A DNA stretch of 64,000 nt, from positions 1-64,000 of the forward strand of contig JAHLKH010000153.1 in NCBI GenBank assembly GCA_025526915.1, in the 5' to 3' direction. This document shows, piece by piece, positions 1 through 64,000 of the stretch. The notes below the pieces were generated by a model that searched no databases, was not told the origin of the DNA, and worked only from the letters and a program-made list of their open reading frames with translations. This DNA comes from Entophlyctis helioformis (taxonomy: Eukaryota; Chytridiomycota; Chytridiomycetes; Chytridiales; Chytriomycetaceae). The stretch's first letter is position 1; every line of letters begins with the position of its first letter. Both the position numbers and the translations under genes were made by a program.

Positions 1-3000
1 GAGCGTGACAGCGTCTGTGTCTTGAACAGCTGCGGCACCGTGATCGGCAGACCCGCACGCTGGCAGGCTGTCGCCGTCTTGATGGCCGAGATCGAGTCAC
101 CGCCGAGTGCAAAGAACGACGTGTTGCGACCAATCGACTCGACCGGCACGCCAAGCACATCGGCCCACACGGCTGCCATGCGCATCTCGGCTTCGCTCGT
201 CGGTGCCTCGACAACAATCACAACGTCCATGGCCGCGAGTGCCTTCTTGTCCGCCTGTCAATGGCATCATCCCAGTTGAGCGTGTCAGCGTCATTCCTTT
301 CACAAGTCAACATCGTCCATCGCCAACTAACCTTGCCGTTGACGTTCATCGGGAACACGTCCATCACAACCACTGCCGATGGTACCATGTACTGCGGCAG
401 TATACTGTGTGCGTGCTCAAGCACCGCCTCAACAGCAACACTCGCCGGCGTCACAAACGCAACAATCGCGCCATCGCGCACCATCGTCACAACACCGTCA
501 ACTCCTGCGCACTGCTGCAGCACCTTGGACACCTCCTCAAGCTCAATGCGGTATCCCTTGACCTTGACCTGATCGTCGCTGCGGCCGAGATACTCGATCT
601 GGCCGTCGGCGTTCCATCGTCCAATGTCGCCCGTGTCGTACATGCGTGCGTCTGGCTGGCTGATGTCTGCCACAAACTTCTCGGCCGTCAAGTCGGGACG
701 GTTCAAGTATCCGCGTGCAATGCCAACACCGCCAATGAACAGACGGCCCTTGACGCCGACGGGGACAGTGCGCAGCTGGTCGTCAAGCACGTAGATGCGC
801 GTGTTGGCAAGCGGTTTGCCAAGCGTGATGCGTGTACCAGCTTGCAACTGCGATGTGGCTGTTGCGAGAATCGTAATCTCAGTCGGGCCGTAGTCCGAGA
901 ACAGCTTGACGTGTTTCGCCCACAGATCAACGAGCGGCTGTGGAGATGCCTCGGCGCCAAGAAGAACGACTTGCAGGTTCGGATAGTCGAGTGGCGCAAT
1001 CTGCTGCAGACCACTCGGGGAGATCGACAGTACATTGGCCCTTGCGATCATTTCCAGAACAGACTCCTTGGCGAACAGGAGCAGAGTCGCTCCGGTCGTA
1101 AGCGCCGAGAACACTTCTTGGAGACAGGCATCGAATCCGACAGTAAATGTCTGCGACATGTTGATGCCTGGTGCCAGATGACTGAAAAGTGGATGGTGGA
1201 CAATGCGCTCGTAGATGCCGCCGTGCTCGATCAGCACTCCCTTGGGCAGTCCGGTCGTGCCTGATGTGAAGATGGTGTATGCGAGCGCATCAGCCGTCGC
1301 AATCTCGGTTGCCTTGGTGGTCGGCAGATCCGATGGAAGAGCGTCCAGGTGGAGCACCAGTCCGCCGTACGTCGATGGAACGGCGTGTGCTGCTGCTGCC
1401 GTCGTGAGCACATGGCCCACATTGCACGACTCGAGCATATAGCTGATGCCGGTCGGCTGGCGTGGATGCCTCGATGGGGACGAATGCAGCGCCAGACTTG
1501 AGCACGCCGAGCAGTCCAACGACAAACTCGATCGACCGCGTCACAATGAGCGCAACAGAGACCTCACGAGTGGCGCCATGCGACTGAAGCAGATGAGCGA
1601 CCTGGTTGGCACGTGCATCCAGCTGTGCGTATGTGACGGTCGAAGTGCCGTCATCCAGAGCAACAGCATCGGCGTTGAGAGCAGCGCACGCCTCGAACGC
1701 GTTGTGGACAAGATCGTATGTGTGCGGCATGGTCGGTCCATGAGCAAACTCGGCGAGTGTCTGCGTCTGTTCAGCTGTCAGCTCGTCAAGCTCAGCAACC
1801 GTCATCTTGTCGTCGATCGCTGATTCGCCTGCGAGCTGGCAAAGGACAGTCGAAAACTTGTCAACCATCGACCGCACGACGACTCGTGGACGTTGTGTGC
1901 CTCGAACGAGCAGGCAATGCTGATCGTTGTGCCTGTCTGCACCAAGCTGATCGATACATTACTGTCGACAAACTCCTTGGCTCGAACGTACTCGAAGCTG
2001 AATGGCAGAACGACTCCTTCGGCACCATCACCAGTCGGGTAGTTCTCAAACACCATGACCGTGTCGAACAGCTTGTCTGTCGTTGGCACGCCTGACCAGC
2101 GCTGAACGTCCACAAGCGAGCAGTGCGAGTGCGACATGGCATCCGCCGAGAACGACTGCATCAATGCAAGCAGCTGCGACGCCGTCATGTCGTCCGTCAG
2201 CCGTGCTGGCACGGGGATCGTGTTGATGAGCACACCGACTGTCTGGTCCAGACCGTCAATGCCGCCGTCGCGTCCAGACACAACCGATCCAAACACGACG
2301 TGCTCGTTGCGTGTGTAGTGCCGAAGCGTCATGGCCCAGGCGGCACGCAGCAGCGTCGACACCGTGACTCCCTGCGTCTTGCACACCTCGTTGAGTCGTG
2401 CAAGCGTCACGGACTCGTCAAATGACTTGTACTTGGGTCCAAGGAGTGCGTCGGCATCAGGCTTGGGAAGCGAGAGCTTGGACGTGTTGGCAACCTGCGA
2501 CAGCGACTCGGCCCAGAACGCCTGGCTGGCGTCGGGAGACTGGCTGATCTGCCACTCGACATAGTCGCGGAACGAGGCTCCTTCCGCAAACACAGGCTGG
2601 CCGGCACATGCTCGGATGAGGTTGCCCTGATGATTGGCAGCGACCATCCGTCTGTGACAGAGTGATGCTGCGTCCAGAACAGGCGGACACGGCCATCTGT
2701 TGTGTGTGAAATGCCGAGTGTGTCCATGGTGATCAGTACAGGTCATTCAATACACATGCAGGCGTCATCAAGGCAATGCACATCTCACCTTCGAGAGCAA
2801 CGCTGTGGAATCGTTGGAACGACTTGCTTGCCATGCTGAAGCCGCGCTGGCGATCCGATGCAAGGAACGCGTCCGTCTTGGCATCAAGCGACTGCGTCTC
2901 GATCGACCACGTGTCCGCACTGCGTGTCCACTCACTGTGGTCCGCCTTGGCAACGACCTGGACCAGACCGCCGCTGGTCGAAACAAACGCCGTGCGCAGG

Positions 3001-3206
3001 ATCGGGAACTGTGCGGCAATCGTGCCAAACGCCTTCTGCAGCGCCGCAATGTCGAGATCGCCACGAATGTCAAACACCGTCTGCACCACATACTCGCTCG
3101 GGTCGCGCATCATCGCTGACAGGAATCCAAGCTGCAGCGGCGTGACCGGGTACATGTCGTCCACATCCACTGGCCGCAGTCCAAGCACCGTGAGTGACTC
3201 GGACTC
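1..3206 (-). other. NRPS module 9 (C-A-T), second family, cut by window edge
   Basis: C domain with HHSVTDGW and a 92-nt intron at 2697-2788; A domain with GFDACLQE; 77-nt intron at 255-331; T domain with LGGDSI near 0.1 kb, followed by the KTATACQRAG type, so a further C domain should lie beyond position 1. Single-base differences from modules 6 and 7 break the frame near 2.63, 1.88 (gacgactc for gaccgactc) and 1.45 kb (gatgccggtc for gatgcggtc). The first bases of the window match position 7933 onward. Confidence 0.87.
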
Positions 3207-6200
3207 GGCGTCGGCAAGCGCAGACTCGGACGGCAACAGTGGCACATCGGCAAGCACACGGCCGCCGATCGTCGCAGCATCTGTGCAGTGTGCAACAATG
3301 CGCTGCATCCACACTGACCACTGTGACATCCATGAATCGAGCATCTCTGCCGTCATCATGAACTCTTCGGACGCCACTGTCAGCACAAGATCCGCTTCGT
3401 TGTGGAAACAGTTCATGCCCACGGGGTGGAACTGCTTGTCCGGCAGGATTGACGGACCAGTTCCGCCAAACGACGTGTCCATGGCAAAGAACGCATCGTC
3501 GCCCTCGAGAGACTGGAACCGGCCGAGGTAGTTGAACGAAATGCGGTGGCCGGCATGCGACTGGATGGCTGCCGTGGCGTCACTCGCTGGCGCAAGGCGC
3601 TTGATGGCGCCATACGACAGTCCCTTGTGCGGCACACTGCGAAGCTTGTGCTTGACCTGCCGCAGCACGTCGCCAATGTGCGACTCGCGAGACGCGGTGA
3701 ACATGGCCGGGTAGATCGTCGTGAACCAGCCGACCGTGTTGGTGATGTCTTGGTCGTCAGTCCATGGCTCGCGTCCGTGGCCCTCGAGATCGATGCACAG
3801 CTGGTGGATGCTGTTGCTGTCCGCCGACGACCGCACATCGGCCAGTGCGAATGTGAGCGCAGCAAGGACAATGTCCTGGATGTTGGTGCCATACGGCATG
3901 TTGGCGGCATCCAGCTGGCTGGTGACAGATGCATCCACGACACCGCGACTGCTGTGGATCTTGGTGCTACGGAGCACCATCGGCAGACGCCACATCAGGC
4001 TGCTGGCCAAAGCCGTCGTCGCGACCCATGTATGCGTCCCACTTGGCAATGCTGGCGGCATCGAGATGGGCCGCAAACTCGGTCTGCTGTCCGACCACGC
4101 CTTGAACGAGAGCGTCTTGGGCGGCAGCGAGCCGCCAGTCAGCAGCGTCTGCAGGTCGTCCAGCAGGATGCGCCACGACACGAGATCCACGACCAGATGG
4201 TGTGCTGTGAACAGCAGACGCTGCGTGCCGTCGGGGAAGACCAAACAGCGATGCTGCAAAGACAGGGCCGTCGGTGATGGACAGCGACTGCTGCACGCTG
4301 CGCACGGCGGCCTCGAGGTCGTCGGCAGAGGCAAGCGGCACAAACGGCACATCGACGGCGGGAATGGCGTCAGGTGCGAGAATGTGCTGCGACCAAGCGA
4401 CGGCGCCAGACGAAGCATCCACGGTGCGCGTGTATCGTGTGCGGAACACGTCGTGGTGTGTGGCAAGGCAGGATGGCCGAGCGCAGAGCGGCAGCGTCGA
4501 GAGCATCGCGCGGCTTGAGAACCACACCTTGGTTGAAGTGGTTGATGTCCAGCCACGGGTGGTTGAAGAACTTGTGCTGGATGGGGGTAAGAGGCACAGG
4601 GCCAGAGACTGGCGCAAACAGCCGTGCGGGATCGACTGCAGCGACGACCTTGGCGGCGGCAGTGAGCGACGACAGCCGAGACAGCTTGAAGATCTGGGCT
4701 GCGGTGATGGCGAAGCCGGCGGTCTTGGCCTTGGCAATGAGGCGGATGGCCGAGATCGAGTCACCGCCGAGTGCAAAGAACGACGTGTTGCGGCCAATCG
4801 ACTCGACCGGCACGCCAAGCACATCGGCCCACACGGCTGCCATGCGCATCTCGGCTTCGCTCGTCGGTGCCTCGACAACAATCACAACGTCCATGGCCGC
4901 GAGTGCCTTCTTGTCCGTCTTGCCGTTGGTGTTGGTCGGCATGGCGTCCAGTCCCACAAACACAGCCGGCACCATGTACGCTGGCAGGTGCTCCGACACC
5001 ACGTCGCGCAGCTCGTCGGCGTCAATGTCGGCGGGTGTCACAAGCCAACCAGGTGCGTCTTGTCCTTGACAATCGCCGCCGCCGCCGTCACGCGCGGGTG
5101 CTTCATCAGTGCGGCTGCAACCTCGTCCAGCTCAATGCGGTATCCCTTGAGCTTGACCTGGTCGTCACGGCGTCCAATGATCTCGAAGCGGCCGTCGGGA
5201 AGCATGCGTCCGAGATCGCCCGTCTTGAACATGCGGCTGCCACACTTGGCTGCAAACTCGCCGCTCGCAAACGGATCGGCCAGGAACTTGTCGGCCGTCA
5301 TCCGGAAGGTTGATGTATCCAGGCGACACGCCAATGCCGCCAATGAACATCTCGCCCATCACACCAGCAGGCACGCGGCGCATCTGCTCGTCCAGAATGT
5401 AGCACGGGCGTTTCGACGGCTAGCCAACGGTGAAGTCGATACGCTGCCATCGGAGAATGAGAATGATCGAATCTCCGTTGGTCCGTATGCGTTGTTGAAG
5501 ACAACGTCGCACCACAGATCCTTGAGCTCCTTGGGACACGCCTCGCCACCAACAGTGATGCTTGAGGCCGGGAACTCGTGGGGATCCGAGCTGCGCAGGA
5601 CCGGTCGGGTGATAGATTGCATCACAGATGGAGCTTTGAACGCATTATCCTCCCGAGAACGAACGTGCATCCGTTATTCAGAGCGGACCAGTCTCCCATT
5701 GGCAGCGTCGAATCCGATGGCCATGAACTGCGCCATCGCATGCCTGGTGTGCATCCGAATCGCTCGTTGCAGTTGCTGACGATGTTGACGGCACCGGCGT
5801 GCGGCACTGGCACGCCCTTGGGGTTGCCCGTCGAGCCTGACGTGTACACGATCATGAACACATCCGATCGAGATGCAGCGTGCTGCTGGTCAGCAGATGC
5901 CTGGAATGCGACAACATCCTTGGCTGATGCCGCTGTGGCCGTGAGTTCGGCCACGGACACCATCACGACTCGCACGGTGGATGGCAGCTGCAGCTGGTCG
6001 ATGCGCTCGCATTCAGACTCGGTCGACAGCACAACCGTCACGCCGGCATCCTCGAGAATGTAGCGCACACGCTCGGCTGGGAACTTGGAGTCGAGCGGCA
6101 CAATCGTCGCGCCAGTCTTGAGCACAGCGAGCAGTGCAAGCGGGAACTCGAGGCATCGCTGCATGATCACTGCGACGCGCGAGCCAACACCAATGCCGCC

Positions 6201-9200
6201 AAGTGCGACGATCTGGTTGGCAAGCAGAGTGCCGCACTTGTCCATCGCGCCATACGTGATCGACTGATCGCCGTACTCGACCGCTGTCCAGTCGGGATGC
6301 TCGGCAGCGACTGCCTCGAAGCCGTGGTGCACTGCCTCGTATGGCAGATCGACCAGCGGTCCGAAGCTGTGTGCGCTGAGCAGCTGCGTCTGAGCAGGCG
6401 ACAGATCCCACAGCGGCTCAATCGACGACTGGGCTGTCACTGCAGCTGCAAGCTGGCCGACCGTGAAGTCAAACTCGGCAAGCATCGACGACGCCTGTGA
6501 GTACGACAGCTGCGAGAAGTCGTACATGGCCATCATCTTGATGTCCGTCGCACTCGGGAACATGATGAGTTCAAAGCCGTACGCGAGCGAGCGTGATGTC
6601 TGCTTCGACTCGAAATTGCTAAGCAGCCTCTCGTCACCATCATCACCAGACAGACGGTCGTCTTGAGGAAGGTTCTCAAACACAAACAGTGTCTGGAACA
6701 GCTTGGCGTCCGATGCAAGTCCGCTCCACTTGTGCACGTCGATCAGTGCTGCATGCGTGTGTGCAAGCATCTGGCCGTAGTCGGCCTGGACGGCACGAAG
6801 GACGTCGGCTGCACTGGTCTCATCCGACTCGATGCGAACGCGGCACGGGACCGTGTTGAGCATGGCTCCGACAATGCTGTTGTCATGGTATTCGGATTAG
6901 TCTCATGTGCAATCATCCAAAATGGTCGCAGCATCTTCCAGTCACTCACCGATCGGCGCCAGCAACGGGAATGTCACGTCCCGACACGACTTGGCCAAAC
7001 ACAATGTCGCTGGATCGCGTGTACTTGCGCAGCGTCATGGCCCATGCCGCCTTGAGGAACACGGCGGCCGTGACGCCGGCTGCCTTGCACGCTGCCTGGA
7101 TCTGCGGCATCGGCAGGCTGCACTGCAGCGACAGCGGCTTGTCCTCGGCGTCTGCGCCGTCCTTGCTGTCCGTCGAGTCGTCCCACTTGCCGAGCGAGAG
7201 TGGCTCGGCTGGTGCAACACCGGCGAGGTACTCGCGCCAGAACGACGCCGTGGCGGCTGCATCCTGTGCTGTGATGTAGTCCACAACAGACCGGAAGGCG
7301 GGTCGCTCTTCGAGTGCGTGGCCGCCATACGCTACGAGCAAGTCGCCCATGATCATCGGCAGGGACCAGCCGTCGTACAGCGTGTGGTGGATCGTGAGCA
7401 CGACTGTCGGCAGCGACTCGTCCGTGGTGTCCGACACGAGCGACAGACGGATCCAGTGCTTGTCGCCGACCGTGAAGCCGCGCACTCTGTCTTGCTCAAG
7501 GAACGCGGCAATGTCCATGTCGGCGGCGAGAGTGACACGCTCGAGTGCAACATCACGCTCGTCGATCTGCGGCCGCACAACCTGCACAATGCCGGCAGTC
7601 GATGTCGGCACAAACGATGTGCGCAGGATGGCGTGGTGCTGCACAAGCGTGCGGAAGGCTGCCTCGAGCGCATCCACATCGATCGCCTGTGTGGCTTGCA
7701 TGGCACCTGGTTGATGTACGCCGATGCGTCCTGGATCGTCGCTGCAACCATGCCAGACTGCAGCGGCGTGGCCGGGAATGCGTCCATGGTCGATGCGTCC
7801 AGCACAAGGCGGTCGACCCATTCGGCCGCAAGCTCGTCAAGCGTGTCCTGCGACAGAGTGGCTGCCGGCCACACTTGCGTGCCGTCAGAGCCAGAGTCGC
7901 CAGACAACGCTGCCTTCTCGGCGAGTGCGGCTGAGCGTGACAGCGTCTGTGTCTTGAACAGCTGCGGCACCGTGATCGGCAGACCCGCACGCTGGCAGGC
8001 TGTTGCCGTCTTGATGGCCGAGATCGAGTCACCGCCGAGTGCAAAGAACGACGTGTTGCGACCAATCGACTCGACCGGCACGCCAAGCACATCGGCCCAC
8101 ACGGCTGCCATGCGCATCTCGGCTTCGCTCGTCGGTGCCTCGACAACAATCACAACGTCCATGGCCGCGAGTGCCTTCTTGTCCGCCTGTCAATGGCATC
8201 ATCCCAGTTGAGCGTGTCAGCGTCATTCCTTTCACAAGTCAACATCGTCCATCGCCAACTAACCTTGCCGTTGACGTTCATCGGGAACACGTCCATCACA
8301 ACCACTGCCGATGGTACCATGTACTGCGGCAGTATACTGTGTGCGTGCTCAAGCACCGCCTCAACAGCAACACTCGCCGGCGTCACAAACGCAACAATCG
8401 CGCCATCGCGCACCATCGTCACAACACCGTCAACTCCTGCGCACTGCTGCAGCACCTTGGACACCTCCTCAAGCTCAATGCGGTATCCCTTGACCTTGAC
8501 CTGATCGTCGCTGCGGCCGAGATACTCGATCTGGCCGTCGGCGTTCCATCGTCCAATGTCGCCCGTGTCGTACATGCGTGCGTCTGGCTGGCTGATGTCT
8601 GCCACAAACTTCTCGGCCGTCAAGTCGGGACGGTTCAAGTATCCGCGTGCAATGCCAACACCGCCAATGAACAGACGGCCCTTGACGCCGACGGGGACAG
8701 TGCGCAGCTGGTCGTCAAGCACGTAGATGCGCGTGTTGGCAAGCGGTTTGCCAAGCGTGATGCGTGTACCAGCTTGCAACTGCGATGTGGCTGTTGCGAG
8801 AATCGTAATCTCAGTCGGGCCGTAGTCCGAGAACAGCTTGACGTGTTTCGCCCACAGATCAACGAGCGGCTGTGGAGATGCCTCGGCGCCAAGAAGAACG
8901 ACTTGCAGGTTCGGATAGTCGAGTGGCGCAATCTGCTGCAGACCACTCGGGGAGATCGACAGTACATTGGCCCTTGCGATCATTTCCAGAACAGACTCCT
9001 TGGCGAACAGGAGCAGAGTCGCTCCGGTCGTAAGCGCCGAGAACACTTCTTGGAGACAGGCATCGAATCCGACAGTAAATGTCTGCGACATGTTGATGCC
9101 TGGTGCCAGATGACTGAAAAGTGGATGGTGGACAATGCGCTCGTAGATGCCGCCGTGCTCGATCAGCACTCCCTTGGGCAGTCCGGTCGTGCCTGATGTG

Positions 9201-12200
9201 AAGATGGTGTATGCGAGCGCATCAGCCGTCGCAATCTCGGTTGCCTTGGTGGTCGGCAGATCCGATGGAAGAGCGTCCAGGTGGAGCACCAGTCCGCCGT
9301 ACGTCGATGGAACGGCGTGTGCTGCTGCTGCCGTCGTGAGCACATGGCCCACATTGCACGACTCGAGCATATAGCTGATGCGGTCGGCTGGCGTGGATGC
9401 CTCGATGGGGACGAATGCAGCGCCAGACTTGAGCACGCCGAGCAGTCCAACGACAAACTCGATCGACCGCGTCACAATGAGCGCAACAGAGACCTCACGA
9501 GTGGCGCCATGCGACTGAAGCAGATGAGCGACCTGGTTGGCACGTGCATCCAGCTGTGCGTATGTGACGGTCGAAGTGCCGTCATCCAGAGCAACAGCAT
9601 CGGCGTTGAGAGCAGCGCACGCCTCGAACGCGTTGTGGACAAGATCGTATGTGTGCGGCATGGTCGGTCCATGAGCAAACTCGGCGAGTGTCTGCGTCTG
9701 TTCAGCTGTCAGCTCGTCAAGCTCAGCAACCGTCATCTTGCCATCGATCGCTGAATCGCCTGCGAGCTGGCAAAGGACAGTCGAAAACTTGTCAACCATC
9801 GACCGCACGACCGACTCGTGGACGTTGTGTGCCTCGAACGAGCAGGCAATGCTGATCGTTGTGCCTGTCTGCACCAAGCTGATCGATACATTACTGTCGC
9901 AAACTCCTTGGCTCGAACGTACTCGAAGCTGAATGGCAGTCTCATGCCGTCCGTGTCGCTCGTTGGGTAGTTTTCAAGCACCATGACCGTGTCGAACAGC
10001 TTGTCTGTCGTTGGCACACCTGACCAGCGCTGCACGTCCACAAGCGAGCAGTGCGAGTGCGACATGGCATCCGCAGAGAACGACTGCATCGATGCAAGCA
10101 GCTGCGACGCCGTCATGTCGTCCGTCAGCCGTGCTGGCACGGGGATCGTGTTGATGAGCACACCGACTGTCTGGTCCAGACCGTCAATGCCGCCGTCGCG
10201 TCCAGACACAACCGAGCCAAACACGACGTGCTCGTTGCGTGTGTAGTGCCGAAGCGTCATGGCCCAGGCGGCACGCAGCAGCGTCGACACCGTGACTCCC
10301 TGCGTCTTGCACACCTCGTTGAGTCGTGCAAGCGTCACGGACTCGTCAAATGACTTGTACTTGGGTCCAAGGAGTGCGTCTGCATCGGGCTTGGGAAGCG
10401 ACAGCTTGGATGTGTTGGCAACCTGCGACAGCGACTCGGCCCAGAACGCCTGGCTGGCGTCGGGAGACTGGCTGATCTGCCACTCGACATAGTCGCGGAA
10501 CGAGGCTCCTTCCGCAAACACAGGCTGGCCGGCACATGCTCGGATGAGGTTGCCTGAAATAATGGGCGATGACCATCCGTCTGTGACAGAGTGGTGCTGC
10601 GTCCAGAACAGGCGGACACGGCCATCTGTTGTGTGTGAAATGCCGAGTGTGTCCATGGTGATCAGTACAGGTCATTCAATACACATGCAGGCGTCATCAA
10701 GGCAATGCACATCTCACCTTCGAGAGCAACGCTGTGGAATCGTTGGAACGACTTGCTTGCCATGCTGAAGCCGCGCTGGCGATCCGATGCAAGGAATGCG
10801 TCCGTCTTGGCATCAAGCGACTGCGTCTCGATCGACCACGTGTCCGCACTGCGTGTCCACTCACTGTGGTCCGCCTTGGCAACGACCTGGACCAGACCGC
10901 CGCTGGTCGAAACAAACGCCGTGCGCAGGATCGGGAACTGTGCGGCAATCGTGCCAAACGCCTTCTGCAGCGCCGCAATGTCGAGATCGCCACGAATGTC
11001 AAACACCGTCTGCACCACGTACTCGCTCGGGTCGCGCATCATCGCTGACAGGAATCCAAGCTGCAGCGGCGTGACCGGGTACATGTCGTCCACATCCACT
11101 GGCCGCAGTCCAAGCACCGTGAGTGACTCGGACTCGGCGTCGGCAAGCGCAGACTCGGACGGCAACAGTGGCACATCGGCAAGCACACGGCCGCCGATCG
11201 TCGCAGCATCTGTGCAGTGTGCAACAATGCGCTGCATCCACACTGACCACTGTGACATCCATGAATCGAGCATCTCTGCCGTCATCATGAACTCTTCGGA
11301 CGCCACTGTCAGCACAAGATCCGCTTCGTTGTGGAAACAGTTCATGTCCACGGGGTGGAACTGCTTGTCGGCAGGATTGACGGACCAGTTCCCGCCAAAC
11401 GACGTGTCCATGGCAAAGAACGCATCGTCGCCCTCGAGAGACTGGAACCGGCCGAGGTAGTTGAACGAAATGCGGTGGCCGGCATGCGACTGGATGGCTG
11501 CCGTGGCGTCATTCGCTGGCGCAAGGCGCTTGATGGCACCATACGACAGTCCCTTGTGCGGCACACTGCGAAGCTTGTGCTTGACCTGCCGCAGCACGTC
11601 GCCAATGTGCGACTCGCGAGACGCGGTGAACATGGCCGGGTAGATCGTCGTGAACCAGCCGACCGTGTTGGTGATGTCTTGGTCGTCAGTCCATGGCTCG
11701 CGTCCGTGGCCCTCGAGATCGATGCACAGCTGGTGGATGCTGTTGCTGTCCGCCGACGACCGCACATCGGCCAGTGCGAATGTGAGCGCAGCAAGGACAA
11801 TGTCCTGGATGTTGGTGCCATACGGCATGTTGGCGGCATCCAGCTGGCTGGTGACAGATGCATCCACGACACCGCGACTGCTGTGGATCTTGGGTGCTAC
11901 GAGAGCACCATCGGCAGACGCCACATCAGGCTGCTGGCCAAAGCCGTCGTCGCGACCCATGTATGCGTCCCACTTGGCAATGCTGGCGGCATCGAGATGG
12001 GCCGCAAACTCGGTCTGCTGCTCCGACCACGCCTTGAACGAGAGCGTCTTGGGCGGCAGCGAGCCGCCAGTCAGCAGCGTCTGCAGGTCGTCCAGCAGGA
12101 TGCGCCACGACACGAGATCCACGACCAGATGGTGTGCTGTGAACAGCAGACGCTGCGTGCCGTCGGGAGACCAAACAGCGATGCTGCAAAGACAGGGCCG

Positions 12201-15200
12201 TCGGTGATGGACAGCGACTGCTGCACGCTGCGCACGGCGGCCTCGAGGTCGTCGGCAGAGGCAAGCGGCACAAACGGCACATCGACGGCGGGAATGGCGT
12301 CAGGTGCGAGAATGTGCTGCGACCAAGCGACGGCGCCAGACGAAGCATCCACGGTGCGCGTGTATCGTGTGCGGAACACGTCGTGGTGTGTGGCAAGTGC
12401 AGGGATAGCCGAGCGCAGAGCGGCAGCGTCGAGAGCATCGCGCGGCTTGAGAACCACACCTTGGTTGAAGTGGTTGATGTCCAGCCACGGGTGGTTGAAG
12501 AACTTGTGCTGGATGGGGGTAAGAGGCACAGGGCCAGAGACTGGCGCAAACAGCTGTGCGGGATCGACTGCAGCGACGACCTTGGCGGCGGCAGTGAGCG
12601 ACGACAGCCGAGACAGCTTGAAGATCTGGGCTGCGGTGATGGCGAAGCCGGCGGTCTTGGCCTTGGCAATGAGGCGGATGGCCGAGATCGAGTCACCGCC
12701 GAGTGCAAAGAACGACGTGTTGCGACCAATCGACTCGACCGGCACGCCAAGCACATCGGCCCACACGGCTGCCATGCGCATCTCGGCTTCGCTCGTCGGT
12801 GCCTCGACAACAATCACAACGTCCATGGCCGCGAGTGCCTTCTTGTCCGCCTGTCAATGGCATCATCCCAGTTGAGCGTGTCAGCGTCATTCCTTTCACA
12901 AGTCAACATCGTCCATCGCCAACTAACCTTGCCGTTGACGTTCATCGGGAACACGTCCATCACAACCACTGCCGATGGTACCATGTACTGCGGCAGTATA
13001 CTGTGTGCGTGCTCAAGCACCGCCTCAACAGCAACACTCGCCGGCGTCACAAACGCAACAATCGCGCCATCGCGCACCATCGTCACAACACCGTCAACTC
13101 CTGCGCACTGCTGCAGCACCTTGGACACCTCCTCAAGCTCAATGCGGTATCCCTTGACCTTGACCTGATCGTCGCTGCGGCCGAGATACTCGATCTGGCC
13201 GTCGGCGTTCCATCGTCCAATGTCGCCCGTGTCGTACATGCGTGCGTCTGGCTGGCTGATGTCTGCCACAAACTTCTCGGCCGTCAAGTCGGGACGGTTC
13301 AAGTATCCGCGTGCAATGCCAACACCGCCAATGAACAGACGGCCCTTGACGCCGACGGGGACAGTGCGCAGCTGGTCGTCAAGCACGTAGATGCGCGTGT
13401 TGGCAAGCGGTTTGCCAAGCGTGATGCGTGTACCAGCTTGCAACTGCGATGTGGCTGTTGCGAGAATCGTAATCTCAGTCGGGCCGTAGTCCGAGAACAG
13501 CTTGACGTGTTTCGCCCACAGATCAACGAGCGGCTGTGGAGATGCCTCGGCGCCAAGAAGAACGACTTGCAGGTTCGGATAGTCGAGTGGCGCAATCTGC
13601 TGCAGACCACTCGGGGAGATCGACAGTACATTGGCCCTTGCGATCATTTCCAGAACAGACTCCTTGGCGAACAGGAGCAGAGTCGCTCCGGTCGTAAGCG
13701 CCGAGAACACTTCTTGGAGACAGGCATCGAATCCGACAGTAAATGTCTGCGACATGTTGATGCCTGGTGCCAGATGACTGAAAAGTGGATGGTGGACAAT
13801 GCGCTCGTAGATGCCGCCGTGCTCGATCAGCACTCCCTTGGGCAGTCCGGTCGTGCCTGATGTGAAGATGGTGTATGCGAGCGCATCAGCCGTCGCAATC
13901 TCGGTTGCCTTGGTGGTCGGCAGATCCGATGGAAGAGCGTCCAGGTGGAGCACCAGTCCGCCGTACGTCGATGGAACGGCGTGTGCTGCTGCTGCCGTCG
14001 TGAGCACATGGCCCACATTGCACGACTCGAGCATGTAGCTGATCCGGTCGGCTGGCGTGGATGCCTCGATGGGGACGAATGCAGCGCCAGACTTGAGCAC
14101 GCCGAGCAGTCCAACGACAAACTCGATCGACCGCGTCACAATGAGCGCAACAGAGACCTCACGAGTGGCGCCATGCGACTGAAGCAGATGAGCGACCTGG
14201 TTGGCACGTGCATCCAGCTGTGCGTATGTGACGGTCGAAGTGCCGTCATCCAGAGCAACAGCATCGGCGTTGAGAGCAGCGCACGCCTCGAACGCGTTGT
14301 GGACAAGATCGTATGTGTGCGGCATGGTCGGTCCATGAGCAAACTCGGCGAGTGTCTGCGTCTGTTCAGCTGTCAGCTCGTCAAGCTCAGCAACCGTCAT
14401 CTTGTCGTCGATCGCTGATTCGCCTGCGAGCTGGCAAAGGACAGTCGAAAACTTGTCAACCATCGACCGTACGACAGACTCGTGGACGTTGTGTGCCTCG
14501 AACGAGCAGGCAATGCTGATCGTTGTGCCTGTCTGCACCAAGCTGATCGATACATTACTGTCGACAAACTCCTTGGCTCGAACGTATTCGAAGCTGAATG
14601 GCAGTCTCATGCCGTCCGTGTCGCTCGTTGGGTAGTTTTCAAGCACCATGACCGTGTCGAACAGCTTGTCTGTCGTTGGCACACCTGACCAGCGCTGAAC
14701 GTCCACAAGCGAGCAGTGCGAGTGCGACATGGCGTCCGCCGAGAACGACTGCATCGATGCAAGCAGCTGCGACGCCGTCATGTCGTCCGTCAGCCGTGCT
14801 GGCACGGGGATCGTGTTGATGAGCACACCGACTGTCTGGTCCAGACCGTCAATGCCGCCGTCGCGTCCAGACACAACCGAGCCAAACACGACGTGCTCGT
14901 TGCGTGTGTAGTGCCGAAGCGTCATGGCCCAGGCGGCACGCAGCAGCGTCGACACCGTGACTCCCTGCGTCTTGCACACCTCGTTGAGTCGTGCAAGCGT
15001 CACGGACTCGTCAAATGACTTGTACTTGGGTCCAAGGAGTGCGTCGGCATCGGGCTTGGGAAGCGACAGCTTGGACGTGTTGGCAACCTGCGACAGCGAC
15101 TCGGCCCAGAACGCCTGGCTGGCGTCGGGAGACTGGCTGATCTGCCACTCGACATAGTCGCGGAACGAGGCTCCCTCCGCAAACACAGGCTGGCCGGCAC

Positions 15201-18200
15201 ATGCTCGGATGAGGTTGCCTGAAATAATGGGCGATGACCATCCGTCTGTGACAGAGTGATGCTGCGTCCAGAACAGGCGGACACGGCCATCTGTTGTGTG
15301 TGGAATGCCGAGTGTGTCCATGGTGATCAGTACAGGTCATTCAATACACATGCAGGCGTCATCAAGGCAATGCACATCTCACCTTCGAGAGCAACGCTGT
15401 GGAATCGTTGGAACGACTTGCTTGCCATGCTGAAGCCGCGCTGGCGATCCGATGCAAGGAATGCGTCCGTCTTGGCATCAAGCGACTGCGTCTCGATCGA
15501 CCACGTGTCCGCACTGCGTGTCCACTCACTGTGGTCCGCCTTGGCAACGACCTGGACCAGACCGCCGCTGGTCGAAACAAACGCCGTGCGCAGGATCGGG
15601 AACTGTGCGGCAATCGTGCCAAACGCCTTCTGCAGCGCCGCAATGTCGAGATCGCCACGAATGTCAAACACCGTCTGCACCACATACTCGCTCGGGTCGC
15701 GCATCATCGCTGACAGGAATCCAAGCTGCAGCGGCGTGACCGGGTACATGTCGTCCACATCCACTGGCCGCAGTCCAAGCACCGTGAGTGACTCGGACTC
15801 GGCCTCGGCAAGCGCAGACTCGGACGGCAACAGTGGCACATCGGCAAGCACACGGCCGCCGATCGTCGCAGCGTCTGTGCAGTGTGCAACAATGCGCTGC
15901 ATCCACACTGACCACTGCGACATCCATGAATCGAGCATCTCTGCCGTCATCATGAACTCTTCGGACGTCACTGTCAGCACAAGATCCGCTTCGTTGTGGA
16001 AACAGTTCATGCCCACGGGGTGGAACTGCTTGTCCGCAGGATTGACGGACCAGCTCTGGCCAAACGACGTGTCCATGGCAAAGAACGCATCGTCGCCCTC
16101 GAGCGACTGGAACCGGCCGAGGTAGTTGAACGAAATACGGTGGCCGGCATGCGACTGGACGGCTGCCGTAGCGTCACTCGCTGGCGCAAGGCGCTTGATG
16201 GCACCATACGACAGTCCCTTGTGCGGCACACTGCGCAGCTTGTGCTTGACCTGCCGCAGCACGTCGCCAATGTGCGACTCGCGAGAAGCGGTGAACATGG
16301 CCGGGTAGATCGTCGTGAACCAGCCGACCGTGTTGGTGATGTCTTGGTCGTCAGTCCATGGCTCGCGTCCGTGGCCCTCGAGATCGATGCACAGCTGGTG
16401 GCTGCTGTTGCTGTCTGCCGACGACCGCACATCGGCCAGTGCGAATGTGAGCGCAGCAAGGACAATGTCCTGGATGTTGGTGCCATACGGCATGTTGGCG
16501 GCATCCAGCTGGCTGGTGACAGATGCATCCACGACACCGCGACTGCTGTGGATCTTGGGTGCCACGGAAGCACCATCGGCAGACGCCACATCAGGCTGCT
16601 GGCCAAAGCCGTCGTCGCGACCCATGTATGCGTCCCACTTGGCAATGCTGGCGGCATCGAGATGGGCCGCAAACTCGGTCTGCTGTTCCGACCACGCCTT
16701 GAACGAAAGCGTCTTTGGCGGCAGCGAGCCGCCAGTCAGCAGCGTCTGCAGGTCGTCCAGCAGGATGCGCCACGACACGAGATCCACGACCAGATGGTGT
16801 GCCGTGAACAGCAGACGCTGCGTGCCGTCGGGAAGACCAAACAGCGATGCTGCAAAGACAGGGCCGTCGGTGATGGACAGCGACTGCTGCACGCTGCGCA
16901 CGGCGGCCTCGAGGTCGTCGGCAGAGGCAAGCGGCACAAACGGCACATCGACGGCGGGAATGGCGTCAGGTGCGAGAATGTGCTGCGACCAAGCGACGGT
17001 ACCAGAGGAAGCATCCATGGTGCGCGTGTATCGTGTGCGGAACACGTCGTGGTGTGTGGCGAGAGCAGTGATGGCCGAGCGCAGAGCGGCAGCGTCGAGA
17101 GCATCGCGCGGCTTGAGAACCACCCTTGGTTGAAGTGGTTGATGTCCAGCCACGGGTGGTTGAAGAACTTGTGCTGGATGGGGGTAAGAGGCACAGGGCC
17201 AGAGACTGGCGCAAACAGCCGTGCGGGATCGACTGCAGCGACGACCTTGGCGGCGGCAGTGAGCGACGACAGCCGAGACAGCTTGAAGATCTGGGCTGCG
17301 GTGATGGCGAAGCCGGCGGTCTTGGCCTTGGCAATGAGGCGGATGGCCGAGATCGAGTCACCGCCGAGTGCAAAGAACGACGTGTTGCGGCCAATCGACT
17401 CGACCGGCACGCCAAGCACATCGGCCCACACGGCTGCCATGCGCATCTCGGCTTCGCTCGTCGGTGCCTCGACAACAATCACAACGTCCATGGCCGCGAG
17501 TGCCTTCTTGTCCGTCTTGCCGTTGGTGTTGGTCGGCATGGCGTCCAGTCCCACAAACACGGCCGGACCATGTACGCTGGCAGGTGCTCTGACACCACAT
17601 CGCGCAGCTCGTCGGCGTCAATGTCGGCGGGTGTCACAAGCCAACCAGGTGCGTCTTGTCCTTGACAATCGCCGCCGCCGCCGTCACACGCGGGTGCTTC
17701 ATCAGTGCGGCTGCAACCTCGTCCAGCTCAATGCGGTATCCCTTGAGCTTGACCTGGTCGTCACGGCGTCCGATGATCTCGAAGCGGCCGTCGGGAAGCA
17801 TGCGTCCGAGATCGCCCGTCTTGAACATGCGGCTGCCACACTTGGCTGCAAACTCGCCGCTCGCAAACGGATCGGCCAGGAACTTGTCGGCCGTCATCTC
17901 GGGAAGGTTGATGTATCCAGCAGCCACACCGACACCTCCAAGGACCATCTCGCCCATCACGCCAGCAGGCACGCGGCGCTGCTGCTCGTCAAGGATGTAG
18001 CACGAGGCGTTGTTGATGGCAGATCCGATTGTGATGTCATCGCCAAAAATGAGCTTGGCGGCGTGCGACATGATCGAGATCTCAGACGGTCCATATGCGT
18101 TCGTGAACGTGACGTTCGACGTCCACAGATCTTTGAGCTCCTTGGGACACGCCTCGCCAGCTACGCTCACAAACTTGAGACCAGGGAAGTTGGACGGGTC

Positions 18201-21200
18201 GCCAAGCTGAGCGAGACCGGTGGGGGTGATGATAATGGCGTCGACCTTGGAATGGTGGCAAAGGCATCCTCTTCGCGGAGCACAAGCGTGCCGCCATTGC
18301 AAAACGTTGTCCAGATCTCGCACTGGCAGCCGTCGAATCCAATGGCCATGAACTGCGCCATGCGGTCTTGGGCGACACGCCAAACACGGAACGGCCAGCG
18401 AGTGCGACGTTCACAATGCCAGAGTGAGGCATGAGCACGCCCTTGGGGTTGCCCGTCGAGCCTGACGTGTACACGATCATGAACACATCCGATCGAGATG
18501 CGGCGTGCTGCTTGTCAGCAGATGCCTGGAATGCGACAACATCCTTGGCTGATGCGGCTGTCTGGAGAGCATCGACCGACACCATCACGACTCGCACGGT
18601 GGACGGCAGCTGCAGCTGGTCGATGCGCTCGCATTCAGACTCGGTCGACAGCACAACCGTCACGCCGGCATCCTCGAGAATGTAGCGCACACGCTCGGCT
18701 GGGAACTTGGAGTCGAGCGGCACAATCGTCGCGCCAGTCTTGAGCACAGCGAGCAGTGCAAGCGGGAACTCGAGGCATCGCTGCATGATCACTGCGACGC
18801 GCGAGCCAACGCCAATGCCGCCAAGTGCAACGATCTGGTTGGCAAGCAGAGTGCCGCACTTGTCCATCGCGCCATACGTGATCGACTCGTCGCCGTACTC
18901 GACGGCCGTCCAGTCGGGATGCTCGGCAGCGACTGCCTCGAAGCCGTGGTGCACTGCCTCGTATGGCAGATCGACCAGCGGTCCGAAGCTGTGTGCGCTG
19001 AGCAGCTGCGTCTGAGCAGGCGACAGATCCCACAGCGGCTCAATCGACGACTGGGCTGTCACTGCAGTTGCAAGCTGGCCGACCGTGAAGTCAAACTCGG
19101 CAAGCATCGACGACGCCTGTGAGTACGACAGCTGCGAGAAGTCGTACATGGCCGTCATCTTGATGTCCGTCGCACTCGGGAACATGACCAGTTCGAACGT
19201 GTACGCCAATGAACGCGACGATCCTTGGGGTGCCGCGTGGCTGAACGGCAGCTGTACATCGCCATCGCCTGACAGACGGTTGTCTTGAGGAAGGTTCTCA
19301 TACACAAACAGCGACTGGAACAGCTTGGCGTCCGATGCAAGTCCGCTCCACTTGTACACGTCGATCAGTGCTGCATGCGTGTGTGCAAGCATCTGGCCGT
19401 AGTCGGCCTGGACGGCACGAAGGACGTCGGCTGCACTGGTCTCATCCGACTCGATGCGAACGCGGCACGGGACCGTGTTGAGCATGGCTCCGACAATGCT
19501 GTTGTCATGGTATTCGTATTAGTCTCATGTGCAATCATCCAAAATGGTCGCAGCATCTTGCAGTCACTCACCGATCGGCGCCAGCAACGGGAATGTCACG
19601 TCCCGACACGACTTGGCCAAACACAATGTCGCTGGATCGCGTGTACTTGCGCAGCGTCATGGCCCATGCCGCCTTGAGGAACACGGCGGCCGTGACGCCG
19701 GCTGCCTTGCACGCTGCCTGGATCTGCGGCATCGGCAGGCTGCACTGCAGCGACAGCGGCTTGTCCTCGGCGTCTGCGTCGTCCTTGCTGTCCGTCGAGT
19801 CGTCCCACTTGCCGAGCGAGAGTGGCTCGGCTGGTGCAACACCGGCGAGGTACTCGCGCCAGAACGACGCCGTGGCGGCTGCATCCTGTGCGGCAATGTA
19901 GTCCACAACAGACCGGAATGCGGGTCGCTCTCGAGTGCGTGGCCGCCATACCTACGAGCAAGTCGCCCATGATCATCGGCAGGGACCAGCCGTCGTACAG
20001 CGTGTGGTGGATCGTGAGCACGACTGTCGGCAGCGACTCGTCCGTGGTGTCCGACACGAGCGACAGACGGATCCAGTGCTTGTCGCCGACCGTGAAGCCG
20101 CGCACTCTGTCTTGCTCAAGGAACGCGGCAATGTCCATGTCGGCGGCGAGAGTGACACGCTCGAGTGCAACATCACGCTCGTCGATCTGCGGCCGCACAA
20201 CCTGCACAATGCCGGCAGTCGATGTCGGCACAAACGATGTGCGCAGGATGGCGTGGTGCTGAACAAGCGTGCGGAAGGCGGCCTCGAGTGCATCCACATC
20301 GATCGCCTGTGTGGCTTGCATCGGCACCTGGTTGATGTACGCCGATGCGTCCTGGATCGTCGCTGCAACCATGCCAGACTGCAGCGGCGTGGCCGGGAAT
20401 GCGTCCATGGTCGATGCGTCCAGCACAAGGCGGTCGACCCATTCGGCCGCAAGCTCGTCAAGCGTGTCCTGCGACAGAGTGGCTGCCGGCCACACTTGCG
20501 TGCCGTCAGAGCCAGAGTCGCCAGACAACGCTGCCTTCTCGGCAAGTGCGGCTGAGCGTGACAGCGTCTGTGTCTTGAACAGCTGCGGCACCGTGATCGG
20601 CAGACCCACACGTTGGCAGGCTGTTGCCGTCTTGATGGCCGAGATCGAGTCACCGCCGAGTGCAAAGAACGACGTGTTGCGACCAATCGACTCGACCGGC
20701 ACGCCAAGCACATCGGCCCACACGGCTGCCATGCGCATCTCGGCTTCGCTCGTCGGTGCCTCGACAACAATCACAACGTCCATGGCCGCGAGTGCCTTCT
20801 TGTCCGTCTTGCCGTTGGTGTTGGTCGGCATGGCGTCCAGTCCCACAAACACAGCCGGCACCATGTACGCTGGCAGGTGCTCTGACACCACATCGCGCAG
20901 CTCGTCGGCGTCAATGTCGGCGGGTGTCACAAAGCCAACCAGGTGCGTCTTGTCCTTGACAATCGCTGCGGCCGCCGTCACACGCGGGTGCTTCATCAGT
21001 GCGGCTGCAACCTCGTCCAGCTCAATGCGGTATCCCTTGAGCTTGACCTGGTCGTCACGACGTCCAATGATCTCGAAGCGGCCGTCGGGAAGCATGCGTC
21101 CGAGATCGCCCGTCTTGAACATGCGGCTGCCACACTTGGCTGCAAACTCGCCGCTCGCAAACGGATCGGCCAGGAACTTGTCGGCCGTCATCTCGGGAAG

Positions 21201-24200
21201 GTTGATGTATCCAGCAGCCACACCGACACCTCCAAGGACATCTCGCCATCACGCCAGCAGGCACGCGGCGCTGCTGCTCGTCAAGGATGTAGCACGAGGC
21301 GTTGTTGATGGCAGATCCGATGTGATGTCATCGCCAAAATGAGCTTGCGGCGTGCGACATGATCGAGATCTCAGCGGTCCATATGCGTTCGTGAACGTGA
21401 CGTTCGACGTCCACAGATCTTGAGCTCCTTGGGACACGCCTCGCCAGCTACGCTCACAAACTTGAGACCAGGGAAGTTGGACGGGTCGCCAAGCTGAGCG
21501 AGACCGGTGGGGTGATGATAATGGCGTCGACCTTGGAATGGTGGCAAAGGCATCCTCTTCGCGGAGCACAAGCGTGCCGCCATTGCAAACGTTGTCCAGA
21601 TCTCGCACTGGCAGCCGTCGAATCCAATGGCCATGAACTGCGCCATGCGGTCTTGGGCGACACGCCAAACACGGAACGGCCAGCGAGTGCGACGTTCACA
21701 ATGCCAGAGTGAGGCATGAGCACTCCCTTGGGGTTGCCCGTCGAGCCTGACGTGTACACGATCATGAACACATCCGATCGAGATGCGGCGTGCTGCTTGT
21801 CAGCAGATGCCTGGAATGCGACAACATCCTTGGCTGATGCCGCTGTGCCGTGAGTTCGGCCACGGACACCATCACGACTCGCACGGTGGACGGCAGCTGC
21901 AGCTGGTCGATGCGCTCGCATTCAGACTCGGTCGACAGCACAACCGTCACGCCGGCATCCTCGAGAATGTAGCGCACACGCTCGGCTGGGAACTTGGAGT
22001 CGAGCGGCACAATCGTCGCGCCAGTCTTGAGCACAGCGAGCAGTGCAAGCGGGAACTCGAGGCATCGCTGCATGATCACTGCGACGCGCGAGCCAACGCC
22101 AATGCCGCCAAGTGCAACGATCTGGTTGGCAAGCAGAGTGCCGCACTTGTCCATCGCGCCATACGTGATCGACTCGTCGCCGTACTCGACGGCCGTCCAG
22201 TCGGGATGCTCGACAGCGACTGCCTCGAAGCCGTGGTGCACTGCCTCGTATGGCAGATCGACAAGTGGTCCGAAGCTGTGTGCGCTGAGCAGCTGCATCT
22301 GAGCAGGCGACAGATCCCACAGCGGCTCAATCGACGACTGGGCTGTCACTGCAGCTGCAAGCTGGCCGACCGTGAAGTCAAACTCGGCAAGCATCGACGA
22401 CGCCTGTGAGTACGACAGCTGCGAGAAGTCGTACATGGCCGTCATCTTGATGTCCGTCGCACTCGGGAACATGAGAGTTCAAAGCGTACGCCGACGCGAC
22501 GATTCTGCTTGCCGAGTGGCTGAACGGCAGCTGTACATCGCATCCCAGACAGACGGTTGTCTTGAGGAAGGTTCTCATACACAAACAGCGACTGGAACAG
22601 CTTGGCGTCCGATGCAAGTCCGCTCCACTTGTGCACGTCGATCAGTGCTGCATGCGTGTGTGCAAGCATCTGGCCGTAGTCGGCCTGGACGGCACGAAGG
22701 ACGTCGGCTGCACTGGTCTCATCCGACTCGATGCGAACGCGGCACGGGACCGTGTTGAGCATGGCTCCGACAATGCTGTTGTCATGGTATTCGTATTAGT
22801 CTCATGTGCAATCATCCAAAATGGTCGCAGCATCTTCCAGTCACTCACCGATCGGCGCCAGCAACGGGAATGTCACGTCCCGACACGACTTGGCCAAACA
22901 CAATGTCGCTGGATCGCGTGTACTTGCGCAGCGTCATGGCCCATGCCGCCTTGAGGAACACGGCGGCCGTGACGCCGGCTGCCTTGCACGCTGCCTGGAT
23001 CTGCGGCATCGGCAGGCTGCACTGCAGCGACAGCGGCTTGTCCTCGGCGTCTGCGCCGTCCTTGCTGTCCGTCGAGTCGTCCCACTTGCCGAGCGAGAGT
23101 GGCTCGGCTGGTGCAACACCGGCGAGGTACTCGCGCCAGAACGACGCCGTGGCGGCTGCATCCTGTGCTGTGATGTAGTCCACAACAGACCGGAAGGCGG
23201 GTCGCTCTTCGAGTGCGTGGCCGCCATACGCTACGAGCAAGTCGCCCATGATCATCGGCAGGGACCAGCCGTCGTACAGCGTGTGGTGGATCGTGAGCAC
23301 GACTGTCGGCAGCGACTCGTGCGTGGTGTCCGACACGAGCGACAGACGGATCCAGTGCTTGTCGCCGACCGTAAAGCCGCGCACTCTGTCTTGCTCAAGG
23401 AACGCGGCAATGTCCATGTCGGCGGCGAGAGTGACACGCTCGAGTGCAACATCACGCTCGTCGATCTGCGGCCGCACAACCTGCACAATGCCGGCAGTCG
23501 ATGTCGGCACAAACGATGTGCGCAGGATGGCGTGGTGCTGCACAAGCGTGCGGAAGGCTGCCTCGAGCGCATCCACATCGATCGCCTGTGTGGCTTGCAT
23601 CGGCACCTGGTTGATGTACGCCGATGCGTCCTGGATCGTCGCTGCAACCATGCCAGACTGCAGCGGCGTGGCCGGGAATGCGTCCATGGTCGATGCGTCC
23701 AGCACAAGGCGGTCGACCCATTCGGCCGCAAGCTCGTCAAGCGTGTCCTGCGACAGAGTGGCTGCCGGCCACACTTGCGTGCCGTCAGAGCCAGAGTCGC
23801 CAGACAGCGCTGCCTTCTCGGCGAGTGCGGCTGAGCGTGACAGTGTCTGTGTCTTGAACAGCTGCGGCACCGTGATCGGCAGACCCGCACGCTGGCAGGC
23901 TGTTGCCGTCTTGATGGCCGAGATCGAGTCACCGCCGAGTGCAAAGAACGACGTGTTGCGACCAATCGACTCGACCGGCACGCCAAGCACATCGGCCCAC
24001 ACGGCTGCCATGCGCATCTCGGCTTCGCTCGTCGGTGCCTCGACAACAATCACAACGTCCATGGCCGCGAGTGCCTTCTTGTCCGTCTTGCCGTTGGTGT
24101 TGGTCGGCATGGCGTCCAGTCCCACAAACACAGCCGGCACCATGTACGCTGGCAGGTGCTCCGACACCACGTCGCGCAGCTCGTCGGCGTCAATGTCGGC

Positions 24201-27200
24201 GGGTGTCACAAAGCCAACCAGGTGCGTCTTGTCCTTGACAATCGCCGCCGCCGCCGTCACACGCGGGTGCTTCATCAGTGCGGCTGCAACCTCGTCCAGC
24301 TCAATGCGGTATCCCTTGAGCTTGACCTGGTCGTCACGGCGTCCAATGATCTCGAAGCGGCCGTCAGGGAGCATGCGTCCGAGATCGCCCGTCTTGAACA
24401 TGCGGCCATCGGCATCACTGCTGAATGGATCGGCTCGGAATGCAGCCGCCGTCATCTCGGGAAGGTTGATGTATCCAGGCGACGCTCGCACACACGGTGT
24501 GTTTGTAAAGTACTCGCCAATCACTCCGACAGGAACACGGCGTTGCTGCTCGTCAAGCACATAGCAGCGGTTGTTCTGCAGCGGCTGGCCAACGGTGATG
24601 ACCTCGCCAACGGCAAGAACTCCCAAGTGCGAGATGATGCCCGTCTCCGTGGGTCCGTACACGTTGCTCATGACAACTCGGCTCGCCCACACATCGCGGA
24701 GCAGCGTGGTGCATGCCTCGCCACCAATCACAATGTGCTTGAGGTTGCTGAACTCGTCGGGCGAACCGAGCTGCGACAGACCCGTCGGTGTGATGTGCAG
24801 CACGTCGACCGTCGGGATCTTCTCGAATGCATCCTCTGTGCGCAGAACGAGCGTGCATCCGTGGCACAGCGATCCCCACACTTCCCATTGGCAGACGTCG
24901 AATCCAATGGCCATGAACTGCATGACACGGGCACGCGGCACACATCCGATCTTGGGCGACGTGAGCGCAATGACGTTGACGGCACCGGCGTGCGGCACTG
25001 GCACGCCCTTGGGGTTGCCCGTCGAGCCTGACGTGTACACGATCATGAACACATCCGATCGAGATGCAGCGTGCTGCTTGTCAGCAGATGCCTGGAATGC
25101 GACAACATCCTTGGTTGATGCCGCTGTGGCCGTGAGTTCGGCCACGGACACCATCACGACTCGCACGGTGGACGGCAGCTGCAGCTGGTCGATGCGCTCG
25201 CATTCAGACTCGGTCGACAGCACAACCGTCACGCCGGCATCCTCGAGAATGTAGCGCACACGCTCGGCTGGGAACTTGGAGTCGAGCGGCACAATCGTCG
25301 CGCCAGTCTTGAGCACAGCGAGCAGTGCAAGCGGGAACTCGAGGCATCGCTGCATGATCACTGCGACGCGCGAGCCAACGCCAATGCCGCCAAGTGCGAC
25401 GATCTGGTTGGCAAGCAGAGTGCCGCACTTGTCCATCGCGCCATACGTGATCGACTCGTCGCCGTACTCGACGGCCGTCCAGTCGGGATGCTCGGCAGCG
25501 ACTGCCTCGAAGCCGTGGTGCACTGCCTCGTATGGCAGATCGACCAGCGGTCCGAAGCTGTGTGCGTCGAGCAGCTGCGTCTGAGCAGGCGACAGATCCC
25601 ATAGCGGCTCAATCGACGACTGGGCTGTCACTGCAGCTGCAAGCTGGCCGACCGTGAAGTCAAACTCGGCAAGCATCGACGACGCCTGTGAGTACGACAG
25701 CTGCGAGAAGTCGTACATGGCCGTCATCTTGATGTCCGTCGCACTCGGGAACATGATGAGTTCAAAGCCGTACGCGAGCGAGCGTGATGTCTGCTTCGAC
25801 TCGAAGCTGTTGAACGGCAGCTCGTCGACGTTGTCACCAGACAGACGGTCGTCTTGAGGAAGGTTCTCGTAGGTGAACAGCGACTGGAACAGCTTGGCGT
25901 CCGATGCAAGTCCGCTCCACTTGTGCACGTCGATCAGTGCTGCATGCGTGTGTGCAAGCATCTGGCCGTAGTCGGCCTGGACGGCACGAAGGACGTCGGC
26001 TGCACTGGTCTCATCCGACTCGATGCGAACGCGGCACGGGACCGTGTTGAGCATGGCTCCGACAATGCTGTTGTCATGGTAATCGTATTAGTCTCATGTG
26101 CAATCATCCAAAATGGTCGCAGCATCTTCCAGTCACTCACCGATCGGCGCCAGCAACGGGAATGTCACGTCCCGACACGACTTGGCCAAACACAATGTCG
26201 CTGGATCGCGTGTACTTGCGCAGCGTCATGGCCCATGCCGCCTTGAGGAACACGGCGGCCGTGACGCCGGCTGCCTTGCACGCTGCCTGGATCTGCGGCA
26301 TCGGCAGGCTGCACTGCAGCGACAGCGGCTTGTCCTCGGCGTCTGCGCCGTCCTTGCTGTCCGTCGAGTCGTCCCACTTGCCGAGCGAGAGTGGCTCGGC
26401 TGGTGCAACACCGGCGAGGTACTCGCGCCAGAACGACGCCGTGGCGGCTGCATCCTGTGCTGTGATGTAGTCCACAACAGACCGGAAGGCGGGTCGCTCT
26501 TCGAGTGCGTGGCCGCCATACGCTACGAGCAAGTCGCCCATGATCATCGGCAGGGACCAGCCGTCGTACAGCGTGTGGTGGATCGTGAGCACGACTGTCG
26601 GCAGCGACTCGTCCGTGGTGTCCGACACGAGCGACAGACGGATCCAGTGCTTGTCGCCGACCGTAAAGCCGCGCACTCTGTCTTGCTCAAGGAACGCGGC
26701 AATGTCCATGTCGGCGGCGAGAGTGACACGCTCGAGTGCAACATCACGCTCGTCGATCTGCGGCCGCACAACCTGCACAATGCCGGCAGTCGATGTCGGC
26801 ACAAACGATGTGCGCAGGATGGCGTGGTGCTGCACAAGCGTGCGGAAGGCTGCCTCGAGTGCATCCACATCGATCGCCTGTGTGGCTTGCATCGGCACCT
26901 GGTGATGTACGCAGATGCGTCCTGGATCGTCGCTGCAACCATGCCAGACTGCAGCGGCGTGGCCGGGAATGCGTCCATGGTCGATGCGTCCAGCACAAGG
27001 CGGTCGACCCATTCGGCCGCAAGCTCGTCAAGCGTGTCCTGCGACAGAGTGGCTGCCGGCCACACTTGCGTGCCGTCAGAGCCAGAGTCGCCAGACAGCG
27101 CTGCCTTCTCGGCGAGTGCGGCTGAGCGTGACAGTGTCTGTGTCTTGAACAGCTGCGGCACCGTGATCGGCAGACCCGCACGCTGGCAGGCTGTTGCCGT

Positions 27201-30200
27201 CTTGATGACCGACATCGAGTCGCCACCGAGTGCAAAGAACGACGTGTTGCGACCAATCGACTCGACCGGCACGCCAAGCACATCGGCCCACACGGCTGCC
27301 ATGCGCATCTCGGCTTCGCTCGACAGGCTCTCGACAACAATCACAACGTCCATGGCCGCGAGTGCCTTCTTGTCCGTCTTGCCGTTGGTGTTGGTCGGCA
27401 TGGCGTCCAGTCCCACAAACACGGCCGGCACCATGTACGCTGGCAGGTGCTCCGACACCACATCGCGCAGCTCGTCGGCGTCAATGTCGGCGGGTGTCAC
27501 AAAGCCAACCAGGTGCGTCTTGTCCTTGACAATCGCTGCGGCCGCCGTCACACGCGGGTGCTTCATCAGTGCGGCTGCAACCTCGTCCAGCTCAATGCGG
27601 TATCCCTTGAGCTTGACCTGGTCGTCACGGCGTCCAATGATCTCGAAGCGGCCGTCAGGAGCATGCGTCCGAGATCGCCCGTCTTGAACATGCGGCTGCC
27701 ACACTTGGCTGCAAACTCGCCGCTCGCAAACGGATCGGCCAGGAACTTGTCGGCCGTCATGCCAGGCAGGTTGATGTATCCAGGCGACACGCCAATGCCG
27801 CCAATGAACATCTCGCCCATCACACCAGCAGGCACGCGGCGCTTCTGCTCGTCCAGGATGTAGGCAGACACGTTCGAAACGGGCCAGCCGAGGTGAATGT
27901 CGGATACGCTGTCCATCGGATGGATATGAGAAATGATCGAGATCTCCGTTGGTCCGTATGCGTTGTTGAATGTAACAAACGGCAACCACAGATCCTTGAG
28001 CTCCTTGGGACACGCCTCACCGCCAACGGTGATTGTCTTCAGGTTCGGGAACTGCGAAGGCGATCCGAGATGGGCAAGGCCGGTCGGCGTGATGAAGAGA
28101 GAGTTGACCATTTGCACAAACTCGAGTGTATCGCTGCCTCGGAGCACGAGAGTGGCGCCATTGTTGAGCGCGGACCATGTCTCCCATTGGCAGCCGTCGA
28201 ATCCGATGGCCATGAACTGCGCCATTCGCATGCCGGGCGTGCATCCGAATCGCTCGTTGCAGTTGCTGACGATGTTGACGGCACCAGCGTGCGGCACTGG
28301 CACGCCCTTGGGGTTGCCCGTCGAGCCTGACGTGTACACGATCATGAACACATCCGATCGAGATGCAGCGTGCTGCTTGTCAGCGATGCTGGAATGCGAC
28401 AACGGCCTTGGTTGATGCGGCTGTGGAGGAGTTCGGCACGGACACCATCACGACTCGCACGGTGGACGGCAGCTGCAGCTGGTCGATGCGCTCGCATTCA
28501 GACTCGGTCGACAGCACAACCGTCACGCCGGCATCCTCGAGAATGTAGCGCACACGCTCGGCTGGGAACTTGGAGTCGAGCGGCACAATCGTCGCGCCGG
28601 TCTTGAGCACAGCGAGCAGTGCAAGCGGGAACTCGAGGCATCGCTGCATGATCACTGCGACGCGCGAGCCAACACCAATGCCGCCAAGTGCGACGATCTG
28701 GTTGGCAAGCAGAGTGCCGCACTTGTCCATCGCGCCATACGTGATCGACTCGTCGCCGTACTCGACGGCCGTCCAGTCGGGATGCTCGGCAGCGACTGCC
28801 TCGAAGCCGTGGTGCACTGCCTCGTATGGCAGATCCACGAGCGGTCCGAAGCTGTGTGCATCGAGCAGCTGTGTCTGAGCAGGCGACAGATCCCACAGCG
28901 GCTCAATCGACGACTGGGCTGTCACTGCAGCTACAAGCTGGCCGACTGTGAAGTCAAACTCGGCAAGCATCGACGACGCCTGCGTGTGCGACAGCTGCGA
29001 GAAGTCGTACTTGACCTTGAGGTCGAGAGTATGCTGACGAGGGTAGATGATGAGCTCATATGTAAGGCCGAGCGAGCGAGAGACGGCGCCAACGTCCGAG
29101 AGCGTCTTGAAGGCGACAGAGTCTTGCATCTCCATAGGCATGTTTTCGTACACGAACAGCGTCTGGAACAGCTTGGCGTCGGTTGGCAGACCACTGGCCT
29201 TTTGAGCGTCAAGCAGGCCGGTCTGCATAAACGGCAGCATCGTACTATAGTCCGCCTGGAGGCTGCGAGCAACATCAATGGCCGACATATCATCCGAGTC
29301 GATGCGAACGCGGCACGGGACCGTGTTGATCATGGCTCCGACAATGCTGTTGTCATGGTATTCGGATTAGTCTCATGTGCAATCATCCAAAATGGTCGCA
29401 GCATCTTGCAGTCACTCACCGATCGGCGCCAGCAACGGGAATGTCACGTCCTGACACGACCTGGCCAAACACAATGTCGCTGGATCGCGTGTACTTGCGC
29501 AGCGTCATGGCCCATGCCGCCTTGAGGAACACGGCGGCCGTGACGCCGGCTGCCTTGCACGCTGCCTGGATCTGTGGCATCGGCAGGCTGCACTGCAGCG
29601 ACAGCGGCTTGTCCTTGGCGTCTGCGTCGTCCTTGCTGTCCGTTGAGTCGTCCCACTTGCCAAGCGACAGTGGCTCGGCTGGTGCAACACCGGCGAGGTA
29701 CTCGCGCCAGAACGACGCCGTGGCGGCTGCATCCTGTGCTGTGATGTAGTCCACAACAGACCGGAACGCAGGGCGGTCGGCAAGCGGCATGCCAGCATAG
29801 GCAGCCAGGAGATCGTTCATGATGTGCGGCATGGACCATCCATCGAACAGGGCGTGGTGGATCGTGAACACGACGATCGGAAGGGATCCGTCGGTGTTGG
29901 CCACGATCGTCATGCGGCTCCAGTACTTGTCACCGACGGCAAAGCCACGAGCCTTGTCCTTGGCCAGGAAAGCAGCGAGGTCCATGCCGGCGGCGAGAGT
30001 GACACGCTCGAGTGCAACATCACGCTCGTCGATCTGCGGCCGCACAACCTGAACAACACCGGCAGTCGATGTCGGCACAAACGATGTGCGCAGGATGGCG
30101 TGGTGCTGCACAAGTGCGCGGTTCGCGTGCTCAAGAGCGGCTTCGTCCATCGGGATCTTTGCCTGGGCAGCAAACTGGTACAAGTACATGGAGCGGTCCT

Positions 30201-32513
30201 GCATCGTCGCAGCGACCATGCCAGCCTGCAGCGGCGTGGCCGGGAATGCGTCCATGGTCGATGCGTCAATGGCGAGAGGACCAGTCCACTCGCGGGCAAT
30301 CTCGTCGAGCGTCTTGTCGCTGCATGAAATGCGTCCGTCAGCCTCACGCACGTTCAACTCCGCTCTGACAACATCAGCCATGCAAGAGCAACTTACTCGA
30401 GAGTGGCAGCTGGGTAGACAGCAGCACCAGCAGTCGCGCCAGTCTCGGCCGCGAGGCCGACTCGGCAGCGGCGGTTGCCAGCTGGCCAAGGTTTTGGGCT
30501 CCCAGGACCTGCGCCGTCGTCAGGTGGATGCCCTTCTCCTTGGACTTGGCGACCATCTTTATGGCCGCGATCGAGTCACCGCCGAGCTGCAGGAACGACG
30601 AGTTCTTGTCGACCTGCGAGACGTCGACGTTGAGGAACTCGGCGTACATGGCCTTGAGCTCCGGCGGCATGTTGTCAAGGTCCATGTCGCCCATGTCGCC
30701 CATGTCGAACTCGGACGGCTTGGCGGGCTTCTTGGTCTCCGTCATTTCCACGAGGGTCTCTGCATTCTTCGTCGTCGCGACCGCGGCCTTGTCCGCGTCG
30801 GTGGCCAGGGCGTCGGCGACAGCATCCTCGGCCAGCGCGACTGCTGCAGCCGCGACGTGGACTTGAACATCGGCGTCGGCAGCAGTTGCACCAACTGCCG
30901 TGGCTGCCTCTGCGTCAGTCGTCATCGTCGCCGTCGAAGCAGCAACAGCAGCCTGCAGCTTGGCCTCCGCAGCAGCCTTGGCCTTGGCCTTCTTGATGTT
31001 CTTGATAATGTTCCGGCGTCGCTTGCCGGTCACCACCACGGCCGTCGGCCCTTGAGAGCCAGCCAGATAGAGCGAGGGAGTCCAAAGCAGTTCGGCCGAG
31101 CAGCCACCATGCAAGTCGTATTCAGAACAGGCACCAGATACCAGTCAGTCCGACCCAGCCATCCCAGCCATCGCACGCACAGCCAACGACGACTCGAGGC
31201 TGGCATGCATCGACGTGCGTACCTTCAAAGAGGGATCGCCAGTGCGGCAGGCCGGGCGGGCCAGAGTCGTCCGAGTCGATGCTTGAACGGCCCGACGACT
31301 CGCCACCCGTGGCAGCACTTCCGTCGTCGGATCCACGGCCATCAACATCCGCATCACCGGTGCCGCTGCCGCTGCCAAACGCAGCACCAGCCTCGTAGGT
31401 GTAACGGCCGATCGCGAGCGTTTGAAGACACTCGACGACCGTCTCGAAGGCCTTGTCGTCGGTCGGCTGTTCACGCTCACCAAACAAGCCAGAGAACAGC
31501 AGACGCTTCGACATGGCCGACAAGAGTTCGGCCGTCTGGTACACTCGGAAGGTGCGCGTACCGGCAGCAGCAGCAGGATGGCCAGGGTAGATCGTCGGAC
31601 GGACGCGGTTGGAATCGCCGGTGCTGGCAGAGTGGCTTTCACCTGCACCCATCTCACCGTCAATTTCGAGACTGGCGCAGGTGATGTCGCCGTCCGAGTC
31701 GGTCGCGGAGGCGTCCGTGGTCTGTGCATAGTAAGCAAGCAAGAGGCAGTGAAAATGCAGTGCACATTGCATCTGTCAGCTGCCGTGCCCATGGATTCAT
31801 GCAACAGGCAGCGGCACACTAACCCTCATGGTCTCAGAATCGCCTGTAAAGACAGGGGCAGCTCCAGCAGGGCTGGCGGGGCTGGTAGCAGCCTTGGGGA
31901 CCTGCTTGCCAAGCGAAGCAGCCGTCGAGCGCATCAGGCTGTCACGAACGAGGCGACGAGCCGTGCCGTGCGCAAGAAGCGTGGGCTTGCCAGCGCCGCG
32001 AGACTGCTGATGGAACGAGATCTCAGCAGCCTCCCAGTCGGCAGGAGCAACGGGGGCAAACGGACGACGGGCCTGGATAGCCGCGAGGACCGACACAGCC
32101 ATGGCAATCGATCCGTCAGCGCAGATGGCGAGCGGGCCGAGCGGCTCGCCCGCCACGTCAGTTGCCATCGTCGCCGTTGGGGCCAAAGCAAACGCTTGGA
32201 CGGCGTTGACGTTGGCGTTGGCGTCATTGGTCACGCCATCAGCAAACACGTCGGCGGGGCTGGCCGAACCGGCGCCCGTGGCGAGCGACATGGAGAGCGC
32301 GCGAGCACAGGCAGCCAGCTGGCCAAAGGTCAGGCTGTCGTTGTTGGTCTTGCAGGCCACAGCGACGGCGTTCATGTCGCCCTTGGCGAGAAGGAGACTC
32401 ATGTTGGGCTCGGTCATAATCGGGTTTGGCTTGAGCGAGAGCAACTTGGTCTTGTATGTGGCGCAAAGATACTGCCGTTGGAGCGTGGTGGTGGAGCAGG
32501 GGGTGCACGGCAT
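1..32513 (-). CDS. Giant multimodular nonribosomal peptide synthetase (3' end outside window)
   Basis: Thiotemplate enzyme that activates amino acids (A), tethers them on carrier proteins (T), condenses them (C) and in places epimerises them (E). Repeated signatures support this: HHxxxDGW in each C domain, TSGSTG or TSGTTG, YGPTE and GYRIEL in the A domains, LGGDSI in the T domains, and HHLVVDLVSW plus a FNYLGRF motif in the E domains. The order is starter-T, then C-A-T x3, C-A-T-E x2, C-A-T, C-A-T-E, C-A-T. The gene continues beyond position 1, so the release domain is unseen. Introns recur at fixed places and restore the frame across each domain. Start codon is uncertain: 32513 is preferred, 32417 and 32705 are alternatives. 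Many single-base indels interrupt the frame, mostly where a near-identical copy elsewhere is intact, so I treat the gene as real and the breaks as probably technical. Product unknown. Confidence 0.93.
107..1264 (-). repeat. Identical A/T-domain block, copy 1 of 3
   Basis: This segment of module 9 reads the same as 8039-9196 (offset 7,932) and 12703-13860 (offset 12,596) wherever I compared it. Even an antisense frame of 385 codons is unchanged in all three. It spans the second half of the adenylation domain, the 77-nt intron and the start of the T domain. Identical introns argue for very recent duplication or gene conversion. Confidence 0.92.
3207..7880 (-). other. NRPS module 8 (C-A-T-E)
   Basis: First-family C domain (HHTLYDGW, 73-nt intron at 6877-6949). 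The A domain resembles module 2 (VGGEACP, NAYGPTE), although the A4 region at 5.70 kb has lost bases relative to GFDGCQWE. T domain of the pre-E type near 4.75 kb. The E domain (4.6-3.25 kb) has HHLVVDLVSW but is interrupted by several small indels (about 4.48, 4.24, 4.09 and 3.97 kb). A pair of opposite indels near 3.44 and 3.47 kb cancel each other. If intact it would add a D-configured residue. Confidence 0.84.
7881..11135 (-). other. NRPS module 7 (C-A-T), second module family
   Basis: Copy of module 6 without the E domain: C domain with HHSVTDGW and a 92-nt intron at 10626-10717, A domain with GFDACLQE, and a 77-nt intron at 8187-8263. The A domain matches modules 6 and 9 almost base for base. 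Its T domain has the same first half, but from LGGDSISAI onward it switches to the KTATACQRAG type found before C domains. Frame breaks lie near 9.9 kb (one G missing in ttactgtcg) and at 12.17 kb in the preceding E domain. Confidence 0.9.
8039..9196 (-). repeat. Identical A/T-domain block, copy 2 of 3
   Basis: Module 7 copy. It lies 4,664 bp from the module 6 copy and 7,932 bp from the module 9 copy. Similarity continues on both sides, with a switch of T-domain type at the conserved serine motif near 8.0 kb. Confidence 0.92.
11136..15800 (-). other. NRPS module 6 (C-A-T-E), second module family
   Basis: The C domain follows an E domain and has HHSVTDGW. A 92-nt intron (15291-15382, GTGAGA...CAACAG) joins VALE to DGRVRLFW. 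The A domain has TSGTTGLPKG, GFDACLQE, DYGPTE and GYRIEL, and ends with a 77-nt intron (12851-12927, GTTAGT...GACAG) placed exactly after NVNGK. T domain near 12.7 kb of the pre-E type; E domain about 12.55-11.2 kb. From 15321 to 12928 the frame is open for over 800 codons, so this is the best reference copy of the family. The C class is the one expected to accept a D-residue donor, in line with its position after E. Confidence 0.9.
12703..13860 (-). repeat. Identical A/T-domain block, copy 3 of 3
   Basis: Module 6 copy, embedded in the longest uninterrupted reading frame of this module family. It can serve as the reference when judging indels in the other two copies. Confidence 0.92.
15801..20490 (-). 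other. NRPS module 5 (C-A-T-E)
   Basis: C domain with HHTLYDGW and a 73-nt intron at 19499-19571; A domain as in module 4; T domain with LGGDSISAIR near 17.35 kb whose second half (IAKAKTAGF) is of the type found only before E domains. The E domain (about 17.2-15.9 kb) has LTPIQHKFF, HHLVVDLVSW and FNYLGRF, so the residue should be delivered in D form (established E-domain role; substrate unknown). Frame breaks lie near 19.95, 18.25-18.3, 17.64 and 17.12 kb. The one at 17.64 (cacaagcc for cacaaagcc) is shared with module 8 at about 5.04 kb. Confidence 0.88.
20491..23770 (-). other. NRPS module 4 (C-A-T), rich in single-base deletions
   Basis: The C domain has HHTLYDGW and a 73-nt intron at 22776-22848. 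The A domain is nearly the same as that of module 5 (GFDGCQCE, VAGEACP, NAYGPSE), so both probably use the same amino acid. Between 21.23 and 22.56 kb it lacks at least eight single bases that are present in module 5: runs of A, G, T and C are each one base shorter, for example five A to four, ggggg to gggg and ttt to tt. This fragments the frame. The T domain with LGGDSISAI lies near 20.65 kb. The pattern fits long-read homopolymer errors better than decay, but a decayed module cannot be excluded. Confidence 0.82.
23771..27060 (-). other. NRPS module 3 (C-A-T)
   Basis: This is the only stretch that reads open over a full A-T-C span: more than 1,060 codons from 26054 down through the next C domain. 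The C domain has HHTLYDGW, with a 73-nt intron at 26068-26140. The A domain has GFDVCQWE, VIGGEAC, NVYGPTE and GYRIEL, giving a pocket start D-V-W that differs from every other module here. Its central part (24.4-24.95 kb) is the most distinct A-domain sequence of this family and may select a different residue. The T domain carries LGGDSISAIK near 23.9 kb. There is a 1-bp break near 26.9 kb at its 5' end. Confidence 0.9.
27061..30396 (-). other. NRPS module 2 (C-A-T)
   Basis: It opens with a 77-nt intron (30320-30396, GTAAGT...GCAG) that joins PAATL to DDKTLDEIARE. The C domain carries HHALFDGW and is split by a 73-nt intron (29347-29419) between GADR and IVGAM. The A domain has TSGSTGNPKG, GFDGCQWE, NAYGPTE and GYRIEL; the T domain has LGGDSMSVI near 27.2 kb. 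This C domain diverges most from its relatives in the 29.0-30.3 kb part (for example DAQKASGLP where others read DVHKWSGLA). Frame breaks occur near 28.39, 27.66 and 26.9 kb; at 27.66 kb one base is missing from the run around GGAGCATGCG. The specificity pocket resembles that of module 8 (D-G-W start of the A-domain code, my alignment). Substrate not assigned. Confidence 0.88.
30397..32513 (-). other. NRPS starter region: partial adenylation-like segment plus first carrier protein
   Basis: The first 230 residues contain a stretch (SLTFGQLAACARAL and GPLAICADGSIAMAV) resembling the N-terminal subdomain of AMP-forming enzymes. No TSGTTG, YGPTE or GYRIEL motif follows. Instead there is a low-complexity Ser/Gly/Asp segment, a basic Lys/Ala linker and a carrier protein with LQLGGDSIAAIK near 30.55-30.6 kb. 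Proposed introns are 31722-31823 (donor GTTAGT, acceptor GCACAG, phase 0) and, less surely, 31051-31222 (donor GTACGC). One base appears to be missing near 30.45 kb, because the linker reads VYPAATL only in another frame. The starter therefore looks unable to activate its own substrate, which is inference. Confidence 0.6.
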
Positions 32514-33178
32514 AGATGTCAGTACAGAGCGTGACGACGGTGGCGACCGTGGTGCACAGCGACGACTGCCGCTGGCTGTCAGCAGCGTCGCCGAGCGCAC
32601 CGTTGCTTGTCTGGCACTGTCACTCACTGGACTTTTTTCCACAAAGGCAACCCAACGCCTCTCCCGAATCCTTCCATGGGCTCCCAACGTGGTCGTCACC
32701 GCCATCGTCCCGTCGGAACAATAAATGCCGCCCCGAGATTGTCAGCCGATTTTCACGCTTGTCGCACGGCGATGACGGCGTTTGCATTGCACTGCCATGC
32801 TGACGCTGGGCTCTGCTGCCGTTCCCCCCTTGGCTGTCTGACGCCGATGAGCGCCGCTGCTGTCGGAGCGAGAGCCAGCAATATGGGCTGGCACCACGCT
32901 GGATATGTAACGTCGACCTGCATCGCCAGACTGGCCTCGTGGTTGCACGGCTGGGCTAGCGCAGCCACGTTACAGATGAGTGGTCACTGTCTGACACCAA
33001 CGAGGTCTCGCCTTGAGGCGTTCTGGTGCTCTGCTTTGCATCTCCTTGTCGCCTCCACATGCTCCTTGCACACGCTGCCCGCACAAGCAAAAAGCTGTGC
33101 TTTTGCCTGTCCTTTGTCTCAAGACGCACAAGCTGAAGTCGGCTCTCGGCCTTCACTGCCCCGCACAGCCAGCACCTG
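32514..33178. other. Intergenic stretch upstream of the NRPS gene
   Basis: Should contain the NRPS promoter. I see no clear TATA box close to the proposed start. A short inverted motif area and a G/C-rich tract near 32.8 kb are the only features. No convincing gene on either strand; the open frames here lack recognisable motifs. Confidence 0.4.
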
Positions 33179-33730
33179 TTGGCGGACGCCTCTGGTGCTG
33201 GACACGCCGCTCGATCCAACTCTACAACAAGTACATGGCCACGCCCGGCCTGCCCGACGGCGACCCGGACAGCAAGCCCCGCCTCATGGCATACAGCCTG
33301 GATGTCACGCTCAAGTCTGCCAGCAAGTGCGACACAGCTGCCATCTACACTGCGTTCCAGATGCCACAAGACAGCCAACACCAGTCGCGATCCGGTCTTT
33401 GACCCGCGACGCTCGGAAGGTGCACGGTTTCTGATGCTTGCACGCGTGGGCGGCATCTACACGGCTCGCCGCGCCATCAGTGCCAACCTGCTCGACCCAG
33501 CCCACCCGTTTGGTGACGGTTCATGCTGCATCATGTGCGGTGAGGATCTCTGGGAAACACGCTTGAGATTGCGCACTTTGCGCTCGAATGCTCAGAGGAG
33601 CGGATTGTGTCTATCAGCACAGCGCATGGGCAGCGCAGCTTGGACGCATGTCTTGCAGCAGCATGCACTGAGGCTGACTCGGCGTGCAATGCGAGCACTT
33701 GGAATGAAGCATTCTGATCCATCACAAAAA
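33179..33730 (+). mobile_element. Decayed C-terminal tail of a non-LTR-type reverse transcriptase polyprotein (tentative)
   Basis: Pieced over two or three frames, this reads like the end of a LINE polyprotein. A segment with ARVGGIYTARRAIS is followed by a Cys-x2-Cys (CIMCG), WET, a His (AHFALEC) and a final Cys, the spacing typical of the zinc-knuckle end of such proteins. The frame shifts near 33.40 and 33.56 kb, so it is not functional. No polymerase core (YxDD) is present. It ends about 165 bp before tRNA-Asp in the same orientation. Alternative: a fragment of an unrelated host gene. Confidence 0.4.
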
Positions 33731-33894
33731 CCCTGAAGAATTAGGAACACTCCCTGATTAGATGTCAAAGCCGCACAAGTCACCGAGTGAGCCAGCCGAA
33801 AAAATGCCACCACAAACTCTGATTCTCAAGTAGCGATGCTTCTGAATTATATATTGTATTTAATGTCACAAGCAGAAAATTTGACAAGAATGGG

Positions 33895-33966
33895 TCTTCA
33901 GTAGTATAGTGGCTAGTATCTCCGCCTGTCACGCGGAAGACCGGGGTTCGATTCCCCGCTGAAGAG
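33895..33966 (+). tRNA. tRNA-Asp (anticodon GUC)
   Basis: The 7-bp acceptor stem TCTTCAG pairs fully with CTGAAGA. The anticodon stem TCCGC/GCGGA encloses loop CTGTCAC (anticodon GTC). The T stem CGGGG/CCCCG encloses TTCGATT, and the D arm contains the box-A-like AGTGGCTAGT. No intron; discriminator base G. A run of T follows shortly downstream (cattcttttt), fitting RNA polymerase III termination. Confidence 0.97.
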
Positions 33967-34283
33967 CATTCTTTTTGCACATGCTACTTTGTCATCCTGT
34001 ATGGGACGACCTCTCTCTCTTTTGCCTCTCTCTTTTGCCTCTGTGGCCGCCTGTCATCGTTTCAGCCATGCCCAGGCACTCTCTGGTGGCGACCGCCCGC
34101 CTCGCGGGTGTACGCGCTTTGTACAGCTGTCTGTTGTCCAGCGTACTTGATGGACCACTGCTTTCATTTCAAGACAATGCCCAAAGAGGCTGTTGCCCAG
34201 ATACTTCAGGATACTTGACAGTGGTTCACATTTTCATTGTCACAACAACAGAGGGAAGGTGAGAGAGAGAGGTAGGGGCAGCA
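33967..34283. other. Intergenic stretch
   Basis: CT-rich tract (tctctctcttttgcctc repeated) just after the tRNA, then the 3' flank of the carbonic anhydrase gene with a GAGAGA tract at about 34260. No gene seen. Confidence 0.5.
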
Positions 34284-35619
34284 TTACAGCGCAAGAACGA
34301 CGGCCATGAGAACAGAGATGGCGGCGGTCATGATGCCGCGACCCGTGAGCCCGACAGCGGCCGAGACGACGGGCTGGCTGTCGGCGGCGGCGTAGGCGGC
34401 CGGCTGGGTGGCCTCGGTGGCGTATTGCGCCACGACCGCGTCGGGAGCCGCGGATCCGCCAGCGGGGGCAACAGGGGCAACACTGTCCTTGGCGTCGTAG
34501 ACGCCCTCGACCGCGACTGGAGCTTCGAGCGACGCGGGAGCAGACACATCAGCAGCAGGGGCAGCGGCAGGGGCAGCGGCATAACGGGCCTCGGCAGCCA
34601 CCGCCGCCGCACCCTTCTTGGAGAAGCCGTACTCGCCCTCGGCGTGCGAGCCCTCGGTAGAGTGCATGGCCGACGCATCAAACGCGCTTGGCTTGATCGT
34701 GTTGGCCTTGCCGACGGGGGCAGTGCCACGCGCGTTGAACGGCATGGCCGCCTTGATGGTCTTGAGCTGCGACAGCGAGATGGTCATCGGCTTGTCGGCG
34801 ACGGTCCACGCGACCGACTCTGAGCACGGCGGCGTGGTGAGCGAGCCCGAGTACGACCACTTGAGGGCCTTGTCGCTCGTCAGCTCGCGCTTGAGCGGCG
34901 CGAAATCCAGCGGCTCAATGGCCAGCTTGTCGCCCTCCTTGGGAGTCTATGTGCGTGTGTAAGTGTCAAGGCATGTGTGAGACCTCCACGATCAATGCAA
35001 GACGGATGCAGCAATGTGCGACAAGACATCAACTTACGCCGTTGGCCAGCAGCTGGTCGAGGAACGGCGAGCCCTTCTCGGCGAGCTCGAACCACACGCC
35101 CATGACGGCAATCTTCTTGGACTCGGTCATGTGCACAAAGTGGATCTCGAGGGCAAAGTCACGCTCCTCCTTGTGGTGCTCGGACGGGGCATGCAGATGG
35201 AACTGCTTGAGGAAATAGGTTTCCGACGAGCCGGCGGCCTTGAGGCTGAATGCGGTCGAGTTGTCGGGGAAGTTGGCCTGGATGGTGTGGCCGTTGTTGG
35301 TGAACGTGAGGCCGGCGGCCTTGTTGGCCCACGAGAGGGCGTGCGCGGTGTTGCGCAGCATGGCCGGGTCGGAAAAGTCAATGGGCGACTGGTGCTTGCC
35401 GACGGCGCACGTCGTGTAGGCCGGGTCGAGCGCGGCCCAGAAGGCGGGCGAGAGGGCACCCTCGTAGCCAAAGTCGGCGCCCTTGCCCTCGGCGCGACGG
35501 ACGAGGTGGTGCGCGTGCTCGGGACGCACGATGAAGTCGGCAAGACAGTTGGGGTGGGCCGCGACGGTCTGAACGAGCGGCATCATCAGCACGGCGGCGG
35601 AGACAAGCGAAAAGTGCAT
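34284..35619 (-). CDS. Alpha-class carbonic anhydrase, secreted, probably GPI-anchored
   Basis: Catalyses CO2 hydration to bicarbonate. Exons 35038-35619 and 34284-34946 flank one 91-nt phase-0 intron (GTAAGT...CATAG); the product is 414 residues. It begins with a signal peptide (MHFSLVSAAVLMMPLVQTVA). Alpha-CA marks follow in order: FGYEG, SPIDF, the zinc-ligand segment FHLHAPSEH near residues 140-150, a third-His region (ALEIHFVH) and, in exon 2, SLTTPPCSE. After the catalytic domain come about 110 Ala/Pro/Val-rich residues and a hydrophobic C-terminal tail with no basic end (MTAAISVLMAVVLAL), typical of GPI attachment. It therefore probably acts at the cell surface or wall. A TTTAAGAA element lies about 100 bp upstream of the ATG. 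Confidence 0.93.
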
Positions 35620-36428
35620 GGCGGCTGGGTTGAGGTGGTTGTGGGTGGTTGTGTACAGAGAATGTGCAGAGGGGCGGTTGCGGTTGCTGCGTGCAGCGGG
35701 GCGGGGGCTCGCCCGCTTCTTAAAGGCGCCAGCGCCACCTACAGCGCGCGCACACTCAAACACGCGCGCGTCGCCCAAGGTGGCGCGCACCCTCAAACAA
35801 CTGTGGGATCGCCGCGTGGCGCCCTGCCAAGCAGTGGGAGTTCCGCGCGCGGTGGCCCACCGCCCTCCTGCCCGCCCTTTCCATTGCTTTGTTCCAGCGC
35901 TTCACACACACGCGAAGTTGTCAAACACACACACACATACACAGTGGCCATCTCGCATTCTTCCGCACGAGCCAAGCAGCGCCCTTTCCGACGCCACACC
36001 ATCGCGTGTGCGCATACAAACGTTGAACTCCGATAGGTCGACTCGGGTGGCACTCTTGTGAGTCACGGCATCCGATAATCTAATCAGGGCTCAAGCCCAC
36101 CTCGCAGGCACTGGTGGCACGCAGATCAAGCATCCAATGCGGGGTTTCTCTTGATCGCCACTACAGCCGTAACAGCTGCCGTTACCTGGTTGCTCTGGTT
36201 AGTTGGATGGTTGGTAAGTTGGATGGATGAATGCGAGCAAAACGGCACAACGCCGTGCCGGCACCACGCCTGGGTACCAGCCATTGTAACGGATACTGCA
36301 CATGATCGAGTTTATTGGTACGGCAGGTGGTGTCATACATGCTACACGCCTACACGATGGTGTGGGATGGAAGGAGCGTGGGTAGGAGCGAGCGGGCAAG
36401 TGAACCCCCTCAACGCCATCAATCCCCC
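35620..36428. other. Intergenic stretch, carbonic anhydrase promoter side
   Basis: Contains the upstream region of the carbonic anhydrase gene with a TTTAAGAA element (minus strand, near 35716-35726), a short CA microsatellite (about 35925-35943) and the 3' flank of the next gene. No gene recognised. Confidence 0.5.
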
Positions 36429-37418
36429 TCAATGCCCAAACCGTACAAGAGTATCGCGGATCGCTTCAACAGCGGCATCATAGTCAAACGACCCGTCTTG
36501 AGCGAGCAGCGAGTCGAGCGTATGGTGTGCTCTGGGATGCACGGTGTCGAGCAGCAGCCGCAGGTAGAGGGGCCGGAGCCGGCCACAGGGGCCAATGATG
36601 TCGAGCGCAGCCGTGAACAGCTCGAGGCGGTCGAGGTCGCAGATGTCGGCCGGCAGGGACGGCGCGTTGAGCCAGGTGTTGAGGCTGGCCAGGTAGCCGT
36701 GGTTCGACTGCAGACGCGCGATAAAAGCCGGATGGAACGCTGCCCACGAGGGATGCGTTCCAGTCGTGAAGCGAAGCGTTTTGGCAACGTCGCTTGCAAT
36801 GTAGCGAAACGTTTTGTGTGCGTACTTGTCAATGAGCGACAGGTAGATGGCCGTGAGCTTGTCGTCAGAGATCAGCAAGTCGATGGCCCACTTGAGTGTC
36901 TCGAGGCAAAGGTACAGGACAATCAGCGGGTGGTGAGGTGGAAGCGGGACACCCTTGATGGAAAAGCCGCGCATCACTAGATCCTTGAAAAGGACAAAGC
37001 CTTCGATCCAGTCAGGCTTGTGATGAGGATCGTGAAGGTGAACGCTCGGGTTGGGTCGCTGCAGGTGCTGGAGGCGACATGGTGTGCAAGGCGTGGCGAG
37101 CACCCGCATGAGCTCCGTGTTGGTGCTCCCCTCCTGGACCAGCCGCTCCAAGCGTCTCTCGATACTGGATCGTAACGCTAGATTGGTGTCGGTGGGGGAT
37201 GCATGTGTCTGTAGAGTGTCGCTGGGATCGATGCCGCGATTGGCATTACGACTATCGACATTGTTGCGGCCGTCAAGATCCAGCGACGAGCGTGGCAGGG
37301 GCGGCGGCGCACTCTCGGAAGGTGCCTGCGCGTGTTGCACAACCGCGTGGCCAGTGCGTATTTGGTTGGCCAAGCTGCTGAGCGCAGACGACGAGCGGCG
37401 TGTAAAAGATTGAGCCAT
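36429..37418 (-). CDS. Unknown protein, helical, about 329 residues
   Basis: I do not recognise a family. The start at 37418 is chosen because it opens with a basic, Ser-rich stretch (MAQSFTRRSSSALSSLANQI) that could be a mitochondrial presequence; an in-frame ATG at 37487 is the alternative. Residues 25-110 are low-complexity, with paired Cys (CTPC). From about residue 130 it is a regular alternation of hydrophobic and charged residues (KDLVMRGFSIKGV, YLCLETLKWAIDLLI, DRLELFTAALDIIG), suggesting an all-helical fold. No introns are needed. It is convergent with neither neighbour. A DEK-like or vacuolar role cannot be argued from sequence. Confidence 0.65.
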   Translation of the reverse strand: MAQSFTRRSSSALSSLANQIRTGHAVVQHAQAPSESAPPPLPRSSLDLDGRNNVDSRNANRGIDPSDTLQTHASPTDTNLALRSSIERRLERLVQEGSTNTELMRVLATPCTPCRLQHLQRPNPSVHLHDPHHKPDWIEGFVLFKDLVMRGFSIKGVPLPPHHPLIVLYLCLETLKWAIDLLISDDKLTAIYLSLIDKYAHKTFRYIASDVAKTLRFTTGTHPSWAAFHPAFIARLQSNHGYLASLNTWLNAPSLPADICDLDRLELFTAALDIIGPCGRLRPLYLRLLLDTVHPRAHHTLDSLLAQDGSFDYDAAVEAIRDTLVRFGH

Positions 37419-37576
37419 GGCGTTGCCGCAGCCGACTGTCACCCAAGACTCTGCCAAGACGATGCTGCCAAAGCGGAACACAACCAAGGGTCGAGAAACG
37501 GACAGCTTTATGGTTCACAAGGAAACTCGACAACCACAACAACATCATCATCTTCATCTTCATCATCCACAAAAAA

Positions 37577-40500
37577 CTACACACGGCCACGCATCGAGCC
37601 GGCCTTGCGGACAGACACGAGCCGCGCAAGCGCGTCGCAAAAGTCCGCCATGCCCCAGTGGTCGCAGAACGCCGCCGCAAGGGCAGCCGGGTCGTCGCCC
37701 TCGTGCACGGCGAGCATCTGGTGGCCGCCCGTGCGTGTTTCGATCTTGAGTTTGAGGAGCATGCGGCCGCGGTTGGGGGCGGCGTAGTTGAACGCGGGAA
37801 TCTGCTGTTGTTGCTGCTGCTGCTGTAGAGGTTGGTACGAGGCGCGAGAAGGCGTTGGTGCAGGCATAGGTGCTGGTGCTGGTGTTGGTGTTGGTGCAAA
37901 CGAGGGTTGCGGCGCGCGGTGCCATCCAGAGCCAGATGAGGATGTGCCAGAGACGACCGAGGCTGGCGGTGTGCTGGCGTTGGTGGCTGACGAGTTGGCA
38001 TCGAGCCATGAGGATGAGGCGGGCCGGCTAGACACGGACGACGCCGTGATGGGTGCAAATCCAGACACGGACGGCTGGCGCTGTGGCTGCTGGTAGGCTG
38101 GCTGCTGTGGTTGCTGCTGATAGGCTGGCTGTTGCTGTTGCTGTTGGTAGGCTGGCTGCTGTTGCTGATGGAACGACGATGACGGATGGCCACCACTCTC
38201 GTGCTTGGCCCATGGATCAACAAACCCACTCGTGTTCGTCTGATTCGGCTGCTGCTGCTGCACGGGCTGCACGGACTGCACGGGCGCACTGCCAGCCCAC
38301 GTCGAGCTTGCGGACGTGAGTTGTGTGGGGTTGACCCAGACACTGGGATCGGCACCCCACTGCCCCTCAGTCGAGGCACCGGCGATCGTGTGCCGATTCG
38401 CACCCGCGTATCCAGCAGGCCCAGATGTAGATCCAGAGGCAGAGGCAGAGGCAGACATGCCGACGCCGTCTGCAAACGAGACCGAGTTGCGTGTGTTGGA
38501 GCCCGTGCGACGCCGGCCAGAGGCAATCAGCACGCGCCGCTCGCCAGCCACGTTGCCGAGCATGGCCGACGGGTCCGTTGGCACCGATCCAGCCGCCGCG
38601 TGCGCAGCCTGGGCAGACACCGACTGGTGGCTCTGGCTCTGGCTCTGACTGTGGCCATGGCCGTAGCCATGGGACGGCGGCGTCATGGGCGGTGTTGGCG
38701 CGCCACTCGTGCGTCCAGACGCGATCGGAACCGACGGTCCCTGTCCGTGTCCCTGTCCTTGCAGCTGCGACTGCGACTGGCCAGGATGGTGGTAGATTGG
38801 CGCGTTCCATCCGCCGCTGCTCGTCTCGGAGCCAACCACCGATGCGGGCACAGCTGAAGCAGCAGGCGTGTGGGCAGGCGGCATCCCCCACGACGACGGC
38901 CGCGACGAGCCCGGCGTGACGCTACCAGGAACAAACGGGCTGGCGTGGAGCGCCGTCGAGCTCCACACTCGCGTGCCCGACGCGGTCGTCGCACCTTGGC
39001 CCTGTGCACCGTGAGAGCTGTGGGCGCCGGCAGCCGATCCGACCGCCGACACGTTGCCGCCCGTGCTCGAGCCCGAGGACGTGGCCGTGCTGTTTGAGCT
39101 CAACGAGACGGTGCTCGCCGGCCGAGCAAGCCGTCCAGACACAAGCGGCACGACTGTCTGCTGTTGCTGTTGCTGCTGTTGATGCGGTGCAGATCCCCAC
39201 GACTCACGGGGTGACGCAGTCGCATCGGCCGCCGATCCCCAGCCACCAGCAGAGCCAGCAGATCCAGCAGAGCCCGACGCCGGTGCACCAGGAGAATCCC
39301 AGCCAGCCGAGCTCATGCCGCTGAGCACGCCCTGCGTCGCTCGGGCAATCTCAATCTTGCGCTGCAGGTTCAAGTCCTGCAGCGACATGCGGCTGCCGAG
39401 CCGGCGGCCCGACGCAATCGCAACGACCTTGTCCGACTTGGGCGGCGACATGACCATCGACGATCCGGGCGAGCCGGGCGAGCCGGGCGACGTGGGCGAC
39501 AGGACGGAGCCGCCGAGGGCCGACGAGGACAAGGGCGATGACGGGGCATGGGCAGCAGGATCGATAGGCGAGGACGACGACGAGATGGCGGTGGCCGTGG
39601 TAGCAGAGAGGGATACGGAGCCCGAGCGACGCTTCTCGCGGATCTTTTCTGCGCGCTCGAGGAACGCGGCCTCGATCTCTTCCTGCGGGTTCGCATGCGA
39701 CAGGCCATGGAACGATCGGCGCGAGCGCAGCGACCGCGAGTCGCGTCTGGGCGGCGACGACAGGGACAGCGCGGCAAGCGACGAGGCGGGAGGAAGAGGT
39801 GCGGCCGCCGGCTGCGGGAGCAGGCTGGACTTTGGCTCGGCGTAGGTGGCGTACGACACGAGCACCTTGACGCCGTTGACCGTGGTTGACGCGTCGGCAG
39901 CAGCAGCAGATGCAGCCGCATCCGCAGCGGCATTGGCGGCGGCCTCTTCTTGCTCCGTCATAGCAAGGCCGAGGCCGGATGCGGACACGGATGGCGGACG
40001 GGGGCCAGAGGCAGCCGAGGCACCTGCATGAGCGGCCAGACGCTTCACGTCTGAGCCCTCAAAGGTGCACGAGACGTCGTCTGCGTACGTGGCCAGTTGC
40101 TGGACAAAGGTGCCCATGAGGCGCTCGCAGCCATCGAGGACCAGCAGCTGCAGATTGGTGCACTTTTGGACGAGCTGGTGCACAGTGGGGGGCGACACGG
40201 TGTCGCAGCCGGCCAGATGCAGCTCCTGCAGGCGGCCGCCGTTGGTCGACGCGGCGCGGATGGCGAGCACCTGCAGACTCACGTCTGTGAGGCGGTCGCA
40301 GAAGGAGCAGTCGAGGACCTCGAGGTCGGGGCAGGAGTTGATGACCTTCATGAGGCCATTGTCCGAGATGCGTGGGCAGGACTCGAGGATGAGGATGGCG
40401 AGGGCGGGGCAGTGGACGGCGACGAAGCGGAGGAGGGCGTCTGAGACGGGCGAGTTGCGCAAGTTGAGGTAGGAGAGCGGGCGGGAGAAGCCGCGGAAGA

Positions 40501-41669
40501 TCAGGTCGAGGGAAGCGGTCGAGTCCGAGTCCTTGCACTCTGTGAGGTTGAGGTCGATGAGATTTGCGCAGTTTGAGACGATGGTGTGCAGGGCGGCGAT
40601 GGAGGTGCTTGTGAAGGCGAGGTCGAGGCGCTGCAGGTTGGGGCAGTTTTCCGAGAGGACGCCAATGAAGGTGTCTGAAATGCCCTGGCAGCCGGGGAGT
40701 TCGAGCTGGAGGAGGGCCGTCGCGACGCGGCATGATGATGATGTAAAAGTGGTCAGGTTGGGATTGCCAGATGAGGATTGCCAGGTTGGGATTGCCAGGG
40801 GACTTGCAAGGGTCGACATCAAAGAGACGTCCACGCACGGCTTACCGTGGTCAGGCTGGGGCAGTTTGCGGCCAGCGAGCGCACCAGGATGTTGGAGATG
40901 TGGAACGAGTGCTCGAGCCGAAAGGCGTGCAGGTGGGGCAGCTTTGCGAGGGCGGCGTCGAGATCGCCCATAAAGACATTGTCAGCAGCGGCCGAGGAGA
41001 TGTCGAGCGAGGCGATGGAGGCGGCGATAGGGACGAGCGGAGAGGGCGACGAGGCGTGCAGGAGCGAGTTGAGGCGTTCAAAGGCGTCGGAGGCGCGCAG
41101 CGGCAGGTGGGCGTAGATGGCGGCGGCGACGGCGGGCGACCAGGCGCGGCACACGCGCAGGAGGGCCAGCTGGTCCGCGCGGGACTGGGTGAATGCGACG
41201 ATTCTGCGCAGGGCAGCGGCGGGCAGGGCCTGTCGGAGTTGGGCGGGGGATGTTGGTCAGCGCAAGTGCGGGCTGGTTGTTTGGCCATCCATCCATCCAG
41301 GTGCCATGCAGACGCCATGCAGGTGCCATCCACGAGCGCCATCGGCCTGCGAGTGGTTGCTGTGCACAGCAGCACTTGCACAACCACACGGACACACAAA
41401 CGAGTGTGCACAGACAGACGGCAGCCGGGTGCACAGGGCAGCGCCGTCACGAGCAGGCGTTCAAGGCAGGCGGGCAGACGGGCAGGCAGGCGGGCGGGCA
41501 CCTTTTGGTGTGACGAGGCCGTCGGGGCAGTTGCGGCAGCTGCGGCCATTGCGGCGTCGGCGTTGGCGTCAGCGTCAGCGTCGGGCAAGCGGGGCGTCTG
41601 CTCTTGCATCTGCGTCTGCTCTTCTAGCTGCTGTTGGTCTTGCAGCATCTGCTCTTGCAGGTGAGTCAT
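37577..41669 (-). CDS. F-box-like / leucine-rich repeat protein with long low-complexity tail
   Basis: Probable substrate adaptor of an SCF-type ubiquitin ligase. Exons are 41502-41669, 40846-41229 and 37577-40705; introns of 272 nt (GTGCCC...GACAG) and 140 nt (GTAAGC...TCCAG) are both phase 0, giving about 1,226 residues. The Gln-rich start is followed by an F-box-like helix pair (ALPAAALRRIVAF, LALLRVCRAW) at about residues 57-90. Cys-containing LRRs of the FBXL type then run to about residue 430 (NCPNLQRLDL, ISDNGLMKVI, CTNLQLLVLDGC). Some 700 residues of Ser/Pro/Gln/Gly-rich sequence follow, including repeated VxIASGRR motifs and polyGln. A compact C-terminal domain (LLKLKIETRTGGHQ, DHWGM) looks ubiquitin- or PB1-like. 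It shares a 266-bp divergent promoter region with the next gene. Confidence 0.85.
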
Positions 41670-41935
41670 ATGAGGCTGCCCGGCGTCTGCGTCTGCGCCT
41701 GCGTCTGCGGCTCCAAGAGAGAGAGAGAGTCGCTCAGTCAGCCAGACCCTCGGTGGTGAGTGTCAGAGTCAGCAAGTCGAAACATTTTTCAAACGCCTTT
41801 CAAACGCCACCGCAAGCTTTCCACTTGCTCCTCCGCCCTCTCTCGCTGCCTGCCGCCTTCAACCTCCGCCTTCAACCTCCGCCTTCCGCTTCTCTCGCTG
41901 CCTTCTCGCGCTGCCTTCTCGCGCTGCCTTCTGCC

Positions 41936-43797
41936 ATGTCATCGTCGTCTGCCCCTAACCAAGCCCCTGGCCCTGGCCCGTCTCAGGCACCGGCCACGGC
42001 GCCGTCCAAGGCGCGGCCCAAGTCGCTCGCCAAGGGCAAGGCCGCCGCCGCCGCCCGCCCATCCTCGCCCGTGCAAGCCAGCCAGCCTACGCGTGCCACT
42101 CCCAACAACAGTAACAACAACAGTTACAACACCAACAACAACCTCCAAGACAACAATGCCGACGACGACCTCGACGATCCCTCAGAGGCCGCCCCGCTCC
42201 TGCCGCCTGCCCAGACTCCCGCCCTTGCTTCCGTCCCGGCACACCGCCGCTTCCGTCGCTACGCAGACAACACCAATCCCAACGCCGACCCCGAGCAGCC
42301 CGGCGCGTCGTCGCCCTCATCGTCGCCCTTCTGGGCTGCCATCCGCTCCCTCTTCCGCCGCGCTTCTCCGTCATCGCCATCGTCATCGTCGTCGCCGTTG
42401 CCATCGACGCCCGTCCCGTTCCCAGACAGCGCCGCGAGCCCGTGGGACTCGCTCTCAGAGGGCAAGCGCCGCACCATCAAGTGGCTGCTCGTCGGCGCCG
42501 CGTCCTTCCTCGCCGTGGCCACTGCCGTCGTGCTGCCCACCCTGTACTTTGCCTACATCCCCGCCCGCATCGAGCGCTCCCTCAACAGCGGCCCGTCGCT
42601 CATTGATCGCATCCACATCTTTCCGCTCGATGCCATTCCCCTCTCGTCGTCATCTCCATCGTCATCTGGCCCCGATCATGCAAGCTCCGACACCTTGGAC
42701 ACCTCGGACACCCTGGACGCCTTGGACACCCTGGCGGCCCTCTCATCACAACAACAGCAGCAGCAGCAACCACCGAGGCAGCCGCCAAGCCGCGACATCC
42801 AAGTGCCCGGCATCTGGGCAAACATCTCCCTGACGATCCCTCTCGACGACGTCTCGCCGCTGGCCGTGACCATGTCGAGCGCGCCGCTATCCGTGTGGGC
42901 CATCTTCCCGTCTCTCGCCCCGGACTCGCTCCTGCGCAGACTGCCACTCGCCCGTCTGTCCCTGCCGACGATTGCCATTCCGCGCAACACGCGCTCCGTG
43001 GCCCTGACCTACACGACCCAGGTGTGGGATCTCAACCTCGGCCTGATCGCCGACACCCTGCGCAACATCCTCCGCTTTGGCGTGGATGGCCCCCTGGCTG
43101 TCGACGTGCAGACCGAGGCCCTGCCGCGCTTCCATATCGCGCGGTTCGGTGCGTGGGACGTGCCCATGAACAGGATCGTGTCGCTGCTTCCCTGTACGTG
43201 ACTGTGGTTGTGACCTTGGCGTTGTAATTGCTGTGCACCGTCATCACCACACGCGCTGACATTCACATTGGGACAGTCACGGGCCCGCCGTTCAACACGT
43301 CCGCGCTCAATGCAACGCTCGTCGACTCCAAGGTCGACATCATCCCCCAGCCGTCGGGCCGTCTGCAGTACAAGATCTTTGCAACCTGTGCCTTTGACAA
43401 CCCGACGCCCATCACCGTGTCGCCGCAGCGGCTCGAACTGATCGCAGGCGTGTACCACGGCGCGGTGCATCTGCTGGACGTGACGCTGCCGGCCGACTCG
43501 GTGCGGCTGGGCCCTGGCCGCAACACGGCGTGGCGCGTGCAGGCGCTGTCCGACCCCGACCACACGGACAAGCTCATGGATCTCGTCGGCGAGGTTGCAG
43601 AGGGCCGCAATGTGACAGTGACGATCCGCGATGTGCGTGCACGCTTCGTGGCCATCAACGAGACGGCCGCCGCGGCTGCTGCCCGACGCGGCCGCATGGA
43701 GTGGCTCACGGACCTGCTGCGCCTCATTGAGTTTGACTACACGGTCGTGGGCGAGGAGGTCATGGCGGCGCGGCCCCCTCATCTCATTCCGTTGTGA
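41936..43797 (+). CDS. Single-pass membrane protein with large lumenal/extracellular domain (DUF3712/LEA2-like, tentative)
   Basis: Exons 41936-43193 and 43277-43797 are joined over an 83-nt phase-1 intron (GTACGT...GGACAG); 592 residues. The first 180 residues are disordered (Ser, Pro, Asn repeats, basic KSLAKGKAAAAA). A transmembrane segment (WLLVGAASFLAVATAVVLP) lies at about residues 182-205, followed by a beta-rich domain (ISLTIPLDDVSPLAVTMS, VTVTIRDVRARFVAINET), also with polyGln inside. The arrangement of short cytosolic-type tail, one TM and a beta-sandwich resembles fungal DUF3712/LEA2-like proteins; this is fold-level resemblance only. Lipid transfer or vacuolar roles are possible but unproven. 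Confidence 0.8.
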
Positions 43798-44155
43798 TGT
43801 CCTCGCGTCACATTATCATCATCATCATCATCATCTCTACACTTGTGTGTGCACCCATTGAACACTTGGAAACACAGAGGTTCCTGTATGCCTACGCCGC
43901 TCTTGTGCCTGCTCGTCCCCAGCCATGCCGCTGCCTGCCCCTCGTCAGAAGTGCGATAAGCCATCCAGTCACGTGACCCGTTGTCCATCCCGCCACTTCC
44001 AACATTCACTTTTTGAGCCGGCATCCTTCCGATCAAACCGTCGGACTTGCAAGCCATCTCGGTACCGGTGTGTGGATGTGGGTTGTCTGCAGGCCGTGCG
44101 TGCGGGACAACTGACAGGCGGCACCCTCTTCCATCCACCAACAGCACAGCACGCC
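43798..44155. other. Intergenic stretch with ATC microsatellite
   Basis: A short (ATC)n run follows the previous stop (about 43815-43836). The rest is the promoter side of the small membrane-protein gene. No gene seen. Confidence 0.5.
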
Positions 44156-44452
44156 ATGCAGTGGTTCTTCAACTTTGTCGCCAAGGACAAGGTGCGGTCG
44201 TACACGGTGATTGTGTCGGTGCTGCCCGTAGCGCTCTACACAACGTACATGCTCTACGAACGCAGTACGTCTGCCTGGTGTCGTTGTCGGCTGTCGGCTG
44301 TCTGCCTCACACACACACTCACTCACTCACTCGCTTGCACCACAGACATTCTCGGCAAGAAGCAGCGCACGCTGGCCGACTACGAGGCCATGGCACCGCC
44401 GGCCGCCTCGGCACCCACACATCCCAACATGCTCCCACGATCCTCTGCATGA
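44156..44452 (+). CDS. Small single-TM protein, 71 residues
   Basis: Exons 44156-44264 and 44346-44452 are joined over an 81-nt phase-1 intron (GTACGT...CACAG). A basic N-terminus (NFVAKDKVRSY) is followed by one hydrophobic segment (TVIVSVLPVALYTTYMLYE), then a charged tail (LGKKQRTLADYEAM) and a Pro/Ala end. The intron and the preserved phase across it support a real gene despite its size. The shape fits small mitochondrial inner-membrane or ER membrane proteins, but I cannot name the family. Confidence 0.75.
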   Translation: MQWFFNFVAKDKVRSYTVIVSVLPVALYTTYMLYERSTSAWCRCRLSAVCLTHTLTHSLACTTDILGKKQRTLADYEAMAPPAASAPTHPNMLPRSSA

Positions 44453-44640
44453 TCGTTGTGCTGTCCGTCATCATAAACTGCGCATTCATTCCATCTTGCT
44501 GCCGTCGTCGTCGTCACCATCGTCGTCTGTGTGTTCCGATGGAACACCACCGCATCGCATCGCATCGCCTTCCATCGCATCTCGTCGCACATCGTGCGTG
44601 CGTGTGTGTGTGTGCATGAGCGTACGCAAGAGAACGCTGG

Positions 44641-45379
44641 TCAAAGCATCACACACGAGCACCCGCTGCTCGATCCCTTTTCTGTCGTTTCCTTGGCCAC
44701 TGCACCATCACACCACCACACGATCAGCCAACAAAAGCAAGTGCGAGAGATGCAGCTGAGAGAGATGCGATCGTACCGGCAGGCGCCACATCGTTCTTGA
44801 TCAGCACATGCACGACCGTCGTCTCGCCGATCGCCACGCCGTTGGCTGCCTCACGCGTACACACACACACAGAACGCTCGTCAGCCACGCACTACCACAC
44901 CACAGACAGAGACAGACAGACAGACAGACACCACGATACATACAGGCAAGCGTCGATGGCCGCTCAAGGAACCGTCCGCGTAACAGGATCTTGAGGTTCT
45001 CTGGCGCGAGCGGCACGGTCTCGCCCTCCCATTCTGCAGACCCAATGGTCAGCACCTCCCCTCCCCTCCCCTCCACAACTCCACAACGACACATTGCAGA
45101 CAACGACACACCTTTCGGCCATGCGTCAAAGATGGACCGGCACACGGCATCGATCGTCGCCGTGCCGTCCACGACAAGCTCAGACGTCTTGCCGGACACG
45201 AGCAGCAGTTTGAGTCGCACCGAGCCGGCCGGTATTGCTGCTCCTGCTGCTGCTCCTGCTCCTGCCCCTGCTGCTGATGATGCGGTTGCTGCTGCTTTGG
45301 ATTGTGATGTGGACGCTGCGGGTGCGGGTGCGGGTGCGGATGACGGGCCACCGCCACCGCCCGGCGCAATGTCGGTCAT
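44641..45379 (-). CDS. UBL3: Membrane-anchored ubiquitin-fold protein (UBL3/MUB family)
   Basis: Four exons (45112-45379, 44944-45033, 44777-44845, 44641-44699), with introns of 78, 98 and 77 nt, all phase 1; 161 residues. After a Gly/Ala/Pro-rich start comes a ubiquitin-like fold of UBL3 type: RLKLLLVSGKTSELVV, SIFDAWPKEWEGE, LKILLRGRFLE, then GVAIGETTVVHVLIK. The C-terminus reads SCVML, a CaaX prenylation box as in animal UBL3 and plant MUB proteins, so it should be lipid-anchored to membranes. Family members act in sorting proteins to vesicles or the plasma membrane (family knowledge). The terminal exon encodes only 18 residues and is identified by the CaaX end and a matching phase. Confidence 0.9.
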
Positions 45380-46026
45380 GGAGAGATCTGCGTGTGGGGG
45401 ATCGCATACAAACGTGTGTGCCATCCGTGTGTGCGTGCGTATCCACGGGATGTGTGACTGGGGGTGTTAGCTCAAGGTGGCTCCAAACGGCACCGCGCAC
45501 CGCACGACAGCGGCAGACAGGGAAGGCATGCGACGACAAGGGTCTGTCTGTGTGTGTGTGCGTCTGTGTATGCGTCTGTATGCGTGCATGCGTGTGTGTG
45601 TGTGTGTGCCAGGCTGCCTTGTCATGCTCGCTCACCGACGACCAGGCGTGTGTGGCAACATCCACGGCCGCCCGCCAGCAAAGCCACTCTGGCCGGCCAC
45701 AGAAGCCATACAGCAGCCCACAGCCAGGCTCGCTCGCTCGCTGCGCTCCGCCCCACCAACGCCCTCTGCTGCGCTGCCGGCTGGCCGAATGCGGCCACAC
45801 ACCGACGGCCAGATAGACGTACATGCAATGCCTTGCGGTTGTTGCTGTTGCGGTTGTTGCTGTTGCGGTTGTTGCTGTTGCGGTTGTTGCTACAATGGCT
45901 GACGCTGCGGATGTCGATGTTGTTGCCGTGCGCGGCTCCCAATTGATTGTTGTCGCGGCAGGATTCATTTCAACGAATCAAAATAATGTGAGAGGCAGGC
46001 AGGCAGGCAGGCGACCGTTCGTTCGT
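45380..46026. other. Intergenic stretch rich in simple repeats
   Basis: Lies between the UBL3 start and the 3' end of the glutamate dehydrogenase gene. Contains TG/CA tracts (about 45548-45608), a 15-bp minisatellite, a (GGCA)n run (about 45993-46013) and (GTTC)n. Open frames here are products of these repeats. Confidence 0.6.
45834..45892. repeat. 15-bp minisatellite
   Basis: About four direct copies of GGTTGTTGCTGTTGC, without interruption, in the spacer between two genes. Confidence 0.9.
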
Positions 46027-49000
46027 TCACTGGATCTTGGCAAAGTACGGCGCCATAAACTCGAAAAAGGCAAACTGCGAGGGCTCGGTGCCGTAGCGGT
46101 ACACAAAGCGCGACGCAAGGTACGATCCAAAGATGGCCTTGACGTACGACTCGGGCACGCGCTTGAACAGCGTGTCCAGGCCAATCTTGTCGAGCAGCAG
46201 CTTGGGGAACGCCTCGCTCAGCACAATGCGGCGCAGCGGCACATTGTCCCAGAGCGTCGTCGACCGCAGCTCCTCGTTGAGGCGCACAATCGCAAGCGAC
46301 AGCTCGTCAGAGAGGATCGACCGCGGCTTGCGCGTGCGCTGGTACTCGCGCCAGAGGCACTCAAACTCGAGCTCGGCGTTCTTCTCAATGATACCCTGCA
46401 CAGACTTGACATACTCGGTGTAAAAGGCGGGCATCGCGTTGGGGCGCACCTGCATGTGCTCGAGGAACTCGTCGTCGGTAAAGGCAAGCGCAGCAAGAAC
46501 CTCGAGCGACGACGACGTCACACCGCCCTTGTTGGCCGAGGCGTCCTTGAAAATGATCGCACCGGCCTTTTCGAGACGCAGACGCGCCTCCTGCGTAAAG
46601 AACAGGTTGGCGCCCTCGACAATGTACTTGAAGCGGGGCGTGCCGTCCTCCTTCAGAAGCATGTGCACATTGTTGAGGTCGACGGCCTCGGGACGGCCAC
46701 CGCACGGCACAAACACGTCGGCCGACGACATGGGGTCCAGGTGGAACTCGTTGCGGAACTTGAGGCCGCTGTCGACAATCGTGCCGTCGGGCAGACGCAC
46801 GTTGGTCTCGTCCACGAGGATGCGGAAGCCCTTGGGCGACAGCTTGGACACGTCAAACTCAATCACCATCTGGCGGTTGTTGGCCAGGCGCAGAAGCTCG
46901 TCGCGGTGGATGCCCTCCGAGTCGTACACGACACCAGATCCGTCGACAATCGCAATCGTCTTGTCCTTGGAGATCTTGATCTCGTTCGAGCCAAGGTCGC
47001 CGTCGGGTCCGCCCGTCTGGAGCTTGGTGCAGTTCTCCTCCTTGAGGCCGAGCTTGCGGTAGATGCCAAGCACGTACTGGTGCACAGAGCGCGTGGTCAT
47101 GCCGTAAATGTCGTGGGGAATGCCGCCCAGCGACTGGCTCTTGCCCGTCGTGAACGCCTTCCAGAAGGTGGCGCCGCGCGAGCGAGCGTGCTGCGAGGCC
47201 CAGTCCATCATGTCGGCAGTGCCCTCGTCGGGACCAAAGAACAGGATCTCGGGCTTGTTGTAGCGGTCGACAATCTTCTCCTTGATGCCGGGAGACTCGC
47301 CGACGAGGAGCAGGTCGAGGATCGAGTCCACGTACTTTTCAAACGCCACGAGCGCCTTGTCCTGCTGCGTGATGTCGAGCAGAATCGTGCCCTTGGAGCC
47401 GCCCTCGGGAATGTCCTTGTTCTTGCGCTGCTGCGTCGAGGCAAGGTTGTAGTTCTCGTCGACGAGGCTGCGCAGGTTGATCGAGTACGCCTCGCGGTTG
47501 CGCGAGCGCACAATGCGGATACCGCCACGGGCAATGTCGCGGAAGCGGAGGTGGAAGCCGCGGAACTCGGAGCCCACGACAAAGAACATGCCAAACAGGG
47601 GCGTCGGGTACTCAATGGCCGGCAAAAAGGCAGGGTCCATGCGGAACGAGAGCGCAACCTTGGTCGGCTGGTAGAAGTTGGTCTTGAGGACGTGCTTGTT
47701 GAACGTCAGGTACGACTCAAAGATCATGAGCTCGTGGTTGTTCTGGACCGTCTTCTTGATCGTCTGCATGAGCTCAGCCTCGGACAGGACGGGGATCGTC
47801 TGGAGACGCTGGTACGAGAGCGACGGCTTGAGGTCGTTGTCGGCGGGGTTGATGTAGTGCACCATGGCAAAGTGCAGGTAGCATAACTTAATCAGGTCGG
47901 GGTAGAGCTTGATGATGTCGAGAATGTACTCGCGCGTGAACGTGTCCGAGCGCAGACGCTTCTTGATCTTGGTGAGCACCTCGACGTGGTTGGGGTTGTT
48001 GGTGTCGACGATCGAGTTGAGCGCCGCGTACTCGGAGCCGAGACGGTTGAGGAAGTGCTGGGCAAAGATCCAGCCCACGTAGCCGTAGATGGCCTCCTGG
48101 ACGGACAGCTTGCCCTGCTGGAAGAAGGACTGGAGCGGGGTCGTGGGCAGGCAGTAGATGAGCGAGGCCTCCTTGATGACCTGGAAGATGGACGTCTCGA
48201 TCGGCGGGGCGTTGCTGCCGGGGATCTGGTTGAGGTAGAGGCACATGATCGTGACGCCGTTGGAGAATTGCTCTGTCGGACGGCACCAGCAGAAAGATTC
48301 AGCCACCAGGCAGATGGTCATGGTGCACATCACAACACAGCACAACACTGCACAACGCACCAACGTATTTGCGGGTCGAAAAGAGATCGTAGTAGTGGTA
48401 CAGATCCGACAGGGCCGAGAAGAAGAGCTGGGTGGTGGCGTGGCGGTAGCCAATCACAAGACGCTTCTCGCGCGAGTTGGGCACGTCAAACATCTCAATG
48501 ACGGGGCCGGTGCGGATGAGGACCTGCTTCATGATGTTCTGGTAGATCTCGAGCGTGTTCTCGGTGGCCTTTTCCAAAAAGTGCTTGTCGCCGACCAGAC
48601 GAATGTCCTTTTCCTCGTCGGCGGTGGGGTGGGGCTTGGCAAACGAGCACTTGCGCACAAAGTAGCAGCGGAGCATGGTCGAAAGCGACGACGACACGGT
48701 GCCAAACGAGCGGAACGACTCGAGGCGGTAGGCAGCCGTCTTGGACGAGACGTCGAGGTACTTTTCGTCAATCTTCTGCTCGTACTTGGGGCCCGAGAGG
48801 GTCGAGACACCGGGACGCGACGTGTGGATGTACACGGCACCCTCGTCGGTCTCGCGCTCGAGGTTGATCTCGAGCGACTTTTCGTTCTTGATGTAGGCGA
48901 AGATCTTGGCAGCGTACAGCGACATGATGTGCTGGGCGATGGTTTCGACCGACTCTTGCTGGAAGTACATGTCGTCGATGCCGAGGTTGCTGTGCGGCGG

Positions 49001-49620
49001 CGTTGCATGCACGGACGAGAGGGGGTGTCATGGGGTGTGAGTCACAAGGTTGGCCGCAGCGGGGGAGATGGCAGATGCGGGAAGAATGCGATCAGCGAGG
49101 GAAGAATGCGGCCGGGCGGATGTAGGCAGCAGTGCGATGGATACGAGTGCACAACAGTGCATACGAGTGCATAGGAGTGCATACGAGTGCATAGCACAGT
49201 ATTGCACAACAGTGCATACGAGTGCACACCACGGCTCGGCACAGCTCGGCACAGCTCGGCACAGCACGCCATTGCGGGCGTCGAGTGGGTGACCAGTCAC
49301 GAGACACGCTCAGCCGACGCTCAGCGAGGCCACGGGGCCGGCGCGTCATTCGCCGCACAGCAAGGCATGCACAGCAAGGACTGCAAAGGAGGGACAGGCG
49401 GCAGGAGACAGCGGAGAGACAGCGGAGAGACAGGCAAGACGCACCCGTAGAACCACGACACTTCGTTGTTGACGAGCTCCTTGGGGATGAAGCCGCGCTC
49501 GGCCACGTACGTCGAGACGTGCTGCATCTGGTCGGCCTTTCCGGCAAAGACGGTGCTGGCGTAGCCAACGGCATCGGCGACCTTGGCGACCTTGGCACCG
49601 GGCACTCCGAGCGAAGACAT
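46027..49620 (-). CDS. GDH2: NAD-specific glutamate dehydrogenase, large fungal type
   Basis: Oxidative deamination of glutamate to 2-oxoglutarate with NAD. Exons are 49445-49620, 48361-48989 and 46027-48272; introns of 455 nt (GTGCGT...GCACAG) and 88 nt (GTGCGT...GACAG) restore WFYGNLGIDDMYF and RKYVEQFSNGV; 1,016 residues. The catalytic part carries GMFFVVGSEFRGFHLRFRDI, ARGGIR, PEGGSKGTILLD and FGPDEGTADMMDW. The nucleotide-binding part has TGGPDGDLGSNEI and FVPCGGRPEAV. The length matches the roughly 1,000-residue fungal GDH2 group rather than the 450-residue NADP enzymes. Likely mitochondrial, though no clear presequence is visible. Confidence 0.97.
48990..49444 (-). repeat. Long first intron of the glutamate dehydrogenase gene with short tandem repeats
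   Basis: At 455 nt it is five times the usual intron length here. It holds a degenerate tandem array of GCATACGAGT-like units (about 49140-49225), then GCTCGGCACA units and GCGGAGAGACA units, pointing to growth by slippage. Confidence 0.75.
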
Positions 49621-50579
49621 GGGCGTGGGGTGGGCGTGGGCGTGGGCGTGGGCGTGGGGTTTGTTGCTTGCGTGGGTTGCTCAGCAGAGAGCCTGGCGTG
49701 GTCGACGAGCGGAGACGGCCATGCCACCGACAAGCGACAAGCGACAAGCGTGGCGGACGAGTGGGCGGACGGACAATGCAGGCGGCGGGGCACACAGACA
49801 GGAGCGTCGTCAGTCAGCGACCGCTCGGCCAGACAGGCCGGCATGGCAGGAGCCATGGCCAGCGTCATGCACACCGCCATTGGTACAATGCACCAACACA
49901 GCACACAGGCGGACAACACGCAACACACCTGTGAGGATGACGGAAGCGAGGAAAAGCAGATCACAGCGGGGCGAATTTAAATGCGGCGGGCCACAATCCA
50001 GGGAACAATCAGCGTTTGAATGTGCGGCACAGCGGCAAAGGCATGCCAACGCACATAGACAGGAACTGGTGTGTGTGTGTGTGTGTGTGTGTGCCTGTAG
50101 ACGCCTGCAGACAGGCCGCCTTCTTAAAGGGATGCAGGCCTGTCAGCTGACGCATCAGACTGTCACCAGGTCGGGGCACGGGCGGGCGTCGTTGAAAAGT
50201 TCTCGCAGCCTCGGCCGACGCTGGCTGGCCACCCATCCGCTCACGCGACGCTTGGGCATGATGCGTGACAGCCCCTGCTGACCGGCCGGTGCGAAAATAC
50301 TTTGCGCCACCAAGTGCATCAACAAACAGACGGGCCAGACAGCTCGGCTTGAGCAGCGGTGCTGTTGGAGCCGTCGGTGCTGTCAGACTGCCACGCAGAC
50401 GCAACACGGCCAGCAGCAATAGCGACAGGCGGCCGTCCAACAGCGCCACTGCCCATATCAACCCGATCTCGTTATCCTTGACAGAGCCGGCGACGATGGG
50501 CCGCCATCCGATCCAGTCTGCGATGCTACGCGGCCAGTCTTGGGCGGCACCTACTCGTAGTGTGCTTGTGCGGCTGTCT

Positions 50580-50791
50580 GTTGGGACGCCTGGCGCTGTG
50601 CTTGGCGGAGCAGCATGTTCGTCCACTGCGAGCAGCGCCATGCGGCACGGGCCAGACGACGCCAACACACACCGATCTGGCTGCTGCTGTGATCCAGTCG
50701 GGACGGTCGCTCTGTCACTGCGCCGTGTCTGCGATCCAGCACAGTCGCACTGCCGTGCGTTCAACCGTCCACAGCAGCGCATCTCCCGGCA

Positions 50792-50857
<66 letters not shown>

Positions 50858-50945
50858 TGCGATCACTCGGCGGCTTGCAAGCCAATGAATGCTGCGATGC
50901 CATGAGACGATCGCTGCCCTTGACTGCTGTGCAGCAACGCTGGCT
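50580..50945. repeat. Dispersed module, copy A
   Basis: Starts at GTTGGGACGCCTGG and ends at GTGCAGCAACGCTGG. Strongly similar to 57218-57552, including the stretches around GATCCAGTCGGGACGGTCGC and GCGGCTTGCAAGCCAATGAA. It contains a 62-bp CTG tract. It lies about 125 bp upstream of the TATA box of the nuclease/kinase gene. On the minus strand both copies share an open frame beginning MASQHSLACKPPSDRIQQ; in this copy it ends at a stop after WIADTAQ. Confidence 0.9.
50793..50854 (+). repeat. CTG trinucleotide tract
   Basis: About 20 uninterrupted CTG units inside the dispersed module; the other copy has only about 8 or 9 (57436-57461). A likely unstable microsatellite. Confidence 0.95.
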
Positions 50946-51070
50946 GGAACAGACCGTGCGACACCTTCACCAGCAGGTTGTCCATGACAGCGTGCAGGCA
51001 GAGGATCATGGCAATAGACGCCAGTGCTGGCCTGGCAGATTAGACAGCACAGCCCCCTGCCATTCAGGCT

Positions 51071-51078
51071 TATAAAAG
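51071..51078 (+). promoter_or_regulatory. TATA box of the nuclease/kinase gene
   Basis: TATAAAAG, 45 bp upstream of the ATG at 51116. With transcription expected to start about 25-30 bp downstream, the ATG at 51092 would fall at or before the cap, so 51116 is the better start. Confidence 0.7.
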
Positions 51079-51115
51079 CACGCCTCAGCTCATGCATGCC
51101 ATGCATCTCATCTCC

Positions 51116-51961
51116 ATGAGCTGGGAATATGCTGCTCGTATCGAGAGAAGGATGGACAACGCCACGGTTTACAACGAGGCACATCTTGTCAGCTCCTACC
51201 AGCAGATTGTTCAAGATCTGGTTGACACGACTGATGCTGCCAACACTGCCCGTGTCAATGTGATCCCAGAGGCCAGTGTCACATCTGGCTGCGTGGATCT
51301 GATGGTCTATAGGGACCAGCAGCGCCATGTGGCCATTGAGATGAAGGTGCCCAACGGCATTGGCAGTGACATGCGCCAAGAGCCACAGGACCTGCTGCAG
51401 TTGATGATTGACCAGCACGCTAAGGACATCAAGAGCAAGCAATCAGTCTCGAGTCGGGCAGCAGGCTGTCTGAACCAGCTTATCAACTATCTGGCCAAAA
51501 CCACGACCGAGTTTGGTATCCTTTCGTCCTACGAGCATTCGTGGTTCGTCAAGCGAGGCACGCCGATCGATGGTCAAGAGTCGTTCTTTGTCTCCATGTC
51601 AGTGCCATGTACCGCGGAGGGACCCGTCACTCTGCGGCGGGCGCTTCTCTACATCATCAACGAGGTCAAGATCAGGGCTGCTGGTCACTCGTCTCTACTG
51701 CCTGAGCTCAGGCATACACCAGAGTCAGATGACCAGGCTGGATGGGCGACATATGGCAACTTTACAATTGACATGCGTGAACTCGACGCCAAGCAGTGCC
51801 CCTGCAGCAGCAGAGGCAAGACGCTCGTCTCATACGACAGCGGCGCCAGTCTCATGCAGAGTGCCAAGCCCATGTTGCACTTCTGTAGCGCCATTGCATC
51901 TGCAATGTCATGGGCTGAATGCCTGGACTGCCAACGTGAGGCCATCAAAGGAGTCTCATGA
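51116..51961 (+). CDS. Crinkler-like PD-(D/E)xK nuclease domain protein, N-terminal part
   Basis: Starts MSWEYAARIERR. A restriction-endonuclease-like core is visible: IPEASVTSG, then CVDLMVY (acidic metal ligand) and VAIEMKVPNG (the ExK pair) at about residues 57-82, followed by a helix with LNQLINYL. Such REase-like domains fused to a protein kinase occur in Crinkler-type proteins of fungi and oomycetes (family knowledge). The frame closes at 51961 and the neighbouring frame opens at 51958 with overlapping ATGA. The next segment carries the kinase half, so the two are probably one gene with an unrecognised intron or a frameshift. No signal peptide is seen. Whether it acts inside the cell or as an effector is open. 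Confidence 0.65.
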   Translation: MSWEYAARIERRMDNATVYNEAHLVSSYQQIVQDLVDTTDAANTARVNVIPEASVTSGCVDLMVYRDQQRHVAIEMKVPNGIGSDMRQEPQDLLQLMIDQHAKDIKSKQSVSSRAAGCLNQLINYLAKTTTEFGILSSYEHSWFVKRGTPIDGQESFFVSMSVPCTAEGPVTLRRALLYIINEVKIRAAGHSSLLPELRHTPESDDQAGWATYGNFTIDMRELDAKQCPCSSRGKTLVSYDSGASLMQSAKPMLHFCSAIASAMSWAECLDCQREAIKGVS

Positions 51962-52335
51962 AAGGTTTTGGCACGGCCAAATGTCAAGCCATCCACAAGG
52001 AGACTCTGTTTTATGGCGAGCACAAGAGCTATGCGTTCCCACGAGCTGTTGAGTCACAGCTGTGCGTTCTTCATTATGCCATCTTGACAAGTGTGCATTT
52101 TGGATCTATAAGGACAGAGATCGTGCTGCACTCCCGCCACATCCTGCACGGCGACCTGCACTCTGGCAACGTCGTGTTTGTTGGGGAGGGCGACGAGCGC
52201 AAGGCACGCATCATTGACCTGGAGAGTGCGCGGGTGCACCGTGGGCAGGACTTTGACGAGCTGGCTGCCAAGGAGAAGGCACGAGTGGTGCGGTTTGGCA
52301 CACCGACAGAGTATGACCGCAGGCATGGCGAATGA
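51958..52335 (+). CDS. Protein kinase C-lobe segment, probably continuation of the Crinkler-like gene
   Basis: Contains a kinase catalytic loop HGDLHSGNVVF (Asp and Asn present; Gly in place of the usual Arg), preceded by LHSRHIL and followed by ARIIDLESAR in the position of DFG. No glycine loop or catalytic Lys can be read in the preceding 200 bases in any frame, so the N-lobe is missing, hidden by an intron, or damaged. A possible acceptor (AAGGACAG) lies just before the codons for EIVLHSRHIL at about 52.12 kb. The stop at 52335 overlaps the ATG of the ankyrin gene. Confidence 0.55.
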   Translation: MKGFGTAKCQAIHKETLFYGEHKSYAFPRAVESQLCVLHYAILTSVHFGSIRTEIVLHSRHILHGDLHSGNVVFVGEGDERKARIIDLESARVHRGQDFDELAAKEKARVVRFGTPTEYDRRHGE

Positions 52336-53808
52336 ATGCGGTTCATTGTGCAACCTGTGTATGGAAAGCAGTGTGTGCTGCAAGACTGCCAAAGAGTGGC
52401 GACAGTGGCGATGCGAGCCTTGTCTGGCAGCCGCCAAGACACGCTGTCCGCGTCAGATGGACGACCAGACCGCATCTGCCCCTTCTGCCGCGACGGACGT
52501 CCAGCTGTGGTGGTGGGACCGCCTGCCAATGGAGCTGCGGCTGCACGTCTTCAAGTTTGCCAGCCCGCTCACTCTGTTTGTCAACGGCCTCCTCGCTGCA
52601 CCAACTCGGCTCGACTGGCCCACCGTCTCGGCCGTCTGGACAGAGGCCATCGAGCTCGACTGGAGCGGTGACTTGGCCACGCTGCCTGCAGGTGTCCAGC
52701 TCGACGCTGGCATGGACAGCGACAGGCACCGTGTGGTCAGCATGGTGGCCGTGCGCTCTCGCTCGCTGTTCGGCCGTCTCTGTGCGCTCTTCCCCAAGGC
52801 CAGCGACGCAGCAACTGACCGCCTGCTGATCGAAGACTGCTGCCGCAGCGACATTGTCGGAAGCAGCGTTGGCGACTCGCTCCGCCAGCGGCTGTGCCAC
52901 ATCCCCATGCGCAACGGCTGGTTCGACCTTGTCGACTTTTCGCACCCGGTCGGCCTTGGATGGGCGGCGATCATGTTTGGCCACGCAGCGCTCCTCAAGC
53001 ACCTTGCTGAGCACCACGGCATCGATCTGGCGTTCTATGGTGCAACAACGGCGTCTTGGCGATGGACATCGCAGCTGCAGGTGGACGTCTGGATATTCTG
53101 CAGATGCTGCACGAGGCTGGCAGTACGGCGTGCTCGACTCGCGCAATGGACGTGGCCGCAGCCAACGGACATCTGCCTGTTGTTGTCTGGCTGCATGGCA
53201 ATCGACGCGAAGGATGCACGGCTGCTGCAATGGACGGTGCAGCCAGCGCCGGCAGACTCGACATTATCCAGTGGCTGCGTGCCAACCGCACCGAAGGATG
53301 CTCGACCGTCGCAATGGACAGTGCCGCCAAGAACGGCCATCTGGGCACGGTTGTGTGGCTCCACACAAACACACGCGCAGGATGCACGACCAACGCCATG
53401 GACGATGCTGCTTGGAACGGCCATCTCGATGTTATCCAATGGCTGCATGCCAACCGCGACGAGGGATGCACCGAATGGGCCATGAACGAAGCCGCACGCA
53501 TGGGCCATCTTCACGTCATTGTCTGGCTTCACACTCACCGCATTGAAGGATGCACGACAGCAGCAATGGACGGTGCCGCAGGCAACAGGCACATGGATGT
53601 CGTCAGATGGCTGGCGCACAACCGCGCTGAAGGATGGACCATGATGTCGATCAGCAACGCCATGCACGACGAGAACATCCTGCTTGTCGCACTGCTCCTG
53701 TCGTCGATTCGCGACGCAGCTCGTCAGCTGGAAGCCATTAACGCCACGGTCCCGTCAGAGCGACTCGCCGATGTGCTGTCTGCTATCGATGGTGTCGTGC
53801 GTGCTTAA
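52325..53808 (+). CDS. F-box-like / ankyrin-repeat protein, frame interrupted
   Basis: The frame opens at 52325 with a Cys-rich head (CGSLCNLCMESSVCC); an alternative start is at 52457. An F-box-like segment follows (WWWDRLPMELRLHVFKF, LTLFVNGLL) and a WxEAIELDWSGDLATLP region. From about 53.05 kb at least seven ankyrin-type repeats of about 32 residues occur, each with AMDxAAxxGHLxVVxWL and NRxEGCT. The two halves are in different frames: at about 53040 one base is missing between LAFYG and CNNGVLAMDIAAA. An in-frame 41-nt splice is possible but would delete a canonical repeat. Likely a protein-interaction adaptor. Its start overlaps the end of the kinase segment, so a longer fusion is conceivable. 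Confidence 0.7.
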
Positions 53809-53958
53809 TCTGCAATGTGGCAATGAAGTGATGAGCATCGTTGTCGATGCAGCCGTCCAAATATGGAAATATGATGTCGTTCGGTTACAGCCAATCAATG
53901 CAGCGCGACTGGGCATGTGGCGCACGTGGGCAAGGCACGGTGCCTTGCCAGATCTTGC

Positions 53959-53966
53959 CTTAAAAG
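53959..53966 (+). promoter_or_regulatory. TATA-like element upstream of the small LRR gene
   Basis: CTTAAAAG about 54-61 bp before the ATG at 54020. The short distance leaves little room for an extra upstream exon with a signal peptide. Confidence 0.5.
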
Positions 53967-54019
53967 GCACTTGAGCGGCAGCCCCAATACTCCACCACAC
54001 ACACGCCAACACGCCAACG

Positions 54020-54163
54020 ATGTCTGCCTGCGCTATCCTCAACTCGGCCTTCCCCGCGCTGTTCCCCAACGCCGCCCAGTGCTGCTCGCCCGCCAACCTC
54101 GTTGCCTGCGATGCCTCCAACAACGTCATCACTCTGTGCGTCTCCTGCATCGCATATCGTTCG

Positions 54164-54214
<51 letters not shown>

Positions 54215-55173
54215 ACTGATGACTGCACCCGATTGCCTGTTGAACACTTGCCGCCGCTGCTGCTCTCTTGGTCCGCCACAGCACGCTCAACGGACAGAGT
54301 CTGTCTGGTGCTCTGCCCGAGTCGCTCGGCAGCATCACCTCGCTCAAGACGCTCAACCTCAAGGACAACGCCTACAACAGCACGATCCCCGCCTCGTTCG
54401 GCAACCTTGCCAACCTGGAGATCCTGTGAGTTGCGGTCACTGTGTCGTCTTTGTGTGCTCTTCTTTGTGTGCTCTTCTTTGTGTGTGCACTGTTGAACTT
54501 CCACGTGGTCGCGGATCATGCATGCGGCCAGTGGCTTGTGCTCGCATTGGACTGACAGCCATCTTCACATGCCACCTTCCTGCCCTCCCACCTTGTCTTG
54601 ACGACCCCTCCCACCACCGCAATCGGCTCGCCCAACAGCAACCTCGAGAACAACAAGCTCGTCGGCACTTTCCCTGCCTCGATCGGCCAGCTCACCAAGC
54701 TCAAGGAGCTCCGTGTCAGAGACAACACCATGTCCGGTCCCATCCCCAACGGCTTCGTGTCCGTCAACATCTTCTCGTTTGCCAGAAACAACCTGTGTGT
54801 CCCCGCCGACTTTGTTGGCAAGAAGCCCAACAACATGAAGGCTTGTAAGTGGACGCCTCTGTCCTTGACCTGCTTGTGGGGGATCGTTTGTTGACTGTCC
54901 TTGTTGACTGACTGACCGCGTCCATCTGGCCGTGTTCTGCAACAACCTGAACGATCCATAGGCGACGCTGCGCCTGCCAACCCGACCACCACCGTGCCTG
55001 CTGGACCTGCCAACCCGACCGCCACCGTGACTGTTCCTGCTGGACCCGCTAACCCGACCGCGACTGTCCCTGCTCCCCAGGTCACCGAGACCACTGCGCC
55101 TATCACCAACCCGAACCCCAACTGCGACCGCTTCAACGCATGCTGTGCCTGGATCGGTGGTTTCGACTGCTAA
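54020..55173 (+). CDS. Small leucine-rich repeat protein, 225 residues
   Basis: Exons are 54020-54135, 54282-54425, 54639-54844 and 54962-55173; introns of 146, 213 and 117 nt. An LRR N-terminal cap with paired Cys (CAILNSAFPALF, QCCSP, LVACD) is followed by plant-type repeats (LSGALPESLG, TIPASFGNLANLEIL, LVGTFPASIGQLTKLKEL). A Cys segment (NNLCVPADF) precedes an Asn/Pro/Thr-rich tail with repeated PANPTATVP and a final Cys-rich motif (CDRFNACCAW). LRR introns fall at the same codon position of each repeat (phase 2). Plant relatives are secreted, but no signal peptide is present at this start. Intron 1 carries a long CA tract. Confidence 0.85.
54166..54212 (+). repeat. CA dinucleotide microsatellite in intron 1 of the LRR gene
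   Basis: About 23 uninterrupted CA units between the donor GTGCGT and the acceptor CCACAG. Confidence 0.97.
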
Positions 55174-55643
55174 GCGCCAGTGTGACTGCCAATGATCGCC
55201 ATGCTGTGATCGTTCGTTTGTTTGTTCGCACGCACATCTCCTTTCTTCCTCTGTCCGCCTGTGTGTCGGCAACTGTTGGCTGCACTCGACAGCATCTCGT
55301 TTGTCCCAGTAGAAAGTCTCGATAATATATACTTTACACGCAGTTTATTCTTGCTCTTGCTCTTGTTGCTCTTGTGTATGCAGCCACCTTGGACTGCGTG
55401 CATCCATGCCTGCTTCCACTTGCAGCCAGTGCACGCCACGCTCTGGCTCATCATGCGCAGCCAGTCGAGACAGACACACGCACACAAAGACAGACACACA
55501 ACCGCAGTCGCTCTCAGAGCGTCAGCAGCCGCCGCAAGGCAACTTCCTTGTTCAGGAACATGGCTTCCTTGACCATCGCCTTGCGCCGCTCAGCGTCCAG
55601 ACTCGCCACGAGCGCGCGCGCAATGTCGCTCGTTTGTGCCTCC
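55174..55643. other. Intergenic stretch between convergent LRR and ankyrin genes
   Basis: AT-richer 3' flanks with a (CTTGCT)n-like run near 55350, and CACACA tracts near 55475. No gene recognised. The ankyrin frame itself ends at 55644. Confidence 0.5.
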
Positions 55644-57198
55644 TCACGCCTCCCACGTGAAGCCCTCGCGGCGGTTGGCAACGAGCCACTGCACAACCTC
55701 CAGATGCCCCGCCTTGGCCGCACCGTGCACGGCCTTGAGCGTGCAGCCTTCGCGCCGGTGCGCATGCAGCCACTGGATGACCGCCAGATGCCCAAACTGC
55801 GCCGCCCAGTCCATCGCAAGCGACGTGCATCCCTCTGTGCGGTGCGAGTGCAGCCACCGCACCGCGTCCATGTTGCCGTTGGCCGCCGCATTGTCCATCG
55901 TGAACGACGTGAACTGCGCCTCGCCCGTCTCGAGCAGCACGCGCAGGATGCCCGTGTGGCCCCACGACGCCGCCACGTGCACAACTGAGCCGCGGAACCG
56001 CTGCGACTCGGCGTGCTGGTCCAGCTGCCGCACGCTCACCACCGGTCGCGCAGCAGGTGCTCGAGGAACTGGTCGTAGCCCGACTTGACTGCCGTCATCG
56101 CCAGCTCGATCGGGTTGCGCAGCGGCACGGCGTTGAGCCACATGTTGCGCAGCGGGATCTCGTCCACGATGCGCTGGTTGCGGCCGTGCGGGTAGCGGTC
56201 GCCCAGACGGAAGTACATGTCGCGGCTGCGCACCAGCGCCGTGTCGGCCTGCGTCAGCTCGACGTCGGGCAGAACAGCCAGATCGCCGCGCCAGTCCTGG
56301 TTGAACGCATCGCGCCACAGCAGTGCGATGCTGTCCTTGTCGAGCTCGCGAGTCTGCGACGGTGTCTGTTGCTGTTGTTGCCTCTGCTGCTGCTGCTGCT
56401 GCTGTGTCTTGCTGGACGGCGAGCCATGGCTGCTGGGAGCCGTCTGCTGAAGCATCTCCTTGACATGCGCCAGTGGCCGCAGATCGGCGTCAAAGTCGGC
56501 TGCATCGAACATGCCACACAGGAACGCCGTGAGCGGCCCGGCGAGCCTGATGGTGTGGCATTGGATGTCGCTTGGCAGCAGATCCCACCGACTGCCTGCG
56601 TCTGCGTCTGCTGTGTGTGTTGTTGTTGTTGCTGTTGTGTGTGTTGCTGCTGTTGTTGCTGTTTCTGTGGAAGCGTCGATCAGCGGGCCGGGCTGCGTTG
56701 TCTGGGTTGCTGCGTCGGCCCTCTGCTGCTGCTCGTGCACCCTCACCTGCTCGTGCGGCCGTGCCTGCACTGGCCGTCCTCGTCGACAGCCTCGATGGCC
56801 GCAGCAGGCTCGGACATGGTCGCCTTGATGGCCCGCTGCAGCGCTGCAAGGTGCACCAGCAGCGCCGCCTTGCTCGAGTCTGCACTGCCGTCGTCGCTGT
56901 GCCCGCCGTTGCCTGCCGCCAGCGACACCGGCCGGCTGTCATCGCCGTCGCCGTCGTCGGAGCGAGCGTCGGCCAGGAACGGCCGGAAGTTGTCGAGCAC
57001 CGACAGCGCAGTGGCCAGATGGCCCTTGGCAACGAGGTGGGTGACGATGGGCGTGACGTGCAGCCGCACGGCCTCTCGCTGCTCATGCAGCTGCTCAGGC
57101 GTGTGCAGCGGCTGCAGCGGCGGGAACGGCAGCAGCGGCTCTTGCACGGGCTCGTCGGCCCAGGCTGCGCTGGCGTCGTCCACGAACCCGCCAAACAT
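55644..57198 (-). CDS. F-box-like / ankyrin-repeat protein, second member, frame interrupted
   Basis: Preferred model: exon 56747-57198 (MFGGFVDDAS start, helical, with LLVHLAALQRAIKATMSEP), a 155-nt phase-2 intron (GTGAGG...GGCAG, 56592-56746), then an exon from 56591. The F-box-like segment reads RWDLLPSDIQ, LTAFLCGM, and LWRDAFNQDWRGDLAVLP parallels the first ankyrin gene. Ankyrin repeats follow (VHVAASWGHTGILRVLLE, GNMDAVRWLHSHRTEGC, GHLAVIQWLHAHRREGC, GHLEVVQWLVANRREG). A 1-bp break at about 56040 separates the two halves, at the same domain boundary as in the 52.3-53.8 kb gene. It also has polyGln. Alternative start at 56770, just upstream of the Gln-rich run. Confidence 0.7.
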
Positions 57199-57217
57199 TT
57201 TGTGGCGCACGGCAAAC

Positions 57218-57552
57218 GTTGGGACGCCTGGCCGTCGTCGCTGTTGGCGGAGCAGCCGTGTCGTCCACTGCGAGCAGCGCCATGCGGCACATGCCGAGCG
57301 ACGCCGGCACACACCGATCTGGCTGCTGCTGTGATCCAGTCGGGACGGTCGCTCTGGCACTGCGCCGTGTCTGCGATCCAGCACAGTCGCACTGCCATGC
57401 GTTCAACCGTCCACAGCAGCACATCTCCTGACAGTTGCTGCTGCTGCTGCTGCTGCTGCTGGATGCGATCGCTCGGCGGCTTGCAAGCCAATGAATGCTG
57501 CGATGCCATGAAGGGACCGCTGCCCTTGACTGCTGTGCAGCAACGCTGGCGG
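57218..57552. repeat. Dispersed module, copy B
   Basis: Second copy of the 50580-50945 module with a shorter CTG tract (57436-57461). It sits between the divergent starts of the ankyrin gene (57198, minus) and the LRR-kinase gene (57723, plus), so it could serve as a shared promoter element. The minus-strand frame MASQHSLACKPPSDRIQQ is conserved here and runs further than in copy A. Confidence 0.9.
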
Positions 57553-57722
57553 CTCGCTCCTGCCATCCAGACGTTGTCACAGCCACGTTTGTTGCCGACC
57601 AATCAGGAATATTCCACCAAGGGGAACCGGGTCCGAAACTTGGCGAGTTTCAAGTGGCGCCGGTAGTGGCCCAAGCAGCTGTGCACTTGCTCACACTTGC
57701 TCACACACTGACCATCACAGCA

Positions 57723-60700
57723 ATGAAGGAAGACTTGCTCAGCGGGCTCGCTGTCGAGTTCCTCAAGGAGGTGCCGTTCATGAGCGTTGCCTGCTACGCC
57801 GTGCTGGCCATCATGGCCGCCGTGCACGGCATCAAGGCCAACAAGAAGTCGTTCGAGGTGCTCTCGGAGGACTGTGCACTCGTCGTGCTCACAATCGGCG
57901 AGCGCTGCAGAGAGGGCCACTCGGACGTTGTCGTCCAGCACCTCGACGCCGTCTCCAACCTGCTCGCCAACATCCAGCGCTACATGGAGAAGCACAGCAA
58001 GATGTCGCCGTTCCAGCAGCTCCTCAAGTTTGACGGCGTGCAGCAGAAGACGGAGCTGTTCCAGCGCCAGCTGTCGGCCATGTCGCAGGTGTGTGCTTGC
58101 TGCTTGCTGCTTTGCTCTGCCCGCCTGACCGTCTGCAGCGCTCGAAGCTTGCTCACACCTCTGCTTGCCTCCAGTCGATGCAACTGGCTCTCCAGTTTGA
58201 CCACGATGCCATGACCAAGGCCATCCAGCAGGACCAGGCAATGCTGCCTGCCCTGATCCAGACGCTGTCGTTCAAGATGGACGCCCAGACAGAGTGAGTG
58301 GACAGCGCCTGCTCCATCGCACACTGCCGATCTGCACACCGCACTCTGGCTGACTGACGCTGGTGCACACCAACCCTGCGACCAGGAAACTCGAGACGCT
58401 TGTCGACATCAATCGCACGCTCCAGAACCAGTTGGCGGCGTTCCCCGAGACGCTGCACGAGATGATGAAGACGATGCTGCAGACCAAGATGGACACCATC
58501 ATTGGCAACTCGGGCCGCGGTCTGTGGGGTCCCGCCCCGTGGTCCGTCAGTGCCGACGACGTGGACATTATGTGGGACTCGCCGCTCGGCAAGGGCTCCT
58601 ACGGCCGCATCTACAAGGCAGTGTGGAACCGTCGCGAGGTCGCCGTCAAGGTCATGACCGAGGCACACGGCCGCCAGGCTGCCGAAGCCATCGAGCGCGA
58701 AGCCAACATCTGGTTCCCGCTGCACGACCCCAACGTGCTCAAGCTCTGGCGCGTCTGTCTCAACGCCGACGAGCCGTTTATTGTCATGCCGCTCATGCAG
58801 GGCGACCTCGTCTCGTTCCTCAGACGCTACCCAGACATGGACATTGACGCGCGTATCACGTTCATGGCTGGCATCGCCAGTGGCATGCAGTACCTCCACG
58901 AGCTGCCCAACCCCATCATCCACGGCGACCTAAAGGCCAACAATGTCCTCGTCGACGACAGGTGCCAGGCACAGATCACCGACTTTGGGCTGTCGTTTAT
59001 CAAGTCGCTGTCCAAGTCCAACACCAAGAGCCACACGTCAGCCACCCGCTGGATCGCACCCGAAAAGTACAAGCGTGGATACAAGCCTGCGCCGTCGGCG
59101 GACGTCTTTGCCTTTGCCATGACGTGCTACGAGATCATCACGGGCCGCCCGCCCTTTGTCGAGGAGGTCCACGACAACATTGTCGAGCGCTGGATCATTG
59201 ACGGCGAGCGTCCCGACCGCCCCGAAGGCGTCCCCGACTCGCTGTGGACCCTCATCACGCGCTGCTGGGACCACGAGCCCACCGCGCGTCCAACCTTTCG
59301 CCAGATTTGCGAGGAGCTGTCGCCCTTTGGCATGTTCCAGATGCCGTCGTCGTCGTCGCTCGACAGCTCCATGAAGGCCTTGGGTCTGGGTGCCAAGATG
59401 CCGATCCCTCGCGGCGCAATCACGGACGACTCGGGATACGAGACCGGTGTCCGCCCCACAACACCGTCTGCTGCTCCTGCTGCCTCGTTGCACCGTGCTG
59501 CTTCTCCCTCTGCATCGCCCCTCCGTACTGCTGCTCCTGCCGCGTTGCTCCACCGCGCTTCTTCTCTCGTTGCATCGCCACTCAGCACTGCTGCTCCTGC
59601 CGCCCCCGTTCGCTCCGACTCGCTCAGCTTGTCCGTCTCATCTGGCTCGGAAGTCAACAGCAATGCCGACGAGACTGCCAATGCCAGCGGATCCAACGAA
59701 TCGCCGCCCGACTACGAGCCGCTGTCGGATCTCCAGATCCTCATCAGGGCATTCCCCGACTGGGCTGCCGAGCACAACATCGAGAACACCTGGTTCGAGA
59801 ATCCGTCCATCACCTTTGATGACGACTCGAACATCGTTGGTCTGCATCTCGAGGACGCAAAGATCTCCGGTCCCTTCCCCGGTGCTTTGTGCTACCTGCG
59901 CAACCTCAAGGAACTGTACGTTGTCCAGGTCGTGACTGTGGCCTGATGTGACCACTTACCAAACCCCATGGCTGTTGCAGGTGGCTGTACAATAACAAGA
60001 TCAGCGGCCCCATCCCCGACGAGATTGGGCAGCTGCAGCAGCTGTCGATCCTGTATCTGGACAACAACAAGCTCAGCGGCCCCATCCCTGCCTCGCTGAG
60101 CACCCTCTCTGAGCTCACCATGTTGTGAGTTCTGCATGGCGTTGATGCATCGCGTGTGACCGCATGCACCTGTTTGACTAACACAGAGCCATGCCCTCAT
60201 CTCAGTTCTGCTGCCAACAACCGGCTCAGTGGCGAGATTCCCAAGGAAATGGGCAATCTCCGCTTGCTGTCCATGCTGTGAGTCTCGGCCGTTCACTTCC
60301 AGCTCAACCTGCCGTCCATGTGCCTGAGGTGCTGACATGCCGGACAGGTCGCTCGCCAACAACAAGCTCACTGGATTGATTCCACGCGAAATCGGCCATC
60401 TTGGCGCTCTTGGTGTCCTGTATGTTCGTTGCATGCCATGCGGTCACACGACCAAGTGCACACGTGCACGCACACTTACACATTTTACATCCATTGCAGC
60501 AACCTGAGCGGCAACCAGCTGTCGGGCTTCATTCCGTCCGACATTGGCAACCTGACCTATTTGACCGAGCTGGATCTGGCTCGCAACCAGTTCTCTGGCT
60601 TCATCCCCAGTGAGATTGGCAGCTGCACCAGCCTCTCGATCCTCAACTGTCCATCAACAGCATCGGTGGCGAGATCCCGCGCGAGCTTAGCTACTGCCGC

Positions 60701-61383
60701 GCACTCACTGAGCTCTTGCTGAACAACAACCAGCTGACGGGCCCTATCCCCGGGTCGCTCAGCACGCTCTCCCATCTGCAGACGCTCAACATCTCCACCA
60801 ATGACCTGACTGGCGAGATCCCCGCTCTGCTGGGCAACCTCAGCAACCTGCGCACGCTCGACTTGCATGCCAACAGACTGGCTGGCCACATTCCGTCGGC
60901 ACTCGGCAAGCTCAGCCGGCTGGAGTCGCTCATTCTTTCCTTCAACCGTCTGCTGGGCAGCATCCCCAAGGAACTCGCATTCTGCAACCTCAAAACGCTG
61001 GTGCTCAACAACAACCAGCTGATTGCGCCGATCCCCCGCGAACTCGGCACCATCTCGTCACTCGTCTCGTTGTGCCTTGACAACAATGGACTCAGCGGAA
61101 GTATTCCGCCAACTCTGGGCAACCTCATCAACCTGACCGAGCTGTAAGTTGCTTGGTGCCATGTGTCGTGTACCGTGTGCCGTGTGCCGTGTTGTGTGCA
61201 TCGACTGACACGGCTTGGTGGCACAGGTCGCTGCACTCAAACAAGCTCACTGGCTCAATCCCCAAGGAGCTCGGCAACCTCACCAACTTGCACGAGCTGC
61301 GTCTTCATGGCAACCAGCTCAGCGGGCCGATCCCCCGCGAACTGAGCTACATGTCTGTCTCTGCCGTCGCTGGCGGTGCCTGA
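57723..61383 (+). CDS. MLKL-like N-terminal helical domain, TKL kinase and C-terminal LRR protein
   Basis: Eight exons: 57723-58088, 58175-58293, 58386-59915, 59981-60124, 60206-60277, 60348-60419, 60500-61143 and 61227-61383; about 1,034 residues. Residues 1-200 are helical ([41 protein letters not shown]), resembling the MLKL-type four-helix region found in fungal kinases (recognised by pattern only). The kinase spans about 225-476: [34 protein letters not shown] and APEKY, with all catalytic residues present and Gly replacing Arg of HRD. A Ser/Ala-rich linker leads to about 15 plant-type LRRs ([17 protein letters not shown]). Most LRR introns are phase 2 after the same Leu, and exons of 72 or 144 nt equal one or two repeats. 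One base is missing at about 60650 (CTCAACTGTCC for LNLS). No signal peptide; likely cytosolic. Confidence 0.87.
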
Positions 61384-61400
61384 GTGTTCACCTTTCATGG

Positions 61401-61406
61401 AATAAA
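61401..61406 (+). terminator. Poly(A) signal of the LRR-kinase gene
   Basis: AATAAA 18 bp after the stop codon at 61383. Confidence 0.6.
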
Positions 61407-61745
61407 CGTTTGGCCCACCTTTCTTGACTGTGCGGGGCAACTCAACTTTGTCGATGATCCTGAGGTCCCATGTGCCGCGATTTGCGTTCAAATGGTGTGT
61501 GCGGTTTGGAGTTTGGCCGCCTGCGTCCAGCATATTACCCCCCGCCGGCACACACTTGCCGGCTGTGCTTCCACAAAGGAGAATTCGTGGCGATGCGGCC
61601 ACTTTGACGCGTTTTTTGTTTCACCACCGTGCGGATTATCAAATGCAACGGAGGCCTGACAAGGACGGCGGCCGCGGGTCCTCCAGGGAGCGCGGGCTGT
61701 GCGGATGCGCGGCAATGTGGCCCGCTCGACGGCCGCCCTGGTTTG

Positions 61746-61753
61746 TTTTAAAA
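61746..61753 (+). promoter_or_regulatory. TATA-like element of the DUF3533 gene
   Basis: TTTTAAAA about 90 bp before the ATG at 61840. The 455 bp between the kinase gene and this ATG contain nothing else I recognise. Confidence 0.45.
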
Positions 61754-61839
61754 GCGCTTGCGATCCCCCCGCTTTCTGGCCAGCCATCCACCCAGCCATC
61801 CGCTCCGTTCCACCCGTACAGTCCGTACAGTCCGTCGAC

Positions 61840-63573
61840 ATGAACGCTGCACCGTACACTCAGGAGTCGCCCGCCAGCGACTCGGGCGTCACCATCATCG
61901 AGGAGCCCGTCATGCAGCAGCCGGTCATTGCCTCGCGCGAAACCGCGGACGAGAAGCACGCCCTTTCGGTCATCACCATCGCCAACCCTTCGACCGCCGA
62001 CACCACCAGCACCGTCGAGGTCGAGACCATGCCCCGGCATCAGGACACCACCAAGCGCTCGTGGCTCCAGCAGAACGTCCTCACTGTCAACGTCTTCACA
62101 ACCCCAACCAGCCTGGTCCTGTCCATTGGCACCAGTAAGTTGTTGTCCGCCAGCTGCGCGCTGATACCGTTCTTCCCTTGTGCTGACGCATCATTCCATC
62201 TTCCTTGGTGCCACCAACTCCGCCCTTATCAGGCATCGTCGTCATGCTCTACGCACTCGCATATCTCGGCGTGCTGTGGGACCCGCAGTCTCGCCTTCCA
62301 CATGTCAGAGTCGGCTTCGTCAACGCCGACGCTGGCTTTGACTTTAGCTCGACGCCGCCGCCTCTTGCTGCTGCCATCACCGCGCAGTTCAAAAACCGCA
62401 CCATGGGACAGGTCATCCAGTCTGTAAGTGCACAGTCGGCTCTGTGATCATATCTCAGTGGCACCGCTCTGTTCACTCACACACACACACACACACACTC
62501 GTCTCACTCGTGCGCAGACGCTCCTTGCACCCGACACGCCGAGCCGCAATGCTCTCGACTGGATCGATCTCACAAGCGAGAACCTCTCCCACCAGGACGC
62601 CATCGACCGTGTGGAGCGCAACGAGTTCTGGAACATTGTGTACATCCCCGCCAACGCGTCGAACGTCTTCCTTCGCAACTTCAACCTTGACGGTCGTCCC
62701 AGCTCCAAGCTCACGTACATGTACATCGAGGACATCTACGACCAGGCCAGACAGCTGACTGTGGCCAGTTTCACAACCGGCGCCGTCAACTCCATCTTCC
62801 GCGGATTCGGCGCGGCTTTCAACGAGAAGCTCCTTGCAGGCATCAACACTCCCAACGCAACTGTGACGGTCAACCCGATCACGTTCTTTGTCAGCGGCAC
62901 CAACATCCACCCCGTGCGCTTCTTTGGACTCAACTTTGCGACGTACATCATCTGCCTCGTGCTGTGGCTCAGCGGTCTGATCACCATGGGCCTGATGACG
63001 ACGATTTACGAGGCCGGTCTTGTCCGCCTGCGCGAGTTTAATCTGGTCGGCCACCTCCGCACACCTCTCCGCATCGTCATGTCGGTGCAGTTTGCCAGTC
63101 TGCTGGCTTCGTTCTTCCACGCGCTCACTGCCTGGGGCATCTACTGCGCGTTCAACAACTCGGCCACGTCGGGTTTCAACCCTGACTACTCGTCGTTCAC
63201 GGTCCTGATGTACATGTGGTTCATCACCGTGGCTTTCCACACCTTTGCCACGTTCCTGGCGATCAACTTTGGCAAGGACAACTTTGGCCTGCCCATGTCG
63301 CTGCTGCTCATCTTCCAGCTCGCCACGTCGTCGTCGATCCTCGACCCGGACATCATGCCCCCGTTTGCGCATGTCACCTACGGCCTGCCCTTCCACTACG
63401 CCGTGCGGTCCATGAAGTGCATGCTGCTGAGCTCCAGCTGCCACGATATGGGCAAGAACACGGGCGTGCTTACCGCATGGCTGGTTGGCATGGTCGCTCT
63501 GACGCTCCTCACCGGAAGAGGTCGCGTTGTTGCGCGCCGCAACCAAATGTTCCCTGAATCCAAGACCCAATAG
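61840..63573 (+). CDS. DUF3533 / SNG1-like multi-pass membrane protein
   Basis: Exons are 61840-62134, 62233-62423 and 62518-63573; introns of 98 nt (GTAAGT...ATCAG) and 94 nt (GTAAGT...GCGCAG, with a CA tract); 513 residues. A disordered acidic N-terminus precedes the first membrane segment (SIVVMLYALAYLGVLW). A large lumenal loop follows (GFVNADAG, ERNEFWNIVYIPANAS, TYMYIEDIYDQAR), then about five more membrane helices (ATYIICLVLWLSGLITMGL, FASLLASFFHALTAWGIYC, MYMWFITVAFHTFATFLAI, MSLLLIFQLATSSSI, VLTAWLVGMVALTLL). The layout and the VNAD...W.IVYIP loop match the fungal SNG1/DUF3533 family, related to ABC-2-type membrane domains and linked to drug or nitrosoguanidine resistance and lipid asymmetry. 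Confidence 0.9.
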
Positions 63574-63598
63574 TGGATCTTGTCAGCTTACATATCTA

Positions 63599-63604
63599 AA
63601 TAAA
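63599..63604 (+). terminator. Poly(A) signal of the DUF3533 gene
   Basis: AATAAA 26 bp after the stop codon, in an AT-rich 3' flank. Confidence 0.6.
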
Positions 63605-64000
63605 CCCTTTATTGCACGACTCTGATTTCCTGGTCTCGATTCGAATGGCCCGACTGCCTGGACAGACAAATCAACTTACTATGGCCCGATATTCATACAA
63701 TTACCAAGAATTTTGGAATTAAATTCGACCGAGAGGCGACGAATGCAACCCATATATCACACGATGGCAGGTTCGAGTCAGCAACGAGCATGCGACGACA
63801 GGCGGGCGAGGCACATCCAACGAAGTGCTCACCTTCTATTGAAGTGACCCTATTGGTCGATCGGGAGGTGCCCCGATTCAAAGTGTTGGTGCGTGAAGTC
63901 AGAGTCCATAGCTTGTCACGTGGAGTGGCACGTGACTTGCTGGCACGCTGTGGCTGTCTTGGTCGCTGTGGCTGTCCTGCACGCCGCTGGTCGACAGGCT
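63605..64000. other. Unassigned right end
   Basis: Base composition changes here: it is AT-richer from 63605 to 63735 (with the imperfect palindrome around ccaagaattttggaatt), then GC-rich. A 62-codon minus-strand frame at 63693-63881 has no recognisable motif. No gene is supported. Confidence 0.4.

Follow-up and report, generated by a model that had tools for sequence, protein, structure and literature searches.

The window, the whole 64,000-nucleotide stretch of Entophlyctis helioformis DNA analysed here, appears to carry most of a chytrid NRPS gene built on the family plan vestigial A-T-(C-A-T)n-T-FSH1, in which an E domain is added to the modules that make a D-residue, with a chassis homogenized by gene conversion and with frame breaks that are errors of the assembly; we put the probability of this reading at about three in four. 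The window covers bases 1-64000 of the 67,810-bp contig C153 (window base 1 is contig base 1), in an assembly of 29.57 Mb in 482 contigs, and the NRPS gene lies on its minus strand, starting at about 32,417 and running off the contig at base 1. An earlier note, made from the sequence alone, had counted nine carriers along with eight C-A pairs and three E domains in a gene that was still incomplete. We recovered the same set with Pfam on 30 minus-strand open stretches, with a genome-wide carrier search (nine matches on the window contig) and from motif positions, and the gene is indeed cut off, the contig end falling in the ninth carrier. A home-made gene model with a single 9,778-aa product was dropped, since it called many frame changes introns and had poor splice sites; the analysis is built on open pieces, not on one gene model. 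From 32.4 kb towards base 1 the order is vestigial A - T1 - C1A1T2 - C2A2T3 - C3A3T4 - C4A4T5-E1 and then C5A5T6-E2 - C6A6T7 - C7A7T8-E3 - C8A8T9, with the following features.

31800..32417, minus strand: putative vestigial A-like N-terminus, ATG at ~32417 (similarity to contig C391 and B. dendrobatidis P0016)
30473..30661, minus strand: T1 carrier, QLGGDSIAA (PF00550)
28911..30249, minus strand: C1, split by a 73-nt intron at 29347-29419 (PF00668)
27378..28805, minus strand: A1, frame broken (PF00501/PF13193)
27123..27299, minus strand: T2 (Pfam and carrier search)
25620..26907, minus strand: C2, intron 26068-26140, low end estimated (Pfam)
24087..25511, minus strand: A2, within an intact 1080-aa open frame at 22848-26087 (PF00501, 219.5 bits)
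23832..24008, minus strand: T3 (Pfam and carrier search)
22330..23681, minus strand: C3, intron 22776-22848, low end estimated from module 2 (Pfam)
20808..22229, minus strand: A3 domain of module 3, frame broken (Pfam)
20553..20729, minus strand: T4 (Pfam and carrier search)
19051..20402, minus strand: C4, intron 19499-19571 (Pfam)
17500..18942, minus strand: A4, frame broken, low end estimated from motif A10 (Pfam and motifs)
17255..17437, minus strand: T5 (Pfam and carrier search)
15873..17123, minus strand: E1 (PF00668, TIGR01720 and PDB-type matches)
14419..15755, minus strand: C5, intron 15291-15382 (Pfam)
12928..14292, minus strand: A5, with a 77-nt intron next to it at 12851-12927, at the NGK motif of A5 (Pfam)
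12590..12772, minus strand: T6 (Pfam and carrier search)
11208..12535, minus strand: E2 (Pfam and TIGR01720)
9955..11090, minus strand: C6, intron 10626-10717 (Pfam)
8264..9628, minus strand: A6, with a 77-nt intron next to it at 8187-8263 (Pfam)
7932..8108, minus strand: T7 (Pfam and carrier search)
6426..7719, minus strand: C7, intron 6877-6949 (Pfam)
4907..6320, minus strand: A7, frame broken (Pfam and motifs)
4658..4840, minus strand: T8 (Pfam and carrier search)
3279..4604, minus strand: E3, upper end estimated (Pfam; TIGR01720 just below its cut-off)
1850..3161, minus strand: C8, intron 2697-2788 (Pfam)
332..1700, minus strand: A8, frame broken in its upper part, upper end estimated, with a 77-nt intron next to it at 255-331 (Pfam)
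6..176, minus strand: T9, truncated at the contig end, a carrier of the T-before-C type (carrier search and motif)

The carrier motif GGDS is present in all nine carriers, HHxxxDG in all eight C domains and motifs A3 and A8 in all eight A domains, so that repeated C-A-T units, the carrier serine and the HHxxxD of the C domain occur in one gene, as in a modular (type I) NRPS. The E-specific model TIGR01720 scored 75.5, 77.4 and 71.0 bits in E1, E2 and E3 (cut-off 74.2, with E3 just below it), and the three of them have the motif EGHGRE and, like the C domains, HHxxxD. The best solved-structure matches of the E1 stretch were PvdL chains, followed by the bacitracin, tyrocidine and gramicidin S synthetases. 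Bases 1-253, with T9, match the T3 region at 99.2% identity and the T4 region at 98.8%; since these carriers precede a C domain, at least one more module should follow beyond the contig end.

The eukaryotic structure proposed in the earlier note, with an intron in every module, is borne out by sequence prediction: at least one GT-AG intron was predicted in each of the eight C-A modules, which makes the gene eukaryotic. The 11 predicted introns lie at conserved places, are all GT...AG with conserved interiors, and none has a length that is a multiple of three; none was identified in the E domains or T1. Two patterns can be told apart, a 73-nt intron at one position of the C domain in the modules of C1, C2, C3, C4 and C7, and a 92-nt intron elsewhere in the C domain of C5, C6 and C8, together with a 77-nt intron at the end of A5, A6 and A8. 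The C domains that come after an E domain are exactly those of the 92-nt type (T, E and then this C type, three times out of three), the arrangement of an epimerizing NRPS. Considering both this position and their own intron pattern, C5, C6 and C8 are probably D-accepting.

Neither the gene's first 1.3 kb (about 31.1-32.4 kb) nor the N-terminal segment at 31800..32417, the latter even at E<=10, gave a Pfam match. The N-terminal stretch resembles the start of a sister gene on contig C391 (29% identity, E 9e-15) and that of the B. dendrobatidis protein P0016 (24% identity, E 3e-5), and the counterpart in C391 matches only positions 9-98 of the 384 of PF00501, below the cut-off. In our reading a vestigial A domain stands here, ahead of a T1 whose GGDS is intact, which is the N-terminal arrangement of the chytrid vestigial-A/T/.../T-FSH1 family. 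The small sister gene on C391, put together from pieces, is vestigial A-T-C-A-T-FSH1; its FSH1 piece had no NCBIfam match. In the genome, PF03959 (FSH1, a serine hydrolase) has 18 matches, 14 of them on 13 NRPS contigs and four on two contigs (C97 and C266) with neither C-domain nor carrier matches. A carrier match lies at most 340 nt upstream of FSH1 on 12 of the 13 NRPS contigs, the exception being C107, where no carrier was scored near FSH1, and the nucleophile motif GFSQG is present in 9 of the 11 FSH1 loci scanned. By analogy with these sister genes we infer that the window gene also ends in FSH1, its own C-terminus being beyond the contig.

Other kinds of release found no support. A classical thioesterase (PF00975) has one match in the genome, of 28.8 bits (cut-off 26.4), on contig C257, which is not among the contigs with C-domain or carrier matches, and for a reductase end (PF07993) the matches are strong on C132 alone, next to a solitary carrier, and weak on contig C3. 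A protein search with FSH1 alone returned two proteins among 349 candidates and missed known cases, so that it is no guide to absence in other organisms, and the FSH1 tree has long branches, with the Aphanomyces FSH1 (28% identity) in no fixed place. According to Bushley and Turgeon (2010, PMC2823734), the B. dendrobatidis NRPS BDEG_03514, which we take to be P0016, has FSH1 behind T-C-T-A-T; hence, the NRPS-FSH1 fusion itself is not new.

C-domain matches number at least 118 on 21 contigs (87 of 163 candidates scored), so this is a member of an NRPS gene family and not a lone giant; carrier matches number 84 on 24 contigs. Some of the NRPS contigs are redundant copies, C474 with C153 and probably C459 with C107 (in one module, 100% identity in the core and 99.5% in the flank), and there are therefore fewer genes than contigs. 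Contig C474 repeats window positions 26716-32732 at 98.96% identity, with 22 mismatches. The earlier note mentioned neither the gene family nor how nearly identical the modules are, and it was silent on the frame breaks and on the FSH1 in which the sister genes end. A search of titles and abstract beginnings on chytrid NRPSs and E. helioformis found no paper on this NRPS family in the species.

The right side of the NRPS gene is upstream of its start. The earlier note saw no accessory cluster genes there and took the genes that begin there for housekeeping ones. Among 20 chosen open stretches Pfam recognized no tailoring enzyme, and the three stretches with a Pfam match are not clearly housekeeping; the downstream side of the gene lies off this contig.

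37577-40981, strand not given: LRR protein (Pfam)
58354-59946, strand not given: protein kinase (Pfam)
62428-63573, strand not given: DUF3533/ABC2-like membrane protein (Pfam)

The modules of the gene are patchworks. In the N-terminal flank of the A domain, identity among modules 1-4 and 7 is about 97-98%, and a codon-by-codon comparison with the intact frame of module 2 (flanks, residues 131-351 and 586-719; core, residues 367-560) gave identical four-fold sites at 195/208 in the flanks and 25/56 in the core for module 1 (Fisher p 3e-15), and at 150/156 and 20/43 for module 4 (p 3e-13). Modules 3 (191/199 and 5/8, p 0.005) and 7 (189/195 and 9/12, p 0.010) are weaker tests, as their cores could be read at few codons (8 and 12 four-fold sites, respectively). 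With motif A3 at residue 351 and A8 at residue 582 of this frame, the change of history falls between A3 and A8, and since the contrast appears at silent sites, purifying selection on the protein cannot be its cause. In searches of the genome (40 candidates scored in each), the flank of module 2 is 97-98% identical within its own gene and 90-93% elsewhere, with C474, set apart as a repeat of the window locus, at 97%. The module 2 core is 94% identical in DNA on C459 (188/194 residues) and at most 75% in the others, two 39-base pieces (90%) apart, and the module 4 core is nearest to C107b (91% without gap columns).

Trees of flank and core disagree accordingly. In the flank tree of eight modules the four window modules group together (100/100) and module 2 with C459a is rejected (p-AU 3e-67), and in the core tree of eight modules module 2 groups with C459a (100/100) and the four window modules are rejected (p-AU 7e-68); as the groups were picked after the identity matrix had been inspected, these p values are descriptive. 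The trees took 8 of the 11 flank rows (leaving aside module 3, C474 and C107a) and 8 of the 9 core rows (leaving aside C107a), and the identities of these rows omit gap columns and therefore come out higher for the cores than those of the genome-wide search (85% against 69% for module 2 and module 7). The similarity extends to module 5, whose A domain is distant: between A10 and GGDS it is identical to module 2 at 33/33 four-fold sites. Modules 5, 6 and 8 have the same A sequence from A3 onwards (330/330 residues).

To us this conflict suggests intra-gene conversion that leaves the pockets alone. Such conversion, or else duplication that happened repeatedly, would keep the chassis near-identical, and the tracts would stop at the diverged A core, so that substrate identity survives while the machinery is homogenized. 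The homogeneity of the flanks may be inflated by mis-recruitment of reads during the consensus of near-identical repeats. As a general rule for the family we propose, tentatively and at a little under even odds, that tracts of intra-gene conversion stop at the A core in each NRPS gene, pockets being kept and module number growing by tandem copying, that the carrier GGDS may be a parallel exchange point and that the fused FSH1 hydrolase may replace the thioesterase.

The same patchwork could arise if A cores were swapped between genes by recombination, with no conversion of the flanks, as the nearest relatives of the module 2 and module 4 cores (C459 and C107b) lie on other contigs and bacterial NRPSs are reported to recombine A-core segments (PMC9205934). 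We think this rather unlikely, because C459a differs from module 2 about equally in the core (85/107 four-fold sites identical) and in the flanks (163/195), as if both shared one line of descent and the window gene had had its flanks overwritten later, which favors conversion of flanks over transport of cores. The bacterial recombination described in PMC9205934, and in the work of Calcott and Baunach cited there, is similar in having exchange boundaries around the A core, but the event described in PMC9205934 lies between A2 and A5/A6, whereas here the boundaries are A3 to A8, in a eukaryote and with near-identical flanks within one gene. The cyclosporin and peptaibol synthetases are also described as cases of tandem module duplication in one fungal gene (PMC2823734); they belong to other fungal subfamilies, and the likeness drawn here is one of description.

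An assembler that falsely lengthened the array or homogenized its modules could produce a similar picture, and the contig end does sit inside a repeat, redundant contigs are present (C474 with C153, and C21 with C326) and modules 5, 6 and 8 have about 1.4 kb in common that is almost mismatch-free. Such an artefact is improbable: the longest three duplicate pairs in the window differ by 77, 43 and 52 mismatches, whereas the redundant contigs C21 and C326 are mismatch-free, and the agreement of C459 and C107 in one module, with the same clustering of flanks by gene, speaks against it too. The order of modules is also chemically sensible, the same C type following each of the three E domains.

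One-base indels break the reading frame in several modules, and near-identical module copies differ by many one-base gaps. Frame changes outside the predicted introns occur in at least modules 1, 3, 4, 6, 7 and 8, while module 2 stays open over 1080 aa. The two copies of RPC2, on contigs C326 and C21, have 0 mismatches and 11 one-base gaps over 3,638 aligned columns, which indicates that the assembly contains redundant contigs in which indels went uncorrected, and that an essential gene is no exception. The frame breaks in the NRPS gene are, by the same token, best read as consensus errors of the assembly. Were the indels real, the array would be a decaying pseudogene that is no longer one protein, a view to which the otherwise unexplained frame changes in those six or more modules lend some weight and which we nevertheless regard as distinctly improbable. 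The essential RPC2 has the same defect in one of its two contig copies, the HHxxxDG, GGDS, A3 and A8 motifs are kept in every module, the module 2 frame remains open, and between genes (module 2 against C459a) the flanks keep residues (315/337) better than silent sites (163/195).

The RPC2 stretches of the C326 copy have their relatives in Batrachochytrium salamandrivorans (86%), Polyrhizophydium stewartii (85%) and B. dendrobatidis (84%), and NCBI taxonomy lists E. helioformis under Chytridiales. The E. helioformis protein P0154 agrees with the C21 copy of RPC2 at 144 of 144 residues in one stretch and has frame-shifted residues that occur in C21 but not in C326, although its last 126 residues agree with C326 at 126 of 126, where the alignment to C21 is gapped. 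These relatives and the nearest NRPS proteins led us to reject a Mortierella or Basidiobolus origin. The strain JEL805 reportedly comes from Amses et al. 2022. E. helioformis JEL805 has been placed among relatives of Batrachochytrium (PMC11797018). The attribution of the gene to an early-diverging fungus, made in the earlier note, agrees with the chytrid host and with its nearest proteins, which come from other chytrids and Aphanomyces: the best 36 of 120 listed proteins (7,997 candidates scored) belong to Polyrhizophydium, Aphanomyces, Chytridiales sp. JEL 0842 and B. dendrobatidis, and none of the named entries among the 120 is from Dikarya. In an A-T tree with 60 rows (two from the window and 58 stretches taken from 38 selected proteins among 121 NRPS proteins), module 2 joins the chytrids and Aphanomyces in one clade of 27 rows (100/100), separate from three rows that belong to the fungus Dimargaris and from 29 that are bacterial or unnamed. 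Module 2 thus groups with chytrid NRPSs; module 6 has its A domain just beyond this clade, with weak support (83/31). Inside it, Aphanomyces and Polyrhizophydium each form a clade of their own, and transfer between chytrids and oomycetes is possible, in a tree with a narrow bacterial set and without a Dikarya set. Recent transfer from bacteria, or the bacterial contamination that the earlier note had kept as a possibility, is extremely improbable, for although the domains resemble bacterial NRPSs in the PDB (gramicidin, tyrocidine), the best 36 of the proteins listed are all from chytrids or Aphanomyces, their clade is separate from the bacterial or unnamed rows and the gene has its 11 predicted introns at conserved places.

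Among the relatives, B. dendrobatidis P0016 resembles the window gene in having a vestigial A-like N-terminus, T, C, A and T, with similar A, C and T sequences, but it has one C-A module against at least eight and no E domain matched; it has an FSH1 end, in the place that in the window gene lies beyond the contig. The NRPSs of Polyrhizophydium stewartii (P0001, P0003, P0006, P0008, P0011 and P0014) are 53-56% identical in their best rows and 40-67% over the rows listed, in a comparison of proteins under 1,900 aa that left its largest genes outside, and P0006, P0011 and P0014 have a T-FSH1 end. The NRPSs of the oomycete Aphanomyces share the 100/100 clade of the chytrid A-T domains, and one of them, P0078, is A-T-FSH1, but they are 36-49% identical in the rows listed, keep to a clade of their own and have a far FSH1 (28%).

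On the model that we prefer, the family would be lineage-specific in its plan, and in the window gene T1, which would lack an A domain of its own, would either take its load in trans or stay as a leader. The domains A1-A8 would add at least eight residues, of which residues 4, 5 and 7 would be epimerized to D by E1-E3 and accepted by C5, C6 and C8, respectively, and an FSH1 hydrolase encoded past the end of the contig would release the chain. The A domains seem to fall into four pocket types (A1/A7, A2, A3/A4 and A5=A6=A8) in a grouping by sequence and identity alone, and one repeated residue type would be expected at positions 5, 6 and 8 of the product.

A survey of 2010 reported three NRPS-type genes in B. 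dendrobatidis, one of them an AAR (PMC2823734), and in a paper of 2020 Chytridiomycota figure as fungi poor in secondary metabolites (PMC7466969). The locus is of interest because so large a family occurs in a chytrid, because chassis and pockets show opposite histories, and because the sister genes end in FSH1. With C-domain matches on 21 contigs and a gene with at least nine carriers, the picture of chytrids as poor in NRPSs changes, and unexplored peptides are pointed to. The conflict between flank and core can be seen as a natural experiment in which eukaryotic assembly lines duplicate modules and keep substrate identity, and its boundaries may be used as hypotheses about which fusion points are tolerated. 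The fused release domain, predicted from the sister genes, would be a hydrolase other than the usual thioesterase.

The N-terminal part of the NRPS gene (window 26716-32732) is repeated on a second contig of the assembly, C474, where positions 1-6000 match it at 98.96% identity; the alignment contains 22 mismatches, and 41 of its positions are gaps. From the sequence comparison, the C474 copy would be either an allele or a redundant contig. Redundant contigs with uncorrected indels have been retained in this assembly: the control gene RPC2, which encodes an essential subunit, is found on both C326 and C21, and the two copies align over 3,638 columns with no mismatches and 11 one-base gaps.

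Within the gene, modules 5, 6 and 8 have in common about 1.4 kb with almost no mismatches, while its other repeats differ more. The stretch lies at:

1-1420, minus strand, stretch common to modules 5, 6 and 8
7933-9431, minus strand, the same stretch
12677-14095, minus strand, the same stretch

Such near-identity may reflect either very recent copying or an effect of assembly. All three E domains carry the motif HHLVVDLVS (window 4202, 12134 and 16799), in which the L after D occupies a position where glycine is usual. A DUF3533/ABC2-like membrane protein is encoded at 62428-63573, upstream of the NRPS gene and some 30 kb from where it begins.

Chytrid and Aphanomyces (oomycete) NRPSs form a single clade, including P0078, P0002, P0004, P0005 and others. 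One NRPS of each Batrachochytrium species (P0016, P0241) has the domains T-C-A-T-FSH1, and the FSH1 serine hydrolase end is also found in one Aphanomyces NRPS, P0078. Judging from the common clade and the FSH1 end of P0078, NRPS transfer between chytrid and oomycete lineages is possible.
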